A program made the position numbers and the translations under genes. From Martelella sp. NC20 (GTDB lineage Bacteria > Pseudomonadota > Alphaproteobacteria > Rhizobiales > Rhizobiaceae): DNA of 64,000 nt. Shown one piece after another: positions 1 through 64,000 of this stretch (the stretch's first letter is position 1; the number at the start of each line of letters is the position of its first letter). Where the stretch lies: assembly GCF_013459645.1 (NCBI RefSeq), contig NZ_CP054861.1, positions 980,001-1,044,000 on the forward strand. Reading direction: 5' to 3'. Below the pieces are notes generated by a model. That model had not been told where the DNA came from. It searched no databases and saw only the letters and a program-made list of their open reading frames with translations.

Positions 1-693
1 GATCGTGGAAAGCTGCGCATTCACCAGGCCTTCCGACTGAACCACGTCGAGCCGGGAGGCCGCGCCGGCATCAAGCTGGAACTGGGTCAGGCGCAGCGTT
101 TCGCGCCGGCTGTTGAGGTTGGAGCGCGCGATCGACAGGCGCTCCTGATAAAGGCGGGCGTTGACATAGGCGTCGATCAGCTGGGAGATCAGCGTGAGCT
201 TGGCGACATCCGCGCTTGCATAGGCAGAGTCGAGCTGGTCGAGCGCGGCCTCGCCGGAACGGGCATAAAGGCCGAACAGGTCAAGCACCCAGGACACCGG
301 AACCGATCCGCCGAAGGTATTGGTGATCTTTCGCGAACTCGCCGAGGCGCCGTCGCCGCCGGAGGCGCCGCCGGTATCATAGCCATTGAGGTTCACCTGC
401 GGATAGGCGCCCGCCGTCGCGGTCACGACATTGGTCTCGGCCTGCACGATCGCCTCAAGTGCCTGAAGCACCGAAAGGTTCTGCGCCATGCCCTGCTGGA
501 CGTAACCGGTCAGGAGCGGATCGTTGAACGCGCTCCACCAGGCGACATCGGTCACATCGCCGACGGACTGGGTCCCGCCTTCGCTGAACTTGTCCGGCAG
601 CGCCGCTGTCGGCGCCACATAGTCCGGCCCGACAACACAGCCGGACAGGAGAACCATTAGCAGCGGAACGGATGCAATACGGCGCAACAACAT
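1..693 (-). CDS. RND efflux outer-membrane channel lipoprotein (NodT/OprM type), 3' part missing
   Basis: N-terminal 231 codons of an outer-membrane factor of the TolC/OprM/NodT family; the rest lies beyond base 1. The start ATG (691-693) follows AGGA at a normal distance. The protein opens with a basic and hydrophobic signal ending in the lipobox LSGC (Cys19), so it should be acylated and exported, as in NodT/OprM lipoproteins. After it come the family-typical VGPDYVAP and, further on, WWSAFNDPLL and ANVNARLYQERLSIARS-like channel segments. It lies 96 bp downstream of the RND pump gene on the same strand and would form the exit duct of that pump. Substrate is not predictable. Confidence 0.9.
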   Translation of the reverse strand, partial: MLLRRIASVPLLMVLLSGCVVGPDYVAPTAALPDKFSEGGTQSVGDVTDVAWWSAFNDPLLTGYVQQGMAQNLSVLQALEAIVQAETNVVTATAGAYPQVNLNGYDTGGASGGDGASASSRKITNTFGGSVPVSWVLDLFGLYARSGEAALDQLDSAYASADVAKLTLISQLIDAYVNARLYQERLSIARSNLNSRRETLRLTQFQLDAGAASRLDVVQSEGLVNAQLSTI

Positions 694-750
694 CTGAAAT
701 ATCCTGTCAGTTCGGCTGGACCGCAACGCGGACCAACGGCCTATTACTAA

Positions 751-771
751 GCGCCGGGCCGGTCCCGGCGC
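751..771 (-). promoter_or_regulatory. Stem-loop between the RND pump and outer-membrane channel genes
   Basis: GCGCCGGG and CCCGGCGC form a perfect 8-bp GC stem around a 5-nt loop, inside the 96-bp gap of the efflux operon. Read on the minus strand it is followed by TTAGTAATA rather than a real U-tract, so it looks more like an mRNA processing or stabilising hairpin, or a leaky terminator, than a full terminator. Confidence 0.45.
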
Positions 772-789
772 AATATGCTTAACGCTGTT

Positions 790-3700
790 TTAAACCACCT
801 GTTGCTCTTCTGCCGCTTTCTCATCCTTCTTGCCGATGCCCATGATGCGGCAGACGGCGACGAAGAACGAGGGAACGAAGAAGATACCAAGGGTGGTGGC
901 CGCCAGCATGCCGAAGAACACGGCAATGCCGATGGCGTTCTGTGCCGCCGATCCCGCCCCTGTCGCCAACACCAGCGGCGTCACGCCAAGGATGAAGGCG
1001 AGCGAGGTCATGATGATCGGCCTGAGACGCATCCGCGCGGCGTGGATGGTGGCGTCGTAGAGCGAATCACCCTTCTCGCTTTGCTCGCGGGCAAACTCCA
1101 CGATCAGAATGGCGTTCTTCGCAGCCAGGCCCATTGTGGTGAGCATACCGACCTTGAAGTAGATGTCATTGTCCTGACCGAGGAAGTGCGCACCCAGAAC
1201 CGCGCCGAGAATGCCGACCGGAACCGCAAGGATCACCGCGAACGGAATGCTCCAGCTTTCATAGAGCGCCGCCAGGCACAGGAACACGAACAGTATGGCG
1301 ATGATGTAGAGATATGTCACCTCATTGCCCGAGATCACCTGCTGCAGCGACATATCGGTCCATGCCACGGTGAACCCGCCAGGCGACTGCTCGACCATAT
1401 CCACAAGCTGGTTCATGGCCTGCCCGGACGCAAAGCCCGGCATGGTCCCGCCCTGGATGTCGACAGCGGAATTGCCGTTGTAATGCGCCAGGGTCGGAGC
1501 GCCGGTGGTCCAATCGATATCGGTGAAGGCGGAGAACGGCACCATGTCGCCGCCGGTATTGCGCGCATACCAGCGATAGATGTCTTCGGGCTGCATGCGA
1601 TAAGGCGTATCGCCCTGCACGTAGACCTTCTTCACCTTGTCGTCGAGCGTGAAGTTGTTGATGTTCGAGCCGGCATAGATGGTCGACAGCATGCTCGTCG
1701 CTTCGGAAATGCTGACGCCGTAAGCGCCGGCCTTCTGGTCGTCGATCGCGATCTTGAGCTGGGTTTCGTCCGGCTGGGTATCGGTGCGGACCTGCGAGGC
1801 TATACCCCCGGTGTTCATCTGCCGGATGATCCGGTTGGTCGTCGCAAGCGTCGCGTCCTGGCCCTGATTGCCGCTGTCGACGACATAGCCGGTCCAGCCG
1901 GTCGACTGGCCGAGGCCGGGAATCGACGGCGGCTGCACCACATAGACCTGCGCATCGCGCACATTCATGTAGAAATAGCCGTTGGCCCGCTGCGCCACGG
2001 CCGCGGCGGTCAGGCTCTCCTTGGTTCTGTCGTCGAACGGTTTGAGCTCGATGAACGCCATGGCGTAGTTCTGGCCCTGACCGGCGAAGGAAAAGCCCAG
2101 CACCGTGAACACGGCTTCGACGGCATCTTTCTCCTGTGTTCGGAAATAATTGCCCACCTGCTCGGTGACGGCGCCGGTGCGCTCCGTCGTCGCCCCCGTC
2201 GGAAGGTTGACGATCACGAACAGCGAACCCTGGTCCTCATCAGGCAGGAAGGATTCCGGAAGCTGCATGAAGTAGTGGTAGACCCCGAAAAGCAGGACCG
2301 CGAAAACCGCGAAAACCGGGACCAGCCACCGCAGCATGAACCCGACGCCATGGACGTAGCCGTTGGTCACCCTTTCGAAGCCGCGGTTGAAGTAGCCCGA
2401 AAGTCCGCGATCCTTCTTGGTCGGATCGACGGGCTTGAGCATCGTGGCGCACAGTGCCGGGGTGAAGATCATCGCCACCATGACCGACAGGATCATCGCC
2501 GCCACGATCGTGATCGAGAACTGGCGATAGATAATGCCGGTCGAGCCGCCGATGAACGCCATCGGGATGAACACCGCCGTCAGCACCATCACGATGCCGA
2601 TCAGAGCGCCCTGGATCTCGCCCATGGACTTCTGCGTCGCCTCCTTCGGCGGCAGCCCCTCCTCATGCATGATGCGTTCGACGTTCTCGACAACGACGAT
2701 CGCGTCATCCACCAGAAGACCGATCGCCAGCACCATGGCGAACATGGTCAGGGTGTTGATCGAGAACCCGGCAAAGGCCAGCACGCCGAAAGCGCCCAGC
2801 AACACCACGGGCACCACAATTGTGGCAATGATCGTCGCCCTGAGGTTCTGCAGGAACACCAGCAGAACGACGAACACCAGCACGATCGCTTCAAACAGGG
2901 TTTCAACCACCTGCTCGATCGACAATTCTACGAAGGGCGTGGTGTCGTAGGGGTAGATCACGTCGACGCCCTGCGGCAGCGACGGCTTGATCGAATCCAT
3001 GAAATCGGTCACCGCTTTCGAGGTGTCGATCGCATTGGCGCCGTTGGCAAGCTCGATGGCGAAGCCCGCCGCGGCCAGGCCGTTATAATAGGTGTAGTAC
3101 TGGTAATACTGCTGGCCGAGCTCGACCCTGCCGACATCCGACAGCGTAACGGTGGCGCCGTTCTCGGTCGATTTCAGGATGATATTCTGGAACTCGGTCA
3201 CGTTTTCGAGCTGCGTGGCGGAGACGGCGGTGATGACGAGCTGCTGCCCGTCAACGGAGGGATTGCCGCCGACATCGCCGACGGCAACCTGCTGGTTCTG
3301 CGCCTGGATGGCGTTCGAAACGTCGGCGACCGTCAGATTATACTGGTTGAGCTTGTAGGGATCGAGCCAGATGCGCATCGCATAGGGGGTATAAAACCCC
3401 TGAACACTGCCAACGCCCTCGAGGCGAGCAATGCTGTCATTGATCGAGCTGTCGATGATGTTGCCGAGATCGGCGGCGGAATACTGGCCGCTGCTGTCGG
3501 TCAGCGCGACAACCATCAGGAAGCTGGAGGACGAACGGCTGACGGTGATGCCGAGATTGCGCACCACGTCCGGAAGCTGCGGCTGCACGAGCTGCAGCTT
3601 GTTCTGCACCTCCACCTGGGCGATTTCCGGATCGATGCCGGGCCCGAAGATCACCGAAATCTGCGAGAGGCCCGGGGACGATGTCGAGGTGAGATAGAGC

Positions 3701-3924
3701 ATGTCGTCAAAGCCGGTGAGCCCGTCTTCGATAACATTGGTCACTGTCGTTTCGACGGTTCTGGCGCTTGCGCCCGGATAGCTGGCGCTGAGCGAAATCG
3801 TGGTCGGCGCGATCTGCGGATACTGGGAAATCGGGAGCTGGGAAATGCCAAGCCCGCCGATAAGCATGATCACAATGGCGATCACCCAGGCAAAAACGGG
3901 TCTGTTGATAAAGAAATTAGCCAT
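790..3924 (-). CDS. RND multidrug efflux pump, inner-membrane permease (AcrB/MexB/BepE-like, HAE1 family)
   Basis: A 1044-residue proton-driven antiporter of the usual length for the hydrophobe/amphiphile efflux (HAE1) family; it pumps drugs or lipophiles from inner membrane and periplasm through the channel encoded downstream. The N-terminus MANFFINRPVFAWVIAI is the family signature for TM1. The proton-relay aspartate pair in TM4 is present (GLLVDDAIVVVENV, D406-D407), followed by the long periplasmic loops and a C-terminal TM bundle. It lies 48 bp after the adaptor gene and 96 bp before the outer-membrane factor gene, all on one strand, so this is a complete tripartite operon. Closest described rhizobial types are AmeABC and BepDE/BepFG; I cannot say which is orthologous. 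Confidence 0.96.
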   Translation of the reverse strand: MANFFINRPVFAWVIAIVIMLIGGLGISQLPISQYPQIAPTTISLSASYPGASARTVETTVTNVIEDGLTGFDDMLYLTSTSSPGLSQISVIFGPGIDPEIAQVEVQNKLQLVQPQLPDVVRNLGITVSRSSSSFLMVVALTDSSGQYSAADLGNIIDSSINDSIARLEGVGSVQGFYTPYAMRIWLDPYKLNQYNLTVADVSNAIQAQNQQVAVGDVGGNPSVDGQQLVITAVSATQLENVTEFQNIILKSTENGATVTLSDVGRVELGQQYYQYYTYYNGLAAAGFAIELANGANAIDTSKAVTDFMDSIKPSLPQGVDVIYPYDTTPFVELSIEQVVETLFEAIVLVFVVLLVFLQNLRATIIATIVVPVVLLGAFGVLAFAGFSINTLTMFAMVLAIGLLVDDAIVVVENVERIMHEEGLPPKEATQKSMGEIQGALIGIVMVLTAVFIPMAFIGGSTGIIYRQFSITIVAAMILSVMVAMIFTPALCATMLKPVDPTKKDRGLSGYFNRGFERVTNGYVHGVGFMLRWLVPVFAVFAVLLFGVYHYFMQLPESFLPDEDQGSLFVIVNLPTGATTERTGAVTEQVGNYFRTQEKDAVEAVFTVLGFSFAGQGQNYAMAFIELKPFDDRTKESLTAAAVAQRANGYFYMNVRDAQVYVVQPPSIPGLGQSTGWTGYVVDSGNQGQDATLATTNRIIRQMNTGGIASQVRTDTQPDETQLKIAIDDQKAGAYGVSISEATSMLSTIYAGSNINNFTLDDKVKKVYVQGDTPYRMQPEDIYRWYARNTGGDMVPFSAFTDIDWTTGAPTLAHYNGNSAVDIQGGTMPGFASGQAMNQLVDMVEQSPGGFTVAWTDMSLQQVISGNEVTYLYIIAILFVFLCLAALYESWSIPFAVILAVPVGILGAVLGAHFLGQDNDIYFKVGMLTTMGLAAKNAILIVEFAREQSEKGDSLYDATIHAARMRLRPIIMTSLAFILGVTPLVLATGAGSAAQNAIGIAVFFGMLAATTLGIFFVPSFFVAVCRIMGIGKKDEKAAEEQQVV

Positions 3925-3972
3925 TAATCATACCTCGAGCGCATGGTTCTGGTGCCTGAACAAGCCTTACGC

Positions 3973-5217
3973 TCAGCCATTTCCGCCTGTTGATCCTGTA
4001 GCGCTTGACGAACCACCGTCCGAAGAACCGCCTGAAGAACCGGACGCGGGGGTATCGTCGACCACGACGCCCTTGTCATTGATCTTCGCCGGAACCGGCG
4101 TGACCTGCGTCACCCCGCCAACCAGTGACTGGAAGCCGTCGACGATCAGGCGATCGCCATCCGAAACCCCCTTCTGCACAAGCCAGGAATTGTTGGAGAC
4201 CATCACATCGTCGAAGACCCGCGTCTCGATCTTGTTGTCGGCGGTCACGAACATCGCGGACACCTTGCCACCGGCCTCGATCTGGGCGGCGAGCTGCGGG
4301 ATGAGATAGCCCTGTTCCTCGGCAACGGTCAGCGTCGCGCGCACGAACATGCCGGGAAGAAGAACATGGTCGGGGTTATCGAACACGGCGCGCAGGTTCA
4401 CCGTGCCGGTCGACTGGTCGACCGTGCGGGCCGAAACGTCGAGATTGCCGGTCACGTCATAGGTGCTGCCGTCGTCGAGCTGAACCGCAACCTTCACCTT
4501 GGAGAGGTCGCTTTCCGATTTGAAATCGGAATATTTGCCGGTGGCCGACAGAACCTGCCCGGCTGATTCGTACATGTCGACATAAATCGGATCGAGCTGG
4601 CTGAGATCGACCAGCTGGGTGGTCGCGGTCGGGGAGGCAAGGTTACCGACCGAGACGTTGGAAACGCCGAGAACGCCGCCGAACGGCGCGGTAATCTGGG
4701 TATGATCGAGATTGATCTGCGCCGATTTCACAGCCGCCTTCGCCGAGCTGACATCTGCAAGCGCGGTGTCATACTGGGTCTTGGCGTCGGTCACCTGAAT
4801 CTCGGTGGCGCCGGTGTTCACGATCCGCGAATAGCGCTCGTAATTTTCCTTGGTGCCCGGAACGACCGCATTGGCCTTGTCGAGACTGGCCTGCGCCGAG
4901 GCAAGCGAGGCCTCGTAGGTATCCGGCTCGATCTCGTAGAGCAGGTCGCCGGCATCCACCAGGGCGCCATCCTTGAACGCCTTTTTGACGATGATGCCCG
5001 TCACCTGCGGACGAATCTCGGCATACCGATAGGCGACGGCCCGCGCCGGCAGGGTCGTGGTCAGCGGAACGGTCTGTTCCGACATCGTGATCACGCCAAC
5101 CTTGGGCGGCGGAGGCTGCTGCCCACCGGCCTGTTGGTTCTTGCCATCATCACTACAAGCGCCAAGCGCGAATGCGAGAACGGTAAAGGCAGCGATCGGA
5201 AGCTTGCGCGACAGCAT
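3973..5217 (-). CDS. RND efflux periplasmic adaptor (membrane fusion lipoprotein, AcrA/MexA-like)
   Basis: Membrane fusion protein linking the RND pump to the outer-membrane channel. With the ATG at 5217 it has 414 residues and a lipoprotein signal ending in LGAC (Cys21), so it is anchored in the inner membrane and acts in the periplasm. A GTG two codons upstream (5223) is possible, but AGG of GGATAGGTGCCC sits at a better distance from the ATG. Visible parts: biotinyl-lipoyl-like half motif YRYAEIRPQVTGIIVKKAF, a coiled-coil hairpin (SLASAQASLDKAN, AAVKSAQINLDHTQI), the second lipoyl half with TAPFGGVLG, then beta-barrel and membrane-proximal domains. The C-terminal tail is rich in Ser/Gly. 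First gene of the efflux operon. Confidence 0.94.
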   Translation of the reverse strand: MLSRKLPIAAFTVLAFALGACSDDGKNQQAGGQQPPPPKVGVITMSEQTVPLTTTLPARAVAYRYAEIRPQVTGIIVKKAFKDGALVDAGDLLYEIEPDTYEASLASAQASLDKANAVVPGTKENYERYSRIVNTGATEIQVTDAKTQYDTALADVSSAKAAVKSAQINLDHTQITAPFGGVLGVSNVSVGNLASPTATTQLVDLSQLDPIYVDMYESAGQVLSATGKYSDFKSESDLSKVKVAVQLDDGSTYDVTGNLDVSARTVDQSTGTVNLRAVFDNPDHVLLPGMFVRATLTVAEEQGYLIPQLAAQIEAGGKVSAMFVTADNKIETRVFDDVMVSNNSWLVQKGVSDGDRLIVDGFQSLVGGVTQVTPVPAKINDKGVVVDDTPASGSSGGSSDGGSSSATGSTGGNG

Positions 5218-5274
5218 GGGCACCTATCCAGTATAGAAAATGAACAATGGTCGTTTTCTTAACACAGTCTAAAC

Positions 5275-5300
5275 GTGGCAGGAAACAACATATCTGCCAC
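5275..5300 (-). promoter_or_regulatory. Inverted repeat upstream of the RND operon, candidate TetR operator
   Basis: GTGGCAG and CTGCCAC are perfect 7-nt arms separated by 12 nt, centred about 70 bp upstream of the adaptor start in the 145-bp gap between the tetR-type gene and the efflux operon. Size and symmetry suit a dimeric TetR repressor. No T-run follows on either side, so it does not look like a terminator. I found no convincing -35/-10 pair to place it against. Confidence 0.45.
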
Positions 5301-5362
5301 ACACGTGATCGGAATGAGGCTGACTGCCCCATAATGGTCTTAGTGACGTATATTAGAAATCA

Positions 5363-5965
5363 TCACTTTGCAACTCGGTATTTCAGGCCGCCATCGATCA
5401 GTTCGATGATCAGCGCCGTTTTGGCCGAAAGCGTTGCCGGATCGGCGCAATGCATCATTTTCGGGTGGAGTACGCTTGCCAGCATGTCGACAACCACCCC
5501 GGCATCGCGCTCGGGATCGCCCGGCCGGTATATTCCGGACTCCATCGCTTCCCCGATCAGGGCGGAGAGTTTATCCTCCACCAGGCGGCGATAAATTCGC
5601 CCGCCCTTGGCGGGATCCTCGAGCACCAGCGGAATCATCTCGAAAAGATACTGATTCTCAAGCTTGTCATAGACATGCTCGCGGGCGAGCCGTGAAAGGA
5701 AAAGCGTCAGCTTCTGGTCAGGGGGCGCGGAGGAATCCTCGATGCCGCAGCGCCCGGCAAGCCTGCGGCCGTGCCGGTAGGCGATCGCCCGGCCAAGGGT
5801 CAGCTTGCTCTTGAAATGCTTGAACACATTGGCCGGCGACATGTCGAGTTCGGCAGCGATATCGGCGATCGACACGGCGGCAAACCCGCGCTCGCGGAAA
5901 AGCCGCTCGGCCGTCGCGAGTATCGCCTCTCTTGTCTCCTCGCCGGTTCGCCGTGGTCTGCGCAT
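5363..5965 (-). CDS. TetR/AcrR family transcriptional regulator, probable efflux-pump repressor
   Basis: About 200 residues with an N-terminal TetR DNA-binding domain: TREAILATAERLFRERGF followed by the helix-turn-helix VSIADIAAELDMSPANVFKHF (roughly residues 34-55), then a variable ligand-binding helical domain. The ATG (5963-5965) overlaps the TGA of purC by one base; a GTG one codon earlier is also possible. It sits immediately upstream of the RND adaptor gene on the same strand, 145 bp away, the classical position of an efflux repressor that also binds its own downstream operator (see the inverted repeat at 5275-5300). Target assignment is inferred from position only. Confidence 0.88.
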   Translation of the reverse strand: MRRPRRTGEETREAILATAERLFRERGFAAVSIADIAAELDMSPANVFKHFKSKLTLGRAIAYRHGRRLAGRCGIEDSSAPPDQKLTLFLSRLAREHVYDKLENQYLFEMIPLVLEDPAKGGRIYRRLVEDKLSALIGEAMESGIYRPGDPERDAGVVVDMLASVLHPKMMHCADPATLSAKTALIIELIDGGLKYRVAK

Positions 5966-6933
5966 CACGCCCGGTCCCAGTTCCCTTGGGGGTAATAGGC
6001 CATCAGATTGGCGCGTATCCGCGCCTTCACGCTGTCGCCGCTTTCATCCGGGGAAAACCGCTGGCCGGTGATCATCTCGAACGCCTTCGCATAAACCTTC
6101 GATGCCGCAAGCACGACGTCGGCCGGAATCTCCGGAATCGGATCGCTGTAGGGGTCGCACCGCGCCGCCACCCAGGAGCGGATGAAGTCCTTGTCGAAGC
6201 TTTCCGGCCGCTCGCCCGCCGCAAACCGGCTGTCATAGCTTTCCGCCATCCAGTAACGGCTCGAATCCGGCGTATGAATTTCATCGGCAAGCAGGATATT
6301 GCCGTCGGCATCCGTGCCGAACTCGTATTTGGTATCGGCAAGGATCAGTCCGCGGCCGGCGGCAATCTCCTGCCCGCGCGCAAACAGCTTCAGCGCCGTC
6401 GACGAGACCTCATCCCACTGGGCCTCGGTCAGAAGACCCTTTTCAACGATCTCGGCCGCCGTCAGCGGTTCGTCGTGGCCGCCATCGAAAGCCTTGCTGG
6501 TGGGCGTGATGATCGGGTCGGGCAGTGCTTCATTGTCGCGCATGCCATCGGCAAAATCGATGCCGTAGATCGTCCGCTCGCCGCGTTTGTAGCGGGTCAG
6601 GATCGAGGTATCAGTGGTGCCGGCCAGATAGCCGCGCACGATGATCTCGACCGGCAGGATCTCGAGCCGCTTGCCGACCACCACATTCGGATCGGGATAG
6701 GCGACCACGTGATTGGCGGCGATATCGGCGGTTTCCTCGAACCAGAAGCGAGCGACCTGTGTCAGGATCGCGCCCTTGTGCGGTATCGACGCCAGCACCC
6801 GGTCGAACGCGCTGATGCGGTCGGTGGTGATGATGATCCGGCGGCCATCCGGCAGGTCATAGTTTTCCCTGACCTTGCCGCGGTAATAATTCGGCAGCTC
6901 CGGAAAAAAGGCTTCCTCGAGAATGCGCAACAA
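5965..6933 (-). CDS. purC: Phosphoribosylaminoimidazole-succinocarboxamide synthase (SAICAR synthetase), long form
   Basis: Catalyses ATP-dependent joining of CAIR and aspartate in purine synthesis. 322 residues, close to the eukaryote-like long form rather than the usual ~240-residue bacterial form. Signature elements: [14 protein letters not shown] near the N-terminus (ATP-binding loop), [18 protein letters not shown], the family motif [11 protein letters not shown], and LADTKYEFG with [14 protein letters not shown] in the C-terminal half. The start is a TTG at 6933 (an in-frame TGA lies a few codons upstream; GAGGGA precedes it). Rhizobia commonly carry a short purC beside purSQL elsewhere, so this may be a second copy; that is from memory of related genomes. 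It is transcriptionally joined to the tetR-type gene. Confidence 0.93.
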
Positions 6934-7082
6934 CAGGTCCCTCGCTCATGTCTCATGCATCGGGACCGCGGCACGATATTGCAAAGCCCCTCCGCCCTCA
7001 TTACAGATTGTTAACCTACACGGCAATCACAATGACATGGCGAAGGGGCGCGCTCTTTTCGCCGTCGCTTTCAGGTGACACC

Positions 7083-7733
7083 ATGGATATCATCCCATCG
7101 CTTCCCGTGCTTCTCGCGTTTTCGGCGGCGACGCTGCTCTTGGCGCTGACGCCTGGCCCCGACATGACGCTGTCGATCAACAAGGCGCTCGGCGAGGGGC
7201 GCGCGGCAGGGCTGATGGTGCTTGTCGGCACCAATCTCGGCATCTGCGTCCACACCATGCTGGTCGCCTTCGGGGTGTCGGCGCTGATCATCGCCTCACC
7301 CACCGCCTTCTTCATCCTCAAGAGCGGCGGCGCGGCCTATCTGCTCTGGATCGCGGTGATGGCGATCCGCAAGGGCAATAATTTCGTGCTGGAAGCGGAG
7401 GCGAGACCCGAACGCAGGCGCGGCTCGCTGAAGGCGGCGATGGCGAACGGTTTCTGGGTCAATCTCCTGAACCCCAAGGTGATCATCTTCTTCATGACCT
7501 TCCTGCCGCAATTCGTCACGCCCGATGATCCGAACGTGACCGGCAAGCTGATCTTCCTCGGCTTCACCTTCATCGTGGTCGCCATCCTGCCCACGATCGC
7601 CATCGTACTCGCCGCCCACCGGCTTTCCGGTTGGCTGAAGGCTCACAAGCGGGTACTCAGAATGATCGACTACCTGTTCGCCGGCGTGTTTTCGCTGTTT
7701 GCGGTGAAGATATTGCTGACGCAGGCGCGCTGA
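7083..7733 (+). CDS. LysE/RhtB family amino-acid exporter
   Basis: 216-residue polytopic inner-membrane protein of the LysE/RhtB superfamily, which exports amino acids or their derivatives. The N-terminus has the family motif LLALTPGPDMTLSINKALGEGRAAGLMVLVGTNLG; then SGGAAYLLWIAVMAIR and FWVNLLNPKVIIFFMTFLPQFV, both typical. About six hydrophobic segments. The ATG at 7083 is preceded by AGGTGA at 7073-7078; an upstream in-frame ATG exists but has no ribosome site and adds a non-homologous extension. Divergent from purC and convergent with rlmN, with only 6 bp between the two stop codons. Substrate unknown. Confidence 0.92.
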   Translation: MDIIPSLPVLLAFSAATLLLALTPGPDMTLSINKALGEGRAAGLMVLVGTNLGICVHTMLVAFGVSALIIASPTAFFILKSGGAAYLLWIAVMAIRKGNNFVLEAEARPERRRGSLKAAMANGFWVNLLNPKVIIFFMTFLPQFVTPDDPNVTGKLIFLGFTFIVVAILPTIAIVLAAHRLSGWLKAHKRVLRMIDYLFAGVFSLFAVKILLTQAR

Positions 7734-7739
7734 CCCGCC

Positions 7740-8957
7740 TCAATCACCGTGATTGGCGATCATCATCGCCTCATAGGCGAGGCGTTCGGTCTTGCGCATG
7801 CGCTCGGATTCCGACTTGAGCTGGCCGCAGGCGGCGAGGATGTCGCGGCCGCGCGGGGTGCGGATCGGCGAGGCGTAGCCGGCCTTGTTGATGAAATCGG
7901 CGAAGCGTTCGATCGTCTCCCAGTCGGAACACTGATAATTCGAACCCGGCCACGGGTTGAACGGGATCAGGTTGATCTTGGCCGGCACGCCCTTCAGCAG
8001 CTTCACCAGGTCGCGGGCGTCCGCGAGGCTGTCATTGACGTCCTTCAGCATCACATATTCGAAGGTGATGCGCCTGGCATTCGAAACGCCCGGATATTCG
8101 CGGCAGGCCCTGATCAGTTCTTGCAGCGGATACTTCTTGTTGATCGGCACCAGCAGGTCGCGCAGATCGTCGCGCACCGCATGCAGCGAAATCGCCAGCA
8201 TGCAGCCGATCTCGTCGCCGGTGCGGTAGATTTCCGGCACCACGCCGGAGGTCGACAGCGTGATCCGGCGCTTCGACAGCGACAACCCGTCCTCGGCCGA
8301 GGCGATCAGCAGCGCCTTCTTCACGGCGTCGAAATTATAAAGCGGCTCGCCCATGCCCATCATCACGACATTGGTGACCTTGCGGTCGGATTCCGGGATG
8401 AAGGCGCCATTGGGCGCGTCGCGGTTCGGAAAATCACCGAGCGCGTCGCGGGCGACGAGCAATTGAGCGAGGATTTCCTCGGGCCTCAGATTGCGCACCA
8501 GCCGCTGCGTCCCGGTGTGACAGAAGGAACAGGTCAGCGTGCAGCCGACCTGACTCGAAATGCAGAGCGTGCCGCGATCCTCTTCCGGAATATAGACGGT
8601 CTCGATCTCGACCGGCCGGCCCGCGCCATGGGCCGGAAAGCGGATCAGCCATTTGCGGGTGCCGTCGGTCGAAATCTGCTCGGTGACGATTTCCGGACGG
8701 GCGATATCGAAGGCCTCGGCCATCTTCAGCCGGAGATCCTTCGCCATATTGGTCATCTCGTCAAAATCGGCGACGCCGCGCACATAAAGCCAGTTCCAGA
8801 GCTGACTGACCCGCATCTTGAGCTGCTTGTCGGCAACCCCGATCGATGCCAGCGCTTCCGCCATCTCGGGCTTGGAAAGGCCGATCAGCGCCGTCTTGCC
8901 CTTGGCAGGCCTCGGCCCGGCGCGCTGGGCTTCAAGTTCGATTTCGGCTACGGACAT
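7740..8957 (-). CDS. rlmN: Dual-specificity 23S rRNA A2503 / tRNA A37 C2-methyltransferase
   Basis: Radical-SAM methyltransferase that methylates C2 of A2503 in 23S rRNA and A37 of some tRNAs. The [4Fe-4S]/SAM motif [11 protein letters not shown] (CxxxCxxC) is intact, preceded by [12 protein letters not shown] and followed by [13 protein letters not shown] and [11 protein letters not shown], all hallmarks of RlmN. The C-terminal segment contains [12 protein letters not shown] with the cysteine that forms the transient RNA crosslink. 405 residues from the ATG at 8957 (GGAG upstream), matching the family; an in-frame ATG 13 codons earlier lacks a ribosome site. Cytoplasmic. Confidence 0.97.
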
Positions 8958-9088
8958 GGTCTGGCTCCGGCAATGCGGCCATTCGCCGCCAGCCATTCAG
9001 GCGGCAGGGCGAACCCGCGAAAAAGCAATGAAAAACGCAGGGCGCGCTCACAAGCCGCCCTTTTGCGCCGAGCCTATAGCACCAAATT

Positions 9089-9121
9089 GCGGCGGCGTCA
9101 TCCCTTGCGGGACGCCGCCGC
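9089..9121 (-). terminator. Hairpin after the opgG-type gene, possible terminator
   Basis: GCGGCGGCGTC and GACGCCGCCGC form a perfect 11-bp stem with an 11-nt loop, 12 bp beyond the stop of the glucan gene. The following bases on the minus strand are AATTTGG, only a short U-run, so termination strength is uncertain. Confidence 0.45.
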
Positions 9122-9132
9122 CATCGCGCCGC

Positions 9133-10701
9133 CTATCGGAACTGCCCAGGATGGAACTGGCCGAGCCAGGTTTCCGTCAGCGCCTCGCCATCCTTTGAAA
9201 GATAGGCGCGGACATCGATCGTATCGGCGGTCTCCTCGAATTTCAGGTCATAGGTCAGCCGCCAGTCATCGGTCCCGACGATCGGCATGGCGAAGGCATC
9301 GAGCAGTTCGGCGCCCGGCCCGACGCTGACCTCGGGCTCGATCCCGTCCTCCATCGTCAGCCCCGCAACGCCCGCGCCGGAAAACTCGACAACCACCTTG
9401 ATCTGATCGTCGGGCCTTGGCTGGCCGGGCACACCGCCGCGACCGATCCGGCTCGCCTTTGTTTCGGCCAGAACCGCGTTGTCCGGTCCCCTCGGCGCCC
9501 AGGTCAGCGTATAGGCGAAATCGCGCTCGTCGCCCGCTTCAGGCAGGTCTTCCGGCAGCCAGTAGGCAACGATATTGTCATAGATCTCGTCATCGGAGGG
9601 CAGTTCGACAAGCTGCACCACACCCTTGCCCCAGTCGCCCTCGGGCGTGATCCAGGCGGAAGAGCGGCGGTTGTAGAAAACCCCGTCATCGAGATAGTGA
9701 TCGAAATCGCGATCACGCTGGATCAGGCCGAAGCCCTTCGGGTTGTCGTCATAGAAGCTCGACGTCACCACCCGGTCGGGATTGTTGAGCGGACGCCAGA
9801 TCTGCTCGCCCGAACCGGTCGCGATTTCCAGCCCGTCGCTGTCATGCACTTCCGGACGCCAGTCGAAGGCCATGTTGCGGTGGGTCTCGGAATACCAGTA
9901 CATCGAGGTCAGCGGCGCGACGCCGAGACGCTCCACCGCATCGCGGAAGAACAGCCGGCTCTCGATATGCAGCACCTGCCCCTCGCCATCGACGTTTTCA
10001 GCCTCGATCCGGTAGGCCCCGGTCACGCTCCGGCTGTCGAGCAGCGCATAGATGACGATGCTGTCTTCCGCGCTGTCTGCCGCCTTCTCGTCTTCCTCAA
10101 GATAGAAGGCGGTAAAGCGCGGAAATTCCTCCGCCGTCGACATTCCGGTATCGATCGCCAGCGCGCGCGCCGACAGGCCGTATTGCCTGTCGGGGCCGTC
10201 GGTGCGGAAATAGCTGGCGCCGAGGAAGGAAATCCAGTCGGTTTTCATATCCGGCCGCATCACCCGGAAGCCGGCCCAGCCGGCGACATCCTCGACCGCC
10301 TTTGCGGGACTGTCCTCCGGCATGTCGAAATAATCGGCGCTGTAGACCACCTCGCGGGCCTCGCCGTCCGTCACCAGATTGATCGTCACCGGTTCCTTGA
10401 AATAGCGGCCCTGATGGAAGAACTGCACCGGCGCATCGCCGACATCGACGGTATGGTCGGTGCGGAACCTGATCTTCCAGTGGGCGTCGTAATCGATCTT
10501 CTCGAACAGTTCCGGCTGCTCAACCGGATAGGGTTCGAACGGCTTTTCGGAAAGCGCCTTCGCGTCTTCGGCGAGCGTTTCGAACGAGAACGGCTTTGCC
10601 GGGCCGAGTTCGGGCTCGAAGGCGAAGGCCGCTGCGGGAAGCAGGATCAGCGGGACAACGAGCAGGCGGAGAACAGAGGGCGAAACAGAACGGATCGTCA
10701 T
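9133..10701 (-). CDS. Periplasmic glucan biosynthesis protein, MdoG/OpgG-OpgD family
   Basis: 522-residue exported protein of the MdoG family, involved in synthesis or structuring of osmoregulated periplasmic glucans. A Sec signal (VLRLLVVPLILLPAAAFA) ends near residue 28, then mature FEPELGPAKPFSFETLAEDAKALS, typical of OpgG. Further family segments: QFFHQGRYFKEPVTINLV, WISFLGASYFRTDG, YGLSARALAIDT, SMYWYSETHRN, DWRPEVHDSDGLEI, GFGLIQRDRDFDHYLDDG and YNRRSSAWITPEGDWGKG. No glycosyltransferase opgH gene lies next to it. Rhizobiales usually make cyclic glucans through NdvA/NdvB, so the role of a stand-alone MdoG homologue here is open. G versus D subtype not resolved. Confidence 0.9.
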   Translation of the reverse strand: MTIRSVSPSVLRLLVVPLILLPAAAFAFEPELGPAKPFSFETLAEDAKALSEKPFEPYPVEQPELFEKIDYDAHWKIRFRTDHTVDVGDAPVQFFHQGRYFKEPVTINLVTDGEAREVVYSADYFDMPEDSPAKAVEDVAGWAGFRVMRPDMKTDWISFLGASYFRTDGPDRQYGLSARALAIDTGMSTAEEFPRFTAFYLEEDEKAADSAEDSIVIYALLDSRSVTGAYRIEAENVDGEGQVLHIESRLFFRDAVERLGVAPLTSMYWYSETHRNMAFDWRPEVHDSDGLEIATGSGEQIWRPLNNPDRVVTSSFYDDNPKGFGLIQRDRDFDHYLDDGVFYNRRSSAWITPEGDWGKGVVQLVELPSDDEIYDNIVAYWLPEDLPEAGDERDFAYTLTWAPRGPDNAVLAETKASRIGRGGVPGQPRPDDQIKVVVEFSGAGVAGLTMEDGIEPEVSVGPGAELLDAFAMPIVGTDDWRLTYDLKFEETADTIDVRAYLSKDGEALTETWLGQFHPGQFR

Positions 10702-10780
10702 CGAGAGGTAAACTCCGGTTTGGCCATGGATATGCTGAAGACAGAAACGTCGCCAGGCCCGCCAGGTTCCGTCCCGACCG

Positions 10781-10805
10781 AAAAAAGCCCGCGCAATGGC
10801 GGGCT
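10781..10805 (-). terminator. Rho-independent terminator of trxA
   Basis: On the minus strand AGCCCGC, a 6-nt loop and GCGGGCT are followed directly by a run of six Ts. It is 26 bp past the trxA stop codon and in the right orientation, a textbook intrinsic terminator separating trxA from the opgG-type gene. Confidence 0.85.
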
Positions 10806-10830
10806 TCGTAGATGCAGAATGTGGCGGCAG

Positions 10831-11154
10831 TCAGCCGACGACGCCGGAAATCCAGCTCGAAAGCGCGGTTTTGGGTGCCGCGCCCACCTTGACGTCGGCG
10901 AGTTCGCCGCCCTTGAACATGGCAAGCATCGGGATCGAACGGACCCCGTACTGCACCGCCAGATCCGGATTGTCATCGACATTGACCTTGGCGATCTTGA
11001 CCTTGCCGTCCATTTCCGCGGCGATTTCCTCCAGGCTCGGACCGATCATCCGGCACGGGCCGCACCATTCGGCCCAGAAATCGACCACGACGGGTTGGTC
11101 GGATTCAAGCACTTCCTGCTTGAAATTGGCTGTAGTGACCTTGACTGTCGTCAT
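10831..11154 (-). CDS. trxA: Thioredoxin
   Basis: 107-residue thioredoxin; a cytoplasmic dithiol carrier for ribonucleotide reductase, methionine sulfoxide reductase and other enzymes. Active site [10 protein letters not shown] intact; downstream cis-proline in [15 protein letters not shown]. The ATG at 11154 has AGGAG seven bases upstream; the open frame extends 46 codons further but that extension is not thioredoxin-like. Followed by a strong terminator. Its place after addB-addA is conserved in many rhizobia (from memory). Confidence 0.97.
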
Positions 11155-11257
11155 TTGAAAACTCCTTGCGTTGCCGAAAGCACCCGGAGACCGGCTTCTT
11201 TCGCAAATCTTGCCGGTCATGTGAGCATGGTTTGAGAAAAAATCAATGCTGCCGCTT

Positions 11258-14200
11258 TCACTTTGTCGCAAGCGCCCCAAGGGCGACGGCAAGTTCCCCG
11301 TCCGTCAGCACCCGCACCGCCGCCGTCTCGGTATAGATCAGCAGGCAATCGATCGCGCTTTCCGGGTAGAGCGGCTTCAGGATTTCGCGATAGACCGCCA
11401 TCTGCGCCACATGGCTGAAGGGCGGCGTCTCGCCCTCGCCCGGCGGGTTGCGGTTGGTCTTGAAATCGGCCAGCAGCACACGCCCGTCCTCAACCGCCAG
11501 CCGGTCGAGCCGGCCGGAAACGGTATAGGCTCCGCCGACAAGCCGGACGGTTCCGGCAATCGAGACTTCCGGACGCGCCGAGGATGCAAACAAAGGCTGC
11601 AACCGGGGATCGCCGATCACCGCCATCACGCTTCTCGCAATCGCCGCGCGCTCCTCATCCGGCAGCGAAAACGCCGCGCGGTCGAGATAGCGCCGGCAGG
11701 CGGCGTCGCGGTCATCGGTCTCGAACCCCGGCAATATCTGCAACAGCCGGTGCACCAGCCGGCCGCGTTCCAACGCCAGATTGATCTCCGGCTTTTCAAA
11801 CAACGGCGAGGCCGTCAACGGCGCGGGGTCTTCGACCTCGATCCCGGCGCGCGACGGGCTGAGCGGCGGCTGCGGACGGGCGGCTTCGCGAAACGGCGAC
11901 AGCAGCGCTTCGGGCAGCGGCGGCTTTTCCGAGGCCCCCTTTCCGGCCCTGGCCTCATCGAACCGGCGCGGCGGAATTTTTTCCTCGAAGATCAGCGCCG
12001 GCCATTCCTCGCCGCCCGGACCGGCCATCACCGTCTCGCTTGTGCGCTGATCGCCTGAAAGCGCGGACCAGACGATCCGGTGCCAGGTATCCGGCACCTC
12101 GGTCCGGCCGCGATAGCCCGCCACGATCAGCCGGTCGGCGGCGCGCGTCATGCCCACGTAGAGAAGCCGGCGATATTCCTCCTTCGCCTCGGCCTCGCGG
12201 CGGGCGAGATCGGCGGAAACCAGACTGTCGGCATCGCGCCCGCTGCCGTGCCAGACCGGCACATCGCCCGCCATCACCCGAAAGCCCGAGAGATTGCGGG
12301 TCTCGAACGGCTTGCCGCCGCCATCGACCAGAAACACCACCGGCGCCTCCAGCCCCTTGGCGGCATGGGCGGTCATGATCCGCACTTCATTGCGGCCCTG
12401 ATCCTGCTCGCGCTTGATCTCCAGCCCGCCGGCTTCCAGCATGTCGAGAAAGCTCTGCAGGCCCGGCAGACCGGTATCCTCGTGGCCCTTGGCGGCGTTG
12501 AGGAACTCGTCGAGAATATCGCCGGCCTCGCTGCCGAGCCGTGCGAGAAAGGCGCGCCTGCCGCCCTCCCGCGCCAGAATGCCGGCATAGAAGTCAAACG
12601 CGGTGCGCCTTCGCGCGGCGCTGACGACCCGTTCCAGCATCTCGACTGCGGCGGCCAGCGTCTCATCGCCCGCGCCCGCAAGCCGCCGGAGCGCCGACCA
12701 GACGTGCTCGCCCGGTTTGCGCAGCCCTGCCACGGCGAACAGATCGTCTTCCGAAAGCGAAAGCAGCGGGCTCTTGAACAGTGCCGCAAGCGAAAGGTCG
12801 TCCTCCGGCAGCACCGCGAACCGGCCGAGCGCGATCAGGTCCTTGACCGCGATATGATCGGCCAGCCGCAAGCGGTCGGCGCCGGCGACGGGAATGTCGT
12901 AGGGCGACTTCAGCGCCCTTGTCAGCGCATTGACGAAGGCATCGCGCTTCCTGACCAGAACCAGAATGTCGCCGGCCCTCACCGTGCGGCTGACATCGCC
13001 ATCGACCAGCGTCTCGGTTCCGACCATGGCGGCGACGCGGTGGGCGATCCGCCGGGCGAGGATCGCCGCCGGCGCTTCGTCGGGGGTGGCGTCGAAGGGC
13101 GCGGTCCAGTCGTCGGTCTCGATGACTTCTGCCGGCGCGATCACATCCCACGCCTCGACGCGGCCCGGATGGCCGATCCGGTTGGAGATGTGAGAGGTGG
13201 CTTCATCTTCAGCCGAAAGCCCCTTGCGGTTTTCGGGGACCGAGAACACAAGGTCGACCGCCGAAAGCACCGAGGCGGTCGAGCGGAACGACAGCGGCAG
13301 GCCGATCCGGACAAAATCGGCGTCGATCGCCGAGACCCGCCGCTCCGTCATCCGGCCCTCGGCGGCAAAGCGCTCGGGCCGCGCGCCCTGAAACGAATAG
13401 ATCGACTGCTTCTCGTCGCCAACGGCAAACATGGTGCGCCGGCCCGGCCGCGCGCCGGCCCCGGAAAAGAAGTCCTCGCTCAGCGCGCGCACCACGTCCC
13501 ATTGCAAAGGGGCCGTGTCCTGCGCTTCATCGACCAGAATATGGTCGATGCCCTGATCGAGCTTGTAGTGGATCCACTGGCCGGAATCGGGACGGGTCAG
13601 AAGGCCCGCGGCATGGGCAATCAGATCCTCGAAATCGAGCTTGCCGCGCCGCCGCTTCAGTTCCTCGTAACGCCGGTCCAGCCGGTCGGCGAGCGTCAGC
13701 GCCGCAAGCGTCTTTTCAAAGATCCGGTAGCGGACGAGCATATCGCGCACCGCGAAAACATGCTCTGCCGAAGCCATCACCGCCTCGGCAATCTCGGGCG
13801 CCTTGTCGCGCAGGCTCTTGAACACCAGCGTGCGCTCCGCCTTCGGCACGCCGGCCTTGGTCAGAAACGCCTCTTCCAGGTGACCGAACCGGACGGTCGC
13901 ATCATCGACTGAAAACGCCGCAGCAAGCGTATCGGCGAATTGCCCGGCGCGGCTGCCGCCATCGGCCCGCGCGATCGCGATCAAGGCGGAAAGATTGCCC
14001 TCGCCAAGCTCCGGAAGCGGCCACGCCGCCCCGGCAATCGTTTCGAGCGAGGCGTCCGGGGCAAGATCATAGGCCTTGCGCAAGGCCTCCCCGAGCCGCC
14101 CGCGGGCAGCCTCCAGAAACGGCCGGATCGCATGGCGGTTGCGCACGATCTCGCCCAGCAGCTTTTCAAGTCCGCTGTCATCGGCGATGTCCAGCACGGT

Positions 14201-14779
14201 CTGAAACGCCCGCGACAGATCCGGGTCATCGCGGCTGGCCGTCGCCGTCAGCAATCCGAGCCGGGCATCGGCCAGAAGCGTGGCGGCGGCGGTATCGTCC
14301 AGCACCGAGAAATGCCCGGCGACATTGGCCTCCAGCGGAAACCGGTGCAGCAGGCCTTCGCAAAAGGCGTGGATGGTCTGGATCTTCAGCCCGCCCGGCG
14401 TTTCCAGCGCATGGGCAAACAGCCGCCGCGCCATCGCGATCTTCAGCCTATCCGGCCGCGCGCCCTCGATCTCGGCGATCTCGCCGGCAAGGGCCGCCTC
14501 CGGCAGCACCGCCCATTCGGCCAGCCTGCGGAACACCCGGTTCGACATTTCCGATGCCGCCGCCCTGGTATAGGTGAGGCAGAGGATCGCCGACGGCCTT
14601 GCGCCCGCCAGCAGCAGCCGGACGACGCGCTGGGTCAGAACATGGGTCTTGCCCGAACCGGCATTGGCCGACACCCAGACGGAACGGGCCGGATCGGAGG
14701 CGAGCCGCTGGCGGCCCGTGGTCCAGGACAGCCAGGTCTCGGCGTCGGCATCATGACCGGGGCCGCTCTCAATCGTCAT
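11258..14779 (-). CDS. addA: AddAB helicase-nuclease, subunit A (UvrD-like helicase plus RecB nuclease)
   Basis: 1173 residues; the motor and one nuclease of the AddAB complex, which resects double-strand breaks for RecA loading. Walker [16 protein letters not shown] (residues 37-46 region), Walker B/DEAQ box [14 protein letters not shown]1 motifs [11 protein letters not shown] and [32 protein letters not shown]. The C-terminal RecB-family nuclease has GRLDRL and LLADFKTNR, the D-DxK core. The ATG at 14779 follows GGGGAGG and overlaps the end of addB by 11 bp, so translation is likely coupled; longer frames upstream run inside addB. Family length fits. Confidence 0.96.
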
Positions 14780-17700
14780 CGCCGCCCTCCCCGTCATCGG
14801 CGGTCGACCATTCGGCAACGCGGGCCAGATGATCATACTCGCCTGAAAAATCGCGCGCGCTCGCCGGCACCAGCCGCGAGGCGAAAGGCCGCTCGCCGGA
14901 TTTCAGCGCGATCACGAAACGGGTGAATTCCCTGAGCGCGTCGCGGGCAAGGTCTTCCGCGGTGATCGCCGCTTCCTTGCCGGTCTCCGCCTTTTCAAGC
15001 ATTTCGCTCATAAACCGGTGGGCCGGGCGCAGCCGCACATATTGCAGGCTTGCAGCCTCCGTCGGCGCAACGCCCTTGAAGCCGCCCGCTGCCAGCGCCG
15101 CGGCCTCCAGCGGCAGTTGCGGGTCGAGCAGGGTGCGGGCCTGTTTCAGCGAGGGCGACGAACCGGTCTTGTAATCGATGATCTCGGCGCCGCCGCCAGC
15201 CAGCATGTCGATCCGGTCGGCGATGCCGGTGAGCCGCACCCCCGCCAGCGGGATATCGAAGCCGGCCGCAACCTCCGTCAGCGATTGCTCGATCGGCGTC
15301 AGCGCCCGCCGGCGCGTCTCGAACGCCAGGAACTCGGCGGCGACCGAACGAAGGCGCGGCACCCAGCTCACCTCCAGATGCGGCGCAAGCTCGGCCGCAA
15401 ACAATAGTGCTGCGATGATCTCGTCCATCACCGCCCTGCCTTCATCGCTGTCCGGGCTCACCCCGGACTTGACGAAGCGCTCGGCCAGCGCGTGATAGAG
15501 GATGCCGCGCTCCTTGACGCCGGGATCGGCGTTGAACGGCAGCAGCGGATCGAGTTTCAGCACCTTCTGGGCATAGACCGCGTAAGGGTCGCGCCTGAGC
15601 CTGCCGATCTCGGAGAAGGAATAGCGTTCCGGCTGGCGCTCGGCCGGCGGGTAGGGCGCCGGGCGGCCGGGGATCGGCTGGCGCGGGGCGGCATCCAGTT
15701 CTCCGGCCCAGTCGCGATAGACCGCGCCGCGACGTGCGAGATCTGCCGCAAGGTCCGGCCCGCCAAAGGCCAGCAACCGTTGCAGCCAGCGGCTGGCGAC
15801 CGTCGGCGCTGTGCCCTGCCGCAGCGCCCGCGAGACCACGAGACGGCGCGCGCCGGCCGCCATCCAGAAATCATGGGCGAGCTGGCCGACCCGCTTTTCC
15901 GGCGGCTCCAGCCCGATCTCGGCCTTCATGCCGCGCGACAGGAACGGATTGTTCTTCGGTTGGGTCGGCCAGACGCCCTCATTCATGCCGCCGAGCACGA
16001 TCGTATCCATCTGTTGCAGCCGGGCCTCGACCGCCCCGAAGATGAACACGCGCGGATTGCCCATCTGGCGCGGCTTGACCGCCTCGGAGGCGGAAAGCGC
16101 CGCGACGATCTCGATCCATTGCGGCCCGTCGGCCTCGATCGGCGTCATGGACCCCATGATTTCGGAAAGCATGGCGGCAAGGCGCTCGCCCGCCTCCCCG
16201 CTCCACAGCACTGAGAGATCATCGTCGCTGCCCCGCGCCACCGCCTCCAGCGCCCGGCCGGTGCGCGCCGCCCAGTCGGCAAGCGCCAGGCTTTCGGTGA
16301 TCGGCGCCCGGTCCGGCCCGCGCGCCACATGGGTTTCGATCAGCGGCTCGAGCGCGGCATCGATGCGGCGGGCAAGATCGCGGGCATCCTCGCCTGCGGT
16401 TTTCGGTAGCGCCGTGCGCCAGCGCGGCGGATGCCGGTCGTCCTTCTGCTTTTCCAGCGCATCATCGACAAATCCCTCGAGATGTCCGAGCGCGACCGGC
16501 CGCGTACCGCCTCGAAGCGCCAGCAGTTCGAAGGCGGCAGCCGCCCCGCGCATGGCACGGGCCGAAAGGCCGAAACGGGCCAGCGGATGTTTCAAAAGCG
16601 CGGCAAGGGTCGCCGGATCGCCCGGCTTCAGCGCCGTCTCCAGCATCAGCGCCAGCAGCGTGCCCTGTCCGGTCGCGGCAAGCGGGGTGCCGGCGGAATC
16701 ATCCGCCTCGATCTGGAATCGCCCGAGTTCGGCCGCCACACGCCGGGCGAGATCGCGGTCGGGCGTGATCAGCGCCGCGCGCGCCGGCCTTCCGTGCTCC
16801 GTTTCCTGTTCCAGCGCCAGCCGGAGGGCAATGGCGACCGCGACCGCTTCCTGACGCTCATTGGCCGCCTCGATCATCGCGACATCGCCAAAGCCGCGCG
16901 CGATATCGGCGGGCGCGATCGCTTCGCGCCAGCCCTCCCAGCGATCGGTCGCCTCGGCCGGCGCGAAGGCGGCGGCGAGCACCGCGTGCCGCGCGGCCAG
17001 GTCGGGCTCCGGCGTCTCCAGCGTCGCGAAATCGGCTCGCGAAAGCCCGAGACGCGCGACCAGCCGCGCCATTTCATATTGCGGATGGCTGCGGATCGAG
17101 GGATCGGGCATGGCCGGGTTGGGGTCGGCCGCCGTCAGCGCCTGAAAGTCCGCCTCCGGCATGGCGGTATCGAGGCCGGGCAGCACGATCACGCCGTTTT
17201 CCATCGCCGCTGCCGCCGCGATCAGTTCGGCCACCGCCGGCACGGAGCCGGTCGAGCCGGCAATAATGACGGGTGATGAAAGGGTGCCAAGCCGCTCCGC
17301 CTCGCCGGCAAGCAGGCCGTTGCGATGGGCGACCGCGGAAGAACGGCCAAGCTCATCGAGCCGGCCCGGCCAATAGATTGCCGCGATGCCGAGAAATTCG
17401 GCGGTCAACTGCCACCAGACGGCGTAATTGTCCTGTTCCAGCGCCGAAAGCCGATCCCAGCCGACCCGCTCGGTCTCCAGCGCATCGATCAGTTCGGCAA
17501 GGTCGCGGGCAAGCCAGACCGCATCCGCCGGGCTTGCCGGCGCCACCAGCGGCGAGCCGCCGTGAAGGCCCGCAAGCTCATCGGAAAGCCGGTTGCGCCA
17601 GGGCAGGATCAGGCCGGCAAGCTCCAGCAGGCGCGGCACCGGCTCGATCGGCGGCAGCGCTTCCGCGGCCTCCGGCAGGCTTTCGCCGAGATACCCCTCA

Positions 17701-17960
17701 TCCTCGTCGACTTCGCCAAGCGCGCGAATTTCCGGCAATATCGCCGCCTCGCCGCCGAGTTGGGCGGCAAAAGAGGCCCGCAGTTCGCGGACCGCGCGGC
17801 GGGTGGGCAGGAATATTTTCACATCGGCGAGCGCCAGCGGGTTTTCGGGGTCATGACGGAATTTATCCGTCAGGCTGCCATCGAGTAGGCGGGCGGCAAG
17901 GCTGTCCAGGAACGCGACCCCCGGCGGTATCGTCCACAATCTCGCCCGCCCTTGCGCCAC
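14769..17960 (-). CDS. addB: AddAB helicase-nuclease, subunit B (alphaproteobacterial type)
   Basis: 1063 residues from a GTG start with GGGAG upstream. AddB recognises Chi-like sequences through an inactive helicase fold and carries a second nuclease that cuts the other strand. The N-terminal helicase region has FLPTRRAVRELR where an active enzyme would have a GKT loop, so no ATPase is expected. VFIFGAVEARLQQMDTIVLGGMNEGVWP is the family signature. The C-terminal nuclease core is GIADRIDML and EIIDYKTGSSPS (D-DxK). The entire protein contains no cysteine, so the Fe-S cluster known from Bacillus AddB cannot form. First gene of the addB-addA pair. Confidence 0.95.
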   Translation of the reverse strand: MAQGRARLWTIPPGVAFLDSLAARLLDGSLTDKFRHDPENPLALADVKIFLPTRRAVRELRASFAAQLGGEAAILPEIRALGEVDEDEGYLGESLPEAAEALPPIEPVPRLLELAGLILPWRNRLSDELAGLHGGSPLVAPASPADAVWLARDLAELIDALETERVGWDRLSALEQDNYAVWWQLTAEFLGIAAIYWPGRLDELGRSSAVAHRNGLLAGEAERLGTLSSPVIIAGSTGSVPAVAELIAAAAAMENGVIVLPGLDTAMPEADFQALTAADPNPAMPDPSIRSHPQYEMARLVARLGLSRADFATLETPEPDLAARHAVLAAAFAPAEATDRWEGWREAIAPADIARGFGDVAMIEAANERQEAVAVAIALRLALEQETEHGRPARAALITPDRDLARRVAAELGRFQIEADDSAGTPLAATGQGTLLALMLETALKPGDPATLAALLKHPLARFGLSARAMRGAAAAFELLALRGGTRPVALGHLEGFVDDALEKQKDDRHPPRWRTALPKTAGEDARDLARRIDAALEPLIETHVARGPDRAPITESLALADWAARTGRALEAVARGSDDDLSVLWSGEAGERLAAMLSEIMGSMTPIEADGPQWIEIVAALSASEAVKPRQMGNPRVFIFGAVEARLQQMDTIVLGGMNEGVWPTQPKNNPFLSRGMKAEIGLEPPEKRVGQLAHDFWMAAGARRLVVSRALRQGTAPTVASRWLQRLLAFGGPDLAADLARRGAVYRDWAGELDAAPRQPIPGRPAPYPPAERQPERYSFSEIGRLRRDPYAVYAQKVLKLDPLLPFNADPGVKERGILYHALAERFVKSGVSPDSDEGRAVMDEIIAALLFAAELAPHLEVSWVPRLRSVAAEFLAFETRRRALTPIEQSLTEVAAGFDIPLAGVRLTGIADRIDMLAGGGAEIIDYKTGSSPSLKQARTLLDPQLPLEAAALAAGGFKGVAPTEAASLQYVRLRPAHRFMSEMLEKAETGKEAAITAEDLARDALREFTRFVIALKSGERPFASRLVPASARDFSGEYDHLARVAEWSTADDGEGGDDD

Positions 17961-18024
17961 CTAATCGCTCCCTGCTTCGCTGTTGAGGTTTTACGAAGCA
18001 TGGTGCCGGGACGCAAGCGCCGTT

Positions 18025-18069
18025 CCCTCATCCGGCCTTCGGCCACCTTCTCCCCAAGGGGAGAAGGGG
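18025..18069. repeat. Palindromic intergenic repeat, family A, left copy
   Basis: CCCTCATCCGGCC, a TTC loop, GGCCACCTTCTCCCC and AAGGGGAGAAGGGG. It contains two nested hairpins. Such CCCTCA..CTCCCC elements are widespread in intergenic regions of rhizobia (from memory). Together with the copy at 18121-18170 in opposite orientation it fills the gap between tsaE and addB. Confidence 0.75.
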
Positions 18070-18120
18070 AAGCCGTCGAGGCTCGGCCTTTCCACTTATC
18101 TCTGAGAGAGCTGCATGGTT

Positions 18121-18170
18121 CCCCCTCGCCCCGGAGGGGAGAGGGTGGCGCGGATGCGCCGGGTGAGGGG
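18121..18170. repeat. Palindromic intergenic repeat, family A, right copy (inverted)
   Basis: The reverse complement begins CCCCTCACCCGGCGCATCC and runs on with CCACCCTCTCCCCTCCGGGG, clearly homologous to the copy at 18025-18069 but with a different inner loop (GGCGCATCCGCGCC). The two copies form a head-to-head pair with about 50 bp between them, like bacterial interspersed mosaic elements. Confidence 0.75.
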
Positions 18171-18226
18171 AGACGGCATTTCCTCATCACACTGACATGG
18201 AGGAAAATCAGGGCCTTTCAGCCCAC

Positions 18227-18670
18227 CTACAGCGCCGCCGCCAGTTCCCCCACCCGCCGGCCGGAAAGCCGTACCCGCCGCCCCGCGCCTTCCTCGGCAA
18301 AAGTCAGCCGCAAAGCGTCCCTTGGAAGCACCCCTTCACCCCGATCCGGCCATTCGATCAGGCTGATCGCCTCTGCCAGCGCCTCGTCGATGCCGAGTTC
18401 GATCAGTTCGTCGGGGTCGGAAAGCCGATAGAGGTCGAAATGCCAGAGCGGCGGCGCGCCGTCATAGATCTGGACCAGCGTGAAGGTCGGGCTCGGCACC
18501 TCAAGCGCCGGATCGCCGAGGCGGGCGCGGATCAGCGCCCGGGCGAAGGTCGACTTGCCCATGCCGAGATCGCCATCGAGCAGCAGGCAGTCGCCGGCGA
18601 TCAGAAGCGGCGCGAGGCGCCCGGCAAAGGCGATGGTGGCAGCTTCATCGGGGAGAAAGACACTGCTCAT
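18227..18670 (-). CDS. tsaE: tRNA threonylcarbamoyladenosine biosynthesis ATPase
   Basis: 147-residue TsaE, the ATPase that works with TsaD/TsaB to install t6A37 on tRNAs reading ANN codons. P-loop GDLGMGKSTFARA (residues 33-45), SPTFTLVQIY, WHFDLYRL and LIEWPDRGEGVLP are diagnostic. The ATG (18668-18670) overlaps the TGA of the histidine-kinase gene as ATGA, so both are co-translated. In many rhizobia tsaE is fused to or followed by an aminoglycoside-phosphotransferase-like gene and a nucleotidyltransferase before addB (from memory); here it stands alone and is followed by repeats. Confidence 0.95.
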   Translation of the reverse strand: MSSVFLPDEAATIAFAGRLAPLLIAGDCLLLDGDLGMGKSTFARALIRARLGDPALEVPSPTFTLVQIYDGAPPLWHFDLYRLSDPDELIELGIDEALAEAISLIEWPDRGEGVLPRDALRLTFAEEGAGRRVRLSGRRVGELAAAL

Positions 18671-21261
18671 TCGGCCGCGATGATGTCGGCGGAACCCTTC
18701 TCGCCGACGGCATCGGGAATCCGGCAGGAAACGGTGGTGCCGGCGCCGGCTTCGGAATCGATGAAGATCTTGCCGTGATGGAGGCCGACGAAGCTCTCGA
18801 CGATCGCAAGGCCAAGGCCGGCGCCGGCATATTGCGCCTGCCGGCCGCCCGATTCGAAGCGGGAGAACACGTTTTCGAGCGCGTCGTCACTGATGCCGGG
18901 GCCGCTATCGGTGACGGTGAAGACGAAATCGCCATCTTCCCGCCAGCACGACAGCGCGATGATCGAGCCGCGCGGCGCGTAACGGATGGCGTTGCCGAGG
19001 ATCTTCAGCAGCACCTGTTTCAACCGCTGGAAATCGGCGGTGATCTCGCCGAGCTTCGGCGGCGCGGTGATTTCCAGCGTCACCCCGGTCTCTTGCAGCC
19101 GGCTCGAAATATCGTCGGCGACCGAATCGATCAGATCGTCGAGCGACATCCGGTCGCGCTCAAGCTGGAGGATGCCGGCATCGGCCGATTTCAGGTCGAT
19201 CATGTCGTTGACGATCGTCATCAGCACCGAGGAGGAATTGGCGATGTGATCGACATAATTGCTCTGGCGCGCCGTCAGCGGTCCGATCTCCGACGATTTC
19301 AGCAGTTCGGCAAAGCCCATGATCGAGGTCAGCGGCGTGCGCAACTCGTGGGAGACGTGTTCCAGGAACGCGTTCTTGAGTTCCTCGGCCTTGCGCAGCG
19401 CGTCGTTCTTCTCCGTCAGCGCGCGCTCGACATTGACCGAATCTGTCTTGTTGACGAAGGTCAGCATGGTCTGGGCGTTGGGCAGCGGCGTCACCGCGTA
19501 ATCGAGCACCACGCCGGAGGAAAGCTCCAGCCGGCCCTGGCGCGAAACGCGCTCGTCGTCGAATGATGTGATCATCCGCGCAAACAGCCGCCAGCCCCTG
19601 GCCGCGCCCTCGTCCTTTTCGGCAATCTGCATCAGCGAACGGATATGGGTGCCGGGCTCGGCCTCGTTCTCGCCGATCCGCCACAGGCCGAGAAACGCCG
19701 GGTTGGAGAGCTTCAGCCGCCCGTCCGGCCCGAACACCGCGACCCCTTCGGACAGATGGTCGATAGTCTCGCCCTGGACCTTGACCAGCGTGTTGTAGCG
19801 GGTCTTGAGCGCCACCTGCTCGGTGTGGTTTTCAAACACCCAGGTGGTGCCGCCGCGCGGATGGGCGGAGGCGAACACGCTCAGCGTCTCGCCGCTCGGC
19901 AGGTACCAGAGGTCGTTATAGGGCGCGACCGAATGATAGACCGAAAGCGCCTTGTCCTTCCATTCGCGCCACAGATGCGGCTCCGGCAGCTTGCCATCGG
20001 CGCGCAGCCGCTCGAACAGCTCGCCATTGTCGGGATGGCTTTCGAGAAAGCCCATATCGAGCTTCCAGAGTTTCTCGAACGCCTGATTGTAGAATTTCAG
20101 CCGCCGGTCGGCATCGAAGATCGCGACCGCGGTATTGAGGTGGTTGAGCGTATCGGCATGGCTTTCAAGCGTCTGCTCCAGCGCCGTTTCGGCGGCCTGC
20201 AACGCGGAGACGTCGGTCGCAAGCCCTGCCGAGCCATCGCCGGTCGGCACCTCGATCAGGTCGTAAAAGGCGCGTTCGCCGGCGGTCACCACGGGCTGAC
20301 GGCCCTTGAAAGCCTCGCCGGCCCTGATCTTGCCGTCAAGCTTGTCCTGGGTGGCGGCCGACAGCAGCATGCGGTTTTCGCAAAGCGCGTCATCGGCGTC
20401 CTTCGCCTCGACGGCGGCGCTATAGGCGCGGTTCACCCAGATCAGCCGGCCTTCGCCATCGCGCTGCCAGGCCGGCGCGTCGATGCCGTTCAGCAGCGTC
20501 TCGAACCGCGAAAGCGCGGCTTTGGCGCGCTTGTGCTCGAGCTTCAGTTCGGCGAGCTCCGCGCGCAGCGATTCCAGCGCGCCGAAGCGCACATGGGCGC
20601 GTCCGCCGGTGGTGCCGCCGATCACTTCCAGCACATAGCCGCCTTTGGTTTCGGCCAGCATTTCAAAGGCCTTGGCGCGGCTGCGCAGCGCGGCCACGGC
20701 GGCATCGACCTGCCTGGTGCTGCCCGGCGACAGCCACTCGGAAAACGCCAGAAAGGCGTGGTCATCTTCCGGAGCCCCGGCCTCGTCCGGCAGGGCGCCC
20801 AGAAATTCCGGCGCGCTGTCTGGACCTTCCCAGAAAATGATGCGGCGGTTTTTCTCCGCATTCAGCGCCTTGAGGTTGGAAATCCGCTCGCGCTCGGCCT
20901 CGAGCTCGGCGGAAAGGCGATGGTTTTCGGCCTCGGTGCGGCCGCGCAGGCGCATGAACCAGAGGGTGGACAGCACGGTGGCGGCCAGCACCCCGCCAAA
21001 GGTCGCAAGCGCCATGACCTCGCGCGAGGACAGCATCGGCGGCGCGGTTTCGGCCGCAAAGGCTGAGGCGGCCGTCAGCGACAGGGCGGTGCCGGCCAGA
21101 AGCAGGCTCAGACCCTGCCGCCCGACGCGACGATACCGCTTGTTGTTGTGAGTGCCGCCCCGGCCCATCAATCCATCCGTCATTCCGGCGGGCCGCGCTG
21201 CCGCTGGCGTCGCCATTGTCGGAGCCGCGCCGTTTTTACAAACGGATCCGCCCCAAGGCAT
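18667..21261 (-). CDS. PAS-domain sensor histidine kinase (DivL-like architecture)
   Basis: 864 residues from the first ATG; alternatives at 21216 and 21183 are equally possible, none has a clear ribosome site. N-terminus with two hydrophobic segments (LSLLLAGTALSLTAASAFA and VMALATFGGVLAATVLSTLWFM), a short coiled coil, then a chain of PAS-like domains (NGIDAPAWQRDGEGRLIWVN; LNTAVAIFDADRRLKFYN; LSEGVAVFGPDGRLKLSN), a DHp helix HVSHELRTPLTSIMGF with a genuine histidine (His638) and a HATPase domain with LGNAIRYAPRG, DSGPGIS and AGAGLGLAIVESFVGLHHG. Membrane-bound kinase. Caulobacter DivL has a similar plan but a tyrosine at the phosphorylation site, so DivL identity is only a suggestion. Confidence 0.88.
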   Translation of the reverse strand: MPWGGSVCKNGAAPTMATPAAARPAGMTDGLMGRGGTHNNKRYRRVGRQGLSLLLAGTALSLTAASAFAAETAPPMLSSREVMALATFGGVLAATVLSTLWFMRLRGRTEAENHRLSAELEAERERISNLKALNAEKNRRIIFWEGPDSAPEFLGALPDEAGAPEDDHAFLAFSEWLSPGSTRQVDAAVAALRSRAKAFEMLAETKGGYVLEVIGGTTGGRAHVRFGALESLRAELAELKLEHKRAKAALSRFETLLNGIDAPAWQRDGEGRLIWVNRAYSAAVEAKDADDALCENRMLLSAATQDKLDGKIRAGEAFKGRQPVVTAGERAFYDLIEVPTGDGSAGLATDVSALQAAETALEQTLESHADTLNHLNTAVAIFDADRRLKFYNQAFEKLWKLDMGFLESHPDNGELFERLRADGKLPEPHLWREWKDKALSVYHSVAPYNDLWYLPSGETLSVFASAHPRGGTTWVFENHTEQVALKTRYNTLVKVQGETIDHLSEGVAVFGPDGRLKLSNPAFLGLWRIGENEAEPGTHIRSLMQIAEKDEGAARGWRLFARMITSFDDERVSRQGRLELSSGVVLDYAVTPLPNAQTMLTFVNKTDSVNVERALTEKNDALRKAEELKNAFLEHVSHELRTPLTSIMGFAELLKSSEIGPLTARQSNYVDHIANSSSVLMTIVNDMIDLKSADAGILQLERDRMSLDDLIDSVADDISSRLQETGVTLEITAPPKLGEITADFQRLKQVLLKILGNAIRYAPRGSIIALSCWREDGDFVFTVTDSGPGISDDALENVFSRFESGGRQAQYAGAGLGLAIVESFVGLHHGKIFIDSEAGAGTTVSCRIPDAVGEKGSADIIAAE

Positions 21262-21407
21262 TTCATGTTCATGAAGATCCGGCCGATTGCCGAATCGCGC
21301 CCCTTCAAAACATAGACGCTTGGCGAATCCGCGAAAAGAGTCCGGCGGAAATAAAGCAAGCGCCTCCGTTCTCGCCGGAGCCTGGGCAGATTAGCCGGTT
21401 ATGCTTT

Positions 21408-21480
21408 CCGAAGTCTTAAAAGCGGGCCGAAGTCTTAAAAGGGGCCGAGATCTTAAAGGGGGCGGAGTCTCAAGGGCGGG
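21408..21480. repeat. Four tandem ~18-bp imperfect repeats
   Basis: Consecutive units begin at 21408, 21427, 21445 and 21463, with lengths 19, 18, 18 and 18 bp. Consensus CCGAAGTCTTAAAAGGGG; the last unit is the most diverged. The array ends 8 bp from the stop codon of the MFS gene, so on the minus strand it lies in that gene's 3' untranslated region. Confidence 0.8.
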
Positions 21481-21488
21481 GCCGGGTT

Positions 21489-22721
21489 TCAGGCGAAAGC
21501 CGGGGCCGGGCGCTCGCGCACCGTCAGATGCACCAGCGCCGAGACCAGACCGAGAATGATCGCGGCATACCAGATCATGTCGTAATTGCCGTAGCGGTCG
21601 AACCACGCGCCGCCGAGCCAGACGCCGGCAAAACCGCCGATCTGGTGGCTCAGGAACACGAAGCCGAACAGCGTGCCCATGGCGCGCGGGCCGAACATCG
21701 CCACGATCAGCCCGCTGGTGAGCGGCACGGTGGACAGCCAGAGCCCGCCCATCATCATGCCGAAGATCAGCACCGAGGCGGGCGTCAGCGGCAGCCAGAT
21801 GAAGACCAGGATCACCACGGCCCGGAGCGCATAGATCGCCGCCAGCACATGCGGCTTGGCAAAGATATTGCCGAGTTTCGAGGCGGCGAGCGTGCCGAAG
21901 ATATTGCCGAAACCCGCCAGCGCCAGCGCCTGCAGGCCGAGGCCGCGCAATTGCGAGGGCGACATGCCGGTGCCGGCGCAGAAATTCTGCACATAGGTCG
22001 GCAGGTGAGCGGTGATGAAGGCGAGGTGAAAGCCGCAAACGAAAAAGCCGAGCCCCAGCATCAGGAAGCTGGTATGGCCGAAGGCCTGGCGCAGCGTCTG
22101 CGGCAGGTCGATCGGCGGCGGAGCGCTTGCGCCGCCTGCCTGCTTGACCTTGAGGAACGGGATCGCAAAGGCCATCGGCACCAGCAGCGCCGTCAGGACG
22201 GCCATCGTCGTGCGCCAGTCGAAATGGGCGATCAGGAAGGCGACGAGCAGCGGCAGCAGCGCCTGTCCGGCCGAGCCGGTGGCAGAGGCGACGCCGAGAT
22301 AGAAGCCGCGCTTTTCCGGCGGCGCGGCGCGGCCGACGACGGCAAGCACCGTGCCGAAGGCGGTGCCGGAAATGCCCATGCCGACCAGCACGCCCGCGCC
22401 CATATGCTGGGCAAAGGGCGTGGTGCCGATGATCGAAATGCCCATGCCGAGCACGTAGAAGGCAAAGCCGAGCCACATCGCGCGCCGGTCGCCGTATTTG
22501 TCGGCGAGCATGCCGAAGAACGGCTGGGCAAGCCCCCACACCAGGTTCTGGATCGCGATCGAGATCGAAAAGATTTCCAGCCGTCCGCCGAACAGATCGT
22601 TGGACAGCGGCTCGATCACACCGCCCAGCACCGAGCGCACCCCGAAGGAAAGCGCCAGCACGAGCCCGCCGGCGACCATGATGCTGGTCATGTTCTGGGT
22701 GGTGTCCGATTGCGCGCGCAT
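21489..22721 (-). CDS. MFS transporter, 12 transmembrane segments
   Basis: 410-residue inner-membrane major facilitator. GGVIEPLSNDLFGG then WGLAQPFFGMLADKYGDRRAMWLG is the conserved cytoplasmic loop 2-3 motif. The sequence has about twelve hydrophobic helices with a polar central loop (KVKQAGGASAPPPIDLPQ). The general look is of the monocarboxylate/oxalate-formate antiporter-like MFS branch, but substrate cannot be assigned. The frame starts at an ATG inside a 450-bp AT-richer gap; no regulator is adjacent. A tandem repeat follows its stop. Confidence 0.88.
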   Translation of the reverse strand: MRAQSDTTQNMTSIMVAGGLVLALSFGVRSVLGGVIEPLSNDLFGGRLEIFSISIAIQNLVWGLAQPFFGMLADKYGDRRAMWLGFAFYVLGMGISIIGTTPFAQHMGAGVLVGMGISGTAFGTVLAVVGRAAPPEKRGFYLGVASATGSAGQALLPLLVAFLIAHFDWRTTMAVLTALLVPMAFAIPFLKVKQAGGASAPPPIDLPQTLRQAFGHTSFLMLGLGFFVCGFHLAFITAHLPTYVQNFCAGTGMSPSQLRGLGLQALALAGFGNIFGTLAASKLGNIFAKPHVLAAIYALRAVVILVFIWLPLTPASVLIFGMMMGGLWLSTVPLTSGLIVAMFGPRAMGTLFGFVFLSHQIGGFAGVWLGGAWFDRYGNYDMIWYAAIILGLVSALVHLTVRERPAPAFA

Positions 22722-23174
22722 CTGCCCCTCAAACCATCCGAAAATCCCGATCTAGCAGCGTTTCCGCCATAAAAACAGTGAATAGATTTGAAGGATAACC
22801 AAGGTTTCTGTGATGTATCGGGTGCGCGGAGACGCCAGTGGTTTCGTTCGGAAGGAGAAATCCGGGAAACCACCTACTCGGCGTCACGCTCGGCCAAGCC
22901 CGCTACTGTCCGGTTTAAACTTGAGCTTTGTTCGCCATGCCACAACATCCCTTTTACGCATTACCCGTTTCAACGGGACGTAGAATTGGGCGGAAACGCC
23001 GCCGCTCGCAATCTCCACCCTTGAGGGGGGAGATCGATGGCTGCCGGCTCAACAAGATCAATCAGCATCCCAACGAAACGGGAAAGCCGGACCGAAAGCC
23101 ATTCCAGCTCCCAACCGACAACGCCCAAATGCCCTCTTACCCACGCAAACCGGCCCAAATCAAACCGGCCCCAA
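22722..23174. other. 453-bp gap between MFS and ridA genes, no gene seen
   Basis: Only short low-quality open frames, none with a ribosome site or recognisable product. It should hold the promoter of the MFS gene. The ridA-proximal end carries the 15-bp repeat at 23146-23190; the centre has a GC-rich CCACCCTTGAGGGGGG segment. Nothing else recognised. Confidence 0.6.
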
Positions 23175-23190
23175 TCAAACCGGCTTGTAG
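23146..23190. repeat. Three tandem 15-bp repeats across the ridA stop codon
   Basis: Units CAAACCGGCCCAAAT, CAAACCGGCCCCAAT and CAAACCGGCTTGTAG. The innermost encodes the last residues of RidA (YKPV) and the other two repeat its PV-stop sequence downstream, so they look like slippage duplications of the gene's 3' end. Confidence 0.8.
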
Positions 23191-23561
23191 GCCACCGCCT
23201 CGATCTCGACCAGGATATTGATCATCAGCCGCGCTTCGGTTGTCGAGCGGGCCGGGAATTTGCCCTGTTCGAAAAACGCCGAATAGGCCTTGTTGAACCG
23301 GGCGAAATCGCGGGCGTCGTGCAGCCACACCGTGGTCTTGCAGATATCGGAGAGTTCGCAGCCGGCCAGTTTCAGCGCTTCCTCGATATTGCGCATCACC
23401 TGCGCGGTCTGGGTCTCGACATCATGGGCCACGACCGAGCCATCGGCGAGCGTCGGCACCTGGCCGGACACGAACACGAAATCGCCGGCCCGGACGGCAG
23501 GGCTTAAGGGTGCGGGATTGCTGGCCCCGCCGGCTGCGTGAAGATGCTCGATCGTGCTCAT
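23175..23561 (-). CDS. RidA family enamine/imine deaminase
   Basis: 128-residue YjgF/YER057c/UK114 protein. RidA proteins hydrolyse reactive 2-aminoacrylate-type enamines made by PLP enzymes; specialised paralogues occur in catabolic clusters. FVFVSGQVPTLADGSVV, TAQVMRNIEEALKLAGCELSDI and the C-terminal FPARSTTEARLMINILVEIEAVA, with the conserved arginine in ARST, all match. ATG at 23561 (AAAGG upstream). Divergent from the SDR/D-threonine-aldolase-like pair, whose PLP enzyme could generate an enamine; that link is inference. Confidence 0.92.
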   Translation of the reverse strand: MSTIEHLHAAGGASNPAPLSPAVRAGDFVFVSGQVPTLADGSVVAHDVETQTAQVMRNIEEALKLAGCELSDICKTTVWLHDARDFARFNKAYSAFFEQGKFPARSTTEARLMINILVEIEAVAYKPV

Positions 23562-23741
23562 ATGATGTGGCCTTTCTCCGATGTGCAGAACGGGCCGAAG
23601 CCCCTGGCACAGTCCTGACACAAAAAACCTGCGCCACGCAACGCGGCAGCCTGTGTTCCCTCCGCCCCCAACGAAGACTTTCGCAGCGGCAATCCATCGG
23701 CTATGCATCGGTAAACCAACCCGAACCGGAAGGAAAACCGG

Positions 23742-24536
23742 ATGAAACGACTTGAAGGGCGGGTCGCGCTCGTCACGGGCGGCGTCGGCGGTGTCGGCAC
23801 GGCGGTTGTGAGGGATTTTCTGAACGAAGGCGCCGCCGTCATCATCTCGGATATCCGCGCCGACAAGGTGGAAGAAGCGGTCGCGGCTTTCCGGGCCGAG
23901 GGACACGCCGTCGCGGGCGCTGCGGCCAGCATCACCGATTATGACGCCTTCAAGGCTGCCGTCGACGCGGCGAGCGGCCCGCTTGGCCCGGTCGATATCG
24001 TCGTCGCCAATGCCTTTGTCGGCGGTGTCTCGCCAACGCTCGACAAGACCACGCCGGAGAGTTTCCGCCAGGATGTCGCCGACAATCTCGCCGGCACGTT
24101 CAACACCGTGCGCGCGGTGATCGACGGCATGAAGGCGGCCCGCCATGGCGCGATCGTGGTGATCGGCTCGGTCAACGGGTTGACCACGCTCGGCCAGCCG
24201 GCCTACAGCGCCGCCAAGGCCGGGCTTGAAAGCCTGACGCGCACCATGGCGACCGAATACGGCGCGCACAATATCCGCGCCAACATCATCTGCCCGGGCA
24301 CGGTGCGGACGCCGGCCTGGGATGCCCGGATCGCCCAGAAACCCGACGTGCTGGACGGACTGACCCGATGGTACCCGCTCGGCCGCGTCGCTACCCCCTG
24401 TGACATCGCAAAGGCCGTGACCTTCCTTGCCTCCGACGATGCCGGCTTCATCTCCGGCGTGACGCTGCCGGTCGATGGCGGCCTGATGGCCGGCAATCTG
24501 GCGATGGCGCGCGAACTGACGCTGGAAGATCGCTGA
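23742..24536 (+). CDS. SDR family NAD(P)-dependent oxidoreductase
   Basis: 264-residue classical short-chain dehydrogenase. Nucleotide motif TGGVGGVGTAVV (TGxxxGxG), NAG-like VANAFVGG, catalytic Ser in IGSVNGL and YSAAK (Tyr/Lys), followed by ICPGTVRTP and the C-terminal SGVTLPVDGGLMAG. GGAAGGA lies just before the ATG. Eleven bases separate it from the downstream PLP-enzyme gene, so they form an operon; oxidation of a beta-hydroxy amino acid or of the aldolase product would make sense but is unproven. Confidence 0.92.
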   Translation: MKRLEGRVALVTGGVGGVGTAVVRDFLNEGAAVIISDIRADKVEEAVAAFRAEGHAVAGAAASITDYDAFKAAVDAASGPLGPVDIVVANAFVGGVSPTLDKTTPESFRQDVADNLAGTFNTVRAVIDGMKAARHGAIVVIGSVNGLTTLGQPAYSAAKAGLESLTRTMATEYGAHNIRANIICPGTVRTPAWDARIAQKPDVLDGLTRWYPLGRVATPCDIAKAVTFLASDDAGFISGVTLPVDGGLMAGNLAMARELTLEDR

Positions 24537-24547
24537 AAGGAACCGAT

Positions 24548-25594
24548 GTGACGTTTGAAGACCTCCAAACCCCGGCGCCGCTTGTCGATCTTGCCGTGGT
24601 CGACGCCAATCTGAGGCGGATGCAGGATTATTGCGACCGCCACGGGATTGCGCTCCGGCCCCACATCAAGACCCACAAGAGCATTGCCATGGCCAGGCGC
24701 CAGCTGGCGCTGGGCGCGCGCGGCATCACCTGCCAGAAACTGGGCGAAGCCGAAGTGATGGCCGATGCCGGGATCGACGATATCCTGATTTCCTATCCGC
24801 TGATCGGCAAGCAGAAACGGCTCGCTTCCCTTGCCGCGCGGGTGAAGATGACGGTCGCGATCGACAGCGAAACGGCGCTCGCCAACGTCGCCGAGGCGGC
24901 CGCGATCGCCGGATACCCGATCGGCGTTCTCGTCGAATTCGACAGCGGCGCGAAACGCACTGGCGTGGTCCGGGTCGAGGATGCGCTGGCGCTCGCCCGC
25001 AAGATCATGGATACGCCGCAGCTGACCTTTGCCGGGCTGATGACCTATCCGGCAAACCGGCAGACCGTCGCCTTCGTCAACGCCGCCCGCGCAGCCTTCG
25101 ATGACGCAGGGATCGCGATCCCGATGGTTTCCGGCGGCGGCACGCCGGATGCGTTCAGCGTCCACGCGCTTGGCGTGATCGATGAGCTTCGGGTCGGGAC
25201 CTATATCTACAACGACCGGATGATGCTCGGCGCCGGCCATGCGAGCCTTGCCGATTGCGCATTCGATGTGATCGTCACCGTGGTCAGCCGCCCGGAGGAA
25301 AATCGCGCGGTCATCGATGCCGGTTCGAAATCGCTGACCAGCGATCCCGCCGGCAAGGGCGGTCCCGGCCATGGCCTGATCCGCGCCTATCCCGATGCCG
25401 TGATCGACCGGCTGAGCGAGGAACACGGCATGGTCGACCTGTCGAACTCGGCCGCCAAGCCCGAAATCGGCGAGCGGCTGCGGGTCGTGCCCAACCATGT
25501 CTGCCCGGTTACCAACCTGCATGATGCGATCTGGGTTATGGCCGATGGCGAGATCACCGAGTGGCCCGTGGATGCCCGGGGCCTGACGCGATAG
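24548..25594 (+). CDS. D-threonine aldolase / D-serine dehydratase-like PLP enzyme
   Basis: 348 residues, fold-type III (alanine-racemase-like) PLP enzyme. LRPHIKTHKSIAMAR carries the PLP lysine (Lys60 region), QKLGEAEVMADAGIDDILISYPLIG and VLVEFDSGAKRTGV follow; SGGGTPDAF is the phosphate-binding loop; the C-terminal PNHVCPVTNLHDAIWV contains the His/Cys metal ligands shared by D-threonine aldolase and DSD1. GTG start, 11 bp after the SDR stop. It should cleave or dehydrate a D-beta-hydroxy amino acid; aldolase versus dehydratase cannot be decided by eye. Confidence 0.88.
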   Translation: MTFEDLQTPAPLVDLAVVDANLRRMQDYCDRHGIALRPHIKTHKSIAMARRQLALGARGITCQKLGEAEVMADAGIDDILISYPLIGKQKRLASLAARVKMTVAIDSETALANVAEAAAIAGYPIGVLVEFDSGAKRTGVVRVEDALALARKIMDTPQLTFAGLMTYPANRQTVAFVNAARAAFDDAGIAIPMVSGGGTPDAFSVHALGVIDELRVGTYIYNDRMMLGAGHASLADCAFDVIVTVVSRPEENRAVIDAGSKSLTSDPAGKGGPGHGLIRAYPDAVIDRLSEEHGMVDLSNSAAKPEIGERLRVVPNHVCPVTNLHDAIWVMADGEITEWPVDARGLTR

Positions 25595-25671
25595 AGGAGT
25601 TCGCAATCAGGCGGAATCCAGTAAGCGCAAGTCCTTGAGCGCAAAAGCTCTTTACTCAGCTCACCACGTGT

Positions 25672-25705
25672 GGCCCTGGATCCCGGCTCAAGGCCGGGAT
25701 GACGA
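25672..25705. repeat. Palindromic intergenic repeat, family B
   Basis: A 34-bp element reading GGCCCTGGATCCCGG, CTCA, AGGCCGGGATGACGA; the core CCCGGCTCAAGGCCGGG can fold. It matches the right arm at 46340-46373 in nearly all positions. It lies in the 163-bp convergent gap between the D-threonine-aldolase-like gene and cutC, where nothing else is recognised. Confidence 0.75.
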
Positions 25706-25757
25706 ATGGGCCTGGTAAGAACTTTGTCAACTGTCTGAGGCAGAAGCGCCAGAAGGC

Positions 25758-26468
25758 TCATACCATCGCCGCCTTCATCGCCCGGATCGCCGTGGCGTCG
25801 GTGCGCCCGGGCGCGGCGCTGTCAAATCCCTGGAGCTTCAATGCCTCGGCCTGATAGCGCGTCTTGCAGGAGGCGTGCAGTTCGCGCACGCCGGGGATCG
25901 CCAGAAACAGTTGGGCATTTTCGGCGTTGAGCCCGCCGCCCGGCATCAGCGAAATCCGTTCCCCTGCCGCCTCCGCCAATACCGCGATCAGATCGCGGCC
26001 CTCGCTGGCGCGCTGCTCCTGCCCGGAGGTCAGGATGCGCGGGATGCCGAGCGCGACCGCCGTTTCGAGGGCCGCGAACGGATCGCGGGTCAGGTCGAAG
26101 GCCCGGTGCAGGGTGATATCCATGCCCCTGGCCGCCCCGACAAGGGTCGCAAGGCCGTCCGCGTCGAGATCGTGATGGCGGTCGAGCGCGCCGATCACCA
26201 CGCCGGCAACACCCGCCCTCCGGCAAAAGGCGATATCGCGCAGCATCGTCTCGAATTCCCGCGCGGTATAGACGAAGCCGCCGGCGCGCGGGCGGATCAG
26301 GACGTGAACGGGCACCGGCGCTGCCGCCGCGACCTCGATCAGCCCGGCCGACGGTGTCAGCCCGCCCTGGTCGAGCGAGGCGCAAAGCTCGATCCGGTCG
26401 GCGCCGGCCTCCACCGCCGTTTCAAGCCCGCCGACATCGCCGACACAGATTTCGAGAAGCGTGGTCAT
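25758..26468 (-). CDS. cutC: CutC family protein
   Basis: 236-residue TIM-barrel protein of the CutC family. ICVGDVGGLETAVEAGADRIELCASLDQGGLTPS at the N-terminus, PVHVLIRPRAGGFVYT, LHRAFDLTRDP and LTSGQEQRASEG are family motifs. The family was named for copper tolerance in E. coli but its biochemical activity is unsettled, and barrel features suggest an enzyme on a small metabolite. Its ATG overlaps the MFS stop as ATGA; it is the last gene of the GH20-M81-MFS-cutC operon, which makes a sugar-related role at least as plausible as copper handling. Confidence 0.92.
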   Translation of the reverse strand: MTTLLEICVGDVGGLETAVEAGADRIELCASLDQGGLTPSAGLIEVAAAAPVPVHVLIRPRAGGFVYTAREFETMLRDIAFCRRAGVAGVVIGALDRHHDLDADGLATLVGAARGMDITLHRAFDLTRDPFAALETAVALGIPRILTSGQEQRASEGRDLIAVLAEAAGERISLMPGGGLNAENAQLFLAIPGVRELHASCKTRYQAEALKLQGFDSAAPGRTDATAIRAMKAAMV

Positions 26469-27688
26469 GAACGTCTCCGGTCGAGATAAAACACCAGCAG
26501 CCCGCCGGCAAAACCGGCGGCTGCGGAAAGGATAGCGGTTCCGGCGTAATCGGTCACCCTTGTGCCGAGCGCGAACTGCGCGGCCGCGATGCCGGCGCTG
26601 GCGAACATGTTGACCGAGATCAGCGAGGCGGCGAGGCCGGCCTTGTGGGCGATCAGGTTCTGCAGATAGGTCACCGGGATCGAGATGATCGCCGCCGCCC
26701 CGAGGCCGGCGATCCCGGTCAGCGCATAGGCCTGCCAGACCGCGGTGATATGGCCGAGCAGGAACAGATAGAGCGCGTAGATCACCGTACCGATAACGAA
26801 GATCGCAAGCTGCGGAACATAACGTTCGGCATAGCCCCAGCCGATGATGAACACGATCTCGAGGGCGGCGACGATGCCGACGAGCACGCCGACATCGGCA
26901 ACCGCGCCGCCGGCCTGATCGGTCACGATCAGCGGCAGCACCGCGGCGTTCATATGCAGCATGGCGGTGATCAGCGAGACCGCCAGCAGCCGCAGCCACA
27001 GGCCGCTGCCCGAAAACGCCGAGAACGCCCTGAAAAAGGGCTCCGTCGGCCGCACCCGGAGCGCCTTGTCCGGCTTTGCCATGCCGAAGGTAAACAGCAG
27101 AACGCAGACCAGGGCAGCGATGCCGGCGAACAGAAAGGCGGGCAGCATGTCGCGGCTTTCGGCGAGCGCGACGCCGACCACGCCCGGCACCAGCACCCAG
27201 GACAGCGACAGAACCGCCCTGACGCCGGAATTGATCGACGCCACTTCCGCCGAGGGGCGGTTTGCCGTTTCGGTGCGGACATTGGCGAACAGCAGCGGGT
27301 AGAGCGCCGTGAACAGCGGAATGAACATCACCTTCGCCAGCGCGAAGCTTGCGATCGAAGGCAGGAAATAGACGCCCGCGAAGCCCGCCACCCCCGCCAT
27401 GCCGCACAGAACCAGCGTCAGCCGGTAGCTGCCGAGCCGGTCGGTAAGGTTGCCGATCAGAACGCTTGCCGCCACCGAGATCAGCGCGCCCAGCGCCATC
27501 ACCAGCGCATAGGCCCGGTCGCTCATGCCGAGCTCCTGAATGCCGATGACCGAGAGATAGGGAGAGGTTGCAGCACCGGCGGTGCCAAAAAAGAAAATAC
27601 CCGCCGAGGAAATACGGATCGCCGGGTTTTTCAGGATGAGCGAGAATGTGTCGGGCATGAGCGTTTCGAGCCGTCGGAAAGGAGGCAT
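26465..27688 (-). CDS. MFS transporter, SetA/sugar-efflux-like
   Basis: 397-407 residues depending on start: ATG 27688 or ATG 27658 (MPDTFSLILKNPAIRIS); neither has a strong ribosome site. Twelve predicted helices; GALISVAASVLIGNLTDRLGSYRLTL is the MFS loop 2-3 motif and LLFANVRTETANRPSAEVASINSGVRAVLSLSWVLVPGVVGVAL resembles the SetA sugar-efflux group. It lies between the M81 gene (45 bp upstream) and cutC (4-bp overlap). Presumably moves the sugar or conjugate handled by the GH20 enzyme; import versus export is unclear. Confidence 0.86.
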   Translation of the reverse strand: MPPFRRLETLMPDTFSLILKNPAIRISSAGIFFFGTAGAATSPYLSVIGIQELGMSDRAYALVMALGALISVAASVLIGNLTDRLGSYRLTLVLCGMAGVAGFAGVYFLPSIASFALAKVMFIPLFTALYPLLFANVRTETANRPSAEVASINSGVRAVLSLSWVLVPGVVGVALAESRDMLPAFLFAGIAALVCVLLFTFGMAKPDKALRVRPTEPFFRAFSAFSGSGLWLRLLAVSLITAMLHMNAAVLPLIVTDQAGGAVADVGVLVGIVAALEIVFIIGWGYAERYVPQLAIFVIGTVIYALYLFLLGHITAVWQAYALTGIAGLGAAAIISIPVTYLQNLIAHKAGLAASLISVNMFASAGIAAAQFALGTRVTDYAGTAILSAAAGFAGGLLVFYLDRRRS

Positions 27689-27733
27689 TGGCGGGCCGGA
27701 ATCAATATCCGTGATCGGCCCCCGGCGAAAGCC

Positions 27734-29197
27734 TCACGCGCCGGCATCATGCGCCGCTCCCCACCGCTTCGAGGGGCGCGGTTTCGGCACATAGCCGAAA
27801 TCGCGCTGGAACGGATAGCATGGCGTGTGCCGCCTGAGATTGGGCAGGGACGCGATATCCTGATTGACGGCCCCATCGGTGAGCGCCATCAGGTTCGGGT
27901 TGGCGATGGGTGCCAACGCGGGCGACAGATAGCCGGACTTGACCACCAGCAGCCGCACCGCCTTCGGATCGAGCCCGAGCCGGGAAAAATCCTCGATAGT
28001 GTGGTAGGGACGCCGTCTTGCGGAAAGCACGATGGTGATGCCGCCGGCCACGACCACGGCCTGCCGCTCGTCGTCGCCTGCCGGATCATCGAGGCGGATA
28101 ATCCTGGCTGTCGCGGTCGCCGAAGGGCTATTTTCATCGAGCGTTCCGCCGATGAACAGGTCGAGGACCGCGCCTTCGCCGGCCGCAAAGCACTCTTCCA
28201 CGGCAGGACGGTCGGCAATGCCGGCGATCAGGGCATCGTCGAAACCGCGTTCGATCAGCGCCACCAGCACATCGGCGCGGTCGCCAACGCCGCCGCCGGT
28301 GGGATTGTCGCCGGAATCGGCAAGGATGACCGGTTTCGTGTCCGCCTTTTCCGCAATGTCGAGCATCTCGTCCAGCGGCCCCGTAACGGGCCCGAAGGAA
28401 AAATCGTCGCGGGCGTTCCAGTAGGACAGCGCGATTTCCGCCGCCGCCTTTTCCGCCGCGACCCAATCGGTCGCCGTCACCACGGCGCAAGCGGTTGCGC
28501 GCGGCTCGTCGGCCCAGACATAGCCGACCATCAGATTGGCGTCCCATATGCCCTCGCGGGCGTCGATCTCGGGAAGCCCGCGGTAGAGCGAGGCGGCTGG
28601 CTCGTCCTCGGTCGAGGTCCGCTCGCCCGGCAGCAGCACCGGAACGGGCGCCCAGATCACGCCGGGGCGGACCCCGGCTTCCAGCGCTTTCACCAGCATC
28701 GAATATGCCCTGACCATGGTCTCGCGCACATCGATATGCGGCGCGGTGCGATAGCCGGCGAATATGTCGATCCGGTCGATGATCGTCTGGCTGACATTGC
28801 CGTGGAGATCGTAGGAGACGGCGATCGGGCAATCCTCGCCCACCGTTTCGCGCGCCGCCGAGATCCAGTCAGCCTCGGCATCGTCCATGCCTTCGACATT
28901 CATCGCGCCATGCATGGCGAGATAGAGCCCGTCGAGCGGCAGGCTTGCCTGCAACCGCTCCAGGAAATCGGCCTTGAAGGCCTGATAGGTTTTGGCCGAG
29001 ACCGGGCCGCCGGGCACGGCGCGAGCATGGAGCAGCGGCAGGATTTCGACATTGCCCGCGTCCCGCAGGAAGCTGAAATAATCTGCCTGCGCCAGGTCGT
29101 CTCCGGCGAGAACCCGGAAATTTTCCGCCTGCATCAGCGCCGGGTTGCCGGTTGAACACTCGGTGTGGATACCGCCGACGGCGATCCTGAATGTCAT
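27734..29197 (-). CDS. M81 family metallopeptidase (MlrC-like), copy 1
   Basis: 487 residues. MlrC in sphingomonads opens linear microcystin peptides; most homologues have no known substrate. N-terminal M81 domain: IAVGGIHTECSTGN, YLAMHGAMNVEGMDDAEADW, YDLHGN (Asp130, His132) and YRTAPHIDVRETM (His154) supply the expected zinc ligands. C-terminal MlrC domain: LADSGDNPTGGGVGDRADVL (293-310). No signal peptide, so cytoplasmic. ATG at 29197 is 7 bp past the GH20 stop, with GAGG overlapping that stop, so the two are coupled. A divergent second copy lies at 32762-34258. Confidence 0.92.
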   Translation of the reverse strand: MTFRIAVGGIHTECSTGNPALMQAENFRVLAGDDLAQADYFSFLRDAGNVEILPLLHARAVPGGPVSAKTYQAFKADFLERLQASLPLDGLYLAMHGAMNVEGMDDAEADWISAARETVGEDCPIAVSYDLHGNVSQTIIDRIDIFAGYRTAPHIDVRETMVRAYSMLVKALEAGVRPGVIWAPVPVLLPGERTSTEDEPAASLYRGLPEIDAREGIWDANLMVGYVWADEPRATACAVVTATDWVAAEKAAAEIALSYWNARDDFSFGPVTGPLDEMLDIAEKADTKPVILADSGDNPTGGGVGDRADVLVALIERGFDDALIAGIADRPAVEECFAAGEGAVLDLFIGGTLDENSPSATATARIIRLDDPAGDDERQAVVVAGGITIVLSARRRPYHTIEDFSRLGLDPKAVRLLVVKSGYLSPALAPIANPNLMALTDGAVNQDIASLPNLRRHTPCYPFQRDFGYVPKPRPSKRWGAAHDAGA

Positions 29198-29204
29198 GAT
29201 GGCC

Positions 29205-31136
29205 TCACAGTTTCGGGCTTGCGGGGGCAAGGGCTGCAAACCGCAGCCAGTTCTTGTTCGCCTTCGGCGTCCACCCGGCCTCGGCGACCGCCGAGATCCG
29301 CGGGAACACGAGATGGTTGAAATAGCCGCGCGACAGGAAGTGCTCGCTCCAGATGCAGGACTGGACGCCGCGCATCTTCTGCTTCAGCTCCTCGGGGAAA
29401 TCGCCCTCGGCCTCGTAATGATAGCTGTGCTCGGGCGGCACGGTGCCGGCCCAGCTTGCGCCCGGCTCCTGAAACGCCTCGTCCTGCACCATGTCGAGGT
29501 AATAGGCCTGACCGGGCGTCATCACCACATCATAGCCGTCCTTCGCGAGCGCGATGCCGACCTCGGGCTTCTGCCACGCCATCAGCAGCGTGCCCTCGCG
29601 CGCAACCCCGCCGCCATGGGAGACCTCGTCCCAGCCGGCAAGCGTCCTGCCGCGCTCGGCGAGCATGGTCTGGATGCGCTTCATGAAATAGGACTGCAGC
29701 CCGAACGTGCCGTCGATCCCTTCCTTCTCCATCAGCGCCCGGGCAAGCGGCGAGGCGAGCCAGGTGTTGCCGGCCACCTCGTCGCCGCCGATATGGATGT
29801 AGCGGGCTGGGAACAGCGCGACCATCTCGTCGAACACCGTGCCGAGGAACACATAGGTTTCCTCGATCGCCGGGTTCAGCGCATTGTTCGGAAAGCCCTG
29901 CACCGAGTGATAGCTCTCCGGCGCTTCCTGCCCGTCGGCAAGTTCCGGGAGGGCGGCAAGCGCCGCGGTCGCGTGGCCGGGGATATCGACTTCCGGAATG
30001 ATCTCGATACCGAGCGAGGCCGCATGCGCGACCACGGCGCGGACATCGTCCTGGGTGTAGAAGCCCCGGACCGGTTCGGCGCCATTGCCGAGCTGCGGCG
30101 GCATTTTCGTTCCCGGCGCGCGGGTGGCGCCGATTTCGGTGAGTTCCGGATAGGCCCTGATCTCCAGCCGCCAGGCCTCGTCATCGGTCAGGTGCCAGTG
30201 GAAGATGTTCATCCGGTGCCAGGCGAGGATATCGAGGAGGCGCAGCACATCGGCGGTCTGGTAGAATTGCCGCGAGACATCGAGATGGGTGCCGCGCCAG
30301 CCATAGCGCGGCGCGTCGTCGATCGTGCCGGAGGCCGGGAACCGGAAGGCCGAGCCTTTTTCGCGGGCGGCGGACAGCATCTGCGCCAGAACGGTCAGCG
30401 CGTATTGCCGGCCGGTGGCGGTCGCCGCGCGGATCGCGATCCTGTCGCCGAAGCGGATCGAATAGGATTCTTTTCCCATGCTCGTATCGGTCGCGAACGT
30501 CACCGCCCTGCCGCCTTCGACAGGCGCGAGGCTGAACGGCACATGCCCGCCTTCAAACAGCCGCGCAAACAGCGAAATCACGGCATCGACCGACTTCAGA
30601 GCCTCAAGGGCGGTGCCACCGGCGGGATAGAGCGCTACCGGCGGCGTCTCCCCCGGTTCGAGCGCGAGCGACGCCGGCCAGGGCAGGATGAACCAGGGCT
30701 CATCGCATTTTCCGTCCGGCAGCAGCGGTCGCGGGCGTTCGGCCACGCCGCCGGCCAGCATCAGGTCGTCGCAGGCGACGTCGACATAGCGATCGCCCTC
30801 AAGGATCAGGAAAGCGGACTTGGCGCCGTCGGTGCGGTGCTTGGCCGGGCGCGTCAGCCCGATCACCGAGAATTCCCAGGATTCGCCGGGCTGAAGCACA
30901 AGGTCGTCCGGGGCCCGGAATGCGTGATAATTGGCATTGCGCTGCACGAAAACGGCATTTTCGAACACCGAGGCGCCGCTCACGCGGGTGAGCGAGGTAT
31001 AGGCGAGCGAAAACCCGGAAATCGGCGCGTCGGAGAGATTGACGAGGCGGAAATCGAAGGCCCCGGTCGGATCGCCTGCCACCGGACGCCATGAGTTTTC
31101 GAGACGGAATGCGGAACTGGACGCGGCGTTGGTCAT
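29205..31136 (-). CDS. Beta-N-acetylhexosaminidase, glycoside hydrolase family 20, cytoplasmic
   Basis: 643 residues. GH20 enzymes release terminal GlcNAc or GalNAc by substrate-assisted catalysis. An N-terminal beta-sandwich of about 130 residues and a GH20b domain precede the barrel, which begins near YGWRGTHLDVSRQFY; MNIFHWHLTDDEAWRLEI, IPEVDIPGHATAALAALPEL and the catalytic pair in YIHIGGDEVAGNTW (Asp452-Glu453) are intact; YYLDM and IWSEHF also match. There is no signal peptide, unlike most periplasmic or secreted homologues, so the substrate must first be imported. ATG preceded by GAGGGG. First gene of the operon under the RpiR regulator. Confidence 0.95.
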   Translation of the reverse strand: MTNAASSSAFRLENSWRPVAGDPTGAFDFRLVNLSDAPISGFSLAYTSLTRVSGASVFENAVFVQRNANYHAFRAPDDLVLQPGESWEFSVIGLTRPAKHRTDGAKSAFLILEGDRYVDVACDDLMLAGGVAERPRPLLPDGKCDEPWFILPWPASLALEPGETPPVALYPAGGTALEALKSVDAVISLFARLFEGGHVPFSLAPVEGGRAVTFATDTSMGKESYSIRFGDRIAIRAATATGRQYALTVLAQMLSAAREKGSAFRFPASGTIDDAPRYGWRGTHLDVSRQFYQTADVLRLLDILAWHRMNIFHWHLTDDEAWRLEIRAYPELTEIGATRAPGTKMPPQLGNGAEPVRGFYTQDDVRAVVAHAASLGIEIIPEVDIPGHATAALAALPELADGQEAPESYHSVQGFPNNALNPAIEETYVFLGTVFDEMVALFPARYIHIGGDEVAGNTWLASPLARALMEKEGIDGTFGLQSYFMKRIQTMLAERGRTLAGWDEVSHGGGVAREGTLLMAWQKPEVGIALAKDGYDVVMTPGQAYYLDMVQDEAFQEPGASWAGTVPPEHSYHYEAEGDFPEELKQKMRGVQSCIWSEHFLSRGYFNHLVFPRISAVAEAGWTPKANKNWLRFAALAPASPKL

Positions 31137-31187
31137 GGACCCCTCTTTTTAAGCATGTGTCGGTTCGGTGTTGCCGCGCGAAAAAAA

Positions 31188-32087
31188 TCAGTCGCCGAGA
31201 AGCTGACTGTCTTCCTTGTCGCGGTGAAGGACGAGTTGGGTTTTGATGTTGCGGAGCGTGACGGCGGCATGGTCGCGGGTGCGGTAGGCGACCAGATTGG
31301 CGAGAATGTCGATTGCCGCCATATAGGCAAAGCGGGTCGAAGTCGGGCGGAAGATGTTTTCCCCCTCCGGCAGGTCGATGCCGATGACGCAATCGGCGGC
31401 CCTGGCGACAACGCTGTCGCTCTGGGTCAGCGCCACCGTCTTCAGCCCCGCCCTGCTGGCGATCTCGAGCGTGCGGGCAAGCTCGTGGTTGCGGCCCGAA
31501 AACGAGGAGCCGACGATCACGTCCCCGGCATCGGCGGCGGCCGTCATCATCAGTTGCATCGAATGGTCTGCGCTGGCGGTGATCTGCTTGCCGAGCCTGA
31601 ACAGCCGGTTCTGCAGTTCCGAGGCGATCATCGAAGAATTGCCGCCCGCGCCGAAGGCATAGATCATTCGTGCATCGGCGATCATGGCCGACGCCTTCTC
31701 GACCGCGTCGAGATCGAGCGCGCGATGCATCAGGAACAATGCGTTCTGCGCCTTGGTGATGACATCGGCGGCAACTTCGGATGCGCCGGAGCTTCTGGCC
31801 TCCGGGTTGAGATAGCGCACCCCGACATAGGCGGTCTTGGCGAGCTGAACCTTGAAATCGGCGAAGTTCTGGCACGACAGTCGCCGGCAGAAACGGGTCA
31901 CCGTCGGCGCCGAAACCCCGGCGCGCTCGGCGAGCTCCACAATCGAGGCATTGACCGCGAAATCGAACTCGTTGAGCAGGATATCGCAGATGCGCCTTTC
32001 GGCCTGCGAAAACTGGGCCTGCTGTTCCTGTAGAACCGCGAAAATATCCATGTCCTGCGACACTCTCCCTTTACCGGCGCGGGCCAT
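31188..32087 (-). CDS. RpiR/MurR family transcriptional regulator with SIS domain
   Basis: Up to 299 residues (alternative ATG at 32051). N-terminal HTH_6 domain FSQAERRICDILLNEFDFAVNASIVELAERAGVSAPTVTRFCRRLSCQNFADFK, then a sugar-isomerase (SIS) domain with YAFGAGGNSSMIASELQNRLFRLG and VIVGSSFSGRNHELARTLEIASRAGLKTVALT, which binds phosphosugars in this family. It lies 51 bp upstream of the GH20 gene on the same strand, so it likely heads and controls that operon in response to an amino-sugar derivative. The AT-rich 163-bp region upstream is shared with the divergent SnoaL-like gene. Confidence 0.92.
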   Translation of the reverse strand: MARAGKGRVSQDMDIFAVLQEQQAQFSQAERRICDILLNEFDFAVNASIVELAERAGVSAPTVTRFCRRLSCQNFADFKVQLAKTAYVGVRYLNPEARSSGASEVAADVITKAQNALFLMHRALDLDAVEKASAMIADARMIYAFGAGGNSSMIASELQNRLFRLGKQITASADHSMQLMMTAAADAGDVIVGSSFSGRNHELARTLEIASRAGLKTVALTQSDSVVARAADCVIGIDLPEGENIFRPTSTRFAYMAAIDILANLVAYRTRDHAAVTLRNIKTQLVLHRDKEDSQLLGD

Positions 32088-32164
32088 CCCCGAATCTACG
32101 CCAGCTTATCCCAAAACCGAAGGTTTCAGGATGGTCGGGTTATGCAAATTATTTTCTTTATTCG

Positions 32165-32193
32165 TTGACATGGCACCATAAAAACGGTCTTCT
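32165..32193 (+). promoter_or_regulatory. Possible promoter in the AT-rich RpiR/SnoaL divergent region
   Basis: A perfect TTGACA (32165-32170) faces the SnoaL-like and second M81 genes, with only a weak -10 (TCTTCT) 17 bp on. The surrounding 32120-32245 is much richer in A/T than the flanking genes (runs such as GAAAAAAATTTAGAC), as expected for the divergent control region; no clear RpiR palindrome is visible. Confidence 0.35.
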
Positions 32194-32250
32194 GGCTAGA
32201 GAAAATCCCCATTTACGAAAAAAATTTAGACAATTAGACAAGCGGCTCAA

Positions 32251-32727
32251 ATGCGTGATCCTTTCGCCAACCCTTTCTCCGACCAAGACCGGCGCGCGAT
32301 CTGGGACATGCTGGTGCCGCGCGATATCGACGCCTTTCTCGCCGCCGACTGGTCGATGGTCGCCGATGATTTCGTCACGATCGGTTTCTTCGCGATCGAT
32401 GCCGGAAAGAACAGGCATCCGGACGACTGGCGGCTCGGCTTCCCCGATCTCGATCATTACCGCGATGAATGGCTGCGCCAGGCGCGGGCATTCGCCAGCG
32501 GCCAATATGCCGACGATCCGCGCGCCGCGATCTTCAACGCCACACGACTGGAACAGATCGAGATTTCCGGCGACGGCGCGCTGGTGCGCAAGAAATTCGA
32601 TGGCGGCATCAAACGGGCCGATGGCGGATTTGACAGCATGAACTGGCAGACGCTTTATTACTGTCGGCGCGAGGACGGCCGCTGGAAGATCGCCGGCTTT
32701 ACCGGCTACCTGCCGCATCCGTTTTGA
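32251..32727 (+). CDS. SnoaL/NTF2-like hypothetical protein
   Basis: 158 residues without a signal peptide. Length and the pattern of a helical N-terminus (DIDAFLAADWSMVADDFV) followed by strands ending in WKIAGFTGYLPHPF resemble the NTF2/SnoaL-like fold, which includes small isomerases, cyclases and hydrolases as well as binding proteins. No catalytic motif can be assigned. It lies 34 bp upstream of the second M81 gene and divergent from the RpiR gene, so the two proteins probably act together. Function unknown. Confidence 0.75.
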   Translation: MRDPFANPFSDQDRRAIWDMLVPRDIDAFLAADWSMVADDFVTIGFFAIDAGKNRHPDDWRLGFPDLDHYRDEWLRQARAFASGQYADDPRAAIFNATRLEQIEISGDGALVRKKFDGGIKRADGGFDSMNWQTLYYCRREDGRWKIAGFTGYLPHPF

Positions 32728-32761
32728 TCGGACACTGACGGGCGGCAGGGAGGAACGGAAA

Positions 32762-34258
32762 ATGCGGATATTCACGGCGGCGCTGGCAACCGAGTCCAAC
32801 ACGTTCTCGCCGATCTGCATCGATCGCTCGGCCTTCATCGCCTCGTTTTACGCCCCGCCCGGCCAACATCCGGCAACGCCGACGCTCTGCACCGCGCCGA
32901 TCACGGTCGGCCGCGCGTTTGCGCGTGCGCGGAATTTCGAGCTGATCGAGGGCAGCGCCGCCTGGGCCGATCCCGCCGGCCTTGTCAACCGCCAGGCCTA
33001 TGAGGGCCTGCGCGACGAAATCCTCGATCAGTTGAAGGCCGCCCTGCCGGTCGATGCCGTGGTGCTTGGCCTGCACGGGGCGATGGTGGCCGCCGGCTAC
33101 CCCGATCCCGAGGGCGATCTGCTGTCGCGCATAAGGGACATGGTCGGGCCGGACGTGCTGGTCTGCGCCGAGCTCGACCCGCACAGCCACCTGACCGCCA
33201 AACGGGTGGCGGCCGCCGATTTCTTCGTCGCCTTCAAGGAATTCCCCCATACCGATTTCGTCGAGCGCGCGGGCGATCTGTGGCGGATCGCGCTCGATAC
33301 GCTGGAAGGCCGGGTGAAGCCGGTGATGTCGGTGTTCGACTGTCGCATGATCGACGTCTATCCGACCTCGCGCGATCCGATGCGCGGCTTCGTCGACCGG
33401 CTGATCTCGCTGGAAAAGGCTGATCCGGATATCCTGTCGCTGTCGGTGATCCACGGCTTCATGGCGGGCGACGTGCCGGAAATGGGCACGAAAATGATCG
33501 CGGTCACCAATGGCAATCCGGCAAAGGGTGCCCGGCTGGCGCGCGAACTCGGCATGGCGCTTTTCGAAAAGCGCGGCACCTTCCGCATGCCGGAGATCGA
33601 CGAGCGCCAGGCCGTGCGCCAGGCGCTGCGTTCGGAAAACCATCCCGTGGTGATCGCCGATATGTGGGACAATCCCGGCGGCGGCACGGCGGGCGACGCC
33701 ACTGTGGTGCTGGCCGAACTGCTGCGCCAGGGTGCGACCAATACCGCGGTCGGCACGATCTGGGATCCGGTCGCCGTCAGCATCGCCATGGCCGCCGGCG
33801 AAGGCGCGGAGATCCCGCTGCGCATCGGGGCGAAATCGGCGCCGGGCACCGGCGCGCCGATCGATGGCATCGTCCGGGTCGAAAACATCAACCCGCACGC
33901 CGAAATGCGCTTCGGCGACAGTATCGTGCCGTTCGGCCCGGCGGTGACGGTGAGGCTCGACGGCATCGAGATCATCCTCAACACCGTGCGCGCGCAAAGC
34001 TACGACCCCTCGCTGTTCTCAGTGATGGGGATCGATCCGCTCAAAAAGGACATTCTGGTCATCAAATCGACCAATCATTTCCACGCGGCGTTCTCGCGGA
34101 TTTCCAGAGAGATCATCTACTGCTCGGCCGGTACGCCCTATCCCAACAATCCCGCGCTCACCGCCTATAAGCACGCGCCACGCGACATCTGGCCGATGGC
34201 GGACGATCCGCATGGGCTCGGCGCGGCGGAGGCCAGTGTCGGTTCGGGCGAAGCGTGA
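32762..34258 (+). CDS. M81 family metallopeptidase (MlrC-like), copy 2
   Basis: 498 residues; ALATESNTFSPI opens the M81 domain, then VLGLHGAMVAAGYPDPEGDLL, ELDPHSHLT (Asp139, His141) and FKEFPHTDFVERA (His163) give the zinc site, and IADMWDNPGGGTAGDATVVL (299-317) marks the C-terminal MlrC domain. No signal peptide. It is only distantly similar to copy 1 at 27734-29197: the motif order is the same but residues between motifs differ widely, so this is not a recent duplication. GGGAGGAACGGAAA precedes the ATG. Convergent with the SDR-ligase operon. Confidence 0.92.
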   Translation: MRIFTAALATESNTFSPICIDRSAFIASFYAPPGQHPATPTLCTAPITVGRAFARARNFELIEGSAAWADPAGLVNRQAYEGLRDEILDQLKAALPVDAVVLGLHGAMVAAGYPDPEGDLLSRIRDMVGPDVLVCAELDPHSHLTAKRVAAADFFVAFKEFPHTDFVERAGDLWRIALDTLEGRVKPVMSVFDCRMIDVYPTSRDPMRGFVDRLISLEKADPDILSLSVIHGFMAGDVPEMGTKMIAVTNGNPAKGARLARELGMALFEKRGTFRMPEIDERQAVRQALRSENHPVVIADMWDNPGGGTAGDATVVLAELLRQGATNTAVGTIWDPVAVSIAMAAGEGAEIPLRIGAKSAPGTGAPIDGIVRVENINPHAEMRFGDSIVPFGPAVTVRLDGIEIILNTVRAQSYDPSLFSVMGIDPLKKDILVIKSTNHFHAAFSRISREIIYCSAGTPYPNNPALTAYKHAPRDIWPMADDPHGLGAAEASVGSGEA

Positions 34259-34365
34259 GGGCTTTGCGGCCTTGCTCCGCGTGCTTGCGGCGCCTGCGGG
34301 AGAGATACGCCGAAAAGAGGGTGAAGCAGTACGTCAAATCGTAAGGGCTTTTGTGGGGGTAGACT

Positions 34366-34414
34366 CCCCCCTCACTGTCGCTGTCGCGACATCTCTCCCC
34401 TCCGGGGCGAGAAG
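34366..34414. repeat. Palindromic intergenic repeat, family A, divergent copy
   Basis: CCCCCTCACTG, an inner GTCGCTGTCGCGAC, CATCTCTCCCC and TCCGGGGCGAGAAG share the frame of the 18-kb copies (CCCTCA .. CTCCCC .. GGGGCGAG) with a different loop. Just before it, GGGGG-TAGACT-CCCCC can form a short hairpin. This is the 197-bp convergent gap between M81 copy 2 and the SDR operon; nothing else recognised there. Confidence 0.6.
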
Positions 34415-34455
34415 ATTGGCGGGCTATGCGGCCCGATTCCGGCTGGATCGTTGCC

Positions 34456-35211
34456 CTACAGATGCCTGCCCTCATCGACCGGGACGACGATGCCGGTGGA
34501 ACTCGTCAGCAGGCAGGCGCAGGCGATGATTGCCCGGGCGACATCGTCCGGCGTGGTGATCCTGGCAAGCGGCAGCGTTTTTGCCATCGCCTCCAGCCGT
34601 TCGCGCGGGCGGCCCGGCACGAAACCGGTATCGACCCCGGCGGGCGAGACCGAGAACACCCGGATTTCCGGCGCGAGCGCCTTGGCAAGGCCGATGGTGA
34701 GCGAATCGAGCCCGGCCTTGGCCGCGCAATAGGCAAGGTTGCTGCCCACCCCGGTGCGCGCCGCAATCGAGGACACGTTGACGACGGCTGCGTCTTTCCC
34801 GCGCGACAGAAGCGGGCGGAAGGCGCGGACCATGGCGAACGGGCCGCGCAGGTTCACCTGCGTGATCCGGTCGAACAACTCGTCGGTGAGCCCGTCGAGA
34901 TCACCCGCCGGCACGACTTCGGTGGCGCCGCCATTGTTGACCAGCAGGTCGATTGCGCCGAAATGCGCCTCCACGTCGGCGGCGGCCTCCGCGATACTGT
35001 CGGCCTCCTCGATTGCGATCCGGAGCGCCATGTGACCCTCGCCCGGCAGGGACGCCGCCAGCGCTTCGGCCTTTTCGCGATTGCCGTGAAAGCCGATCAC
35101 GATCGTCGCGCCCAGCGCCGCCAGCCGCTCCGCGGTCGCCCGGCCGATGCCGCCGCTGGCCCCGGTGATGACGGCGACGCGGGGACGGACCGGCAATGTG
35201 TCGTCGCTCAT
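34456..35211 (-). CDS. SDR family oxidoreductase
   Basis: 251-residue short-chain dehydrogenase: VITGASGGIGRATAERL, LVNNGGATEV (NNG), catalytic VNVSSIAARTG and YCAAKAGLDSLT, then VSPAGVDTGFVPG and the C-terminal end SSTGIVVPVDEGRHL. The ATG overlaps the ligase stop as ATGA. Last gene of the operon that starts with the DUF6282 gene; with an acyl-CoA ligase and a MaoC hydratase it could be the 3-hydroxyacyl-CoA dehydrogenase step (inference). Confidence 0.92.
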   Translation of the reverse strand: MSDDTLPVRPRVAVITGASGGIGRATAERLAALGATIVIGFHGNREKAEALAASLPGEGHMALRIAIEEADSIAEAAADVEAHFGAIDLLVNNGGATEVVPAGDLDGLTDELFDRITQVNLRGPFAMVRAFRPLLSRGKDAAVVNVSSIAARTGVGSNLAYCAAKAGLDSLTIGLAKALAPEIRVFSVSPAGVDTGFVPGRPRERLEAMAKTLPLARITTPDDVARAIIACACLLTSSTGIVVPVDEGRHL

Positions 35212-36722
35212 GCACGCTTCTCCCAATAGGGTTTCCTGAGTTCCTGCTTCAGCACCTTGCCGCCCGAATTGCGCGGCAGCGCATCGCGGATTTCGACGGC
35301 GGCAATCTTCTGCATCCGTCCGAGCCGTTGGTTGACCCAGTCGCGGAGCGCCTGCGGTTCGAGCGCCGCGCCATTCTTCGCAACCACGAAGCCGAGCGGC
35401 GTCTCGCCCCATTTGTCGCTCGGGATCGCGATCACGGCGGCTTCCAGCACGCCGGGATGGGAAAGCAGTTTCTCTTCCAGATCCGAGGCGTAGATGTTGA
35501 AGCCGCCGGAAATGATCATGTCCTTCTTGCGGTCGAGCAGGACCAGGAACCCGTCTTCGTCGAACATGCCGATATCGCCGGTGCGGTGATAGAGCGTGCC
35601 GTCGCGATCGTGCCAGTAGAAGGCGCGGTTGGCCTCGTCATTGCGGAAATAGCCGGACATCATCATCGCCGAGCGGCCGATGATCTCGCCGCGTTCGCCT
35701 TGTCTGACGTCGTTGCCATCGTCGTCTATGATGCGGATCGTGTTGCCGGCGGCGGGTTTTCCCACGGTATGGGCCTTGTCGGGATGGCGCGCGGCATCGA
35801 GGATCGCGGTGCAGCCGCCCTCCGTCAGCCCGTAGACCTCGAAGAAATCGCCCGGCCAATGATCGAGGATCGCGCGCTTGGCGGCGGCCGGCAGCGGCGC
35901 GCCGGTGCTCTGCTTGACCCTGAAGGCGGAGAGATCGCGTTTGCCGAAACTGTCTGCCGCGAGGATGCGCTGGTATTGTACCGGCACCAGCATGGTGTGG
36001 GTAGCGCCGAGGCTTTCGGCGAGTTCGAGGTACCGTTCGGCGTCGAATTTCTGCATCAGCGCCACGCGGGCCCCGTGATGGAGCGCCGACAGCATCGGCA
36101 TCAGCGTGGTGTTGGAATAAAGCGGGGTGGCGAGCAGCATGGTGGAGCCGGCGTCGAGCCCGAACAGCGTGCGCGCCGCCTGGCGGTAGCGCATCCGGTG
36201 GGGATGGACGATGCCCTTGGCCCGCCCGGTCGTGCCGGAGGAATAGATGATGTTGAACGGCGCATCGGGATCGGCGGTGACGGGCGCGGCAAGGGGCGGC
36301 GCCTCGTTGCGGAAGTCCGCCGGCACGCTGCCCGCCACATCGGCATCGAGCCGGACGACGCGCCCGGCATAGGCCTCGGGCACCAACCCGGCATAGCCCT
36401 CCTCAACGAACACCAGCGCCGGCTCGCAATCGGCCAACATGCCGGCAAGTGCATCGGGATGGGCCGAGGCCGGCAGCGGCACGGCGCATCCGCCGGCGGC
36501 GATGATGGCGAGATAGGCGGTGACGAGCCCGATATCGGCCGTGCCCAGAAGCGCGACCCGACCAACATCGCCATGAGCCGAAAGCGCGCCTGCTGTTGCC
36601 AGAACATCGCCCCGCAACTGCCCCCAGCTTGCGGTCTCGCCATTGCAGATAAGCGCCGTATCCTCCGGCCGGGTGTCGGCATGGCCAAGAATTGCGGCGA
36701 TCAGTCCGCCTTCCTCGCTCAT
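35208..36722 (-). CDS. AMP-dependent acyl-CoA synthetase/ligase
   Basis: 504-residue ANL-superfamily enzyme that activates a carboxylic acid as acyl-AMP and then acyl-CoA. P-loop NIIYSSGTTGRAKGIVHPH, EVYGLTEGG (A5), YHRTGDIGMFDEDGF (A7), DRKKDMIISGGFNIYASDLEE (A8) and PRNSGGKVLKQEL with the catalytic Lys (A10) are complete. Overlaps the genes on both sides by 4 bp. The acid specificity is not readable from sequence; the overall type resembles cyclohexanecarboxylate or aryl/medium-chain ligases. Confidence 0.93.
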   Translation of the reverse strand: MSEEGGLIAAILGHADTRPEDTALICNGETASWGQLRGDVLATAGALSAHGDVGRVALLGTADIGLVTAYLAIIAAGGCAVPLPASAHPDALAGMLADCEPALVFVEEGYAGLVPEAYAGRVVRLDADVAGSVPADFRNEAPPLAAPVTADPDAPFNIIYSSGTTGRAKGIVHPHRMRYRQAARTLFGLDAGSTMLLATPLYSNTTLMPMLSALHHGARVALMQKFDAERYLELAESLGATHTMLVPVQYQRILAADSFGKRDLSAFRVKQSTGAPLPAAAKRAILDHWPGDFFEVYGLTEGGCTAILDAARHPDKAHTVGKPAAGNTIRIIDDDGNDVRQGERGEIIGRSAMMMSGYFRNDEANRAFYWHDRDGTLYHRTGDIGMFDEDGFLVLLDRKKDMIISGGFNIYASDLEEKLLSHPGVLEAAVIAIPSDKWGETPLGFVVAKNGAALEPQALRDWVNQRLGRMQKIAAVEIRDALPRNSGGKVLKQELRKPYWEKRA

Positions 36723-37192
36723 GCGCCCTCCCCCGCCGGGTCTTCGATCAGCAGGATATGGCGCGCGACGATCGCCGGGCGCTCTGCCCCCTCAAGCTCG
36801 ATCACCGTGTCGTTGACGATCCTCGTGCCCTTCGGATGCGCCTCGGCTTCCACCAGCGTCAGCGCCAGCCGGATGCGGCTACCGACCGGCACCGGCATCA
36901 CGAAGCGCATCCGGTCATAGCCGTAGTTGAGCCCGCGCCCGCGATGTTCGATCCGGTAGATATCGCGCTGCAGGTGGGGCATCAGGCTGACGAGATAGAG
37001 ACCGTGGGCGATGGTCTTGCCGCCCGGCATCTCCCGGGCCGCGCGATCGACATCGACATGGATCCAGTGGTCGTCGCCGGTCAGCCGCGCGAACTCCGAA
37101 ATCGCGTCTTGTGTCACCGCCACCCATTCGGAATGGCCGAGCCGTTCCCCGGCATGGTCTGCAAGATCGCGAGCATGATCGACCGTGAGCAT
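36719..37192 (-). CDS. MaoC family dehydratase (R-hydratase-like)
   Basis: 157-residue single hot-dog protein. The hydratase-2 signature is DDHWIHVDVDRAAREMPGGKTIAHGLYLVSLMPHL, with the Asp/His dyad in D-D-H-W-I-H and GKTIAHG. It would hydrate an enoyl-CoA or dehydrate a 3-hydroxyacyl-CoA made after the adjacent ligase. ATG directly adjoins the stop of the quinone-oxidoreductase gene and the 3' end overlaps the ligase start by 4 bp. Confidence 0.92.
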   Translation of the reverse strand: MLTVDHARDLADHAGERLGHSEWVAVTQDAISEFARLTGDDHWIHVDVDRAAREMPGGKTIAHGLYLVSLMPHLQRDIYRIEHRGRGLNYGYDRMRFVMPVPVGSRIRLALTLVEAEAHPKGTRIVNDTVIELEGAERPAIVARHILLIEDPAGEGA

Positions 37193-38208
37193 CAGTTTTC
37201 TCCTCTTTCGAACGGCGCCGTTGCGGCGCGGGCCCCATCAATGGCGAGCACGACCTTGCCGATCTGTTCATTGCTGTCCATCAGTTCATGGGCGGCGCGG
37301 ACATCATCGAAGGCGAAGACCTTGTGGATGCGGGTGCGGATTTCGCCGCTTTCGAGAAGCGGCCAGACGTCGCGCATCAGCTCGGCCGCGATCCGGCCCT
37401 TGTATTCGGCGGTGCGCGGGCGCAGCGTCGAGCCGGTCAGCGTCAGCCGGCGGCGCACGATCGCGCGGATATTGACCTCGGCCGTCTCGCCCTGGTGGCT
37501 GGCGATGAACACCAACCGGCCATCGGGCCTGAGAAGATCGAGCTGTTTCTGCGTATAGGACCCGGCCTGGGCATCGAGAATGACGTCGAAGCCGTCGGTG
37601 AGCGCGCGCAACTCTTCGGCCCAGTCGCCGCGATAGCTGACGGCATGCTGCGCGCCGATCTCTTCGCAGACGGCCAGTTTTTCCGCGCTGCCGGCGGTGG
37701 CGAACACGGTGGCATTGCGGAGCTTGCGGGCAATCTGGATCGCCGCCATGCCGACGCCGCTGGTGCCGCCCTGCACCAGCAGGCTTTCGCCGTCCGCCAG
37801 CCGGGCGAGCCAGATGACATTGTTCCAGGCGGTGAAATAGACCTCCGGCAGCGAGGCCGCCTCGATGAAGGTCAGGCCGCGCGGCACCGTCATGCATTGC
37901 AGCGCCGGAACGGTGCAGAACTCGGCATAGCCGCCGCCATTGACGAGCGCTGAGACGGGATCGCCGACGCTGAGGCCGGTAACGCCTTCACCGATGGCGG
38001 CAATCTCGCCTGCGACATCCAGCCCCGGGATCGGCGAGGCGTCGGGCGGCGGCGGATAGAGGCCGCGCCGCTGCTGGACATCCGGCCGGTTGACCCCGGC
38101 CGCGATTACCCGGATCAGCACCTCGCCGGGTTTCGGTTGAGGCTCCGGCCCGTCGACGATCGCGAGCACCTCCGGTCCCCCGGCGCCCTTTATTTCCACC
38201 AGCCGCAT
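37192..38208 (-). CDS. NAD(P)H-quinone oxidoreductase, PIG3-like zinc-free MDR
   Basis: 338-residue medium-chain dehydrogenase/reductase. VIAAGVNRPDVQQRRGLYPPPPDASPIPGLDVAGEI is the PIG3/quinone reductase signature; the catalytic-zinc cysteine of alcohol dehydrogenases is absent. The NAD(P) motif is LLVQGGTSGVGMAAIQIARKL. The C-terminus LMDSNEQIGKVVLAIDG matches. In a CoA-dependent pathway this group may reduce an enone or enoyl-CoA (inference). Operon neighbours abut on one side and leave 46 bp to the FAH gene on the other. Confidence 0.92.
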   Translation of the reverse strand: MRLVEIKGAGGPEVLAIVDGPEPQPKPGEVLIRVIAAGVNRPDVQQRRGLYPPPPDASPIPGLDVAGEIAAIGEGVTGLSVGDPVSALVNGGGYAEFCTVPALQCMTVPRGLTFIEAASLPEVYFTAWNNVIWLARLADGESLLVQGGTSGVGMAAIQIARKLRNATVFATAGSAEKLAVCEEIGAQHAVSYRGDWAEELRALTDGFDVILDAQAGSYTQKQLDLLRPDGRLVFIASHQGETAEVNIRAIVRRRLTLTGSTLRPRTAEYKGRIAAELMRDVWPLLESGEIRTRIHKVFAFDDVRAAHELMDSNEQIGKVVLAIDGARAATAPFERGEN

Positions 38209-38254
38209 TCCGGCCTCCTCCCGGCATCGACCGCTGGCCGATGCGTTTGTCAGA

Positions 38255-39232
38255 TCATTTCCAGTCGTGCACGACGGGGTTCGACAATCTGCCGAGACCC
38301 TCGATCTCGATATCGATCACGCCCGAAAGCTTGTGCATATTGACCGAACGATGGCCATTGGGGAAGTTGCCGACGCCCTTGGCCGAGGTGCCGAAGCAGA
38401 TGATGTCGCCGGGCTCCAGCGTGAAATAGCGGCTCGCCTCCGCGATCACCTCCGCGACCTTGAAACGGTAGCTCGCCGTCGAATCGACCGCGAACGGCTC
38501 GCCGTCGAACCAGCCCTTGACCTCCAGCGCGTCAGGGTTTGAAACCGCGTCGGCGGTGGTGATCCACGGTCCCATCGGGCCGAACGTGTCGGTCGCCTTG
38601 GAGCGGGTGTGGTAGACGAAATAGACGTCGTTGTCGTCCTCGCCCTTGCGGTTGCGCCATGCCAGATGATGCGGGCGGATCAGCTCCTTCTCGCGCGTGG
38701 TGGCGATCGAATCGAGGCCGAATTTCAGGCCATGCGAGGTGACGTCATTGGTGATGGTGAAGCCGAAGATCGCGTCCTTGGCTTCCTCCACGGAGATTTT
38801 CCGGCAGCGCTTGCCGATCACGGCGGCAAGCTCCAGTTCCGGAATGGTCTCGCCGAAATGCTCTTCCATGATCACCGGCTTGTTGTGGCCGGTCAGGCAC
38901 GACGGCGCCTTCAGGAAGAAATTCGGGACGCCCGGATCGCGATGCGCGGATTTGCGGATGCCCATATTGTTGAAGGCAACGCCGAGCACCTTGGTCGGGC
39001 GCGGCTGCGGCGGCAGCCAGTCGAGCGTGGCCTCATCGAGCGGCGCGGCGGTGCCCTTGTCGAAGGCGTCACGCACTTCCGCCAGCCTGCCATCCTCGAT
39101 CAGATCGAGCATCGAACGGGGCGCATCGCCGAGGCCGGCGCTGGCATAGAGTTCGGACAGAAGCACGGGCCTGCCGTCCTTCTCGGCGACCAGCGCCGGG
39201 CGTCCCTGATGATTGATCATTCCTAGTTTCAA
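38255..39232 (-). CDS. Fumarylacetoacetate hydrolase (FAH) family protein
   Basis: 325 residues. FAH-fold enzymes cleave or hydrate acylpyruvates and related diketo acids with a divalent metal. The metal site is visible as IPELELAAVIG (two Glu) and FGFTITNDVTSHG (Asp); AFNNMGIRKSAHRDPGVPNFFLKAPSCLTGHNKPV precedes them. C-terminal FTLEPGDIICFGTSAKGVGNF is the usual end of the barrel. Within a ligase/hydratase operon it is the likely C-C bond cleaving or ring-derived keto-acid step. No signal peptide. Confidence 0.92.
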   Translation of the reverse strand: MKLGMINHQGRPALVAEKDGRPVLLSELYASAGLGDAPRSMLDLIEDGRLAEVRDAFDKGTAAPLDEATLDWLPPQPRPTKVLGVAFNNMGIRKSAHRDPGVPNFFLKAPSCLTGHNKPVIMEEHFGETIPELELAAVIGKRCRKISVEEAKDAIFGFTITNDVTSHGLKFGLDSIATTREKELIRPHHLAWRNRKGEDDNDVYFVYHTRSKATDTFGPMGPWITTADAVSNPDALEVKGWFDGEPFAVDSTASYRFKVAEVIAEASRYFTLEPGDIICFGTSAKGVGNFPNGHRSVNMHKLSGVIDIEIEGLGRLSNPVVHDWK

Positions 39233-39310
39233 GGTAGTCTCCTGCTGTTCGGGCGGGCTTCATGTCGGTTTTCGTGTCTCGGCGCCCGTCCGGCACACGG
39301 AGAAAGGGTT

Positions 39311-40249
39311 TCAGTCGAGGCCGACGAGCTTCGCCGAATTGTCGCGGACCATCACGCGCACATCCGCCTCGGAAAAGCCGAGCGCGAGCAGCAGCTTGAT
39401 CGCCTGGCGCATGCCTTCGACCGGCGACGGGTTATCGACCTGTCCAAGGTCGGAGCCGATCGAGGAATGCTCGACGCCGGCGGCCAGGATGTGCTCCTTC
39501 AGTTCGTCCGGCGAGAACACGTTGAAGCGCGAATCCACATAGAGGCAGGCCGACTGCTCGATCAGCGCGCCGAACCGGGCAAGCTCGGTGATGTCCTGAT
39601 AGGTGAAGTGCAGGCCATACATCGGATGGTTGACCAGAAGCCGCTTGACGCCGCGCTTCTTCGCCTCCTCGAACAGTTTCCAGATCTCGTAGACGTGGAG
39701 ATGGCCCGACGACAGGATCGCGTCGAAGGCGGCGATCGAATCGAGGATCTCCTTGACCACGTCGAGAATGTCGCCATAGGCGTCGAGCACGGTGATGCCC
39801 GGTGACTTCTTGAGCTGGACGTTGGAGGCAAGCCGCGACTTGCGGTGGGAGGAGCGGATGTGGTTGGCCGATTGCGCCGTCGGCATCCAGACGAGCTTTG
39901 CGCCCTGGTTGAGCTGGGCGTCGACCACGAAGGGGTTCAGCCCGCCGGTGGTGTTGTTCAGCACCAGCCCGCCATACATCGCCACGTTCAGATGGCCGAG
40001 CACCCGTTCCATGATCGGCAGGAAGGGTGCTACGGAATAGTGATGATCCTTGAACATGATGCCGCGCATGCCGGCGGCCGCCGCCTGTTCCACGGCCTGG
40101 AAATGATCGAGCTGGCGCGCCATCGTCGAGGGGCCGGAATGGACGTGCAGATCCACCGCCCCCTTCATCAGCCCGTCGACGACGCCGTCATCGATCGTTG
40201 CCATCAGCGCGCGCGCCTTCTCCCTGTTGTCCGCCCCGACGTCTGCCAT
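39311..40249 (-). CDS. DUF6282 family protein, amidohydrolase-like
   Basis: 312 residues, cytoplasmic. GAVDLHVHSGPSTMARQLDHFQAVEQAAAAGMRGIMFKDHH gives a DxHxH metal motif followed by a conserved KDHH; later LSSGHLHVYEIW, LLVNHPMYGLHFTYQDI and SSIGSDLGQVDNPSPVEGM supply more His/Asp. The layout is that of PHP or amidohydrolase metal-dependent hydrolases, and I recognise it as DUF6282, which to my knowledge has no characterised member. First gene of the six-gene operon and divergent from the IclR regulator. ATG preceded by AAGGAG. Confidence 0.85.
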   Translation of the reverse strand: MADVGADNREKARALMATIDDGVVDGLMKGAVDLHVHSGPSTMARQLDHFQAVEQAAAAGMRGIMFKDHHYSVAPFLPIMERVLGHLNVAMYGGLVLNNTTGGLNPFVVDAQLNQGAKLVWMPTAQSANHIRSSHRKSRLASNVQLKKSPGITVLDAYGDILDVVKEILDSIAAFDAILSSGHLHVYEIWKLFEEAKKRGVKRLLVNHPMYGLHFTYQDITELARFGALIEQSACLYVDSRFNVFSPDELKEHILAAGVEHSSIGSDLGQVDNPSPVEGMRQAIKLLLALGFSEADVRVMVRDNSAKLVGLD

Positions 40250-40286
40250 GCCATTCTCCTTGTCTCACTGGAAAAAGGTATAGGGC

Positions 40287-40315
40287 TTGACAATTTGCGC
40301 CGACAACGTGCAAAC
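40287..40315 (+). promoter_or_regulatory. Candidate promoter of the IclR gene
   Basis: TTGACA at 40287-40292 with a 17-bp spacer to GCAAAC, a weak -10. It points at the regulator gene and sits in the 104-bp divergent gap to the DUF6282 operon. Confidence 0.4.
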
Positions 40316-40321
40316 CCCACC

Positions 40322-40340
40322 CGTTTCGACAGACGAAACG
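40322..40340. promoter_or_regulatory. Inverted repeat, candidate IclR operator
   Basis: CGTTTCG, ACAGA, CGAAACG: perfect 7-nt arms with a 5-nt centre, 13 bp before the regulator's GTG. IclR-family regulators often bind such short palindromes between divergent genes, so it may serve both promoters. Confidence 0.55.
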
Positions 40341-40353
40341 CCGGGAGGACAAG

Positions 40354-41136
40354 GTGAGCATTCGTTCGATAGAGCGCGGACTGCGCGTGCTGCAGGAAAT
40401 GAACCTGCAGCCTTATACATCCATCGCCAGCCTTCATGAGCGCACCGGGCTACCGAAGCCGACGCTGGTCAGGATCCTGAAGACGCTGGAACAGGCCGGC
40501 TATGTGGAAAACGATCCGCGCGTCGGCGGCTATCAGCTGAGCGCGCTGGTGGCCTCGCTCAGTTCCGGCTACCACAAGGAGCCGATGGTGGTGGAGGCAG
40601 GCCGCCCCTGGGCCGTGGCCGTCACCCGCAAATATCAGTGGCCGGTCTCGATCGCGCTCTTGGACCGCGATGCCGTGGTGGTGCGGTTTTCGACCGTGCC
40701 GGACAGTTCGGTCTCGCCGTTCCACAAGACCGTCAACATGCGCCTGCCGCTGATCACCCGCGGCCTCGGACTTGCCTATGTCGCCTTTGCCGAGGAGGAG
40801 GAACTGGTGCTGATCCTGCGCATGCTGCAGATGTCGGACGACCCCGAAAACGAGCTTGCCCGCAACCCGGAAAAAATGGCGCGGCTGATCGCGATGACCA
40901 AGGCGCGCGGCTATGCCACCCGCGCCACCCATGTCGAGCCGCGCAACTCCGATACCATCGCCGTGCCCGTGTTCAACGACGCCGGCCGCGTGGTCGCAAG
41001 CCTCGGCCTCACCTATTTCCGCTCCGCCTTCTCCTCCCAGCGCGAAGCCTGCGAACGCTACGCCCCGGTCCTGAAATCCGCCTCGAAGGAGATCACGCGG
41101 GATCTGACGCGGTTGAAGAGCAGTGCTTTGGTTTGA
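40354..41136 (+). CDS. IclR family transcriptional regulator
   Basis: 260 residues: N-terminal winged helix (SIERGLRVLQEMN; IASLHERTGLPKPTLVRILKTLEQAGYV) and a C-terminal effector domain with MRLPLITRGLGLAYVAF and GYATRATHVEPRNSDTIAVPVFN. GTG start with GGGAGGA upstream. Divergent from the DUF6282-FAH-QOR-MaoC-ligase-SDR operon, which it most likely controls in response to a pathway acid. Confidence 0.93.
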   Translation: MSIRSIERGLRVLQEMNLQPYTSIASLHERTGLPKPTLVRILKTLEQAGYVENDPRVGGYQLSALVASLSSGYHKEPMVVEAGRPWAVAVTRKYQWPVSIALLDRDAVVVRFSTVPDSSVSPFHKTVNMRLPLITRGLGLAYVAFAEEEELVLILRMLQMSDDPENELARNPEKMARLIAMTKARGYATRATHVEPRNSDTIAVPVFNDAGRVVASLGLTYFRSAFSSQREACERYAPVLKSASKEITRDLTRLKSSALV

Positions 41137-41213
41137 AAGGGCGATAGCGACAGTGCAGGCATTATTCTTCGATGACAAACAGCGTAACCTGCTGCGCGCG
41201 ACATAATTTATAG

Positions 41214-41243
41214 GGTTGAAATTATATAAGGTGAAAGTTATAT
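41214..41243 (+). promoter_or_regulatory. Direct repeats upstream of the toxin gene
   Basis: GGTTGAAATTATAT and GGTGAAAGTTATAT lie 16 bp apart in an AT-rich segment that ends 3 bp before the toxin ATG. They could be antitoxin binding sites; the second copy also supplies AGGTGA as a somewhat distant ribosome site. Confidence 0.4.
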
Positions 41244-41246
41244 CTG

Positions 41247-41603
41247 ATGGCATGGAATGTGGTATTCGATGATAGCTTCGCCGACGAGTTCAAGGCGTTC
41301 GACAAAGAGGTCAAGATCGAGTTGCGCGCAATGATCCTGCTGCTCGGGGAGCGTGGACCTGAGCTCGGACGACCACGGGCTGACACACTCAACGGCTCGA
41401 AATACGCAAACATGAAGGAGCTTCGGTTTAATGCCGCTGATGGAGCCTGGAGGGCCGCCTTTGCATTCGACCCCCACAGGAAAGCCGTTATCCTCGTCGC
41501 GGCTGACAAATCGGGCACTAGCGAGAAGAAGTTTTACAAGACGCTGATCGGTACGGCCGATAAGCGTTACAAGGCGCATTTGAACGCGTTGGAGAAGAAG
41601 TGA
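41247..41603 (+). CDS. higB: Type II toxin, RelE/HigB (phage Gp49-like) family
   Basis: 118-residue small basic protein: DSFADEFKAFDKEVKIELRAMILLLGERGPELGRPRADTLNGSKYANMKELRFNAADGAWRAAFAFDPHRKAVILVAADKSG is the phage-derived Gp49-like/HigB pattern, an mRNA interferase that cuts mRNA at the ribosome. Toxin gene first, antitoxin second, is the higBA order. The stop TGA overlaps the antitoxin start. Base composition is visibly less GC-rich than neighbouring genes, suggesting acquisition. Confidence 0.88.
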   Translation: MAWNVVFDDSFADEFKAFDKEVKIELRAMILLLGERGPELGRPRADTLNGSKYANMKELRFNAADGAWRAAFAFDPHRKAVILVAADKSGTSEKKFYKTLIGTADKRYKAHLNALEKK

Positions 41604-41971
41604 TGGCCAAATCCGCAGAAGACGTTTTTGCCGAAACAATGACGCCTGAGATGATCGCGGCGTCCGACCTCCGGGCGAAGGAATTACTGGAGGAATACGA
41701 TACCCTTCAGAAGCTTCGCAAGGCGCTCGACCTTACACAGGAGCATATTGGAAAGAAGATGGGCAAAAAGCAGGTGTCGGTGGCGCAGCTTGAAAAGCGC
41801 TCCGATTTCCTGCTTTCCACGCTTCGGGAATATGTTGAGGCTCTCGGCGGAGAACTCGAGTTGGTCGTCAAGTTCGAAGGCCACGATCCCGTTCGCCTTG
41901 CAGGGATCGGTGAAAAGTCAATTTCGGAAGTCCCCCGGAAGCGGAGCCAGTCCCGTTCCGTCGCGGCCTAG
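41603..41971 (+). CDS. higA: HigA-type XRE family antitoxin
   Basis: 122 residues. Helix-turn-helix DYLTQ-like segment LRKALDLTQEHIGKKMGKKQVSVAQLEKRSDFLLSTLREYVEALGGELELVVKF is typical of XRE antitoxins paired with Gp49-like toxins. ATG at 41603 overlaps the toxin stop (TGATG); a GTG one codon earlier is possible. It should neutralise the toxin and repress the operon. Stands 56 bp from a tRNA-Thr gene. Confidence 0.88.
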   Translation: MAKSAEDVFAETMTPEMIAASDLRAKELLEEYDTLQKLRKALDLTQEHIGKKMGKKQVSVAQLEKRSDFLLSTLREYVEALGGELELVVKFEGHDPVRLAGIGEKSISEVPRKRSQSRSVAA

Positions 41972-42026
41972 TCCTTCGACGCGGACAGCAGATCAAACAA
42001 GAAAACATTATGATTTGGAAGCTTAA

Positions 42027-42102
42027 TGGTGCCGCCTACGTGACTCGAACACGTGACCCCCGCATTACGAATGCGATGCTCTACCAACTGAGCTAAGGCG
42101 GC
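42027..42102 (-). tRNA. tRNA-Thr (anticodon CGT)
   Basis: 76 nt with a complete cloverleaf: acceptor GCCGCCT/AGGCGGC, D-arm GCTC..GAGC with AGTTGGTA, anticodon loop TTCGTAA (CGT, reading ACG), T-arm ACGTG-TTCGAGT-CACGT, discriminator A and an encoded CCA. Lies between higA and folE. Confidence 0.96.
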
Positions 42103-42129
42103 CCGAACGCGGTTGCGCGTTGCAGTGCG

Positions 42130-42158
42130 CTGTTACAGGCTCTTCGGCGATTTTTCAA
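42130..42158 (-). promoter_or_regulatory. Candidate promoter of tRNA-Thr
   Basis: On the minus strand TTGAAA (42153-42158), a 17-bp spacer and TAACAG (42130-42135); start of transcription would fall about 20 nt before the tRNA. Confidence 0.45.
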
Positions 42159-42179
42159 GCGTCTTGGGGGCGGGGGCTG

Positions 42180-42201
42180 AAAAAAATGGCTGGCGCGCCG
42201 C
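42180..42201 (-). terminator. Possible terminator of folE
   Basis: On the minus strand a GC-rich self-complementary stretch (GGCGCGCC core) is followed by seven Ts just past the folE stop. The stem is short, so this is tentative. Confidence 0.35.
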
Positions 42202-42204
42202 CGG

Positions 42205-42816
42205 TCAGGCAGCGCCCTTCAGCAGCGACAGCGTTTCAGCGCGGCGGTCGCGGTCGGTATCGAACAGGCCGCGGGTGACGAGGGTGACGGTTTTGGAGCC
42301 GTGCGCCTTGATGCCGCGCATCGCCATGCACATGTGCTCGGCCTCGACCATCACCATCACGCCCTTCGGCGCGAGCGCGTCTTCGATCGCATCCGCGATC
42401 TGGCCGGTCAGGCGTTCCTGCAATTGCGGGCGGCGGGAAATGGTATCAACCACGCGGGCGAGCTTGGAAAGGCCGGTCAGCCGGCCGCCATCGGGCAGGT
42501 AGGCGATATGGGCCTTGCCGAAGAACGGCAGCAGATGATGCTCGCACATGGTGTGAAACACGATATCCCTGACGACGACGATGTCATCATGGCCGTCTTC
42601 CTGAAACACGGTATCAAGATGGGTGCGCGGGTCTTCGTCGCGGCCGGAAAACACCTCTTGGTACATCTTGGCGACCCGGAGGGGCGTATCGCGCAGGCCC
42701 TCGCGGGCGGGATCCTCGCCGAGCGCCACCAGAATATCATGAACCGCCTTCATGATCGCCTCGCGCTGAAGACGGGCGGCCTCGAGGGCATCGATATCGG
42801 TCGCAATTGTGTTCAC
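42205..42816 (-). CDS. folE: GTP cyclohydrolase I
   Basis: 203 residues from a GTG start; converts GTP to 7,8-dihydroneopterin triphosphate for folate (and queuosine) synthesis. [24 protein letters not shown] contains the first zinc cysteine and His ligands, [21 protein letters not shown] the second. [22 protein letters not shown] and YQEVFSG also match type IA enzymes. Cytoplasmic decamer in known members. Confidence 0.97.
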
Positions 42817-42861
42817 GCGTCACCTGTGTTCTGTCGCGGGCTTATGTAGGCCTTCGGACCA

Positions 42862-43767
42862 TCAGGGTTCAAGCCCTGATTTCGTCGTGATCCGATCCGG
42901 CGCCCGCTGGTCGCGCGCCGTCAGCAGGCAGGCAATCACGATCAGCCCACCGCCGAACAGCGTCGGCCATGCCGGTATCTCGCCGAAAAACACGAAGCCG
43001 AAGAAGCCGGCCCAGACCAGCGCCGAATAATCGATGACGGCGTAAAGCGAGGCGGGGATGCGGGCAAGGGCGGAAATCAGGCAGATGAAGCCGACCGCGC
43101 CGCAAAGCCCGATCAGCCCGATCTGCCAGTAGAGCGCGGGCGCGGGCGTCTGCCACAGCACGATGGCCAGCGGCAGGCAGAAAAGCCCGGCGAAGACGGT
43201 CTGCATCAGGCTCAGCGTCACCGGATGATCGTCGGCCGAGGACTTCTTCATCGCGATCGCCGTGAAGGCATAGGCGAGCGGCGCGCCAAGCCCCGCCGCG
43301 ATCACCGGCAGCGTGACCGGCGGGCCGGCAAAGCCCGAGCCCTTGGCGGCAACGATCAGCGCCGAGCCGGAAACCGCGAGCGCCAGCGCGATCAGCACCG
43401 AGCGGCCGGGCCGTTCGCCAAACACCAGCGCGCCCAGCATCGCCATATAGATCGGCGCCGTCATCGCCAGCGCCAGCGCCATCAAAAGCGGCATGCCGAC
43501 AAGGCCGTAGAAGAACAGGCTGGCCGTCACCGCCGCCAGAAAGCCGCGCAGGATATGGGCCTTCATGAACCCCCGGCGCGGCCATTTGCGAACAAAGATG
43601 CAGACGAACAGCGCAAGAAACAGCGCCGAGACGGCATAGCGCAGGAACACGACCTGAAAGCTCGACAGTTCCGCGCCGAGGCTCTTGGCCAGCGCATCAA
43701 CGCCCGAAAGCACGGCCACCGCCGCCACCGCAAGGCCGACGCCGGACATCCGGCTTGCTGCTGCCAT
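42862..43767 (-). CDS. DMT family transporter (EamA domains)
   Basis: 301-residue inner-membrane protein with ten hydrophobic helices and two EamA repeats (SFQVVFLRYAVSALFLALF; SLMQTVFAGLFCLPLAIVL; ALVWAGFFGFVFFGEIPAWPTLFGGGLIVIA). The ATG at 43767 has GGGAGG upstream; an in-frame ATG 11 codons earlier does not. This superfamily exports metabolites; substrate unknown. Placed 45 bp upstream of folE, possibly in one unit. Confidence 0.9.
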   Translation of the reverse strand: MAAASRMSGVGLAVAAVAVLSGVDALAKSLGAELSSFQVVFLRYAVSALFLALFVCIFVRKWPRRGFMKAHILRGFLAAVTASLFFYGLVGMPLLMALALAMTAPIYMAMLGALVFGERPGRSVLIALALAVSGSALIVAAKGSGFAGPPVTLPVIAAGLGAPLAYAFTAIAMKKSSADDHPVTLSLMQTVFAGLFCLPLAIVLWQTPAPALYWQIGLIGLCGAVGFICLISALARIPASLYAVIDYSALVWAGFFGFVFFGEIPAWPTLFGGGLIVIACLLTARDQRAPDRITTKSGLEP

Positions 43768-43871
43768 GAAACGCCTCCCGCCCGCGCGCATACCGGGCAA
43801 CGCATCAGCCGATAGCGCCGCCGATGCGGACCGTCAAGCCGCAGAACCGGCCCAGCGGTTCGCTGACCGGT

Positions 43872-44390
43872 TCAAACATGGCCGAGGACAAAATCGACCC
43901 GCGCCTCCACCGCCATCTTCGGCAGGATGACCGGGCGATAGCCGTGCGCGGGATAGAATTTCAGCAGGCGCTGATATTCTTCCACGCCCCGTTCCAGCCC
44001 GTGCCGGCGCTCGTCGTCGTTTTCGAAGATCTCCGGCCAGGGCGGCGTCATGAACGCGACGGCATTGTAGCGGTATTGCGAAAGCAGGCCGGGTGCGGCA
44101 CCGGTGACATGAGAAAGTGCTGCCACCGCATCCACAAGGCCGCGATCGAAGAACACCGGGCCATCATGGCGGCGCATTCGCTCGAAATCGGCGATCGCCA
44201 TGTCGATGGCGCGCCGGGCGAAGGCTTCGGGATCAACCCATGGCAGGGCCGCGCCATCGCCTGCCAGTTCCTCCGCCACGATCCGGCGGCCGGGCTCTTC
44301 CACGGCCGCATGGCCGCGGCGGGCAAGGGCTGCAATCAGCGTCGTCTTGCCCCCGCCCGAACAGCCGGAAATGACGAAGAAATTGTCCAC
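43872..44390 (-). CDS. Small AAA-type ATPase (NadR/TTD14-like AAA_28 domain)
   Basis: 172 residues with a GTG start. P-loop FVISGCSGGGKTTLIAALARRG at the N-terminus, then VEEPGRRIVAEE, FFDRGLVDAVAAL (kinase-like DRG) and a C-terminal ARVDFVLGHV. Related domains occur in NadR ribosylnicotinamide kinases and in many stand-alone predicted ATPases without known role. Six bases separate it from the MliC-type gene upstream, so they share a transcript, though a functional link is not obvious. Confidence 0.82.
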   Translation of the reverse strand: MDNFFVISGCSGGGKTTLIAALARRGHAAVEEPGRRIVAEELAGDGAALPWVDPEAFARRAIDMAIADFERMRRHDGPVFFDRGLVDAVAALSHVTGAAPGLLSQYRYNAVAFMTPPWPEIFENDDERRHGLERGVEEYQRLLKFYPAHGYRPVILPKMAVEARVDFVLGHV

Positions 44391-44396
44391 CGTCTC

Positions 44397-44744
44397 TCAG
44401 GATTTGCCGGTGCAGGCAATGCCGGGATCGTTTTCACCCTTGGTGACGTTGTAAAGCGTGCCGTCATTGCCCTTGCTCCACCAGACATAGGGACCGGCGG
44501 CATAGCGCGCGCCGGAGGCTGCGATGACGTTGGCGGCGATGACGTGATTGTCGGGCCACTGAAGCTCCGCGAGCGCGATCTGTCCGCCATTGATGTAGCG
44601 GGCGTCGAGCGTGAAATCGCCGCAGTCGTAGCTGGCCGAGATCTCCGTGGTCCCTTCGGGCAGCGCGAGCGAAACCTTGTCCTCCGCTTTGGCATGAAGG
44701 GCGGCGAGCGAAATCGAAATTGCGATGAAAATTGCGGCTTTCAT
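44397..44744 (-). CDS. MliC family (C-type) lysozyme inhibitor, exported
   Basis: 115 residues with a Sec signal (MKAAIFIAISISLAALHAKA) and GGAGG five bases before the ATG. Mature part ISASYDCGDFTLDARYINGGQIALAELQWPDNHVIAANVIAASGARYAAGPYVWWSKGNDGTLYNV matches MliC/PliC, including SGARY and WWSKG that contact the lysozyme active site, with two cysteines for a disulfide. It has no lipobox, so it is periplasmic (PliC-like) rather than lipid-anchored. Suggests protection from host or environmental lysozyme. Confidence 0.85.
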   Translation of the reverse strand: MKAAIFIAISISLAALHAKAEDKVSLALPEGTTEISASYDCGDFTLDARYINGGQIALAELQWPDNHVIAANVIAASGARYAAGPYVWWSKGNDGTLYNVTKGENDPGIACTGKS

Positions 44745-44899
44745 GAAGTCCTCCTGTCGTTGCCGCGCCATGATACACGGCTTCGCCGTCGACGCCGACA
44801 CGCATAGGTTTATATCCCTAAATTGCTTCCGGTCCCTTGCAATCACTCCAAGGCGGCGTATAAACGCCGGCCCTTTCGCACCGCAACAGGATATCCCCC

Positions 44900-46186
44900 A
44901 TGAGCGCGCTCGGCCTCGACTTCGGCACGACCAACACCGTGATCGCGATCCCCGGCGACAATGCCGGCGAGACCCGGTCGCTCTCCTTCGAAAGCCGCGC
45001 CGGCATCACCGATACGATGCGCACCTGCCTGTCCTTCATGAAGGATAGGCAGGCGGGCTTCGGCGCGCCGCTTGCCACCGAGGCCGGTGCCGCCGCAATC
45101 CGCACGCTGATCGACCATCCCGGCGAATGCCGGTTCCTGCAATCGATCAAGACCTATGCGGCAAGCCCGCTGTTCAAGGAAACCGCGGTTCTCGGCCGCC
45201 GCCATTCCTTTGCCGATCTGATGGCGGTGTTTCTGGAAAAGCTGATGAGCTATGCCGGCGATGGCTGGCCGGCGGATATCAGCCGCGTCGTCGCCGGCCG
45301 GCCGGTGCGTTTTGCCGGCATCGGCGCGGATGAGGCGCTGGCGCTCGCGCGCTACAACGACGCGCTGTCGCGCTTCGGCTTTCCCGAGATCCGCTTCGTG
45401 CTGGAGCCGGTGGCGGCGGCCTGGTATTTCGCCGAGCGGCTTCAAAGCGATGCAAATGTGCTGGTCGCCGATTTCGGCGGCGGCACCACCGACTATTCGA
45501 TCATCCGGTTTTCGAGGACGGCGGGAAAGCTCTCCGCCGAGCCGCTGTCGCATTCCGGCGTCGGCGTTGCCGGCGACATGTTCGACTACCGCATCATCGA
45601 CAATGTCGTGAGCCCGATGATCGGCAAGGGCACGCATTACAAAAGCTTCGGCAAGACCCTCGACGTGCCGTCGAATTACTACGCCAATTTCGGCCGCTGG
45701 AGCCAGCTTTCGATCTTCAAGACCACCCGCGACTTCACCGACCTGAAAAGCCTGGTGCGCGATGCGACAGACCCGGACGCGCTGGACCTGTTCATCGACC
45801 TGATCGAGAATGACGAGGGCTATCCGCTCTATGAAGCCGTCTCGGCCGCCAAGCGGGCGCTGTCGGACGGCGACGAGGCCGAATTCTTCTTCGCGCCGCT
45901 CGGCCGCGACAGCCGCCGCACCATCCGCCGCGCCGATTTCGAGGGCTGGATTTCCGGCGAGCTCGGCCAGATGGAGGCAGCGCTCGACGAGGCGATCGAG
46001 GGTGCCGGGCTTTCACCGCAGGAGATCGACAAGGTGTTCCTGACCGGCGGCACCTCGTTCGTTCCGGCCGTGCGCAAGATTTTCGAGAACAGGTTTTCGG
46101 AGATCGAGACGGGCGGCGAACTGCTTTCGATCGCCCACGGTCTGGCGCTGATCGGGGCGGGCGAGGCGTTTCCGCGAGAGGTCTGA
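44900..46186 (+). CDS. Hsp70 family protein (YegD-like)
   Basis: 428 residues: actin-like ATPase core with LGLDFGTTNTVIAI (phosphate 1), VLVADFGGGTTDYSIIRF (phosphate 2), GVGVAGDMFDYRII and VFLTGGTSFVPAVRKIF (adenosine motif). It lacks the C-terminal substrate-binding and lid domains of DnaK and resembles E. coli YegD. Single gene, divergent from the MliC-type gene. Client or role unknown. Confidence 0.92.
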   Translation: MSALGLDFGTTNTVIAIPGDNAGETRSLSFESRAGITDTMRTCLSFMKDRQAGFGAPLATEAGAAAIRTLIDHPGECRFLQSIKTYAASPLFKETAVLGRRHSFADLMAVFLEKLMSYAGDGWPADISRVVAGRPVRFAGIGADEALALARYNDALSRFGFPEIRFVLEPVAAAWYFAERLQSDANVLVADFGGGTTDYSIIRFSRTAGKLSAEPLSHSGVGVAGDMFDYRIIDNVVSPMIGKGTHYKSFGKTLDVPSNYYANFGRWSQLSIFKTTRDFTDLKSLVRDATDPDALDLFIDLIENDEGYPLYEAVSAAKRALSDGDEAEFFFAPLGRDSRRTIRRADFEGWISGELGQMEAALDEAIEGAGLSPQEIDKVFLTGGTSFVPAVRKIFENRFSEIETGGELLSIAHGLALIGAGEAFPREV

Positions 46187-46283
46187 GGGTAGGCGTTGCT
46201 GAAAATCAGCCGAGCGGGAGACCGCGCGGAGTAGAGCGGAAAACAAACAGCGATCCCTCTGTGGGTCGTCGCCACGCTGTCTT

Positions 46284-46317
46284 CCGTCATGCCGGCCTTG
46301 AGCCGGCATCCAGGGCC
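46284..46317. repeat. Palindromic intergenic repeat, family B, left arm of a pair
   Basis: CCGTCATGCCGG, CCTTGAGCCGGC, ATCCAGGGCC. It is the near-exact inverse of the element at 46340-46373 (30 of 34 positions by hand count). Core CCGGCCTTGAGCCGG is self-complementary. Confidence 0.8.
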
Positions 46318-46339
46318 ACATATCCGATGCCCGTCGCAG

Positions 46340-46373
46340 GGCCCTGGACCCCGGCTCAAGGCCGGGGTGACGG
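46340..46373. repeat. Palindromic intergenic repeat, family B, right arm of a pair
   Basis: GGCCCTGGACC, CCGGCTCAAGGCCGG, GGTGACGG. Pairs with 46284-46317 across a 22-bp spacer in the 260-bp convergent gap between the Hsp70-like gene and dppF; may work as a bidirectional terminator or mRNA end protector. Confidence 0.8.
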
Positions 46374-46446
46374 AGTTGGATGGCGGGTTTTGTAACTTGA
46401 CTATCTCCGTTTCGAAGAAGGAGATTGTGGGAGGCGAGACCTCACC

Positions 46447-47292
46447 CTATCCGCCAGCCGCCATCTTCGCCTGCTTGGCGGCGAGCCTTGCGCGGATGCT
46501 CTCCACGTCGGCCTTCGGCGTCGCCTTGAACAGGGTCCGGGTATAGTCGTGCTGCGGGTCGGAGAACACGGCGTCGCGGGTGCCGCGTTCGACCACTTCG
46601 CCGAAATACATCACCATGATCTCGTCGCAGATATAGCGCACCACCGACAGGTCGTGGGAAACGAAGATATAGGTGAGGTCGAACTCGTCCTGAAGGTCGG
46701 CAAGCAGGTTCAGGATCTGGGCCTGCACCGAGAGATCGAGCGCGGAGACCGGCTCGTCGAGCACCAGCAGGCTCGGATTGAGGATCAGCGCGCGGGCGAT
46801 CGCGATCCGCTGGCGCTGGCCGCCGGAGAACATGTGCGGATAACGGTCGAAATGCTCGGGCCCGAGGCCGACCTTCTTCAGAAGGTCATGGGCCTTGTCG
46901 CGGCGGTCGCTCGCCGTGTCATCGGTATTGAGCAGCAGCGGTTCCATCAGCACGTCGCCGATCTTCTGGCGCGGGTTGAGCGAGCCGTACGGGTTCTGGA
47001 ACACGATCTGCACCTTGCGGCGCTGCCCGGGCGTCGGCCGCGTTTTCGAAATGTCGACGGCCTGACCCTCGATTTCGAGGTCGCCACCGGTCTGGGCATC
47101 GATCATGGTGATGATCCGGGCAAGCGTGGACTTGCCGCAGCCGGATTCCCCCACAAGCGCCAGCGTCCTGCCGCGCTCGACGGAAAAATCGACGCCCTTC
47201 AGCGCACGCACCGTGCGGGCATTCCTGAACATGCCGCCGGGCACGATGTAATCGCGCACGATACCGGTGCCTTTCGCTACGATCTCGCTCAT
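46447..47292 (-). CDS. dppF: Peptide ABC transporter ATP-binding protein (DppF-like)
   Basis: 281 residues. Walker A LVGESGCGKSTLARII, Q-loop IVFQNPYGSLNPRQKI, ABC signature FSGGQRQRIAIARAL, Walker B LLVLDEPVSALD, H-loop IFVSHDLSVV. One of the two ATPases of a dipeptide/oligopeptide importer. ATG overlaps the dppD stop as ATGA. Last gene of the dpp operon. Confidence 0.92.
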   Translation of the reverse strand: MSEIVAKGTGIVRDYIVPGGMFRNARTVRALKGVDFSVERGRTLALVGESGCGKSTLARIITMIDAQTGGDLEIEGQAVDISKTRPTPGQRRKVQIVFQNPYGSLNPRQKIGDVLMEPLLLNTDDTASDRRDKAHDLLKKVGLGPEHFDRYPHMFSGGQRQRIAIARALILNPSLLVLDEPVSALDLSVQAQILNLLADLQDEFDLTYIFVSHDLSVVRYICDEIMVMYFGEVVERGTRDAVFSDPQHDYTRTLFKATPKADVESIRARLAAKQAKMAAGG

Positions 47293-48131
47293 GCGGCACC
47301 TCCGGTGTAATCGGCGGAATAGTCGATGGTCGGCAGGCGGTCGCCGGTGGCGTTTTCGGGCAGCGCCGAAAGCAGCGCCCTGGTGTAGGCGTGTTTCGGG
47401 TTTTCGAACAGCGACAGCACGTCGGCCTCCTCCATCATCCGGCCCTTGTATTGCACCACCACCCGGTCGGCGGTTTCAGCCACCACGCCCATGTCATGGG
47501 TGATCATGATCAGCGCCATGCCGGTCTCGGCCTGAAGATTGGCGAGCAGTTCGAGGATCTGCTTCTGGATCGTGACGTCGAGCGCGGTGGTCGGCTCGTC
47601 GGCGATCAGCAGCTTCGGTGCGCAGGCCATGGCGATCGCGATCATGATGCGCTGGCACTGGCCGCCCGACATCTGGTGCGGATAAGCCTTCAGACGGTCT
47701 TCCGGGTCCGGCAGGCCGACGGCCTGAAGCAGTTCGATGGCGCGGGCATGGCGGGCCTTCCTGTCGAGGTCGGTATGCTGTTTCAGCACCTCGTCGATCT
47801 GGAACCCGGCGGTGAAGCACGGGTTGAGGCTCGCGACCGGCTCCTGAAAGATCATCGCGATATCCTTGCCGATGATCCGGCGCCTTTCCTTTGCCGAAAG
47901 GTTCGAGATATCGCGGCCCTCGAAGGCGATGCGATCGGCCTTCACGGTCGCCGTCGTCGGCAGCAGGCCCATCACGGCGAGCATCGCCACCGACTTGCCG
48001 GACCCGCTCTCGCCGACGATCGCCAGCACCTCGCCCCTGTCGATCCGGTAGGAGGCGTTGTGCAGCACCGTGGTTTCGCCCGCGGCGGTCGGGAAGCTGA
48101 CGGAAAGGTTCTGAACGTCCAACAGCGGCAT
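47289..48131 (-). CDS. dppD: Peptide ABC transporter ATP-binding protein (DppD-like)
   Basis: 280 residues. Walker [21 protein letters not shown]-loop [15 protein letters not shown], signature [15 protein letters not shown], Walker [14 protein letters not shown]-loop [11 protein letters not shown]. Partner ATPase of DppF. The C-terminal oligopeptide-transporter extension ([14 protein letters not shown]) is present. ATG at 48131 with GGAG upstream; the frame remains open further but enters dppC. Confidence 0.93.
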
Positions 48132-48136
48132 GGTCT

Positions 48137-49045
48137 CTAACTCCGCTTCAGCTTGGGATCGAGCGCGTCGCGCAGGCCGTCGCCCACGAGATTGATCGCC
48201 AGAACCGTGATCAGGATGGCAAGGCCGGGGAAGGTGACGACCCACCAGGCGCGCAGGATGAATTCGCGGGCCTCCGCCAGCATCGTGCCCCATTCCGGCG
48301 TCGGCGGCTGCGCGCCCATGCCGAGAAAGCCAAGGGCGGCGGCCTCCAGAATGGCGTTGGAGAAGGAGAGCGTGGCCTGCACGATCAGCGGCGCAAGGCA
48401 ATTCGGCAGGATGGTCTTGAACATCAGCCGCAGATTGCGCGCGCCCGCGACGCGGGCCGAGACCACATATTCCCGGCGCGCTTCCGCCATTACCGCCGCC
48501 CGCGTCAGCCGCGCGAAATGCGGCTGCAGCACAAGGGCAATGGCGATCATGGCATTGAACAGGCCGGGGCCGAGCACTGCGACCAGCACCAGCGCCAGAA
48601 GCAGCGGCGGGAAGGCGAGGATCACGTCCATCACCCGCATGATCGCGACATCGACCCAGCCGCGGAAGAAGCCGGCCAGCAGCCCGAGCGTGATCCCGAG
48701 CAGCAGCGCCACCGACACCACCACGAGGCCGATCACAAGCGAATAGCGCGAGCCGAAGATCAGCCGCGAGAGCATGTCGCGGCCGACCGCGTCCGTGCCG
48801 AGCGGGAAGGTCAGCGTTCCGCCTTCCTGCCAGAATGGCGGGGTCAGGAACATGTCGCGATATTGCTGATCCGGATTATGCGGCGCCAGAAGCGGCGCGA
48901 ACACCGCAACCAGCACCAGACAAATGATGATGACGAGGCCGACGACCGCGCCCTTGTTCTGGCTGAAATAGTGCCAGAATTCGGACAGCATCTGCAGGCG
49001 GATATTTCTTTTTTGGACCGGCTGGCCCAGCGTGCTGTCTGACAT
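48137..49045 (-). CDS. dppC: Peptide ABC transporter permease (DppC-like)
   Basis: 302 residues, about six helices; FPLGTDAVGRDMLSRLIFGSRYSLVIGL is the DppC/OppC signature and EYVVSARVAGARNLRLMFKTILPN the EAA loop that docks the ATPases. The N-terminal extension before TM1 is typical. Five bases separate it from dppD. Confidence 0.94.
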   Translation of the reverse strand: MSDSTLGQPVQKRNIRLQMLSEFWHYFSQNKGAVVGLVIIICLVLVAVFAPLLAPHNPDQQYRDMFLTPPFWQEGGTLTFPLGTDAVGRDMLSRLIFGSRYSLVIGLVVVSVALLLGITLGLLAGFFRGWVDVAIMRVMDVILAFPPLLLALVLVAVLGPGLFNAMIAIALVLQPHFARLTRAAVMAEARREYVVSARVAGARNLRLMFKTILPNCLAPLIVQATLSFSNAILEAAALGFLGMGAQPPTPEWGTMLAEAREFILRAWWVVTFPGLAILITVLAINLVGDGLRDALDPKLKRS

Positions 49046-49055
49046 GGCTGAGCTC

Positions 49056-50063
49056 CTATTGGTGGCGGATGCGCGGGTTGATAAAGCCGTAGGTCAGGTC
49101 GACGAGCAGATTGACGAGCATCACCAGCCCGGCAATCAGTACCAGCCCGCCCTGGACGACCGGATAGTCGCGGCGCGAAATCGAATCGATCATCCACTTG
49201 CCGATGCCCGGCCAGGAAAAGATCGTCTCGGTCAGGATCGCGCCGGCCATCAGCATGCCGACCTGCAGGCCGATCGTGGTGATCACCGGGATCATCGCGT
49301 TTCTGAGCGCATGAACCCCGATGACGCGCCTGCCGGAAAGCCCCTTGGCGCGGGCGGTGCGGACATAGTCCTCGCCCAGCACTTCCAGCATCGCCGAGCG
49401 GGTCTGGCGGGCGATCACCGCAAGCGGGATGGTGGCCAGCACGATTGATGGCAGGATCAGGTGGGAAAGCGCCGAGGTGAACGCGCCCTTTTCGCCCGAC
49501 AGCAGCGAGTCGATCGTCATGAAGCCGGTGACCGCCGGGAAATAATAGAGCAGCGAGATGCGGCCGGACACCGGCGTCCAGCCGAGAATCCCGGAAAACA
49601 GGATGATCAGCAGCAGACCCCACCAGAAGATCGGCATCGAATAGCCGGTGAGCGCGACGCCCATGGTCGCCTGGTCGAACACCGAGCCGCGCTTGACCGC
49701 CGACAGGATGCCCGCCGGTATGCCGATGATGATGGCAAGCAGCATCGCGCAGATCGCGAGTTCGGCGGTGGCCGGGAACAGATTCAGGAACTCCCGGAAC
49801 ACCGGTTGCTTGGTGGCGATCGAAACGCCGAAATCGCCATGCAGCAGCCCCCAGACATAATCGAGATACTGCACCACGATCGGACGGTCGTAACCGAACT
49901 GGTGGAGGAGCTTCTGGTATCGGTCGGGGTCCATGCCGCGCTCGCCGGCCAGAAGCAGCACCGGATCGCCGGGCAGGACGCGCACGAAGCCGAAGGCAAC
50001 GATGGTGATCCCGATAAAGGTCGGGATAATCAGCAAAAGCTTGCTGAACAGAAATCTGAGCAT
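49056..50063 (-). CDS. dppB: Peptide ABC transporter permease (DppB-like)
   Basis: 335 residues: MLRFLFSKLLLIIPTFIGITIVAF and FVRVLPGDPVLLLAGE at the N-terminus, EDYVRTARAKGLSGRRVIGVHALRNAMIPVIT as EAA loop, and FSWPGIGKWMIDSISRRDYPVVQG near the end, all DppB/OppB hallmarks. ATG at 50063 with GGGA upstream; the frame continues into the intergenic repeats but that part is not conserved. 220 bp separate it from dppA. Confidence 0.94.
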   Translation of the reverse strand: MLRFLFSKLLLIIPTFIGITIVAFGFVRVLPGDPVLLLAGERGMDPDRYQKLLHQFGYDRPIVVQYLDYVWGLLHGDFGVSIATKQPVFREFLNLFPATAELAICAMLLAIIIGIPAGILSAVKRGSVFDQATMGVALTGYSMPIFWWGLLLIILFSGILGWTPVSGRISLLYYFPAVTGFMTIDSLLSGEKGAFTSALSHLILPSIVLATIPLAVIARQTRSAMLEVLGEDYVRTARAKGLSGRRVIGVHALRNAMIPVITTIGLQVGMLMAGAILTETIFSWPGIGKWMIDSISRRDYPVVQGGLVLIAGLVMLVNLLVDLTYGFINPRIRHQ

Positions 50064-50144
50064 GGCGATTCCCGGAAACGGAAGAGGGCCGCATTGCCGG
50101 CGCCCCGGTCTGCTGCCAAGCCTGTCATCCCCGTCAGGGGTCCT

Positions 50145-50220
50145 GCCCGGGCCTGACCCGAGCATCCTGGCCACACGGTGGGCGCGGCCTGGACCCTCGG
50201 GTCAAGCCCGAGGGTGACTC
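50145..50220. repeat. Inverted palindromic repeats (family B-like) between dppA and dppB
   Basis: CCCGGGCCTGACCCGAGCAT with CCTGGCC (50145-50172) faces GGCCTGGACCCTCGGGTCAAG with CCCGAGGGTGACTC (50187-50220) in inverted orientation. A further short hairpin TCATCCCCGTCAGGGG precedes it. Similar elements in binding-protein/permease gaps stabilise the 5' mRNA segment. Confidence 0.65.
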
Positions 50221-50283
50221 CCGATCGGGAGAGGTTTCGGCAAACCGGAGCCGCGTTACCGGCCCCCTTCTCCTGTGCGAGCC

Positions 50284-51882
50284 TTATTCGGCGATGGTCA
50301 CATCATCGAAGCGGTGATAGCCGAGCGGATCCATGACAAAGCCTTCAACCGAGGTCGTCATCGGCATGAACACCTTGGAATGGGCGATCGTGTTCCACGG
50401 CGCCTGTTCCTTGAAGATCACCTGAGCCTGCTTATAAAGCTCAGTGCGCTCTTCGGTGTCGGAGGTGATCTTGGCCTTCTGGATCAGATCCTCGAACGGC
50501 TGGTAGCACCACTGGGCGCGGTTGGAGCCGCCCACGGCATCGCAGCCAAGCAGCACGGCCAGGAAGTTGTCCGGGTCGCCATTGTCGCCGGTCCAGCCGA
50601 GCAGCACGGCGCCGTCGCGGTCTTCGGCCGAAGACCGGGCCAGATATTCGCCCCACTCATAGGAAACGATCTCGGCATCGACGCCGACCTTGGCGAGGTC
50701 GGCCTGCATCAGCTCGGCCATCCGCCGCGCGTTCGGGTTATACGGACGCTGCACCGGCATCGCCCAGATCTTCATGGACAGATCGGTGACGCCTTCCTCT
50801 TCCAGCATCGCCTTGGCGGCGTCCGGATCGTAAGGGTCGTCCTGAACCGCGTCATTATAGGACCACATCGTCGGCGGGATCGGGTTCTTGGCAACCTCGC
50901 CGGCGCCCTGGAACACCGATTCCAGAATGGCCTGCTTGTCGACGGCCATGTTCAGCGCCTTGCGGACCTTCGGATTGTCGAAGGGCGCGACCTTGGTGTT
51001 GTAGGCGAGATAGCCGACATTGAGGCCTTCCTTGGCCATGACGGTGAGGTCGTCATTGGCTTCCAGCGCTTCCAGATCGGCGGGCGCGGGATAGACCATG
51101 ACCTGGCATTCGCCGGCTTCGAGCTTCTGGCGGCGAACGGCGGCATCGGTGGTGATCGCGAAGATCAGCGTGTCGAGTTCTTCAGCGCCCTTGTAATAGT
51201 CCGGATTGGCCTTGTAGCGGATGACGGCATCCTGCTGGTAGTTCACGAAGGTGAACGGACCGGTGCCGACCGGCTTCTGGTTCAACTGCTCCAGATTGCC
51301 GGCGGCTTCGAGCTGGTCGGCATATTCCTTCGACATGATCGAGGCGAAGTCCATGGCGAGGTTCGCGATCATCGGCGCTTCCGGCCGGTTGAGCACGAAC
51401 TTGACCGTCATGTCATCGACCTTGTCGATGCTCTTGATCAGGTCCGGCATCGACATGCCATTGAAATATTCCCAGGAGATGCCGGGCGCGTACTGGTACC
51501 ACGGGCTGGTTTCATCCATCTGGCGCATGAACGAGAAGATCACGTCGTCGGCGTTCATCTCGCGCGTCGGCGTGAAATAGTCGGTGGTCTGGAACTTGAC
51601 GCCCGGACGGAGGTGGAAGGTATATTCCAGACCGTCATCGGACACGTCCCAGCTCTCGGCAAGACCGGGCTCGACCTCGGTGGAGCCGTGCTTGAATTCG
51701 GCGAGGCGGTTGTAAATGGCGCGCGAGGAGGCATCGAATGTCGTGCCTGCGGTATAGGGCGCCGGATCGAAGCCCTCGGGCGAGCCTTCCGAGCAATAGA
51801 CCAGCGTCGACGCGCTGGCCGCGCCGCCGAGCGATACGAAGACGCTCGTGGCGAGCGCTAGAGCCTTCAGTTTTTTCATCAT
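50284..51882 (-). CDS. dppA: Periplasmic dipeptide-binding protein (DppA-like)
   Basis: 532 residues, SBP family 5. Sec signal KKLKALALATSVFVSLGGAASA, then LVYCSEGSPEGFDPAPYTAGTTFDASS, near identical in pattern to E. coli DppA. PKVRKALNMAVDKQAIL and GWTGDNGDPDNFLAVLLGCDA also fit, with the DppA-typical cysteines. Two adjacent ATGs (51882, 51879) follow AGGGGA. First gene of dppABCDF; delivers di/tripeptides and possibly heme precursors as in other species. Confidence 0.94.
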   Translation of the reverse strand: MMKKLKALALATSVFVSLGGAASASTLVYCSEGSPEGFDPAPYTAGTTFDASSRAIYNRLAEFKHGSTEVEPGLAESWDVSDDGLEYTFHLRPGVKFQTTDYFTPTREMNADDVIFSFMRQMDETSPWYQYAPGISWEYFNGMSMPDLIKSIDKVDDMTVKFVLNRPEAPMIANLAMDFASIMSKEYADQLEAAGNLEQLNQKPVGTGPFTFVNYQQDAVIRYKANPDYYKGAEELDTLIFAITTDAAVRRQKLEAGECQVMVYPAPADLEALEANDDLTVMAKEGLNVGYLAYNTKVAPFDNPKVRKALNMAVDKQAILESVFQGAGEVAKNPIPPTMWSYNDAVQDDPYDPDAAKAMLEEEGVTDLSMKIWAMPVQRPYNPNARRMAELMQADLAKVGVDAEIVSYEWGEYLARSSAEDRDGAVLLGWTGDNGDPDNFLAVLLGCDAVGGSNRAQWCYQPFEDLIQKAKITSDTEERTELYKQAQVIFKEQAPWNTIAHSKVFMPMTTSVEGFVMDPLGYHRFDDVTIAE

Positions 51883-52361
51883 TTTCCCCTTGTGGTTCAT
51901 TTCGTCGACGGCGTCTCGCCGCCAAGGTCTTGCCTCTTCCGGCACCGTTTGGCTTTGCGCACGGCTCCGACAGATGCTGAACTGAGTGCGGGTCCGCGCC
52001 CAACCGCGGACGTCACACATGTGGTGAGACTAGCGCTTTTTATTGACCGTGCAATCAAAAAACATGTTCCCGTTCTCGCGTCAGGCGCGGCAAACGCATG
52101 AAATCCTTGCATTTTCCATCGTTTTCTTATTTTCGGCAAAATATGGCAATAAGCGCGTAATCCTGTTTCGCCAAACCCGCCATAATTTTCCAGAAATTGC
52201 TTTCCACAGGCGACCATACAAGCAGCACGCCATTTGCCAATCATGCGAAAGTCTGAGAGCCCTTGATTTCGCGGCTTATCGATATGACCGGTTTGGTGCT
52301 ATCCTGTCTGGTACCCTTCAGCCTGAAATGAAGCGGCTCAAAAGCCTCACCCGGAGCGTCC
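51883..52361. other. 479-bp divergent region between dppA and nrtR, no gene seen
   Basis: Contains the promoters of dppA and nrtR. Short open frames only. The centre (52030-52250) is AT-richer than surroundings. I find no copy of the ATACTCA/TGAGTAT palindrome that precedes nadA. Confidence 0.6.
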
Positions 52362-53258
52362 GTGACCGAAGCCCGCGTCCATGCCGAACTGATCGCCGTC
52401 CTGACCGCGCTCACCAATGACGCGCCGCGGGTGATGACCGTGCGCATGGGGGCGGCGCTGCCCTCCGGCCCGTTCGAGAACGGCCACCGCACGCTGCAGG
52501 GCGGTCTCAACTCCTGGATCAGGGCCCAGACCGGCCATCCCGTCGGCTATCTCGAGCAACTCTATACCTTCGCCGACCGCGACCGTGGGTTTGACGGCGA
52601 GCACACCATCTCGATCAGCTATCTGGGCCTTGTGCGCGAACAGCCGCCGCCCGGCAGCGGCGGGCCGCTGTGGAAGGACTGGTACACCTATTTCCCGTGG
52701 GAGGATCTGCGCGAGGGCCGGCCGGAGATACTGGAACAGGTCAGCGAGATGATGATGCAGTGGGCGATGAGCGAGCGGCCCGGCCGGGCCGAACGCCGCC
52801 ACCGCATCCGCTTCGCCTTCGGCATGGACGGCATGGCCTGGAACGAGGAGCTGGTGCTGCAGCGCTTCGAGCTGATGTATGAGGCCGGGCTGATCGCCGA
52901 GGCCGGACAGACGCCGGCCTTCTGGTTCGGCAAGCCGATGGCCGCCGATCACCGCCGGATTCTGGCGACCGCGATCGCAAGACTGCGCGCCAAGATCAAG
53001 TACCGGCCGGTGATCTTCGAACTGATGCCGGAAAGCTTCACGCTGCTTCAGCTTCAGAAATGCGTCGAGGCGCTGGCGGGCCTCAAGCTGCACAAGCCGA
53101 ATTTCCGGCGCCAGATCGACCAGCAGAACCTGATCGAGGAAACCGGGCAGACATCCGACAAGGCCGGCGGCCGGCCGGCCAAGCTTTACCGCTATCGCCA
53201 CGCGATCGTCGAGGAACGGGCGCTGACGCTTTCGAAACTCCCGCTCGCGCGTTCTTGA
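52362..53258 (+). CDS. nrtR: NrtR, Nudix-related transcriptional repressor of NAD synthesis
   Basis: 298 residues from a GTG: N-terminal Nudix-like domain that senses ADP-ribose or related NAD metabolites (VRMGAALPSGPFENGHRTLQGGLNSWIRAQTGHPVGYLEQLYTF; SISYLGLVRE) and a C-terminal winged helix (TLLQLQKCVEALAGLKLHKPNFRRQI ... GGRPAKLYRYR). The catalytic Nudix box residues are replaced, as expected for a regulator without hydrolase activity. It directly precedes nadABC, and its stop overlaps the nad promoter. Confidence 0.92.
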   Translation: MTEARVHAELIAVLTALTNDAPRVMTVRMGAALPSGPFENGHRTLQGGLNSWIRAQTGHPVGYLEQLYTFADRDRGFDGEHTISISYLGLVREQPPPGSGGPLWKDWYTYFPWEDLREGRPEILEQVSEMMMQWAMSERPGRAERRHRIRFAFGMDGMAWNEELVLQRFELMYEAGLIAEAGQTPAFWFGKPMAADHRRILATAIARLRAKIKYRPVIFELMPESFTLLQLQKCVEALAGLKLHKPNFRRQIDQQNLIEETGQTSDKAGGRPAKLYRYRHAIVEERALTLSKLPLARS

Positions 53259-53283
53259 CTCTCCGTCAATAAAGGCTTATTGC
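53255..53283 (+). promoter_or_regulatory. Candidate nadA promoter
   Basis: TTGACT (53255-53260), 17-bp spacer, TATTGC (53278-53283). The -35 overlaps the nrtR stop codon. The start point would fall near 53290, directly before the palindrome at 53297. Confidence 0.55.
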
Positions 53284-53296
53284 TTGCGCCCATGAT

Positions 53297-53313
53297 ATAC
53301 TCAATGTGAGTAT
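53297..53313. promoter_or_regulatory. Palindrome in front of nadA, candidate NrtR operator
   Basis: ATACTCA, ATG, TGAGTAT: perfect 7-nt arms with a 3-nt centre, about 14 bp past the -10 of the candidate nad promoter. The position lets a bound repressor block transcription start. Confidence 0.7.
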
Positions 53314-53412
53314 TAATAAACCAGAGCGAGGTTTCCCCAACGCCTCCCCTGGCAGGCCCGGCGCGACTTCCCCGATTTTTCCGCGCCGGGCCGAACAATG
53401 GAGATACCGCAG

Positions 53413-54384
53413 ATGAACGCGCCCTTTTCCGCAGCAAGCCTCTACGACCGCGTCGCCCATGTCATTCCGAAGGCTGAATGGCTGAGCTTTTCCGACGATA
53501 TCGAGGCGATCCACCGCCTGAAGCGGGAGCGCAACGCCGTCATCCTCGCCCACAACTACCAGACGCCCGAGATCTTCCACGGCGTCGCCGATATCGTCGG
53601 CGACAGCCTGGCGCTGGCGCGCGAGGCGACAAGGGTCGATGCCGATGTCATCGTGCTCGCCGGCGTCCACTTCATGGCCGAGACCGCCAAGCTGCTGAAC
53701 CCGGAAAAGACGGTGCTGATCCCCGACATGGCCGCCGGCTGTTCGCTGGCGGATTCGATCACGCCGGAGGATATCGCGCTGATGCGCAAGGCCCATCCCG
53801 GCGTCCCGGTGGTCACCTATGTCAACACTTCCGCCGCCGTCAAAGCCGCCTCCGACATCTGCTGCACCTCGGGCAATGCCAAGAAGGTGGTGGAATCGCT
53901 CGGCGTGCCGAAAGTGCTGATGCTGCCGGACGAATATCTCGCCCGCAATGTCGCCCGCGAGACCGATGTCGAGCTGATCGCCTGGCGCGGCCATTGCGAG
54001 GTCCACGAGTTGTTCACCGCGGAAGATGTGCGCGAGATGCGCGAGTCCTGGCCCGGCGTCACCATCATCGCCCATCCCGAATGCCCGCCCGAAGTCGTGG
54101 CCGAGGCCGATTTTTCCGGCTCCACCGCCGGCATGTCGGATTATGTCGCAAGCGCCCGGCCCGGCCGGGTCGTGCTTTTGACGGAATGCTCGATGAGCGA
54201 CAATGTCGCGGTCAATCATCCCGATGTGGATTTCGTCCGGCCCTGCAATCTGTGCCCGCACATGAAGCGGATCACGCTCGGCAATATCCGCGAAGCCCTT
54301 CAGGAGATGCGCCACGAAGTGACGGTCGATCCCGCGATTGCCGGTGATGCGCGCCGCGCCGTCGAGCGGATGCTGGCGGTATGA
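53413..54384 (+). CDS. nadA: Quinolinate synthase
   Basis: 323 residues; condenses iminoaspartate with dihydroxyacetone phosphate to quinolinate using a [4Fe-4S] cluster. Cluster cysteines visible as [10 protein letters not shown] (Cys110), WRGHCEVHE (Cys195) and [13 protein letters not shown] (Cys281). [25 protein letters not shown] and HPECPPEV also match. The ATG at 53413 has GGAGAT seven bases upstream; an ATG 15 bp earlier has none. First gene of nadABC. Confidence 0.95.
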
Positions 54385-55907
54385 CCCCCGTTGTCATCAT
54401 CGGCTCCGGGATCGGCGGGCTGGCGACGGCGCTGGCGCTTGCGCCGCTGCCGGTTGTGCTGGTGACGAAGGCGGCGCTCGGCGCCGAGACCTCCACCGGC
54501 TGGGCGCAGGGCGGTATCGCGGCCGCCCTTGGCGACGACGATAATGCCGGGCTGCATCTCGCCGACACGCTCGCTGCCGGCGACGGGCTGTGCGACACTG
54601 AGGCGGCCGCGCGCATATTGCGGGCCGCGCCGGACGCCATCGCCTTCCTCGAACGCCACGGCGTCGCCTTCGACCGCGCTCCCGATGGCCGGCTTGCCTT
54701 CGGTCTGGAGGCGGCGCATTTCCGGCGACGCATCATCCATGCCGGCGGCGATGCCACGGGGGCCGCCATTGTCGCGGCGCTGACGCGGTCCGTTACAGAA
54801 ACGCCCTCGATCACGGTGTCTTCCGGCTTCGAGGTCCGCCGCCTGCTGGTTCAGGGCAATGCAATCTGCGGGCTTGCCGGCGTGAAGGATGGCCAACCGA
54901 TCCGGCTCGCCGCCTCCCAGATTGTGATCGCGACCGGCGGCATTGGCGGGCTCTACGATGCCTCGACCAATCCATCGGGCAATTTCGGCCAGGGCGTGGC
55001 GCTTGCCGCCCGCGCCGGTGCGGCCCTTGCCGATATGGAATTCGTGCAGTTCCACCCGACAGCCCTTGCGAGCGACATCCGCCCGCTGCCGCTGATCAGC
55101 GAGGCGGTGCGCGGCGAGGGCGCGATCCTGGTGAACGAGAAGGGCGAGCGCTTCCTGGCCGCAACGCCGGGCGCCGAGCTTGCGCCCCGCGATGTCGTCG
55201 CCCGCGCGAACGCTGCCGAGATCGCCCGGGGCGGCAGGGTTTTCATTGACGCGCGCACCGCTCTCGGCAGCCGGTTCAAAGCTCGTTTCCCCGAGATCTT
55301 CGCGATCTGCGCCCGCACCGGTATCGACCCGGCCACGGACCTCATTCCGGTGCGCCCGGCCGAGCATTATCATATGGGCGGGATCGCCGTGGATGCGGCG
55401 GGACGCACCACGGTTCCAGGTCTCTATGCCGTCGGCGAATGCGCGGCCACCGGCCTTCACGGCGCCAACCGGCTGGCGAGCAACTCGCTGCTGGAGGCCG
55501 CCGTCACCGGCCTTGCCGCTGCCTCGGTCATCAAAGCCGCGCCCAGCGCTCCGCAGCAGTCGCTTCCGGCGATCGCGCCGCCCCCGACGCCCCGGCTAGA
55601 AACGGTACGCGCCATCGTGTCGGAAACGCTCGGCGTCACCCGCTATCGCGCCGCGCTCGACCATGCGATCGGCGCCCTGCTGCCGCTTGCCGAAGGCGAC
55701 GGCGCGGAGGCCGATCCGGCGATCGTCGCGCTCGCAATTGCGGTGTTTGCGGCACTGCGCGAAGAATCCCGCGGCGGCCATGCCCGCATCGATTTTCCGC
55801 AAAGAAACGCCGGAAGCCAGCGGCGGACGATGACGCTCGACGCCGTGATTGCCCATGCCCGCGCCCTTTCAATGCCGGGACGGGTCGCCCTCGCCCGAAG
55901 CGCCTGA
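54381..55907 (+). CDS. nadB: L-aspartate oxidase
   Basis: 508 residues; FAD enzyme that oxidises L-aspartate to iminoaspartate for NadA. Dinucleotide motif [125 protein letters not shown]. Shorter than the E. coli enzyme, with a reduced C-terminal helical domain as in other rhizobia. Starts in an ATGA overlap with nadA. Confidence 0.96.
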
Positions 55908-55918
55908 GGACCACATCC

Positions 55919-56767
55919 ATGCTGCCCCGCCTGATCATCGAACCCACTGTCCGCCGCGCGCTTGAGGAAGACCTCGGCCTTGCCGGCGATATCACCGCCA
56001 ATGCCGTGATCCCGGCCGGCCACCGCTCCACCGTGGTGATGGCGGCGCGCAGGCCGGGCGTGATCGCAGGCCTCGATGCCGCCGAACTCGCCTTCACGCT
56101 CACCGATCCCGCAATCGTCATGACCCGGCATGTCGAGGATGGCGGGAAGGTCGAAGCCGGCGATGTCGTCGCGACCGTGACCGGCCCCTCGCGCGGGCTC
56201 TTGACGGGCGAGCGCACCGCGCTCAATTTCCTCGGCCACCTTTCCGGCATAGCGACGGTGACCGCCGGGGTCGTTGCGGCAGTCGCCGGCACCGGCGCGG
56301 CGATCGTCTGCACCCGCAAGACCACGCCGGGGCTCCGGGCGCTGGAGAAATACGCCGTGAAGGCCGGCGGCGGCGGCAATCACCGCTTCTCGCTCGCCGA
56401 TGCCGTGCTGATCAAGGACAACCACATCGCGATCGCCAGCGGCATCCGCCCGGCGCTTCAGGCGGCGAAGAAGAACGCCGGCCATATGGTCAAGATCGAG
56501 GTCGAAGTCGACACGCTCGACCAGCTCCGCGAGGCGATGGACGAGGGCGCTGACGCCGTGCTGCTCGACAACATGTCGCCGGAGACGCTCAGCGAAGCCG
56601 TCGCGATCGTCGCCGGCCGCGCGATCACCGAGGCATCCGGCGGCATCACGCCCGAGACGGCAGGTGCGGTCGCCAGGGCCGGCGTCGACCTGATCTCGAT
56701 CGGCTGGCTGACCCATTCCGCCCCGGTACTCGATATCGGGCTCGACTACCGGACGACGGAAGCCTGA
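55919..56767 (+). CDS. nadC: Nicotinate-nucleotide pyrophosphorylase (quinolinate phosphoribosyltransferase)
   Basis: 282 residues; converts quinolinate and PRPP to nicotinate mononucleotide. EEDLGLAGDITANAVIP, ERTALNFLGHLSGIAT, CTRKTTPGLRALEKYAVKAGGGGNHRFSLADAVLIKDNHI and VEVDTLDQLREAMDEGADAVLLDNM are diagnostic, as is the ASGGI substrate loop. ATG 11 bp after the nadB stop, which contributes TGAGGA. Its 3' end overlaps the convergent DHFR-like gene by 22 bp. Confidence 0.96.
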   Translation: MLPRLIIEPTVRRALEEDLGLAGDITANAVIPAGHRSTVVMAARRPGVIAGLDAAELAFTLTDPAIVMTRHVEDGGKVEAGDVVATVTGPSRGLLTGERTALNFLGHLSGIATVTAGVVAAVAGTGAAIVCTRKTTPGLRALEKYAVKAGGGGNHRFSLADAVLIKDNHIAIASGIRPALQAAKKNAGHMVKIEVEVDTLDQLREAMDEGADAVLLDNMSPETLSEAVAIVAGRAITEASGGITPETAGAVARAGVDLISIGWLTHSAPVLDIGLDYRTTEA

Positions 56768-57291
56768 GGGAACGCGTAATGCAGCCTGACGCAGCCCCGG
56801 TCGAGCGCCTTCGCGCTGATCAGGCGCGGCTGTGCCGCAAATCCCGTTGCCGGAAACAGCGGTTGGCCCCCGCCGATGAGTTCCGGCATGAGATAGATCT
56901 CGATCTCATCGAGCGCGCTCCGCTCGATGAATGCCATCTGCAGCTTGCCGCCGCCGAGCATCCAGACGTCGCCATCGGCCAGCGCCCGCAATTCCGCAAT
57001 CAGGCTGTCGATATCCGTCCTTGCCTCGATCGCGCCCTTCGGGCGGTCGATGGGGCGTGATGTAACGACCAGCGCCCGCTTGCCATCGTATGGCCAGGGG
57101 CCTTCCATGCGGTCCAGAAAGTCATAGGTGCCCCGCCCCATGACCACGGTGCCGATCCGCTCCAGATAGCGATTATAGTCATGCTCGCCGAGGTCGAGGC
57201 CGTCATAGCGGAACAGCCAATCGAGATTGTCGTCATGCCCCGCGATGAAGCCATCAAGGCTGGCCGCGATATAACCCACAATTTTAGCCAT
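56746..57291 (-). CDS. Dihydrofolate reductase family protein (RibD C-terminal domain)
   Basis: 181 residues. VGYIAASLDGFIAGHDDNLDWL, VVMGRGTYDF, VVTSRPIDRPKG, DVWMLGGGKLQMAFIERSALDEIEIYLMPELIGGGQPLFP are typical of the RibD_C/YyaP-type reductase group, NADPH-dependent enzymes of mostly unknown substrate. AAGGAG lies seven bases before the ATG. Divergent from a TetR gene across a 44-bp gap that is mostly a perfect palindrome, so it is surely controlled by that regulator. Confidence 0.88.
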   Translation of the reverse strand: MAKIVGYIAASLDGFIAGHDDNLDWLFRYDGLDLGEHDYNRYLERIGTVVMGRGTYDFLDRMEGPWPYDGKRALVVTSRPIDRPKGAIEARTDIDSLIAELRALADGDVWMLGGGKLQMAFIERSALDEIEIYLMPELIGGGQPLFPATGFAAQPRLISAKALDRGCVRLHYAFPQASVVR

Positions 57292-57302
57292 GTGCGCTCC
57301 TT

Positions 57303-57330
57303 GTTTATAAATGAATATTCATTTATAAAC
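57303..57330. promoter_or_regulatory. Perfect 28-bp palindrome, operator of the divergent TetR / reductase pair
   Basis: Half-site GTTTATAAATGAAT is followed immediately by its exact reverse complement ATTCATTTATAAAC. It occupies 28 of the 44 bp between the two start codons, and the TTTATAA parts can double as -10 elements for both directions, so binding would block both genes. Confidence 0.85.
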
Positions 57331-57335
57331 GTCTC

Positions 57336-57890
57336 ATGCCTAGAAACAAGACAATTTCCGAGCTGGCTCTCCTCGCCATATTGCTCGACGCCGTGGCCGA
57401 GATCGGCCCGGATGGCCTGACCTTCGCGAAGGCTTCGGCGCGAAGCGGCCTTTCTGCGCCGACGCTGGTGCAGCGATTCGGCGATCGCAAGGCGATGATC
57501 GAGGCCATACTGCTGTTCGCCTGGGACCAGCTCGATGAGGCGACAGAAGCCGCCGATGCCGCTTTCCCGGTTTCGCCCCGCGGCGCGGTCGATCTTCTTC
57601 TGCATCTCACGCCCGATCCCGAACATGGTCTCGATGGTGGTTTGCCACTTCTGCGGGAAGACATGCGCAACCCGGCGCTCAGGGCGCGCGGCAGCGCCTG
57701 GGGCGACCGGCTTTCAGCCGCGCTCACGCGCAGACTCGGGCGTGACCCGGCGCTGGGCAGGCAGATGGCAAGCCTCTGGCAAGGCGCCATCATCTGGTGG
57801 GGTTTCGACCGCAACGGCGCACCGCAGGCGGCCATCGGTAAGGCGCTCGAAAGCTGGTGCCGGACCGCCGGCCTCGATCAAAGCCCGTAA
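57336..57890 (+). CDS. TetR/AcrR family transcriptional regulator
   Basis: 184 residues. N-terminal HTH: ISELALLAILLDAVAEIGPDGLTFAKASARSGLSAPTLVQRFGDRKAMIEAILLFAW. The C-terminal ligand domain is short and unassigned. The ATG lies 5 bp after the 28-bp palindrome with no ribosome site upstream, so the message may be leaderless or start at a weak site. Probably represses itself and the divergent reductase. Its stop overlaps the end of the convergent permease gene by 13 bp. Confidence 0.88.
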   Translation: MPRNKTISELALLAILLDAVAEIGPDGLTFAKASARSGLSAPTLVQRFGDRKAMIEAILLFAWDQLDEATEAADAAFPVSPRGAVDLLLHLTPDPEHGLDGGLPLLREDMRNPALRARGSAWGDRLSAALTRRLGRDPALGRQMASLWQGAIIWWGFDRNGAPQAAIGKALESWCRTAGLDQSP

Positions 57891-59704
57891 TACCAGGGCG
57901 CCGCCAGCGCGAACACCACGGTGAGCAGCACGATCAGCGGCACGCCGGCGCGGATGAAATCGCCGAAACTGTAATGGCCCGGCCCCATGACCATGAGATT
58001 GGTCTGGTAGCCGATCGGGGTGGCGAACGAGCAATTGGCGGCGTAGATCACGGCTGCGGCGAAGGCTTCCGGCGGCGCGCCGATCTGATGGGCCATGCTG
58101 AGGCCGATCGGGATGAACAGCGCGACCGCCGCGTTGTTGGACAGCACATTGGTGAGGATCGAGACGCCGACGAACAGCAGCACGATCATCACCGAAGCCG
58201 AGGAGCCCCCGCCGAGCGCGACGATGCCTTCCGCGATCAGTTGCGCGCCGCCGGTTGCCTGAAGCGCGGTCGCCATTGCGATCGACGCCCCGACAAGCAG
58301 GTATATCTGACGGTCGAAGGCGCGGGCTGCCTGCTGCAGCGTCAGGCAGCCGAACAGGATCATCAGCAGCGCGCCGGCAACGGCGTTGACCACCATCGGC
58401 GACAGGCCCGTGGCCGACAGGATGACGATCGCCGCGAATATGCCGCTTGCGACCAGCGCCTTGTCGCGCGGCGGCACGCTCTGGGCCGAGTGCTCGAGCA
58501 GCAGGATATCGTGATTGCCGCGCATCGAGACGAAATCGTTCTCCCGGCCGCCGATCAGGAGCGTGTCGCCCGCCTCGAAGCGCAGTTGCGACAGCGGCGC
58601 CCGCGTCATCCGGCTTTTCCGCCGGACCCCGAATATGGTGATGTTGAAGCGCTGCTGGATGCCGCTGAAACGCACCGTGCGCCCCTCGAACAGCGAACCG
58701 GGGGTGATCACCGCCTCGGCCAGGTGATAATGCGCGCCGACCCGCCGCTCCACGGCCGGCAGGGTTCCGTCCGGCGGCGTCGACAGGCTGATCTCGCCCT
58801 TGGCCAGCAGATCCATGAAGCCCTTGCGGGTCCCGGTCATCTGCAGCCGGTCGCGGGGCCGCAGCGTCAGATCGTCGTCATAGGGCGGCAGCAGGACCTT
58901 GTCGTCGCGAACGAGGGCGTGCAGCGACATCGGCGCAAGCGCGGGAAAGAAACCCGAGCGGGCGCGCTCCCCGACAAAGCGGCTTGCCTCGAGCAGAACC
59001 ACCTCGCCCAGAAACTGGGTGCCGGCGCTCTCCTGTTCGAACCGCTTTACCGAACTCTCCCGGGTAAAAATCCGCGGCATCACGAACAGCACATATAAAG
59101 CGCCGGCGGAGGCGAGAATGACGCCCATGCCGGTAATATCGAAAAACCCGATATTGACGCCCTCCCGGGCCGCGACACCCGCCGCGATCAGATTGGTCGA
59201 TGAGCCGATCATCGTCGTCATGCCGCCCAGAATGGTGATGAAGGAGAGCGGCATGAATATCTGGTAGGACGGCAGGCGGAACCGCGCGGCAAGCGAGGCC
59301 AGCACCGGAATGAAGATGACGACGACCGGCGTGTTGTTCAGGAACGCCGAGGTGATGCCGCAGGTTGCCAGGATAACGATGATCAGCAGCCGCGGATTGG
59401 AACCATAGAGCCGTCCGATCCGGTTGGTCACGCCCTCGAGCGCATCGGTCGCAAACAGGCCCTGGCCGACGATCAGCAGGGCCAGCACCGTGACCAGCGC
59501 CGGCGAGGAAAACCCGGCGAGCATGTCCTCGATCGGCAACGTCTTTCCGCCTTCCATCGTAAACGGGAACGCGCCGAACAGCACCAGCAGCAGGCCGAAC
59601 GCGGCGAGCGACACCGCTTCGATCGGGAATCGGTCAAGGGAGTAAAGGCCGATCGTTCCGACGATAATCGCCATCGTCGCCACGAGATGAAAATGTTCGA
59701 TCAA
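57878..59704 (-). CDS. SLC13/DASS-type permease with RCK_C (TrkA-C) domains
   Basis: About 608 residues. N-terminal and C-terminal membrane halves (TSAFLNNTPVVVIFIPVL and LTNVLSNNAAVALFIPIGLSM, the paired SNT/NNT-type motifs of the ion transporter superfamily) flank a cytoplasmic middle with two TrkA-C-like domains (LVRDDKVLLPPYDDDLTLRPRDRLQMTG; FGVRRKSRMTRAPLSQLRFEAGDTLLIGG). Likely Na+-coupled anion (sulfate or dicarboxylate) transporter. Start uncertain: TTG at 59704 has TGAGGC upstream; a GTG at 59737 and an ATG at 59674 are alternatives. Confidence 0.88.
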   Translation of the reverse strand: MIEHFHLVATMAIIVGTIGLYSLDRFPIEAVSLAAFGLLLVLFGAFPFTMEGGKTLPIEDMLAGFSSPALVTVLALLIVGQGLFATDALEGVTNRIGRLYGSNPRLLIIVILATCGITSAFLNNTPVVVIFIPVLASLAARFRLPSYQIFMPLSFITILGGMTTMIGSSTNLIAAGVAAREGVNIGFFDITGMGVILASAGALYVLFVMPRIFTRESSVKRFEQESAGTQFLGEVVLLEASRFVGERARSGFFPALAPMSLHALVRDDKVLLPPYDDDLTLRPRDRLQMTGTRKGFMDLLAKGEISLSTPPDGTLPAVERRVGAHYHLAEAVITPGSLFEGRTVRFSGIQQRFNITIFGVRRKSRMTRAPLSQLRFEAGDTLLIGGRENDFVSMRGNHDILLLEHSAQSVPPRDKALVASGIFAAIVILSATGLSPMVVNAVAGALLMILFGCLTLQQAARAFDRQIYLLVGASIAMATALQATGGAQLIAEGIVALGGGSSASVMIVLLFVGVSILTNVLSNNAAVALFIPIGLSMAHQIGAPPEAFAAAVIYAANCSFATPIGYQTNLMVMGPGHYSFGDFIRAGVPLIVLLTVVFALAAPWYYGL

Positions 59705-59737
59705 AAGAGCCTCATAAAAAAAGAGATCCGGACACAC

Positions 59738-60290
59738 GCCCCCTGCAGCCGGAACGATCCTCTCGCTCCGGCAAACTTAAAGGACGATCCCGGGGGCGTC
59801 GAAAATGAGACTTTGACAGTATTCCCGAGGCGTCCGCAAGTCCTGACCATACGTCCCGGTGACGGACGCGGCGGGAGAAAAGGCGGAAAGCCCGGCAATC
59901 ATGGACCCGGATCGTCGCGTTCATGAAAGAGACACGCGGTAGCCTCGTCCTGTCCGCATTTTCAGGTTTTATCCGGTGAGGCCGCATTTTCTCCCATTTT
60001 GGATTTTAGGCGCTCACCCAAGGAAGCGACGTACACGTCAAGGTCAAATATCCGGAACGAAGAAGGCCAATGCCAGCGCCAGAGGACCCAGCCAGATGCC
60101 GTCACAGAATTTTTTTCCCGTTCGCCAAAACTCTATATCCAACAGCCTTGCCGCCTTCTCCGGCCGCAATGAATGCCGGAAACCGCGCATGATCCGCCCC
60201 GGGCGTAATGAAAAATTTACCCTGCGCACAGTATTTTTCCGACTGGCACCTGTCACACCGTCTTTGAGTTTTGCGTAGGAAGTGTGTTTC
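59738..60290. other. ~550-bp gap before the DUF2778 gene, no gene seen
   Basis: Holds the promoters of the permease and of the DUF2778 gene. A 100-codon frame at 59976-60278 has no ribosome site, odd composition and no recognisable product. No repeat or RNA structure identified. Confidence 0.55.
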
Positions 60291-61400
60291 GTGACGTCGA
60301 TCAAGAATTCGAAATCCCGCCCCGGGCGAGATCGCAAGAGCGGTTTTATACGCCTTTCGCTCGCAGTCGCCATGATTGCGATCGCCGGCGGCGCGATCAT
60401 CACCATCGCCTCGTCGCCGATTCTTTCGGCAACGGTCTCCAGGCCTGAGTTCGCCTCCTCGCGAGGCATCAACCTCATGGTCAATCCGGCCTTCAAAGCC
60501 CCCCAGCGCGCCCAGAGCGCGAAGGAGGCGAGGCTGATCGCTGCCCGCAACGGTCAGGCCCGCGCCAAACCCGCGCTCGCCGCGGATGATATCCGGCAGG
60601 CGCTGCTGGCGGGGCGCGTGAAACAGGCGGGGCGCATTGCGCTTGATGATCTCCAGCGCGATCTGGTCGGCCGCCAGATCGCCGACAATGCCTCCTCCGA
60701 AATCGCGCTTGCCGGCATTCCACCGGAGCTTCAGCCCAAGATAACACCGACGGCCGTGCCGACGCCTGCGGACCCATCCACGGCGCTTGCCGCGCTTGCC
60801 CCGGGCGACGGCGGCACGACGGCTGACGATGCCTTCAAGCTGGTGCTTCAGGGCGCCGATTCCTCGCGGCTTTCGCCGGGCGAAGTGCCGCTGCCGGCCA
60901 AACGGCCCGCCGGCATGCAGCTCGCCTATGCCGATTTCGGCCATGACGATCTCGACGACATCATGGGCGATGTTCCCGGCCGCACCAAGAAGGTCGCCGT
61001 CTACGATATCGCCGCCGCAAAGGTCTACATGCCGGACGGCGAGGTCATGGAGGCCCATTCCGGCAAGGGCAAATATCGCGACAACCCGAACGGCACCCAT
61101 GTGAAGATGGCCGGCGCGGTGCCGGCGGCAACCTACAAGCTGACCATGCGCGAATCGCTGTTCCACGGCGTCCCCGCGCTGCGCATGACCTCGGTCGACG
61201 GCACCAACCCGCTCGGCCGCACCGGCATTCTCGCCCACACCTACATGCTGCGCACACCCGGCGATTCCCATGGCTGCCTGGTGTTCAAGGACTATTACAA
61301 GTTCCTGAAGGCCTACAAATCCGGCAAGGTCGACTATATCGTCACCGTTCCGAGCCTGGAGGAAGGGACCAGCACCCTACTGGCGAACCGCGGCGTGTGA
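60291..61400 (+). CDS. DUF2778 (L,D-transpeptidase-like) exported or membrane-anchored protein
   Basis: 369 residues with one N-terminal membrane segment (LSLAVAMIAIAGGAIITIASSPIL), then a 150-residue low-complexity Ala/Pro/Thr linker, then a C-terminal domain with YDIAAAKVYMPDGEVMEAHSGKGKYRDNPNGTHVKMAGAVPAATYKL and TPGDSHGCLVFKDYYKFL. The SHGC with Cys and His resembles the L,D-transpeptidase active site, and DUF2778 is a rhizobial family placed near YkuD domains. Probably periplasmic and cell-wall related. GTG at 60291 chosen because AGGA is 10 bases upstream; GTG 60282 is too close to it. Confidence 0.82.
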   Translation: MTSIKNSKSRPGRDRKSGFIRLSLAVAMIAIAGGAIITIASSPILSATVSRPEFASSRGINLMVNPAFKAPQRAQSAKEARLIAARNGQARAKPALAADDIRQALLAGRVKQAGRIALDDLQRDLVGRQIADNASSEIALAGIPPELQPKITPTAVPTPADPSTALAALAPGDGGTTADDAFKLVLQGADSSRLSPGEVPLPAKRPAGMQLAYADFGHDDLDDIMGDVPGRTKKVAVYDIAAAKVYMPDGEVMEAHSGKGKYRDNPNGTHVKMAGAVPAATYKLTMRESLFHGVPALRMTSVDGTNPLGRTGILAHTYMLRTPGDSHGCLVFKDYYKFLKAYKSGKVDYIVTVPSLEEGTSTLLANRGV

Positions 61401-61575
61401 ACGACAGGCGGGAGAGCGAGCGCATCGGACCGTCGGGTGAAAAAGTGAAATCCGGTTTTTCGACAACCCGATGTGCCGAACCAAGAAGCCAGATCACCGG
61501 GCGGTTCAGAAGAACCGGCCGATGATCCCACGCCCCGGAGACGGGGGGCTTCATTCATGTAGCGGTTCGTCCTTG

Positions 61576-62322
61576 CTATTTCACCGCCTCGACCGCGCCA
61601 ACGGTTGCGCCGCCGTCGATTATGAATTCCGTGCCGGTGGAGAAGGTCGCCTCGGTGAGCAGGAAGCGGACGAGGCGGGCGACTTCCTCGGGCTCCCCGA
61701 ATCGCGGCAGGGGCTGGGCCTTTACCATGGCATCATCCAGACTGGCGGTCATCGCGGTCGCGATCGGGCCGGGATGGATCGAGCAGACCCGGACATTGTC
61801 GCGCGCCAGATCCAGCGCCGCAGCCTTGGTCATGCCGCGAACGGCCCATTTCGACGCGACGTAACCGACGAGCGAGGCATAGCCCTGCAGGCCTGCGGTC
61901 GAGGAGGTATTGACGATCGCGCCGCCGCCGGCGGCGATGATCGCGGGCGCCGTGAAATGCATGCCGTAGAATACGCCATTGGCGTTGATATCCATGATCT
62001 TGCGGAAATCTTCAGGCGTGGCGTCGATCACGCTGGAGAACATCGCAATGCCGGCATTGTTGAACAGCGCATTGACGCCGCCGAAGGAATCGGTGGCGCG
62101 CTTCACCGCATCCTGCCATTCCTCGGGGCTGGTGACATCGAGATGCTGATAGATGGCATTGTCGCCGAGTTCGCCGGCAAGCTTCTCGCCGGCCGCATCG
62201 GAAAGGTCGGCGATCATCACCTTCGCGCCGCCTTCGACCAGAAGACGCGCGGTTGCCGCGCCGATACCGCTGGCGCCGCCGGTGACGATCACCCGGAGGT
62301 CTGCTGTTTTCGGATTGTTCAT
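61576..62322 (-). CDS. SDR family oxidoreductase
   Basis: 248 residues: VIVTGGASGIGAATARLLVEGGAKV, DLSDAAGE, NNAGIAMFSSVI, catalytic VNTSSTAGLQGYASLVGYVASKWAVRG (Ser, Tyr, Lys), IHPGPIATAM and the C-terminal TGTEFIIDGGATVG. The Asp after the second strand suggests NAD preference. ATG at 62322 with GGGAG eight bases upstream. Single gene; substrate unknown. Confidence 0.92.
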   Translation of the reverse strand: MNNPKTADLRVIVTGGASGIGAATARLLVEGGAKVMIADLSDAAGEKLAGELGDNAIYQHLDVTSPEEWQDAVKRATDSFGGVNALFNNAGIAMFSSVIDATPEDFRKIMDINANGVFYGMHFTAPAIIAAGGGAIVNTSSTAGLQGYASLVGYVASKWAVRGMTKAAALDLARDNVRVCSIHPGPIATAMTASLDDAMVKAQPLPRFGEPEEVARLVRFLLTEATFSTGTEFIIDGGATVGAVEAVK

Positions 62323-62454
62323 GGCGTTATCTCCCATTTTCTGCCATCGCCCCGTTCCGGTTATGTCCGTCAGGGCTTACAATGATTATGGCAGACAAAT
62401 CATGGCCACTGTTTGACACAGGGCAATTCATAAAGAGAAGGCAACACATGCAAA

Positions 62455-62490
62455 GGCCCGTGTTTCATGGAAACACGGGCCGGCTTTTTT
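62455..62490. terminator. Strong hairpin terminator between nrdF and the SDR gene
   Basis: GGCCCGTGTTTC and GAAACACGGGCC form a perfect 12-bp stem around ATG, followed on the plus strand by GGC and six Ts. For nrdF, which is read on the minus strand, the hairpin is 22 bp past the stop codon but is followed only by TTTGC, with the A-run on its upstream side. Confidence 0.75.
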
Positions 62491-62511
62491 CATCTGCTTT
62501 GAAACAGGAAC

Positions 62512-64000
<1,489 letters not shown>

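Follow-up and report, generated by a model that had tools for sequence, protein, structure and literature searches.

We propose, with a probability of about one in two, that two adjacent gene units of Martelella sp. NC20 (Rhizobiaceae) would together catabolize an oxidized N-acetylhexosamine by a route resembling the ong cluster, in which M81 metallo-amidases replace the deacetylase OngB. Judging from gene content, the substrate is most likely N-acetyl-D-glucosaminate, either as the free acid or as the terminal unit of a chito-disaccharide. The two units form a recurring alphaproteobacterial module, although the version of unit 1 found here appears to be a separately inherited one. A third unit, which occupies the final third of the block, seems to be an insertion unrelated to the pathway.

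Gene content of the block

The window, i.e., the whole stretch of DNA that was analyzed, comprises 64,000 nt of contig NZ_CP054861.1, and the block studied spans 23175..41136. Its features are as follows.

23175..23561, minus strand: RidA (imine/enamine deaminase family); NCBIfam TIGR00004 at 97.6 bits, not reaching the cut-off of 106.25; likely start ATG at 23561
23742..24536, plus strand: SDR1, short-chain dehydrogenase; best NCBIfam model PRK07074, under cut-off
24548..25594, plus strand: fold-III PLP enzyme (D-serine dehydratase/D-threonine aldolase superfamily); PF01168 and PF14031
25758..26468, minus strand: CutC family TIM-barrel protein; PF03932 at 232 bits
26465..27688, minus strand: MFS transporter, matching a sugar-efflux subfamily weakly; the first ATG is at 27688, and 27658 is a possible start
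27734..29197, minus strand: M81a metallopeptidase-family protein; PF07364 at 311 bits, PF07171 at 157 bits
29205..31136, minus strand: GH20 beta-N-acetylhexosaminidase; PF00728 at 367 bits
31188..32087, minus strand: RpiR/MurR-type regulator with SIS domain; nearest NCBIfam model HexR, under its cut-off
32251..32727, plus strand: NTF2/SnoaL-like protein, by the fold of its predicted structure
32762..34258, plus strand: M81b, MlrC-like, by Pfam/NCBIfam searches and alignment
34456..40249, minus strand: unit 3 as a whole, by Pfam/NCBIfam
34456-35211, minus strand: SDR2 (unit 3)
35208-36722, minus strand: AMP-ligase (unit 3)
36719-37192, minus strand: MaoC (unit 3)
37192-38208, minus strand: quinone oxidoreductase (unit 3)
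38255-39232, minus strand: FAH (unit 3)
39311-40249, minus strand: DUF6282 (unit 3)
40354..41136, plus strand: IclR-type regulator, divergent from unit 3, by Pfam/NCBIfam

The genes named in the first-pass annotation are all present. Pfam and NCBIfam profile searches support RidA, SDR, the PLP enzyme (Ala_racemase_N and D-ser_dehydrat), CutC, MFS, both M81 proteins, GH20, and RpiR/SIS, as well as, on the side of unit 3, SDR, AMP-ligase, MaoC, quinone oxidoreductase, FAH, DUF6282, and IclR. The SnoaL-like gene has no Pfam or NCBIfam match, and its predicted structure (pLDDT 93) adopts an NTF2/SnoaL-like fold. The frames of CutC and M81a, as first opened, extended too far upstream (likely ATG starts 26468 and 29197), and the CutC and MFS genes share a 4-base overlap. 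PRK07074, the best model for SDR1, is also the best model for the SDR within a rhizobial locus (L052).

The nearest solved relative of the GH20 enzyme is Nag2 (6ezr). The catalytic motif is conserved and includes Asp452-Glu453, and no signal peptide is visible by eye in the sequence. The earlier description of three regulated units back to back holds as a map, but the three have different histories. Likewise, unit 1 does contain the RidA, SDR, and PLP genes assigned to it, but RidA lies on the minus strand, divergent from the SDR-PLP enzyme pair, and the label D-threonine-aldolase-like does not suit the metal site of the PLP enzyme.

A recurring module in Alphaproteobacteria

In a sample of 70 alphaproteobacterial GH20 loci with long flanks, GH20, RpiR, and the SnoaL-like gene occur in all 70, M81a in 69, MFS in 66, SDR in 63, CutC in 60, RidA in 55, M81b in 54, and the PLP enzyme in 53. 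At least three of the five genes of one sugar ABC operon are found in 62 of the 70, its solute-binding protein matching UgpB/MalE/NgcE-type models weakly and under their cut-offs. The PLP enzyme and RidA travel together: 52 loci have both, four have one alone, and 14 have neither. As M81a persists in 69 loci while 17 have no PLP enzyme, it seems independent of that branch; Agrobacterium-type loci lack the PLP enzyme, RidA, and M81b. By their conservation, CutC, the SnoaL-like protein, and M81a are to be counted as members of the module.

The pairing of M81 with the PLP enzyme is also seen in a wider sample of 121 genomes, taken by family, 58 of which encode M81. In 12 of the 45 genomes having both, no more than 10 kb separates M81 from a PF14031 enzyme, where about 0.5 pairs would be expected. 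Eight of these 12, all outside Martelella, were opened: RidA is present in all eight, SDR, RpiR, the SnoaL-like gene, and sugar ABC genes in six each, and GH20 in one. M81b is the version adjoining the PLP enzyme in relatives; in Peteryoungia, Paracoccus, Phaeobacter, and R. phaseoli, the two genes are either overlapping or directly adjacent. Elsewhere, among some further loci opened, M81 has no PLP enzyme or RidA nearby, and two M81 loci carry an ABC system of unstated type. Units 1 and 2 are thus a recurring module beyond chance, and the combination that the first-pass annotation had singled out (removal of N-acetylhexosamine, amide opening by M81, and an enzyme for D-beta-hydroxy amino acids) is indeed found together in relatives.

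Sinorhizobium meliloti carries GH20-M81a-SDR-RpiR-RidA-SnoaL-M81b, and in strain GR4 the PLP enzyme lies about 126 kb from the GH20-M81 locus. Table 2 of PMC4207669 records growth of S. meliloti on D-glucosaminic acid, which favors the proposed pathway; R. aethiopicum, compared by phenotype alone, counts against it, being negative for D-glucosaminate oxidation (PMC5278577).

The PLP enzyme and the M81 proteins

Aligned to 4v15, 7dib, 6qkb, and 3wqc, the PLP enzyme has His317/Cys319 as its metal pair, at the position of His347/Asp349 in D-threonine aldolase and of the His/Cys pair in a dehydratase. The His-x-Cys motif is kept in 62 of 63 alignment rows, the remaining row ending before that site. 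At the metal site, the alignment places the enzyme with the D-serine and D-hydroxy-amino-acid dehydratases rather than with the aldolases. Its top solved sequence match is a PLP enzyme of the same family, the D-threonine aldolase of Alcaligenes xylosoxidans (4v15; PMC4401734). Nonetheless, that identity was rejected, as the window enzyme has His/Cys instead of His/Asp and lacks the stretch bearing the catalytic His193. The 3-hydroxy-D-aspartate aldolase BhcC shares the superfamily (210 bits), but the window enzyme scores far under the equivalog cut-off of 690 and differs in its His/Cys pair.

Both M81 proteins have the two Pfam domains of the family and Asp/His/His zinc ligands, which the alignment places at Asp130, His132, and His154 in M81a and at Asp139, His141, and His163 in M81b. 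The best-characterized member, MlrC, is a peptidase, namely microcystinase (PMC4810221 and PMC12474180). M81b can be aligned to it nearly end to end with the ligands kept, but microcystinase identity was rejected (361.3 and 135.8 bits against an NCBIfam cut-off of 999), and the neighbors here are of the amino-sugar type. The M81 "peptidases" of the block would probably strip the acetyl group from an oxidized amino sugar.

Proposed pathway and comparison with the ong cluster

Import would proceed through a sugar ABC system, which lies beside the locus in relatives and whose solute-binding protein has a 59% identical counterpart about 264 kb away in this genome, or through the MFS transporter. 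The GH20 enzyme, probably cytoplasmic, would then release beta-HexNAc, as its family function and catalytic motif suggest, and the SDR may oxidize the released sugar at C1. Removal of the N-acetyl group, chiefly by M81b, would yield a 2-amino-2-deoxy-aldonate, that is, a D-beta-hydroxy-amino acid. This could be dehydrated by the PLP enzyme while RidA removes the imine, so that 2-keto-3-deoxygluconate (KDG) and ammonia would be formed. A KDG-kinase-like protein encoded elsewhere in the genome (the best homologue is 51% identical to a Paracoccus kinase) might form KDPG, and RpiR, being HexR-related, may sense a sugar phosphate. Two Rhodobacterales plasmids (Paracoccus and Phaeobacter) combine RpiR-TRAP-M81-PLP enzyme with RidA and a sugar kinase; for each of the two kinases the top score comes from a KDG-kinase model (239 and 172 bits, under the cut-offs of 400).

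Among known systems, the ong cluster of Pseudoalteromonas prydzensis, which serves oxidative chitin use via N-acetylglucosaminate, comes closest. As set out in Jiang 2022 (PMC9537276), OngA is a GH20 enzyme with a periplasmic signal, OngB a D-aminoacylase that deacetylates GlcNAc1A, OngC a PLP dehydratase, and OngD a RidA protein. The block shares RpiR, GH20, RidA (slightly under its subfamily cut-off), and a PLP enzyme of the D-serine dehydratase/D-threonine aldolase fold; the latter belongs to the superfamily of OngC, carries the dehydratase metal pair, and may correspond to OngC. On the other hand, its GH20 has no visible signal peptide, SDR, CutC, and the SnoaL-like protein are additional, and the KDG kinase is not in the cluster. 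The SSS inner-membrane and TonB outer-membrane transporters of the ong locus have no counterparts among the locus genes, where a sugar ABC system or MFS would take their place. We propose that M81 stands in for OngB: there is no D-aminoacylase among the locus genes, and what the genome has in common with an Azospirillum D-aminoacylase amounts to weak, partial matches (best E 7e-8). Because OngB is absent, we do not file the block as an ong cluster. The ong system also goes with an AA10 LPMO in the genome, whereas the genome here has zero matches to LPMO_10 (PF03067) and none to GH18, so that, by these two families, the organism is not itself a maker of oxidized chitin. A NagB of the kind seen in one relative's locus (L076) has no close match in the genome either (28%, E 1.8e-4).

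A broader generalization is offered only tentatively. Alphaproteobacterial M81 proteins might largely be N-deacylases for oxidized amino sugars, in a nonphosphorylating route that could replace NagA/NagB and would need no LPMO. In this route, SDR would convert HexNAc to N-acetylhexosaminate, M81 would turn the latter into hexosaminate, and a D-serine-dehydratase-type enzyme would, together with RidA, produce KDG; CutC would then be an enzyme of the route, not a copper protein.

Separate history of unit 1

Less probable, but not remote, is an accidental juxtaposition in this genome, in which unit 1 would belong to an independent pathway for a D-hydroxy amino acid or a sugar acid, and unit 2 alone would represent the conserved GH20 locus. 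The window trio is not orthologous to the trio usual in GH20 loci (PLP enzyme 47-51%, SDR 34-52%, and RidA 34-50% identical), and the tree sets its PLP enzyme apart from the M81-partnered ones. Among 13 Martelella genomes, the window-type PLP enzyme occurs in 11 and GH20 in six, the two being adjacent in three. Six other Martelella have it in a home locus of its own with SDR, sugar ABC genes, RidA, an amidohydrolase, and CutC (the last two in 6/6). From these sequence relationships, unit 1 here is best read as a different, separately inherited version placed beside unit 2.

Even so, three Martelella GH20 loci that were opened and have no window trio alongside (L153, L155, and L156) contain no RidA, SDR, or PLP enzyme in the fetched stretch, which suggests that a neighboring unit 1 supplies functions that most other loci hold inside. 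Moreover, the home locus, with its sugar ABC genes, RidA, deacetylase-type amidohydrolase, and CutC, makes both pathways look chemically alike. The two home-locus amidohydrolases scanned pass the NCBIfam "amidohydrolase/deacetylase" model (405 versus 371), and in a related Nitratireductor locus M81 adjoins RidA in place of the amidohydrolase; in one locus (L180), M81 co-occurs with an amidohydrolase of the Martelella type, which weakens the reading as a simple swap. The first-pass annotation had named separation of the units in most relatives as speaking against a link. This was borne out in part: unit 1 of the window type lies away from GH20, or in a genome without it, in eight of the 11 Martelella having it, but the functions of units 1 and 2 still cluster in relatives.

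A peptide conjugate as a less likely substrate

Breakdown of a glycopeptide or muropeptide, as first suggested for this block, would make M81 a true peptidase, as MlrC is, and let the PLP enzyme act on D-serine or D-threonine, both of which OngC also accepts. Dipeptide-type ABC genes are annotated beside two PLP-enzyme homologues, and oligopeptide-type permeases occur farther out in 12 of the clustered loci. We nonetheless consider this unlikely, since the recurring partners are mainly RpiR and importers of the sugar ABC or TRAP type, joined in two loci by the KDG-kinase-like kinase, which would be superfluous for pyruvate or oxobutyrate. Besides NagB, 17 representatives of the recurring flanking clusters were scanned, and none of these is a peptidase.

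Unit 3 as a probable insertion

Unit 3 adjoins units 1 and 2 here and in one other locus (L004), but it is found in just one of the 70 GH20 loci, and a close relative does not have it at the syntenic site (L154). In that relative (genome G006), the flanks at 22.0-34.3 kb and, inverted, at 42.1-46.2 kb align at 86-93%, with 34.3-42.0 kb missing from the stretch between. The DUF6282 gene also occurs in one Martelella without a GH20 match, and three other records opened around DUF6282 have no annotated GH20; these contain TRAP importers together with, depending on the record, MaoC and ligase, fumarate hydratase genes, or FAH and quinone oxidoreductase. A single pathway of all three units, with unit 3 degrading the acyl part of a conjugate as previously proposed, is hence refuted as a conserved link and hardly credible otherwise.

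Biological significance

If the proposed pathway is correct, it would give the M81 proteins a physiological substrate and explain a locus common to many rhizobia, including S. meliloti. The use of oxidized amino sugars would extend beyond marine Gammaproteobacteria to Alphaproteobacteria of plant-associated and marine habitats, and RidA and CutC would be tied to a concrete pathway, testable through just one or two of its enzymes.

Gene content of the block

The block falls into three units, namely unit 1 (RidA, SDR1, and a fold-III pyridoxal phosphate (PLP) enzyme of family PF14031), unit 2 (CutC to M81b), and unit 3 (SDR2 to DUF6282, 34456..40249, with the divergent IclR).

23175-41136 (first part): RidA (-), SDR1 (+), PLP enzyme (+), CutC (-), MFS (-), M81a (-), GH20 (-), RpiR (-), SnoaL-like (+), M81b (+)
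23175-41136 (last part): SDR2, ligase, MaoC, quinone oxidoreductase, FAH, and DUF6282 (-), IclR (+)

On its 3' side follow a HigB/HigA-like pair, tRNA-Thr, and GTP cyclohydrolase I. Among the best 80 of 211 relatives, the closest named match of the GH20 protein is Martelella mediterranea IOP_24 (89% identity). The SnoaL-like protein has no match in Pfam or NCBIfam; its confident model (pLDDT 93, 27-row alignment) places the predicted fold among the NTF2/SnoaL folds. A 64-base stretch at 61433-61496 is an 83% match to the RpiR/SnoaL-like intergenic gap of two fetched loci, L154 and L004, and is possibly a repeat element.

Units 1 and 2 as a recurring module

Units 1 and 2 correspond to one recurring module. 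A single GH20 scan of genome contigs, from which the best 80 of 211 loci were kept, yielded 77 loci that are alphaproteobacterial by title; the 70 with long flanks were used for counting and seven shorter ones were excluded. In this sample, which leans to Rhizobiaceae and whose loci are not independent of one another, gene presence was called by tblastn with identity floors of our own choosing. RpiR, the SnoaL-like gene, and GH20 occur in all 70 loci, followed by M81a (69), MFS (66), SDR (63), CutC (60), RidA (55), M81b (54), and the PLP enzyme (53), while one sugar ABC operon (at least three of five genes found by tblastn) accompanies 62/70, placed near the PLP-enzyme end. The usual order is PLP<, M81b<, SnoaL<, RidA>, RpiR>, SDR>, GH20>, M81a>, MFS>, CutC>, and the genes of units 1 and 2 are therefore interleaved in most of these loci. 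The co-occurrence of three units in relatives, considered in the first-pass annotation, thus holds for units 1 and 2, whose genes stand together in most of the 70 loci, but not for unit 3, found in only one.

The PLP enzyme is missing from 17 of the 70 loci, Agrobacterium types among these, and the Rhodobacteraceae-type loci L059, L060, L066, and L076 contain RidA and a NagB, with M81b and SDR below the chosen floors. The further recurring flank clusters that were scanned (EAL/GGDEF, DUF922, thiolase, CoA transferases, IclR, glycosyltransferases, and oligopeptide-type permeases) are bound to clades and have no evident link to the module. A Gfo/Idh/MocA dehydrogenase gene comes first in the neighboring sugar ABC operon (L041:1827-3008 and equivalents); it was seen in 20/70 loci, many stretches ending short of its position.

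Within Martelella, the window-type PLP enzyme is present in 11 of 13 genomes and GH20 in six, and the two adjoin in three (G000, G001, and the close relative G006). The GH20 loci of G005, G007, and G012 have kept the ABC operon and show no RidA/SDR/PLP trio within the fetched stretch. From this distribution, the window lineage therefore has a second, equivalent trio next to a GH20 locus that lacks the usual one. In this lineage, the sugar ABC operon is no longer adjacent to the GH20 locus; an ABC solute-binding protein at C1:1275065 of the own genome is 59% identical to the locus one. The second trio and the GH20 locus are neighbors by position; a joint function of the two is putative.

Unit 3 and the region beyond

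Unit 3 is an independent catabolic unit. Compared with G006, 22.0-34.3 kb aligns and 34.3-42.0 kb is absent. The absence of unit 3 from this syntenic site and its presence in 1/70 GH20 loci led us to reject a single pathway of three units. The stretch 42064-46185, with tRNA-Thr, is present but inverted in G006 (L154), and the inversion thus has a breakpoint region in common with unit 3. An integrative island ending at tRNA-Thr was rejected, as the last 14-38 tRNA bases have no second copy in the window. Between unit 3 and tRNA-Thr lies the HigB/HigA-like toxin-antitoxin pair (Gp49 and HTH, 41247-41971), which is missing, along with unit 3, from the G006 stretch.

The DUF6282 protein is 90% identical in Martelella AD-3, apparently our sampled genome G002, in which GH20 has no match. 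All three other records opened place TRAP importers beside DUF6282; depending on the record, its neighbors also include genes for MaoC and ligase, for fumarate hydratase, or for FAH and quinone oxidoreductase. Our literature search found no paper naming DUF6282. Its model (pLDDT 79) suggests a loose likeness to amidohydrolase/phosphotriesterase barrels (TM up to ~0.6). The protein (39311-40249) has many invariant His/Asp residues within a set 75-96% identical.

The PLP enzyme

According to the accessible part of PMC4401734, the metal ligands of Alcaligenes D-threonine aldolase are His347 and Asp349, and serine dehydratase has His and Cys at the metal and lacks the base His193. In the window enzyme, His317 and Cys319 align with His347/Asp349, and His193 falls, by residue count, within a six-residue stretch that is missing. 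All related rows but one (62 of 63) keep the His-x-Cys motif; the exception is truncated there, and one genome is counted twice. Because of the His/Cys metal pair and the missing His193 stretch, we read the enzyme as dehydratase-type; on the same features we rejected D-threonine aldolase activity, which corrects the initial description as "D-threonine-aldolase-like". BhcC membership was dismissed on an NCBIfam scan. In the tree, which carries a long-branch warning, M81-partnered PLP enzymes (rhizobial loci, Nitratireductor, Paracoccus, and Phaeobacter) form a single clade with support of 96/99. A different group (96/89) unites the window enzyme with its counterparts from other Martelella and with a single copy from an Agrobacterium plasmid.

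Association of M81 and the PLP enzyme, sampled independently of GH20

Of 121 genomes, the own genome included, 58 encode M81 (PF07364), 73 encode the PF14031 enzyme, and 45 encode both. The two genes lie within 10 kb in 12 of these 45 genomes (16/90 M81 genes), three of them Martelella, where random placement in genomes of 5 Mb would give ~0.5 pairs. Eight of the nine non-Martelella loci were opened, revealing RidA (8/8), SDR (6), RpiR (6), SnoaL-like (6), sugar ABC (6), and GH20 (1); the ninth genome, G029 (L157), has a complete GH20 locus. Of the eight, L183 is almost identical to the Nitratireductor query, and L180 contains both M81 and a Martelella-type amidohydrolase.

Plasmid contexts were drawn from 18 regions, hand-picked from ranked or spread lists (one region is unannotated). 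On plasmids of Paracoccus and Phaeobacter, the M81 gene overlaps that of the PLP enzyme and is accompanied by RpiR, RidA, a TRAP transporter, and a sugar kinase; both kinases score best with 2-keto-3-deoxygluconate (KDG) kinase models, under the curated cut-offs. Azospirillum has D-aminoacylase-RidA-PLP enzyme together with dipeptide ABC genes, and M81 occurs without these partners in Paracoccus denitrificans, Pantoea, and Cetobacterium. In Nitratireductor, M81-RidA-permease-permease-binding protein is divergent from SDR-UgpC-RpiR-PLP enzyme, and in six other Martelella, PLP-UgpC-SDR is divergent from binding protein-permease-permease-RidA. The Nitratireductor transporter genes and RidA are 58-62% identical to their counterparts in the sampled genome G011. 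Downstream of RidA, all six Martelella (6/6) encode an amidohydrolase, which shares 91-100% identity with the G011 protein, then CutC; two of these amidohydrolases, scanned with NCBIfam, exceed the "amidohydrolase/deacetylase" cut-off, and two were scanned with Pfam. Its position is occupied by M81 in Nitratireductor.

CutC (25758-26468 in the window) recurs both in the GH20 loci (60/70) and beside this amidohydrolase (6/6, L161-L166), which argues for a metabolic role and against copper handling. Between SDR and binding protein, the window-type locus of other Martelella encodes an uncharacterized protein of ~407 aa (L162:906-2129 (-)); the one copy scanned has no Pfam match.

Comparison with the ong cluster

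In the oxidative chitin (ong) cluster of Pseudoalteromonas prydzensis, as far as the available part of PMC9537276 describes it, the D-aminoacylase OngB deacetylates N-acetylglucosaminate (GlcNAc1A), after which OngC deaminates the product to KDG; RidA is essential, its role unknown, and the cluster further comprises GH20 OngA, KdgK, a MurR/RpiR regulator, and transporters. Excerpts on D-glucosaminate give phenotypes of whole organisms, not of this locus: growth in S. meliloti (PMC4207669, Table 2), use by E. aridi, and no oxidation by R. aethiopicum (PMC5278577). Our literature search, partial in coverage, found no published link of M81 to amino sugars, and the available parts of two GlcNAc1A papers contain no mention of M81 or rhizobia; the search likewise found neither CutC, hexosaminidase, M81, and RpiR together nor "glucosaminate dehydratase".

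In the own genome, LPMO_10 and GH18 have no match, an Azospirillum D-aminoacylase finds only weak matches, and a search confined to the NagB type of L076 found no close relative of it. A kinase elsewhere in the genome is 51% identical to the Paracoccus one. MlrC membership of the M81 proteins was dismissed on an NCBIfam scan. The Asp/His/His ligands on which MlrC depends (PMC4810221, PMC12474180, both in part) are conserved in the alignment for both M81a and M81b; one misaligned row is the third own-genome M81, aligned with its open-frame prefix.

The window locus shares GH20, RpiR, and RidA with ong and has a PLP dehydratase-type enzyme as a candidate counterpart of OngC; OngB and a KdgK inside the cluster are missing, as is an LPMO match in the genome. 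Filing it as an ong cluster was dropped since OngB is absent; we regard it as working like ong. M81 would be the candidate deacetylase in place of OngB and the SDR a putative HexNAc dehydrogenase. The substrate of the pathway and the ligand of the regulator are putative assignments as well, and CutC, the SnoaL-like protein, and M81a may have their roles within this same module.
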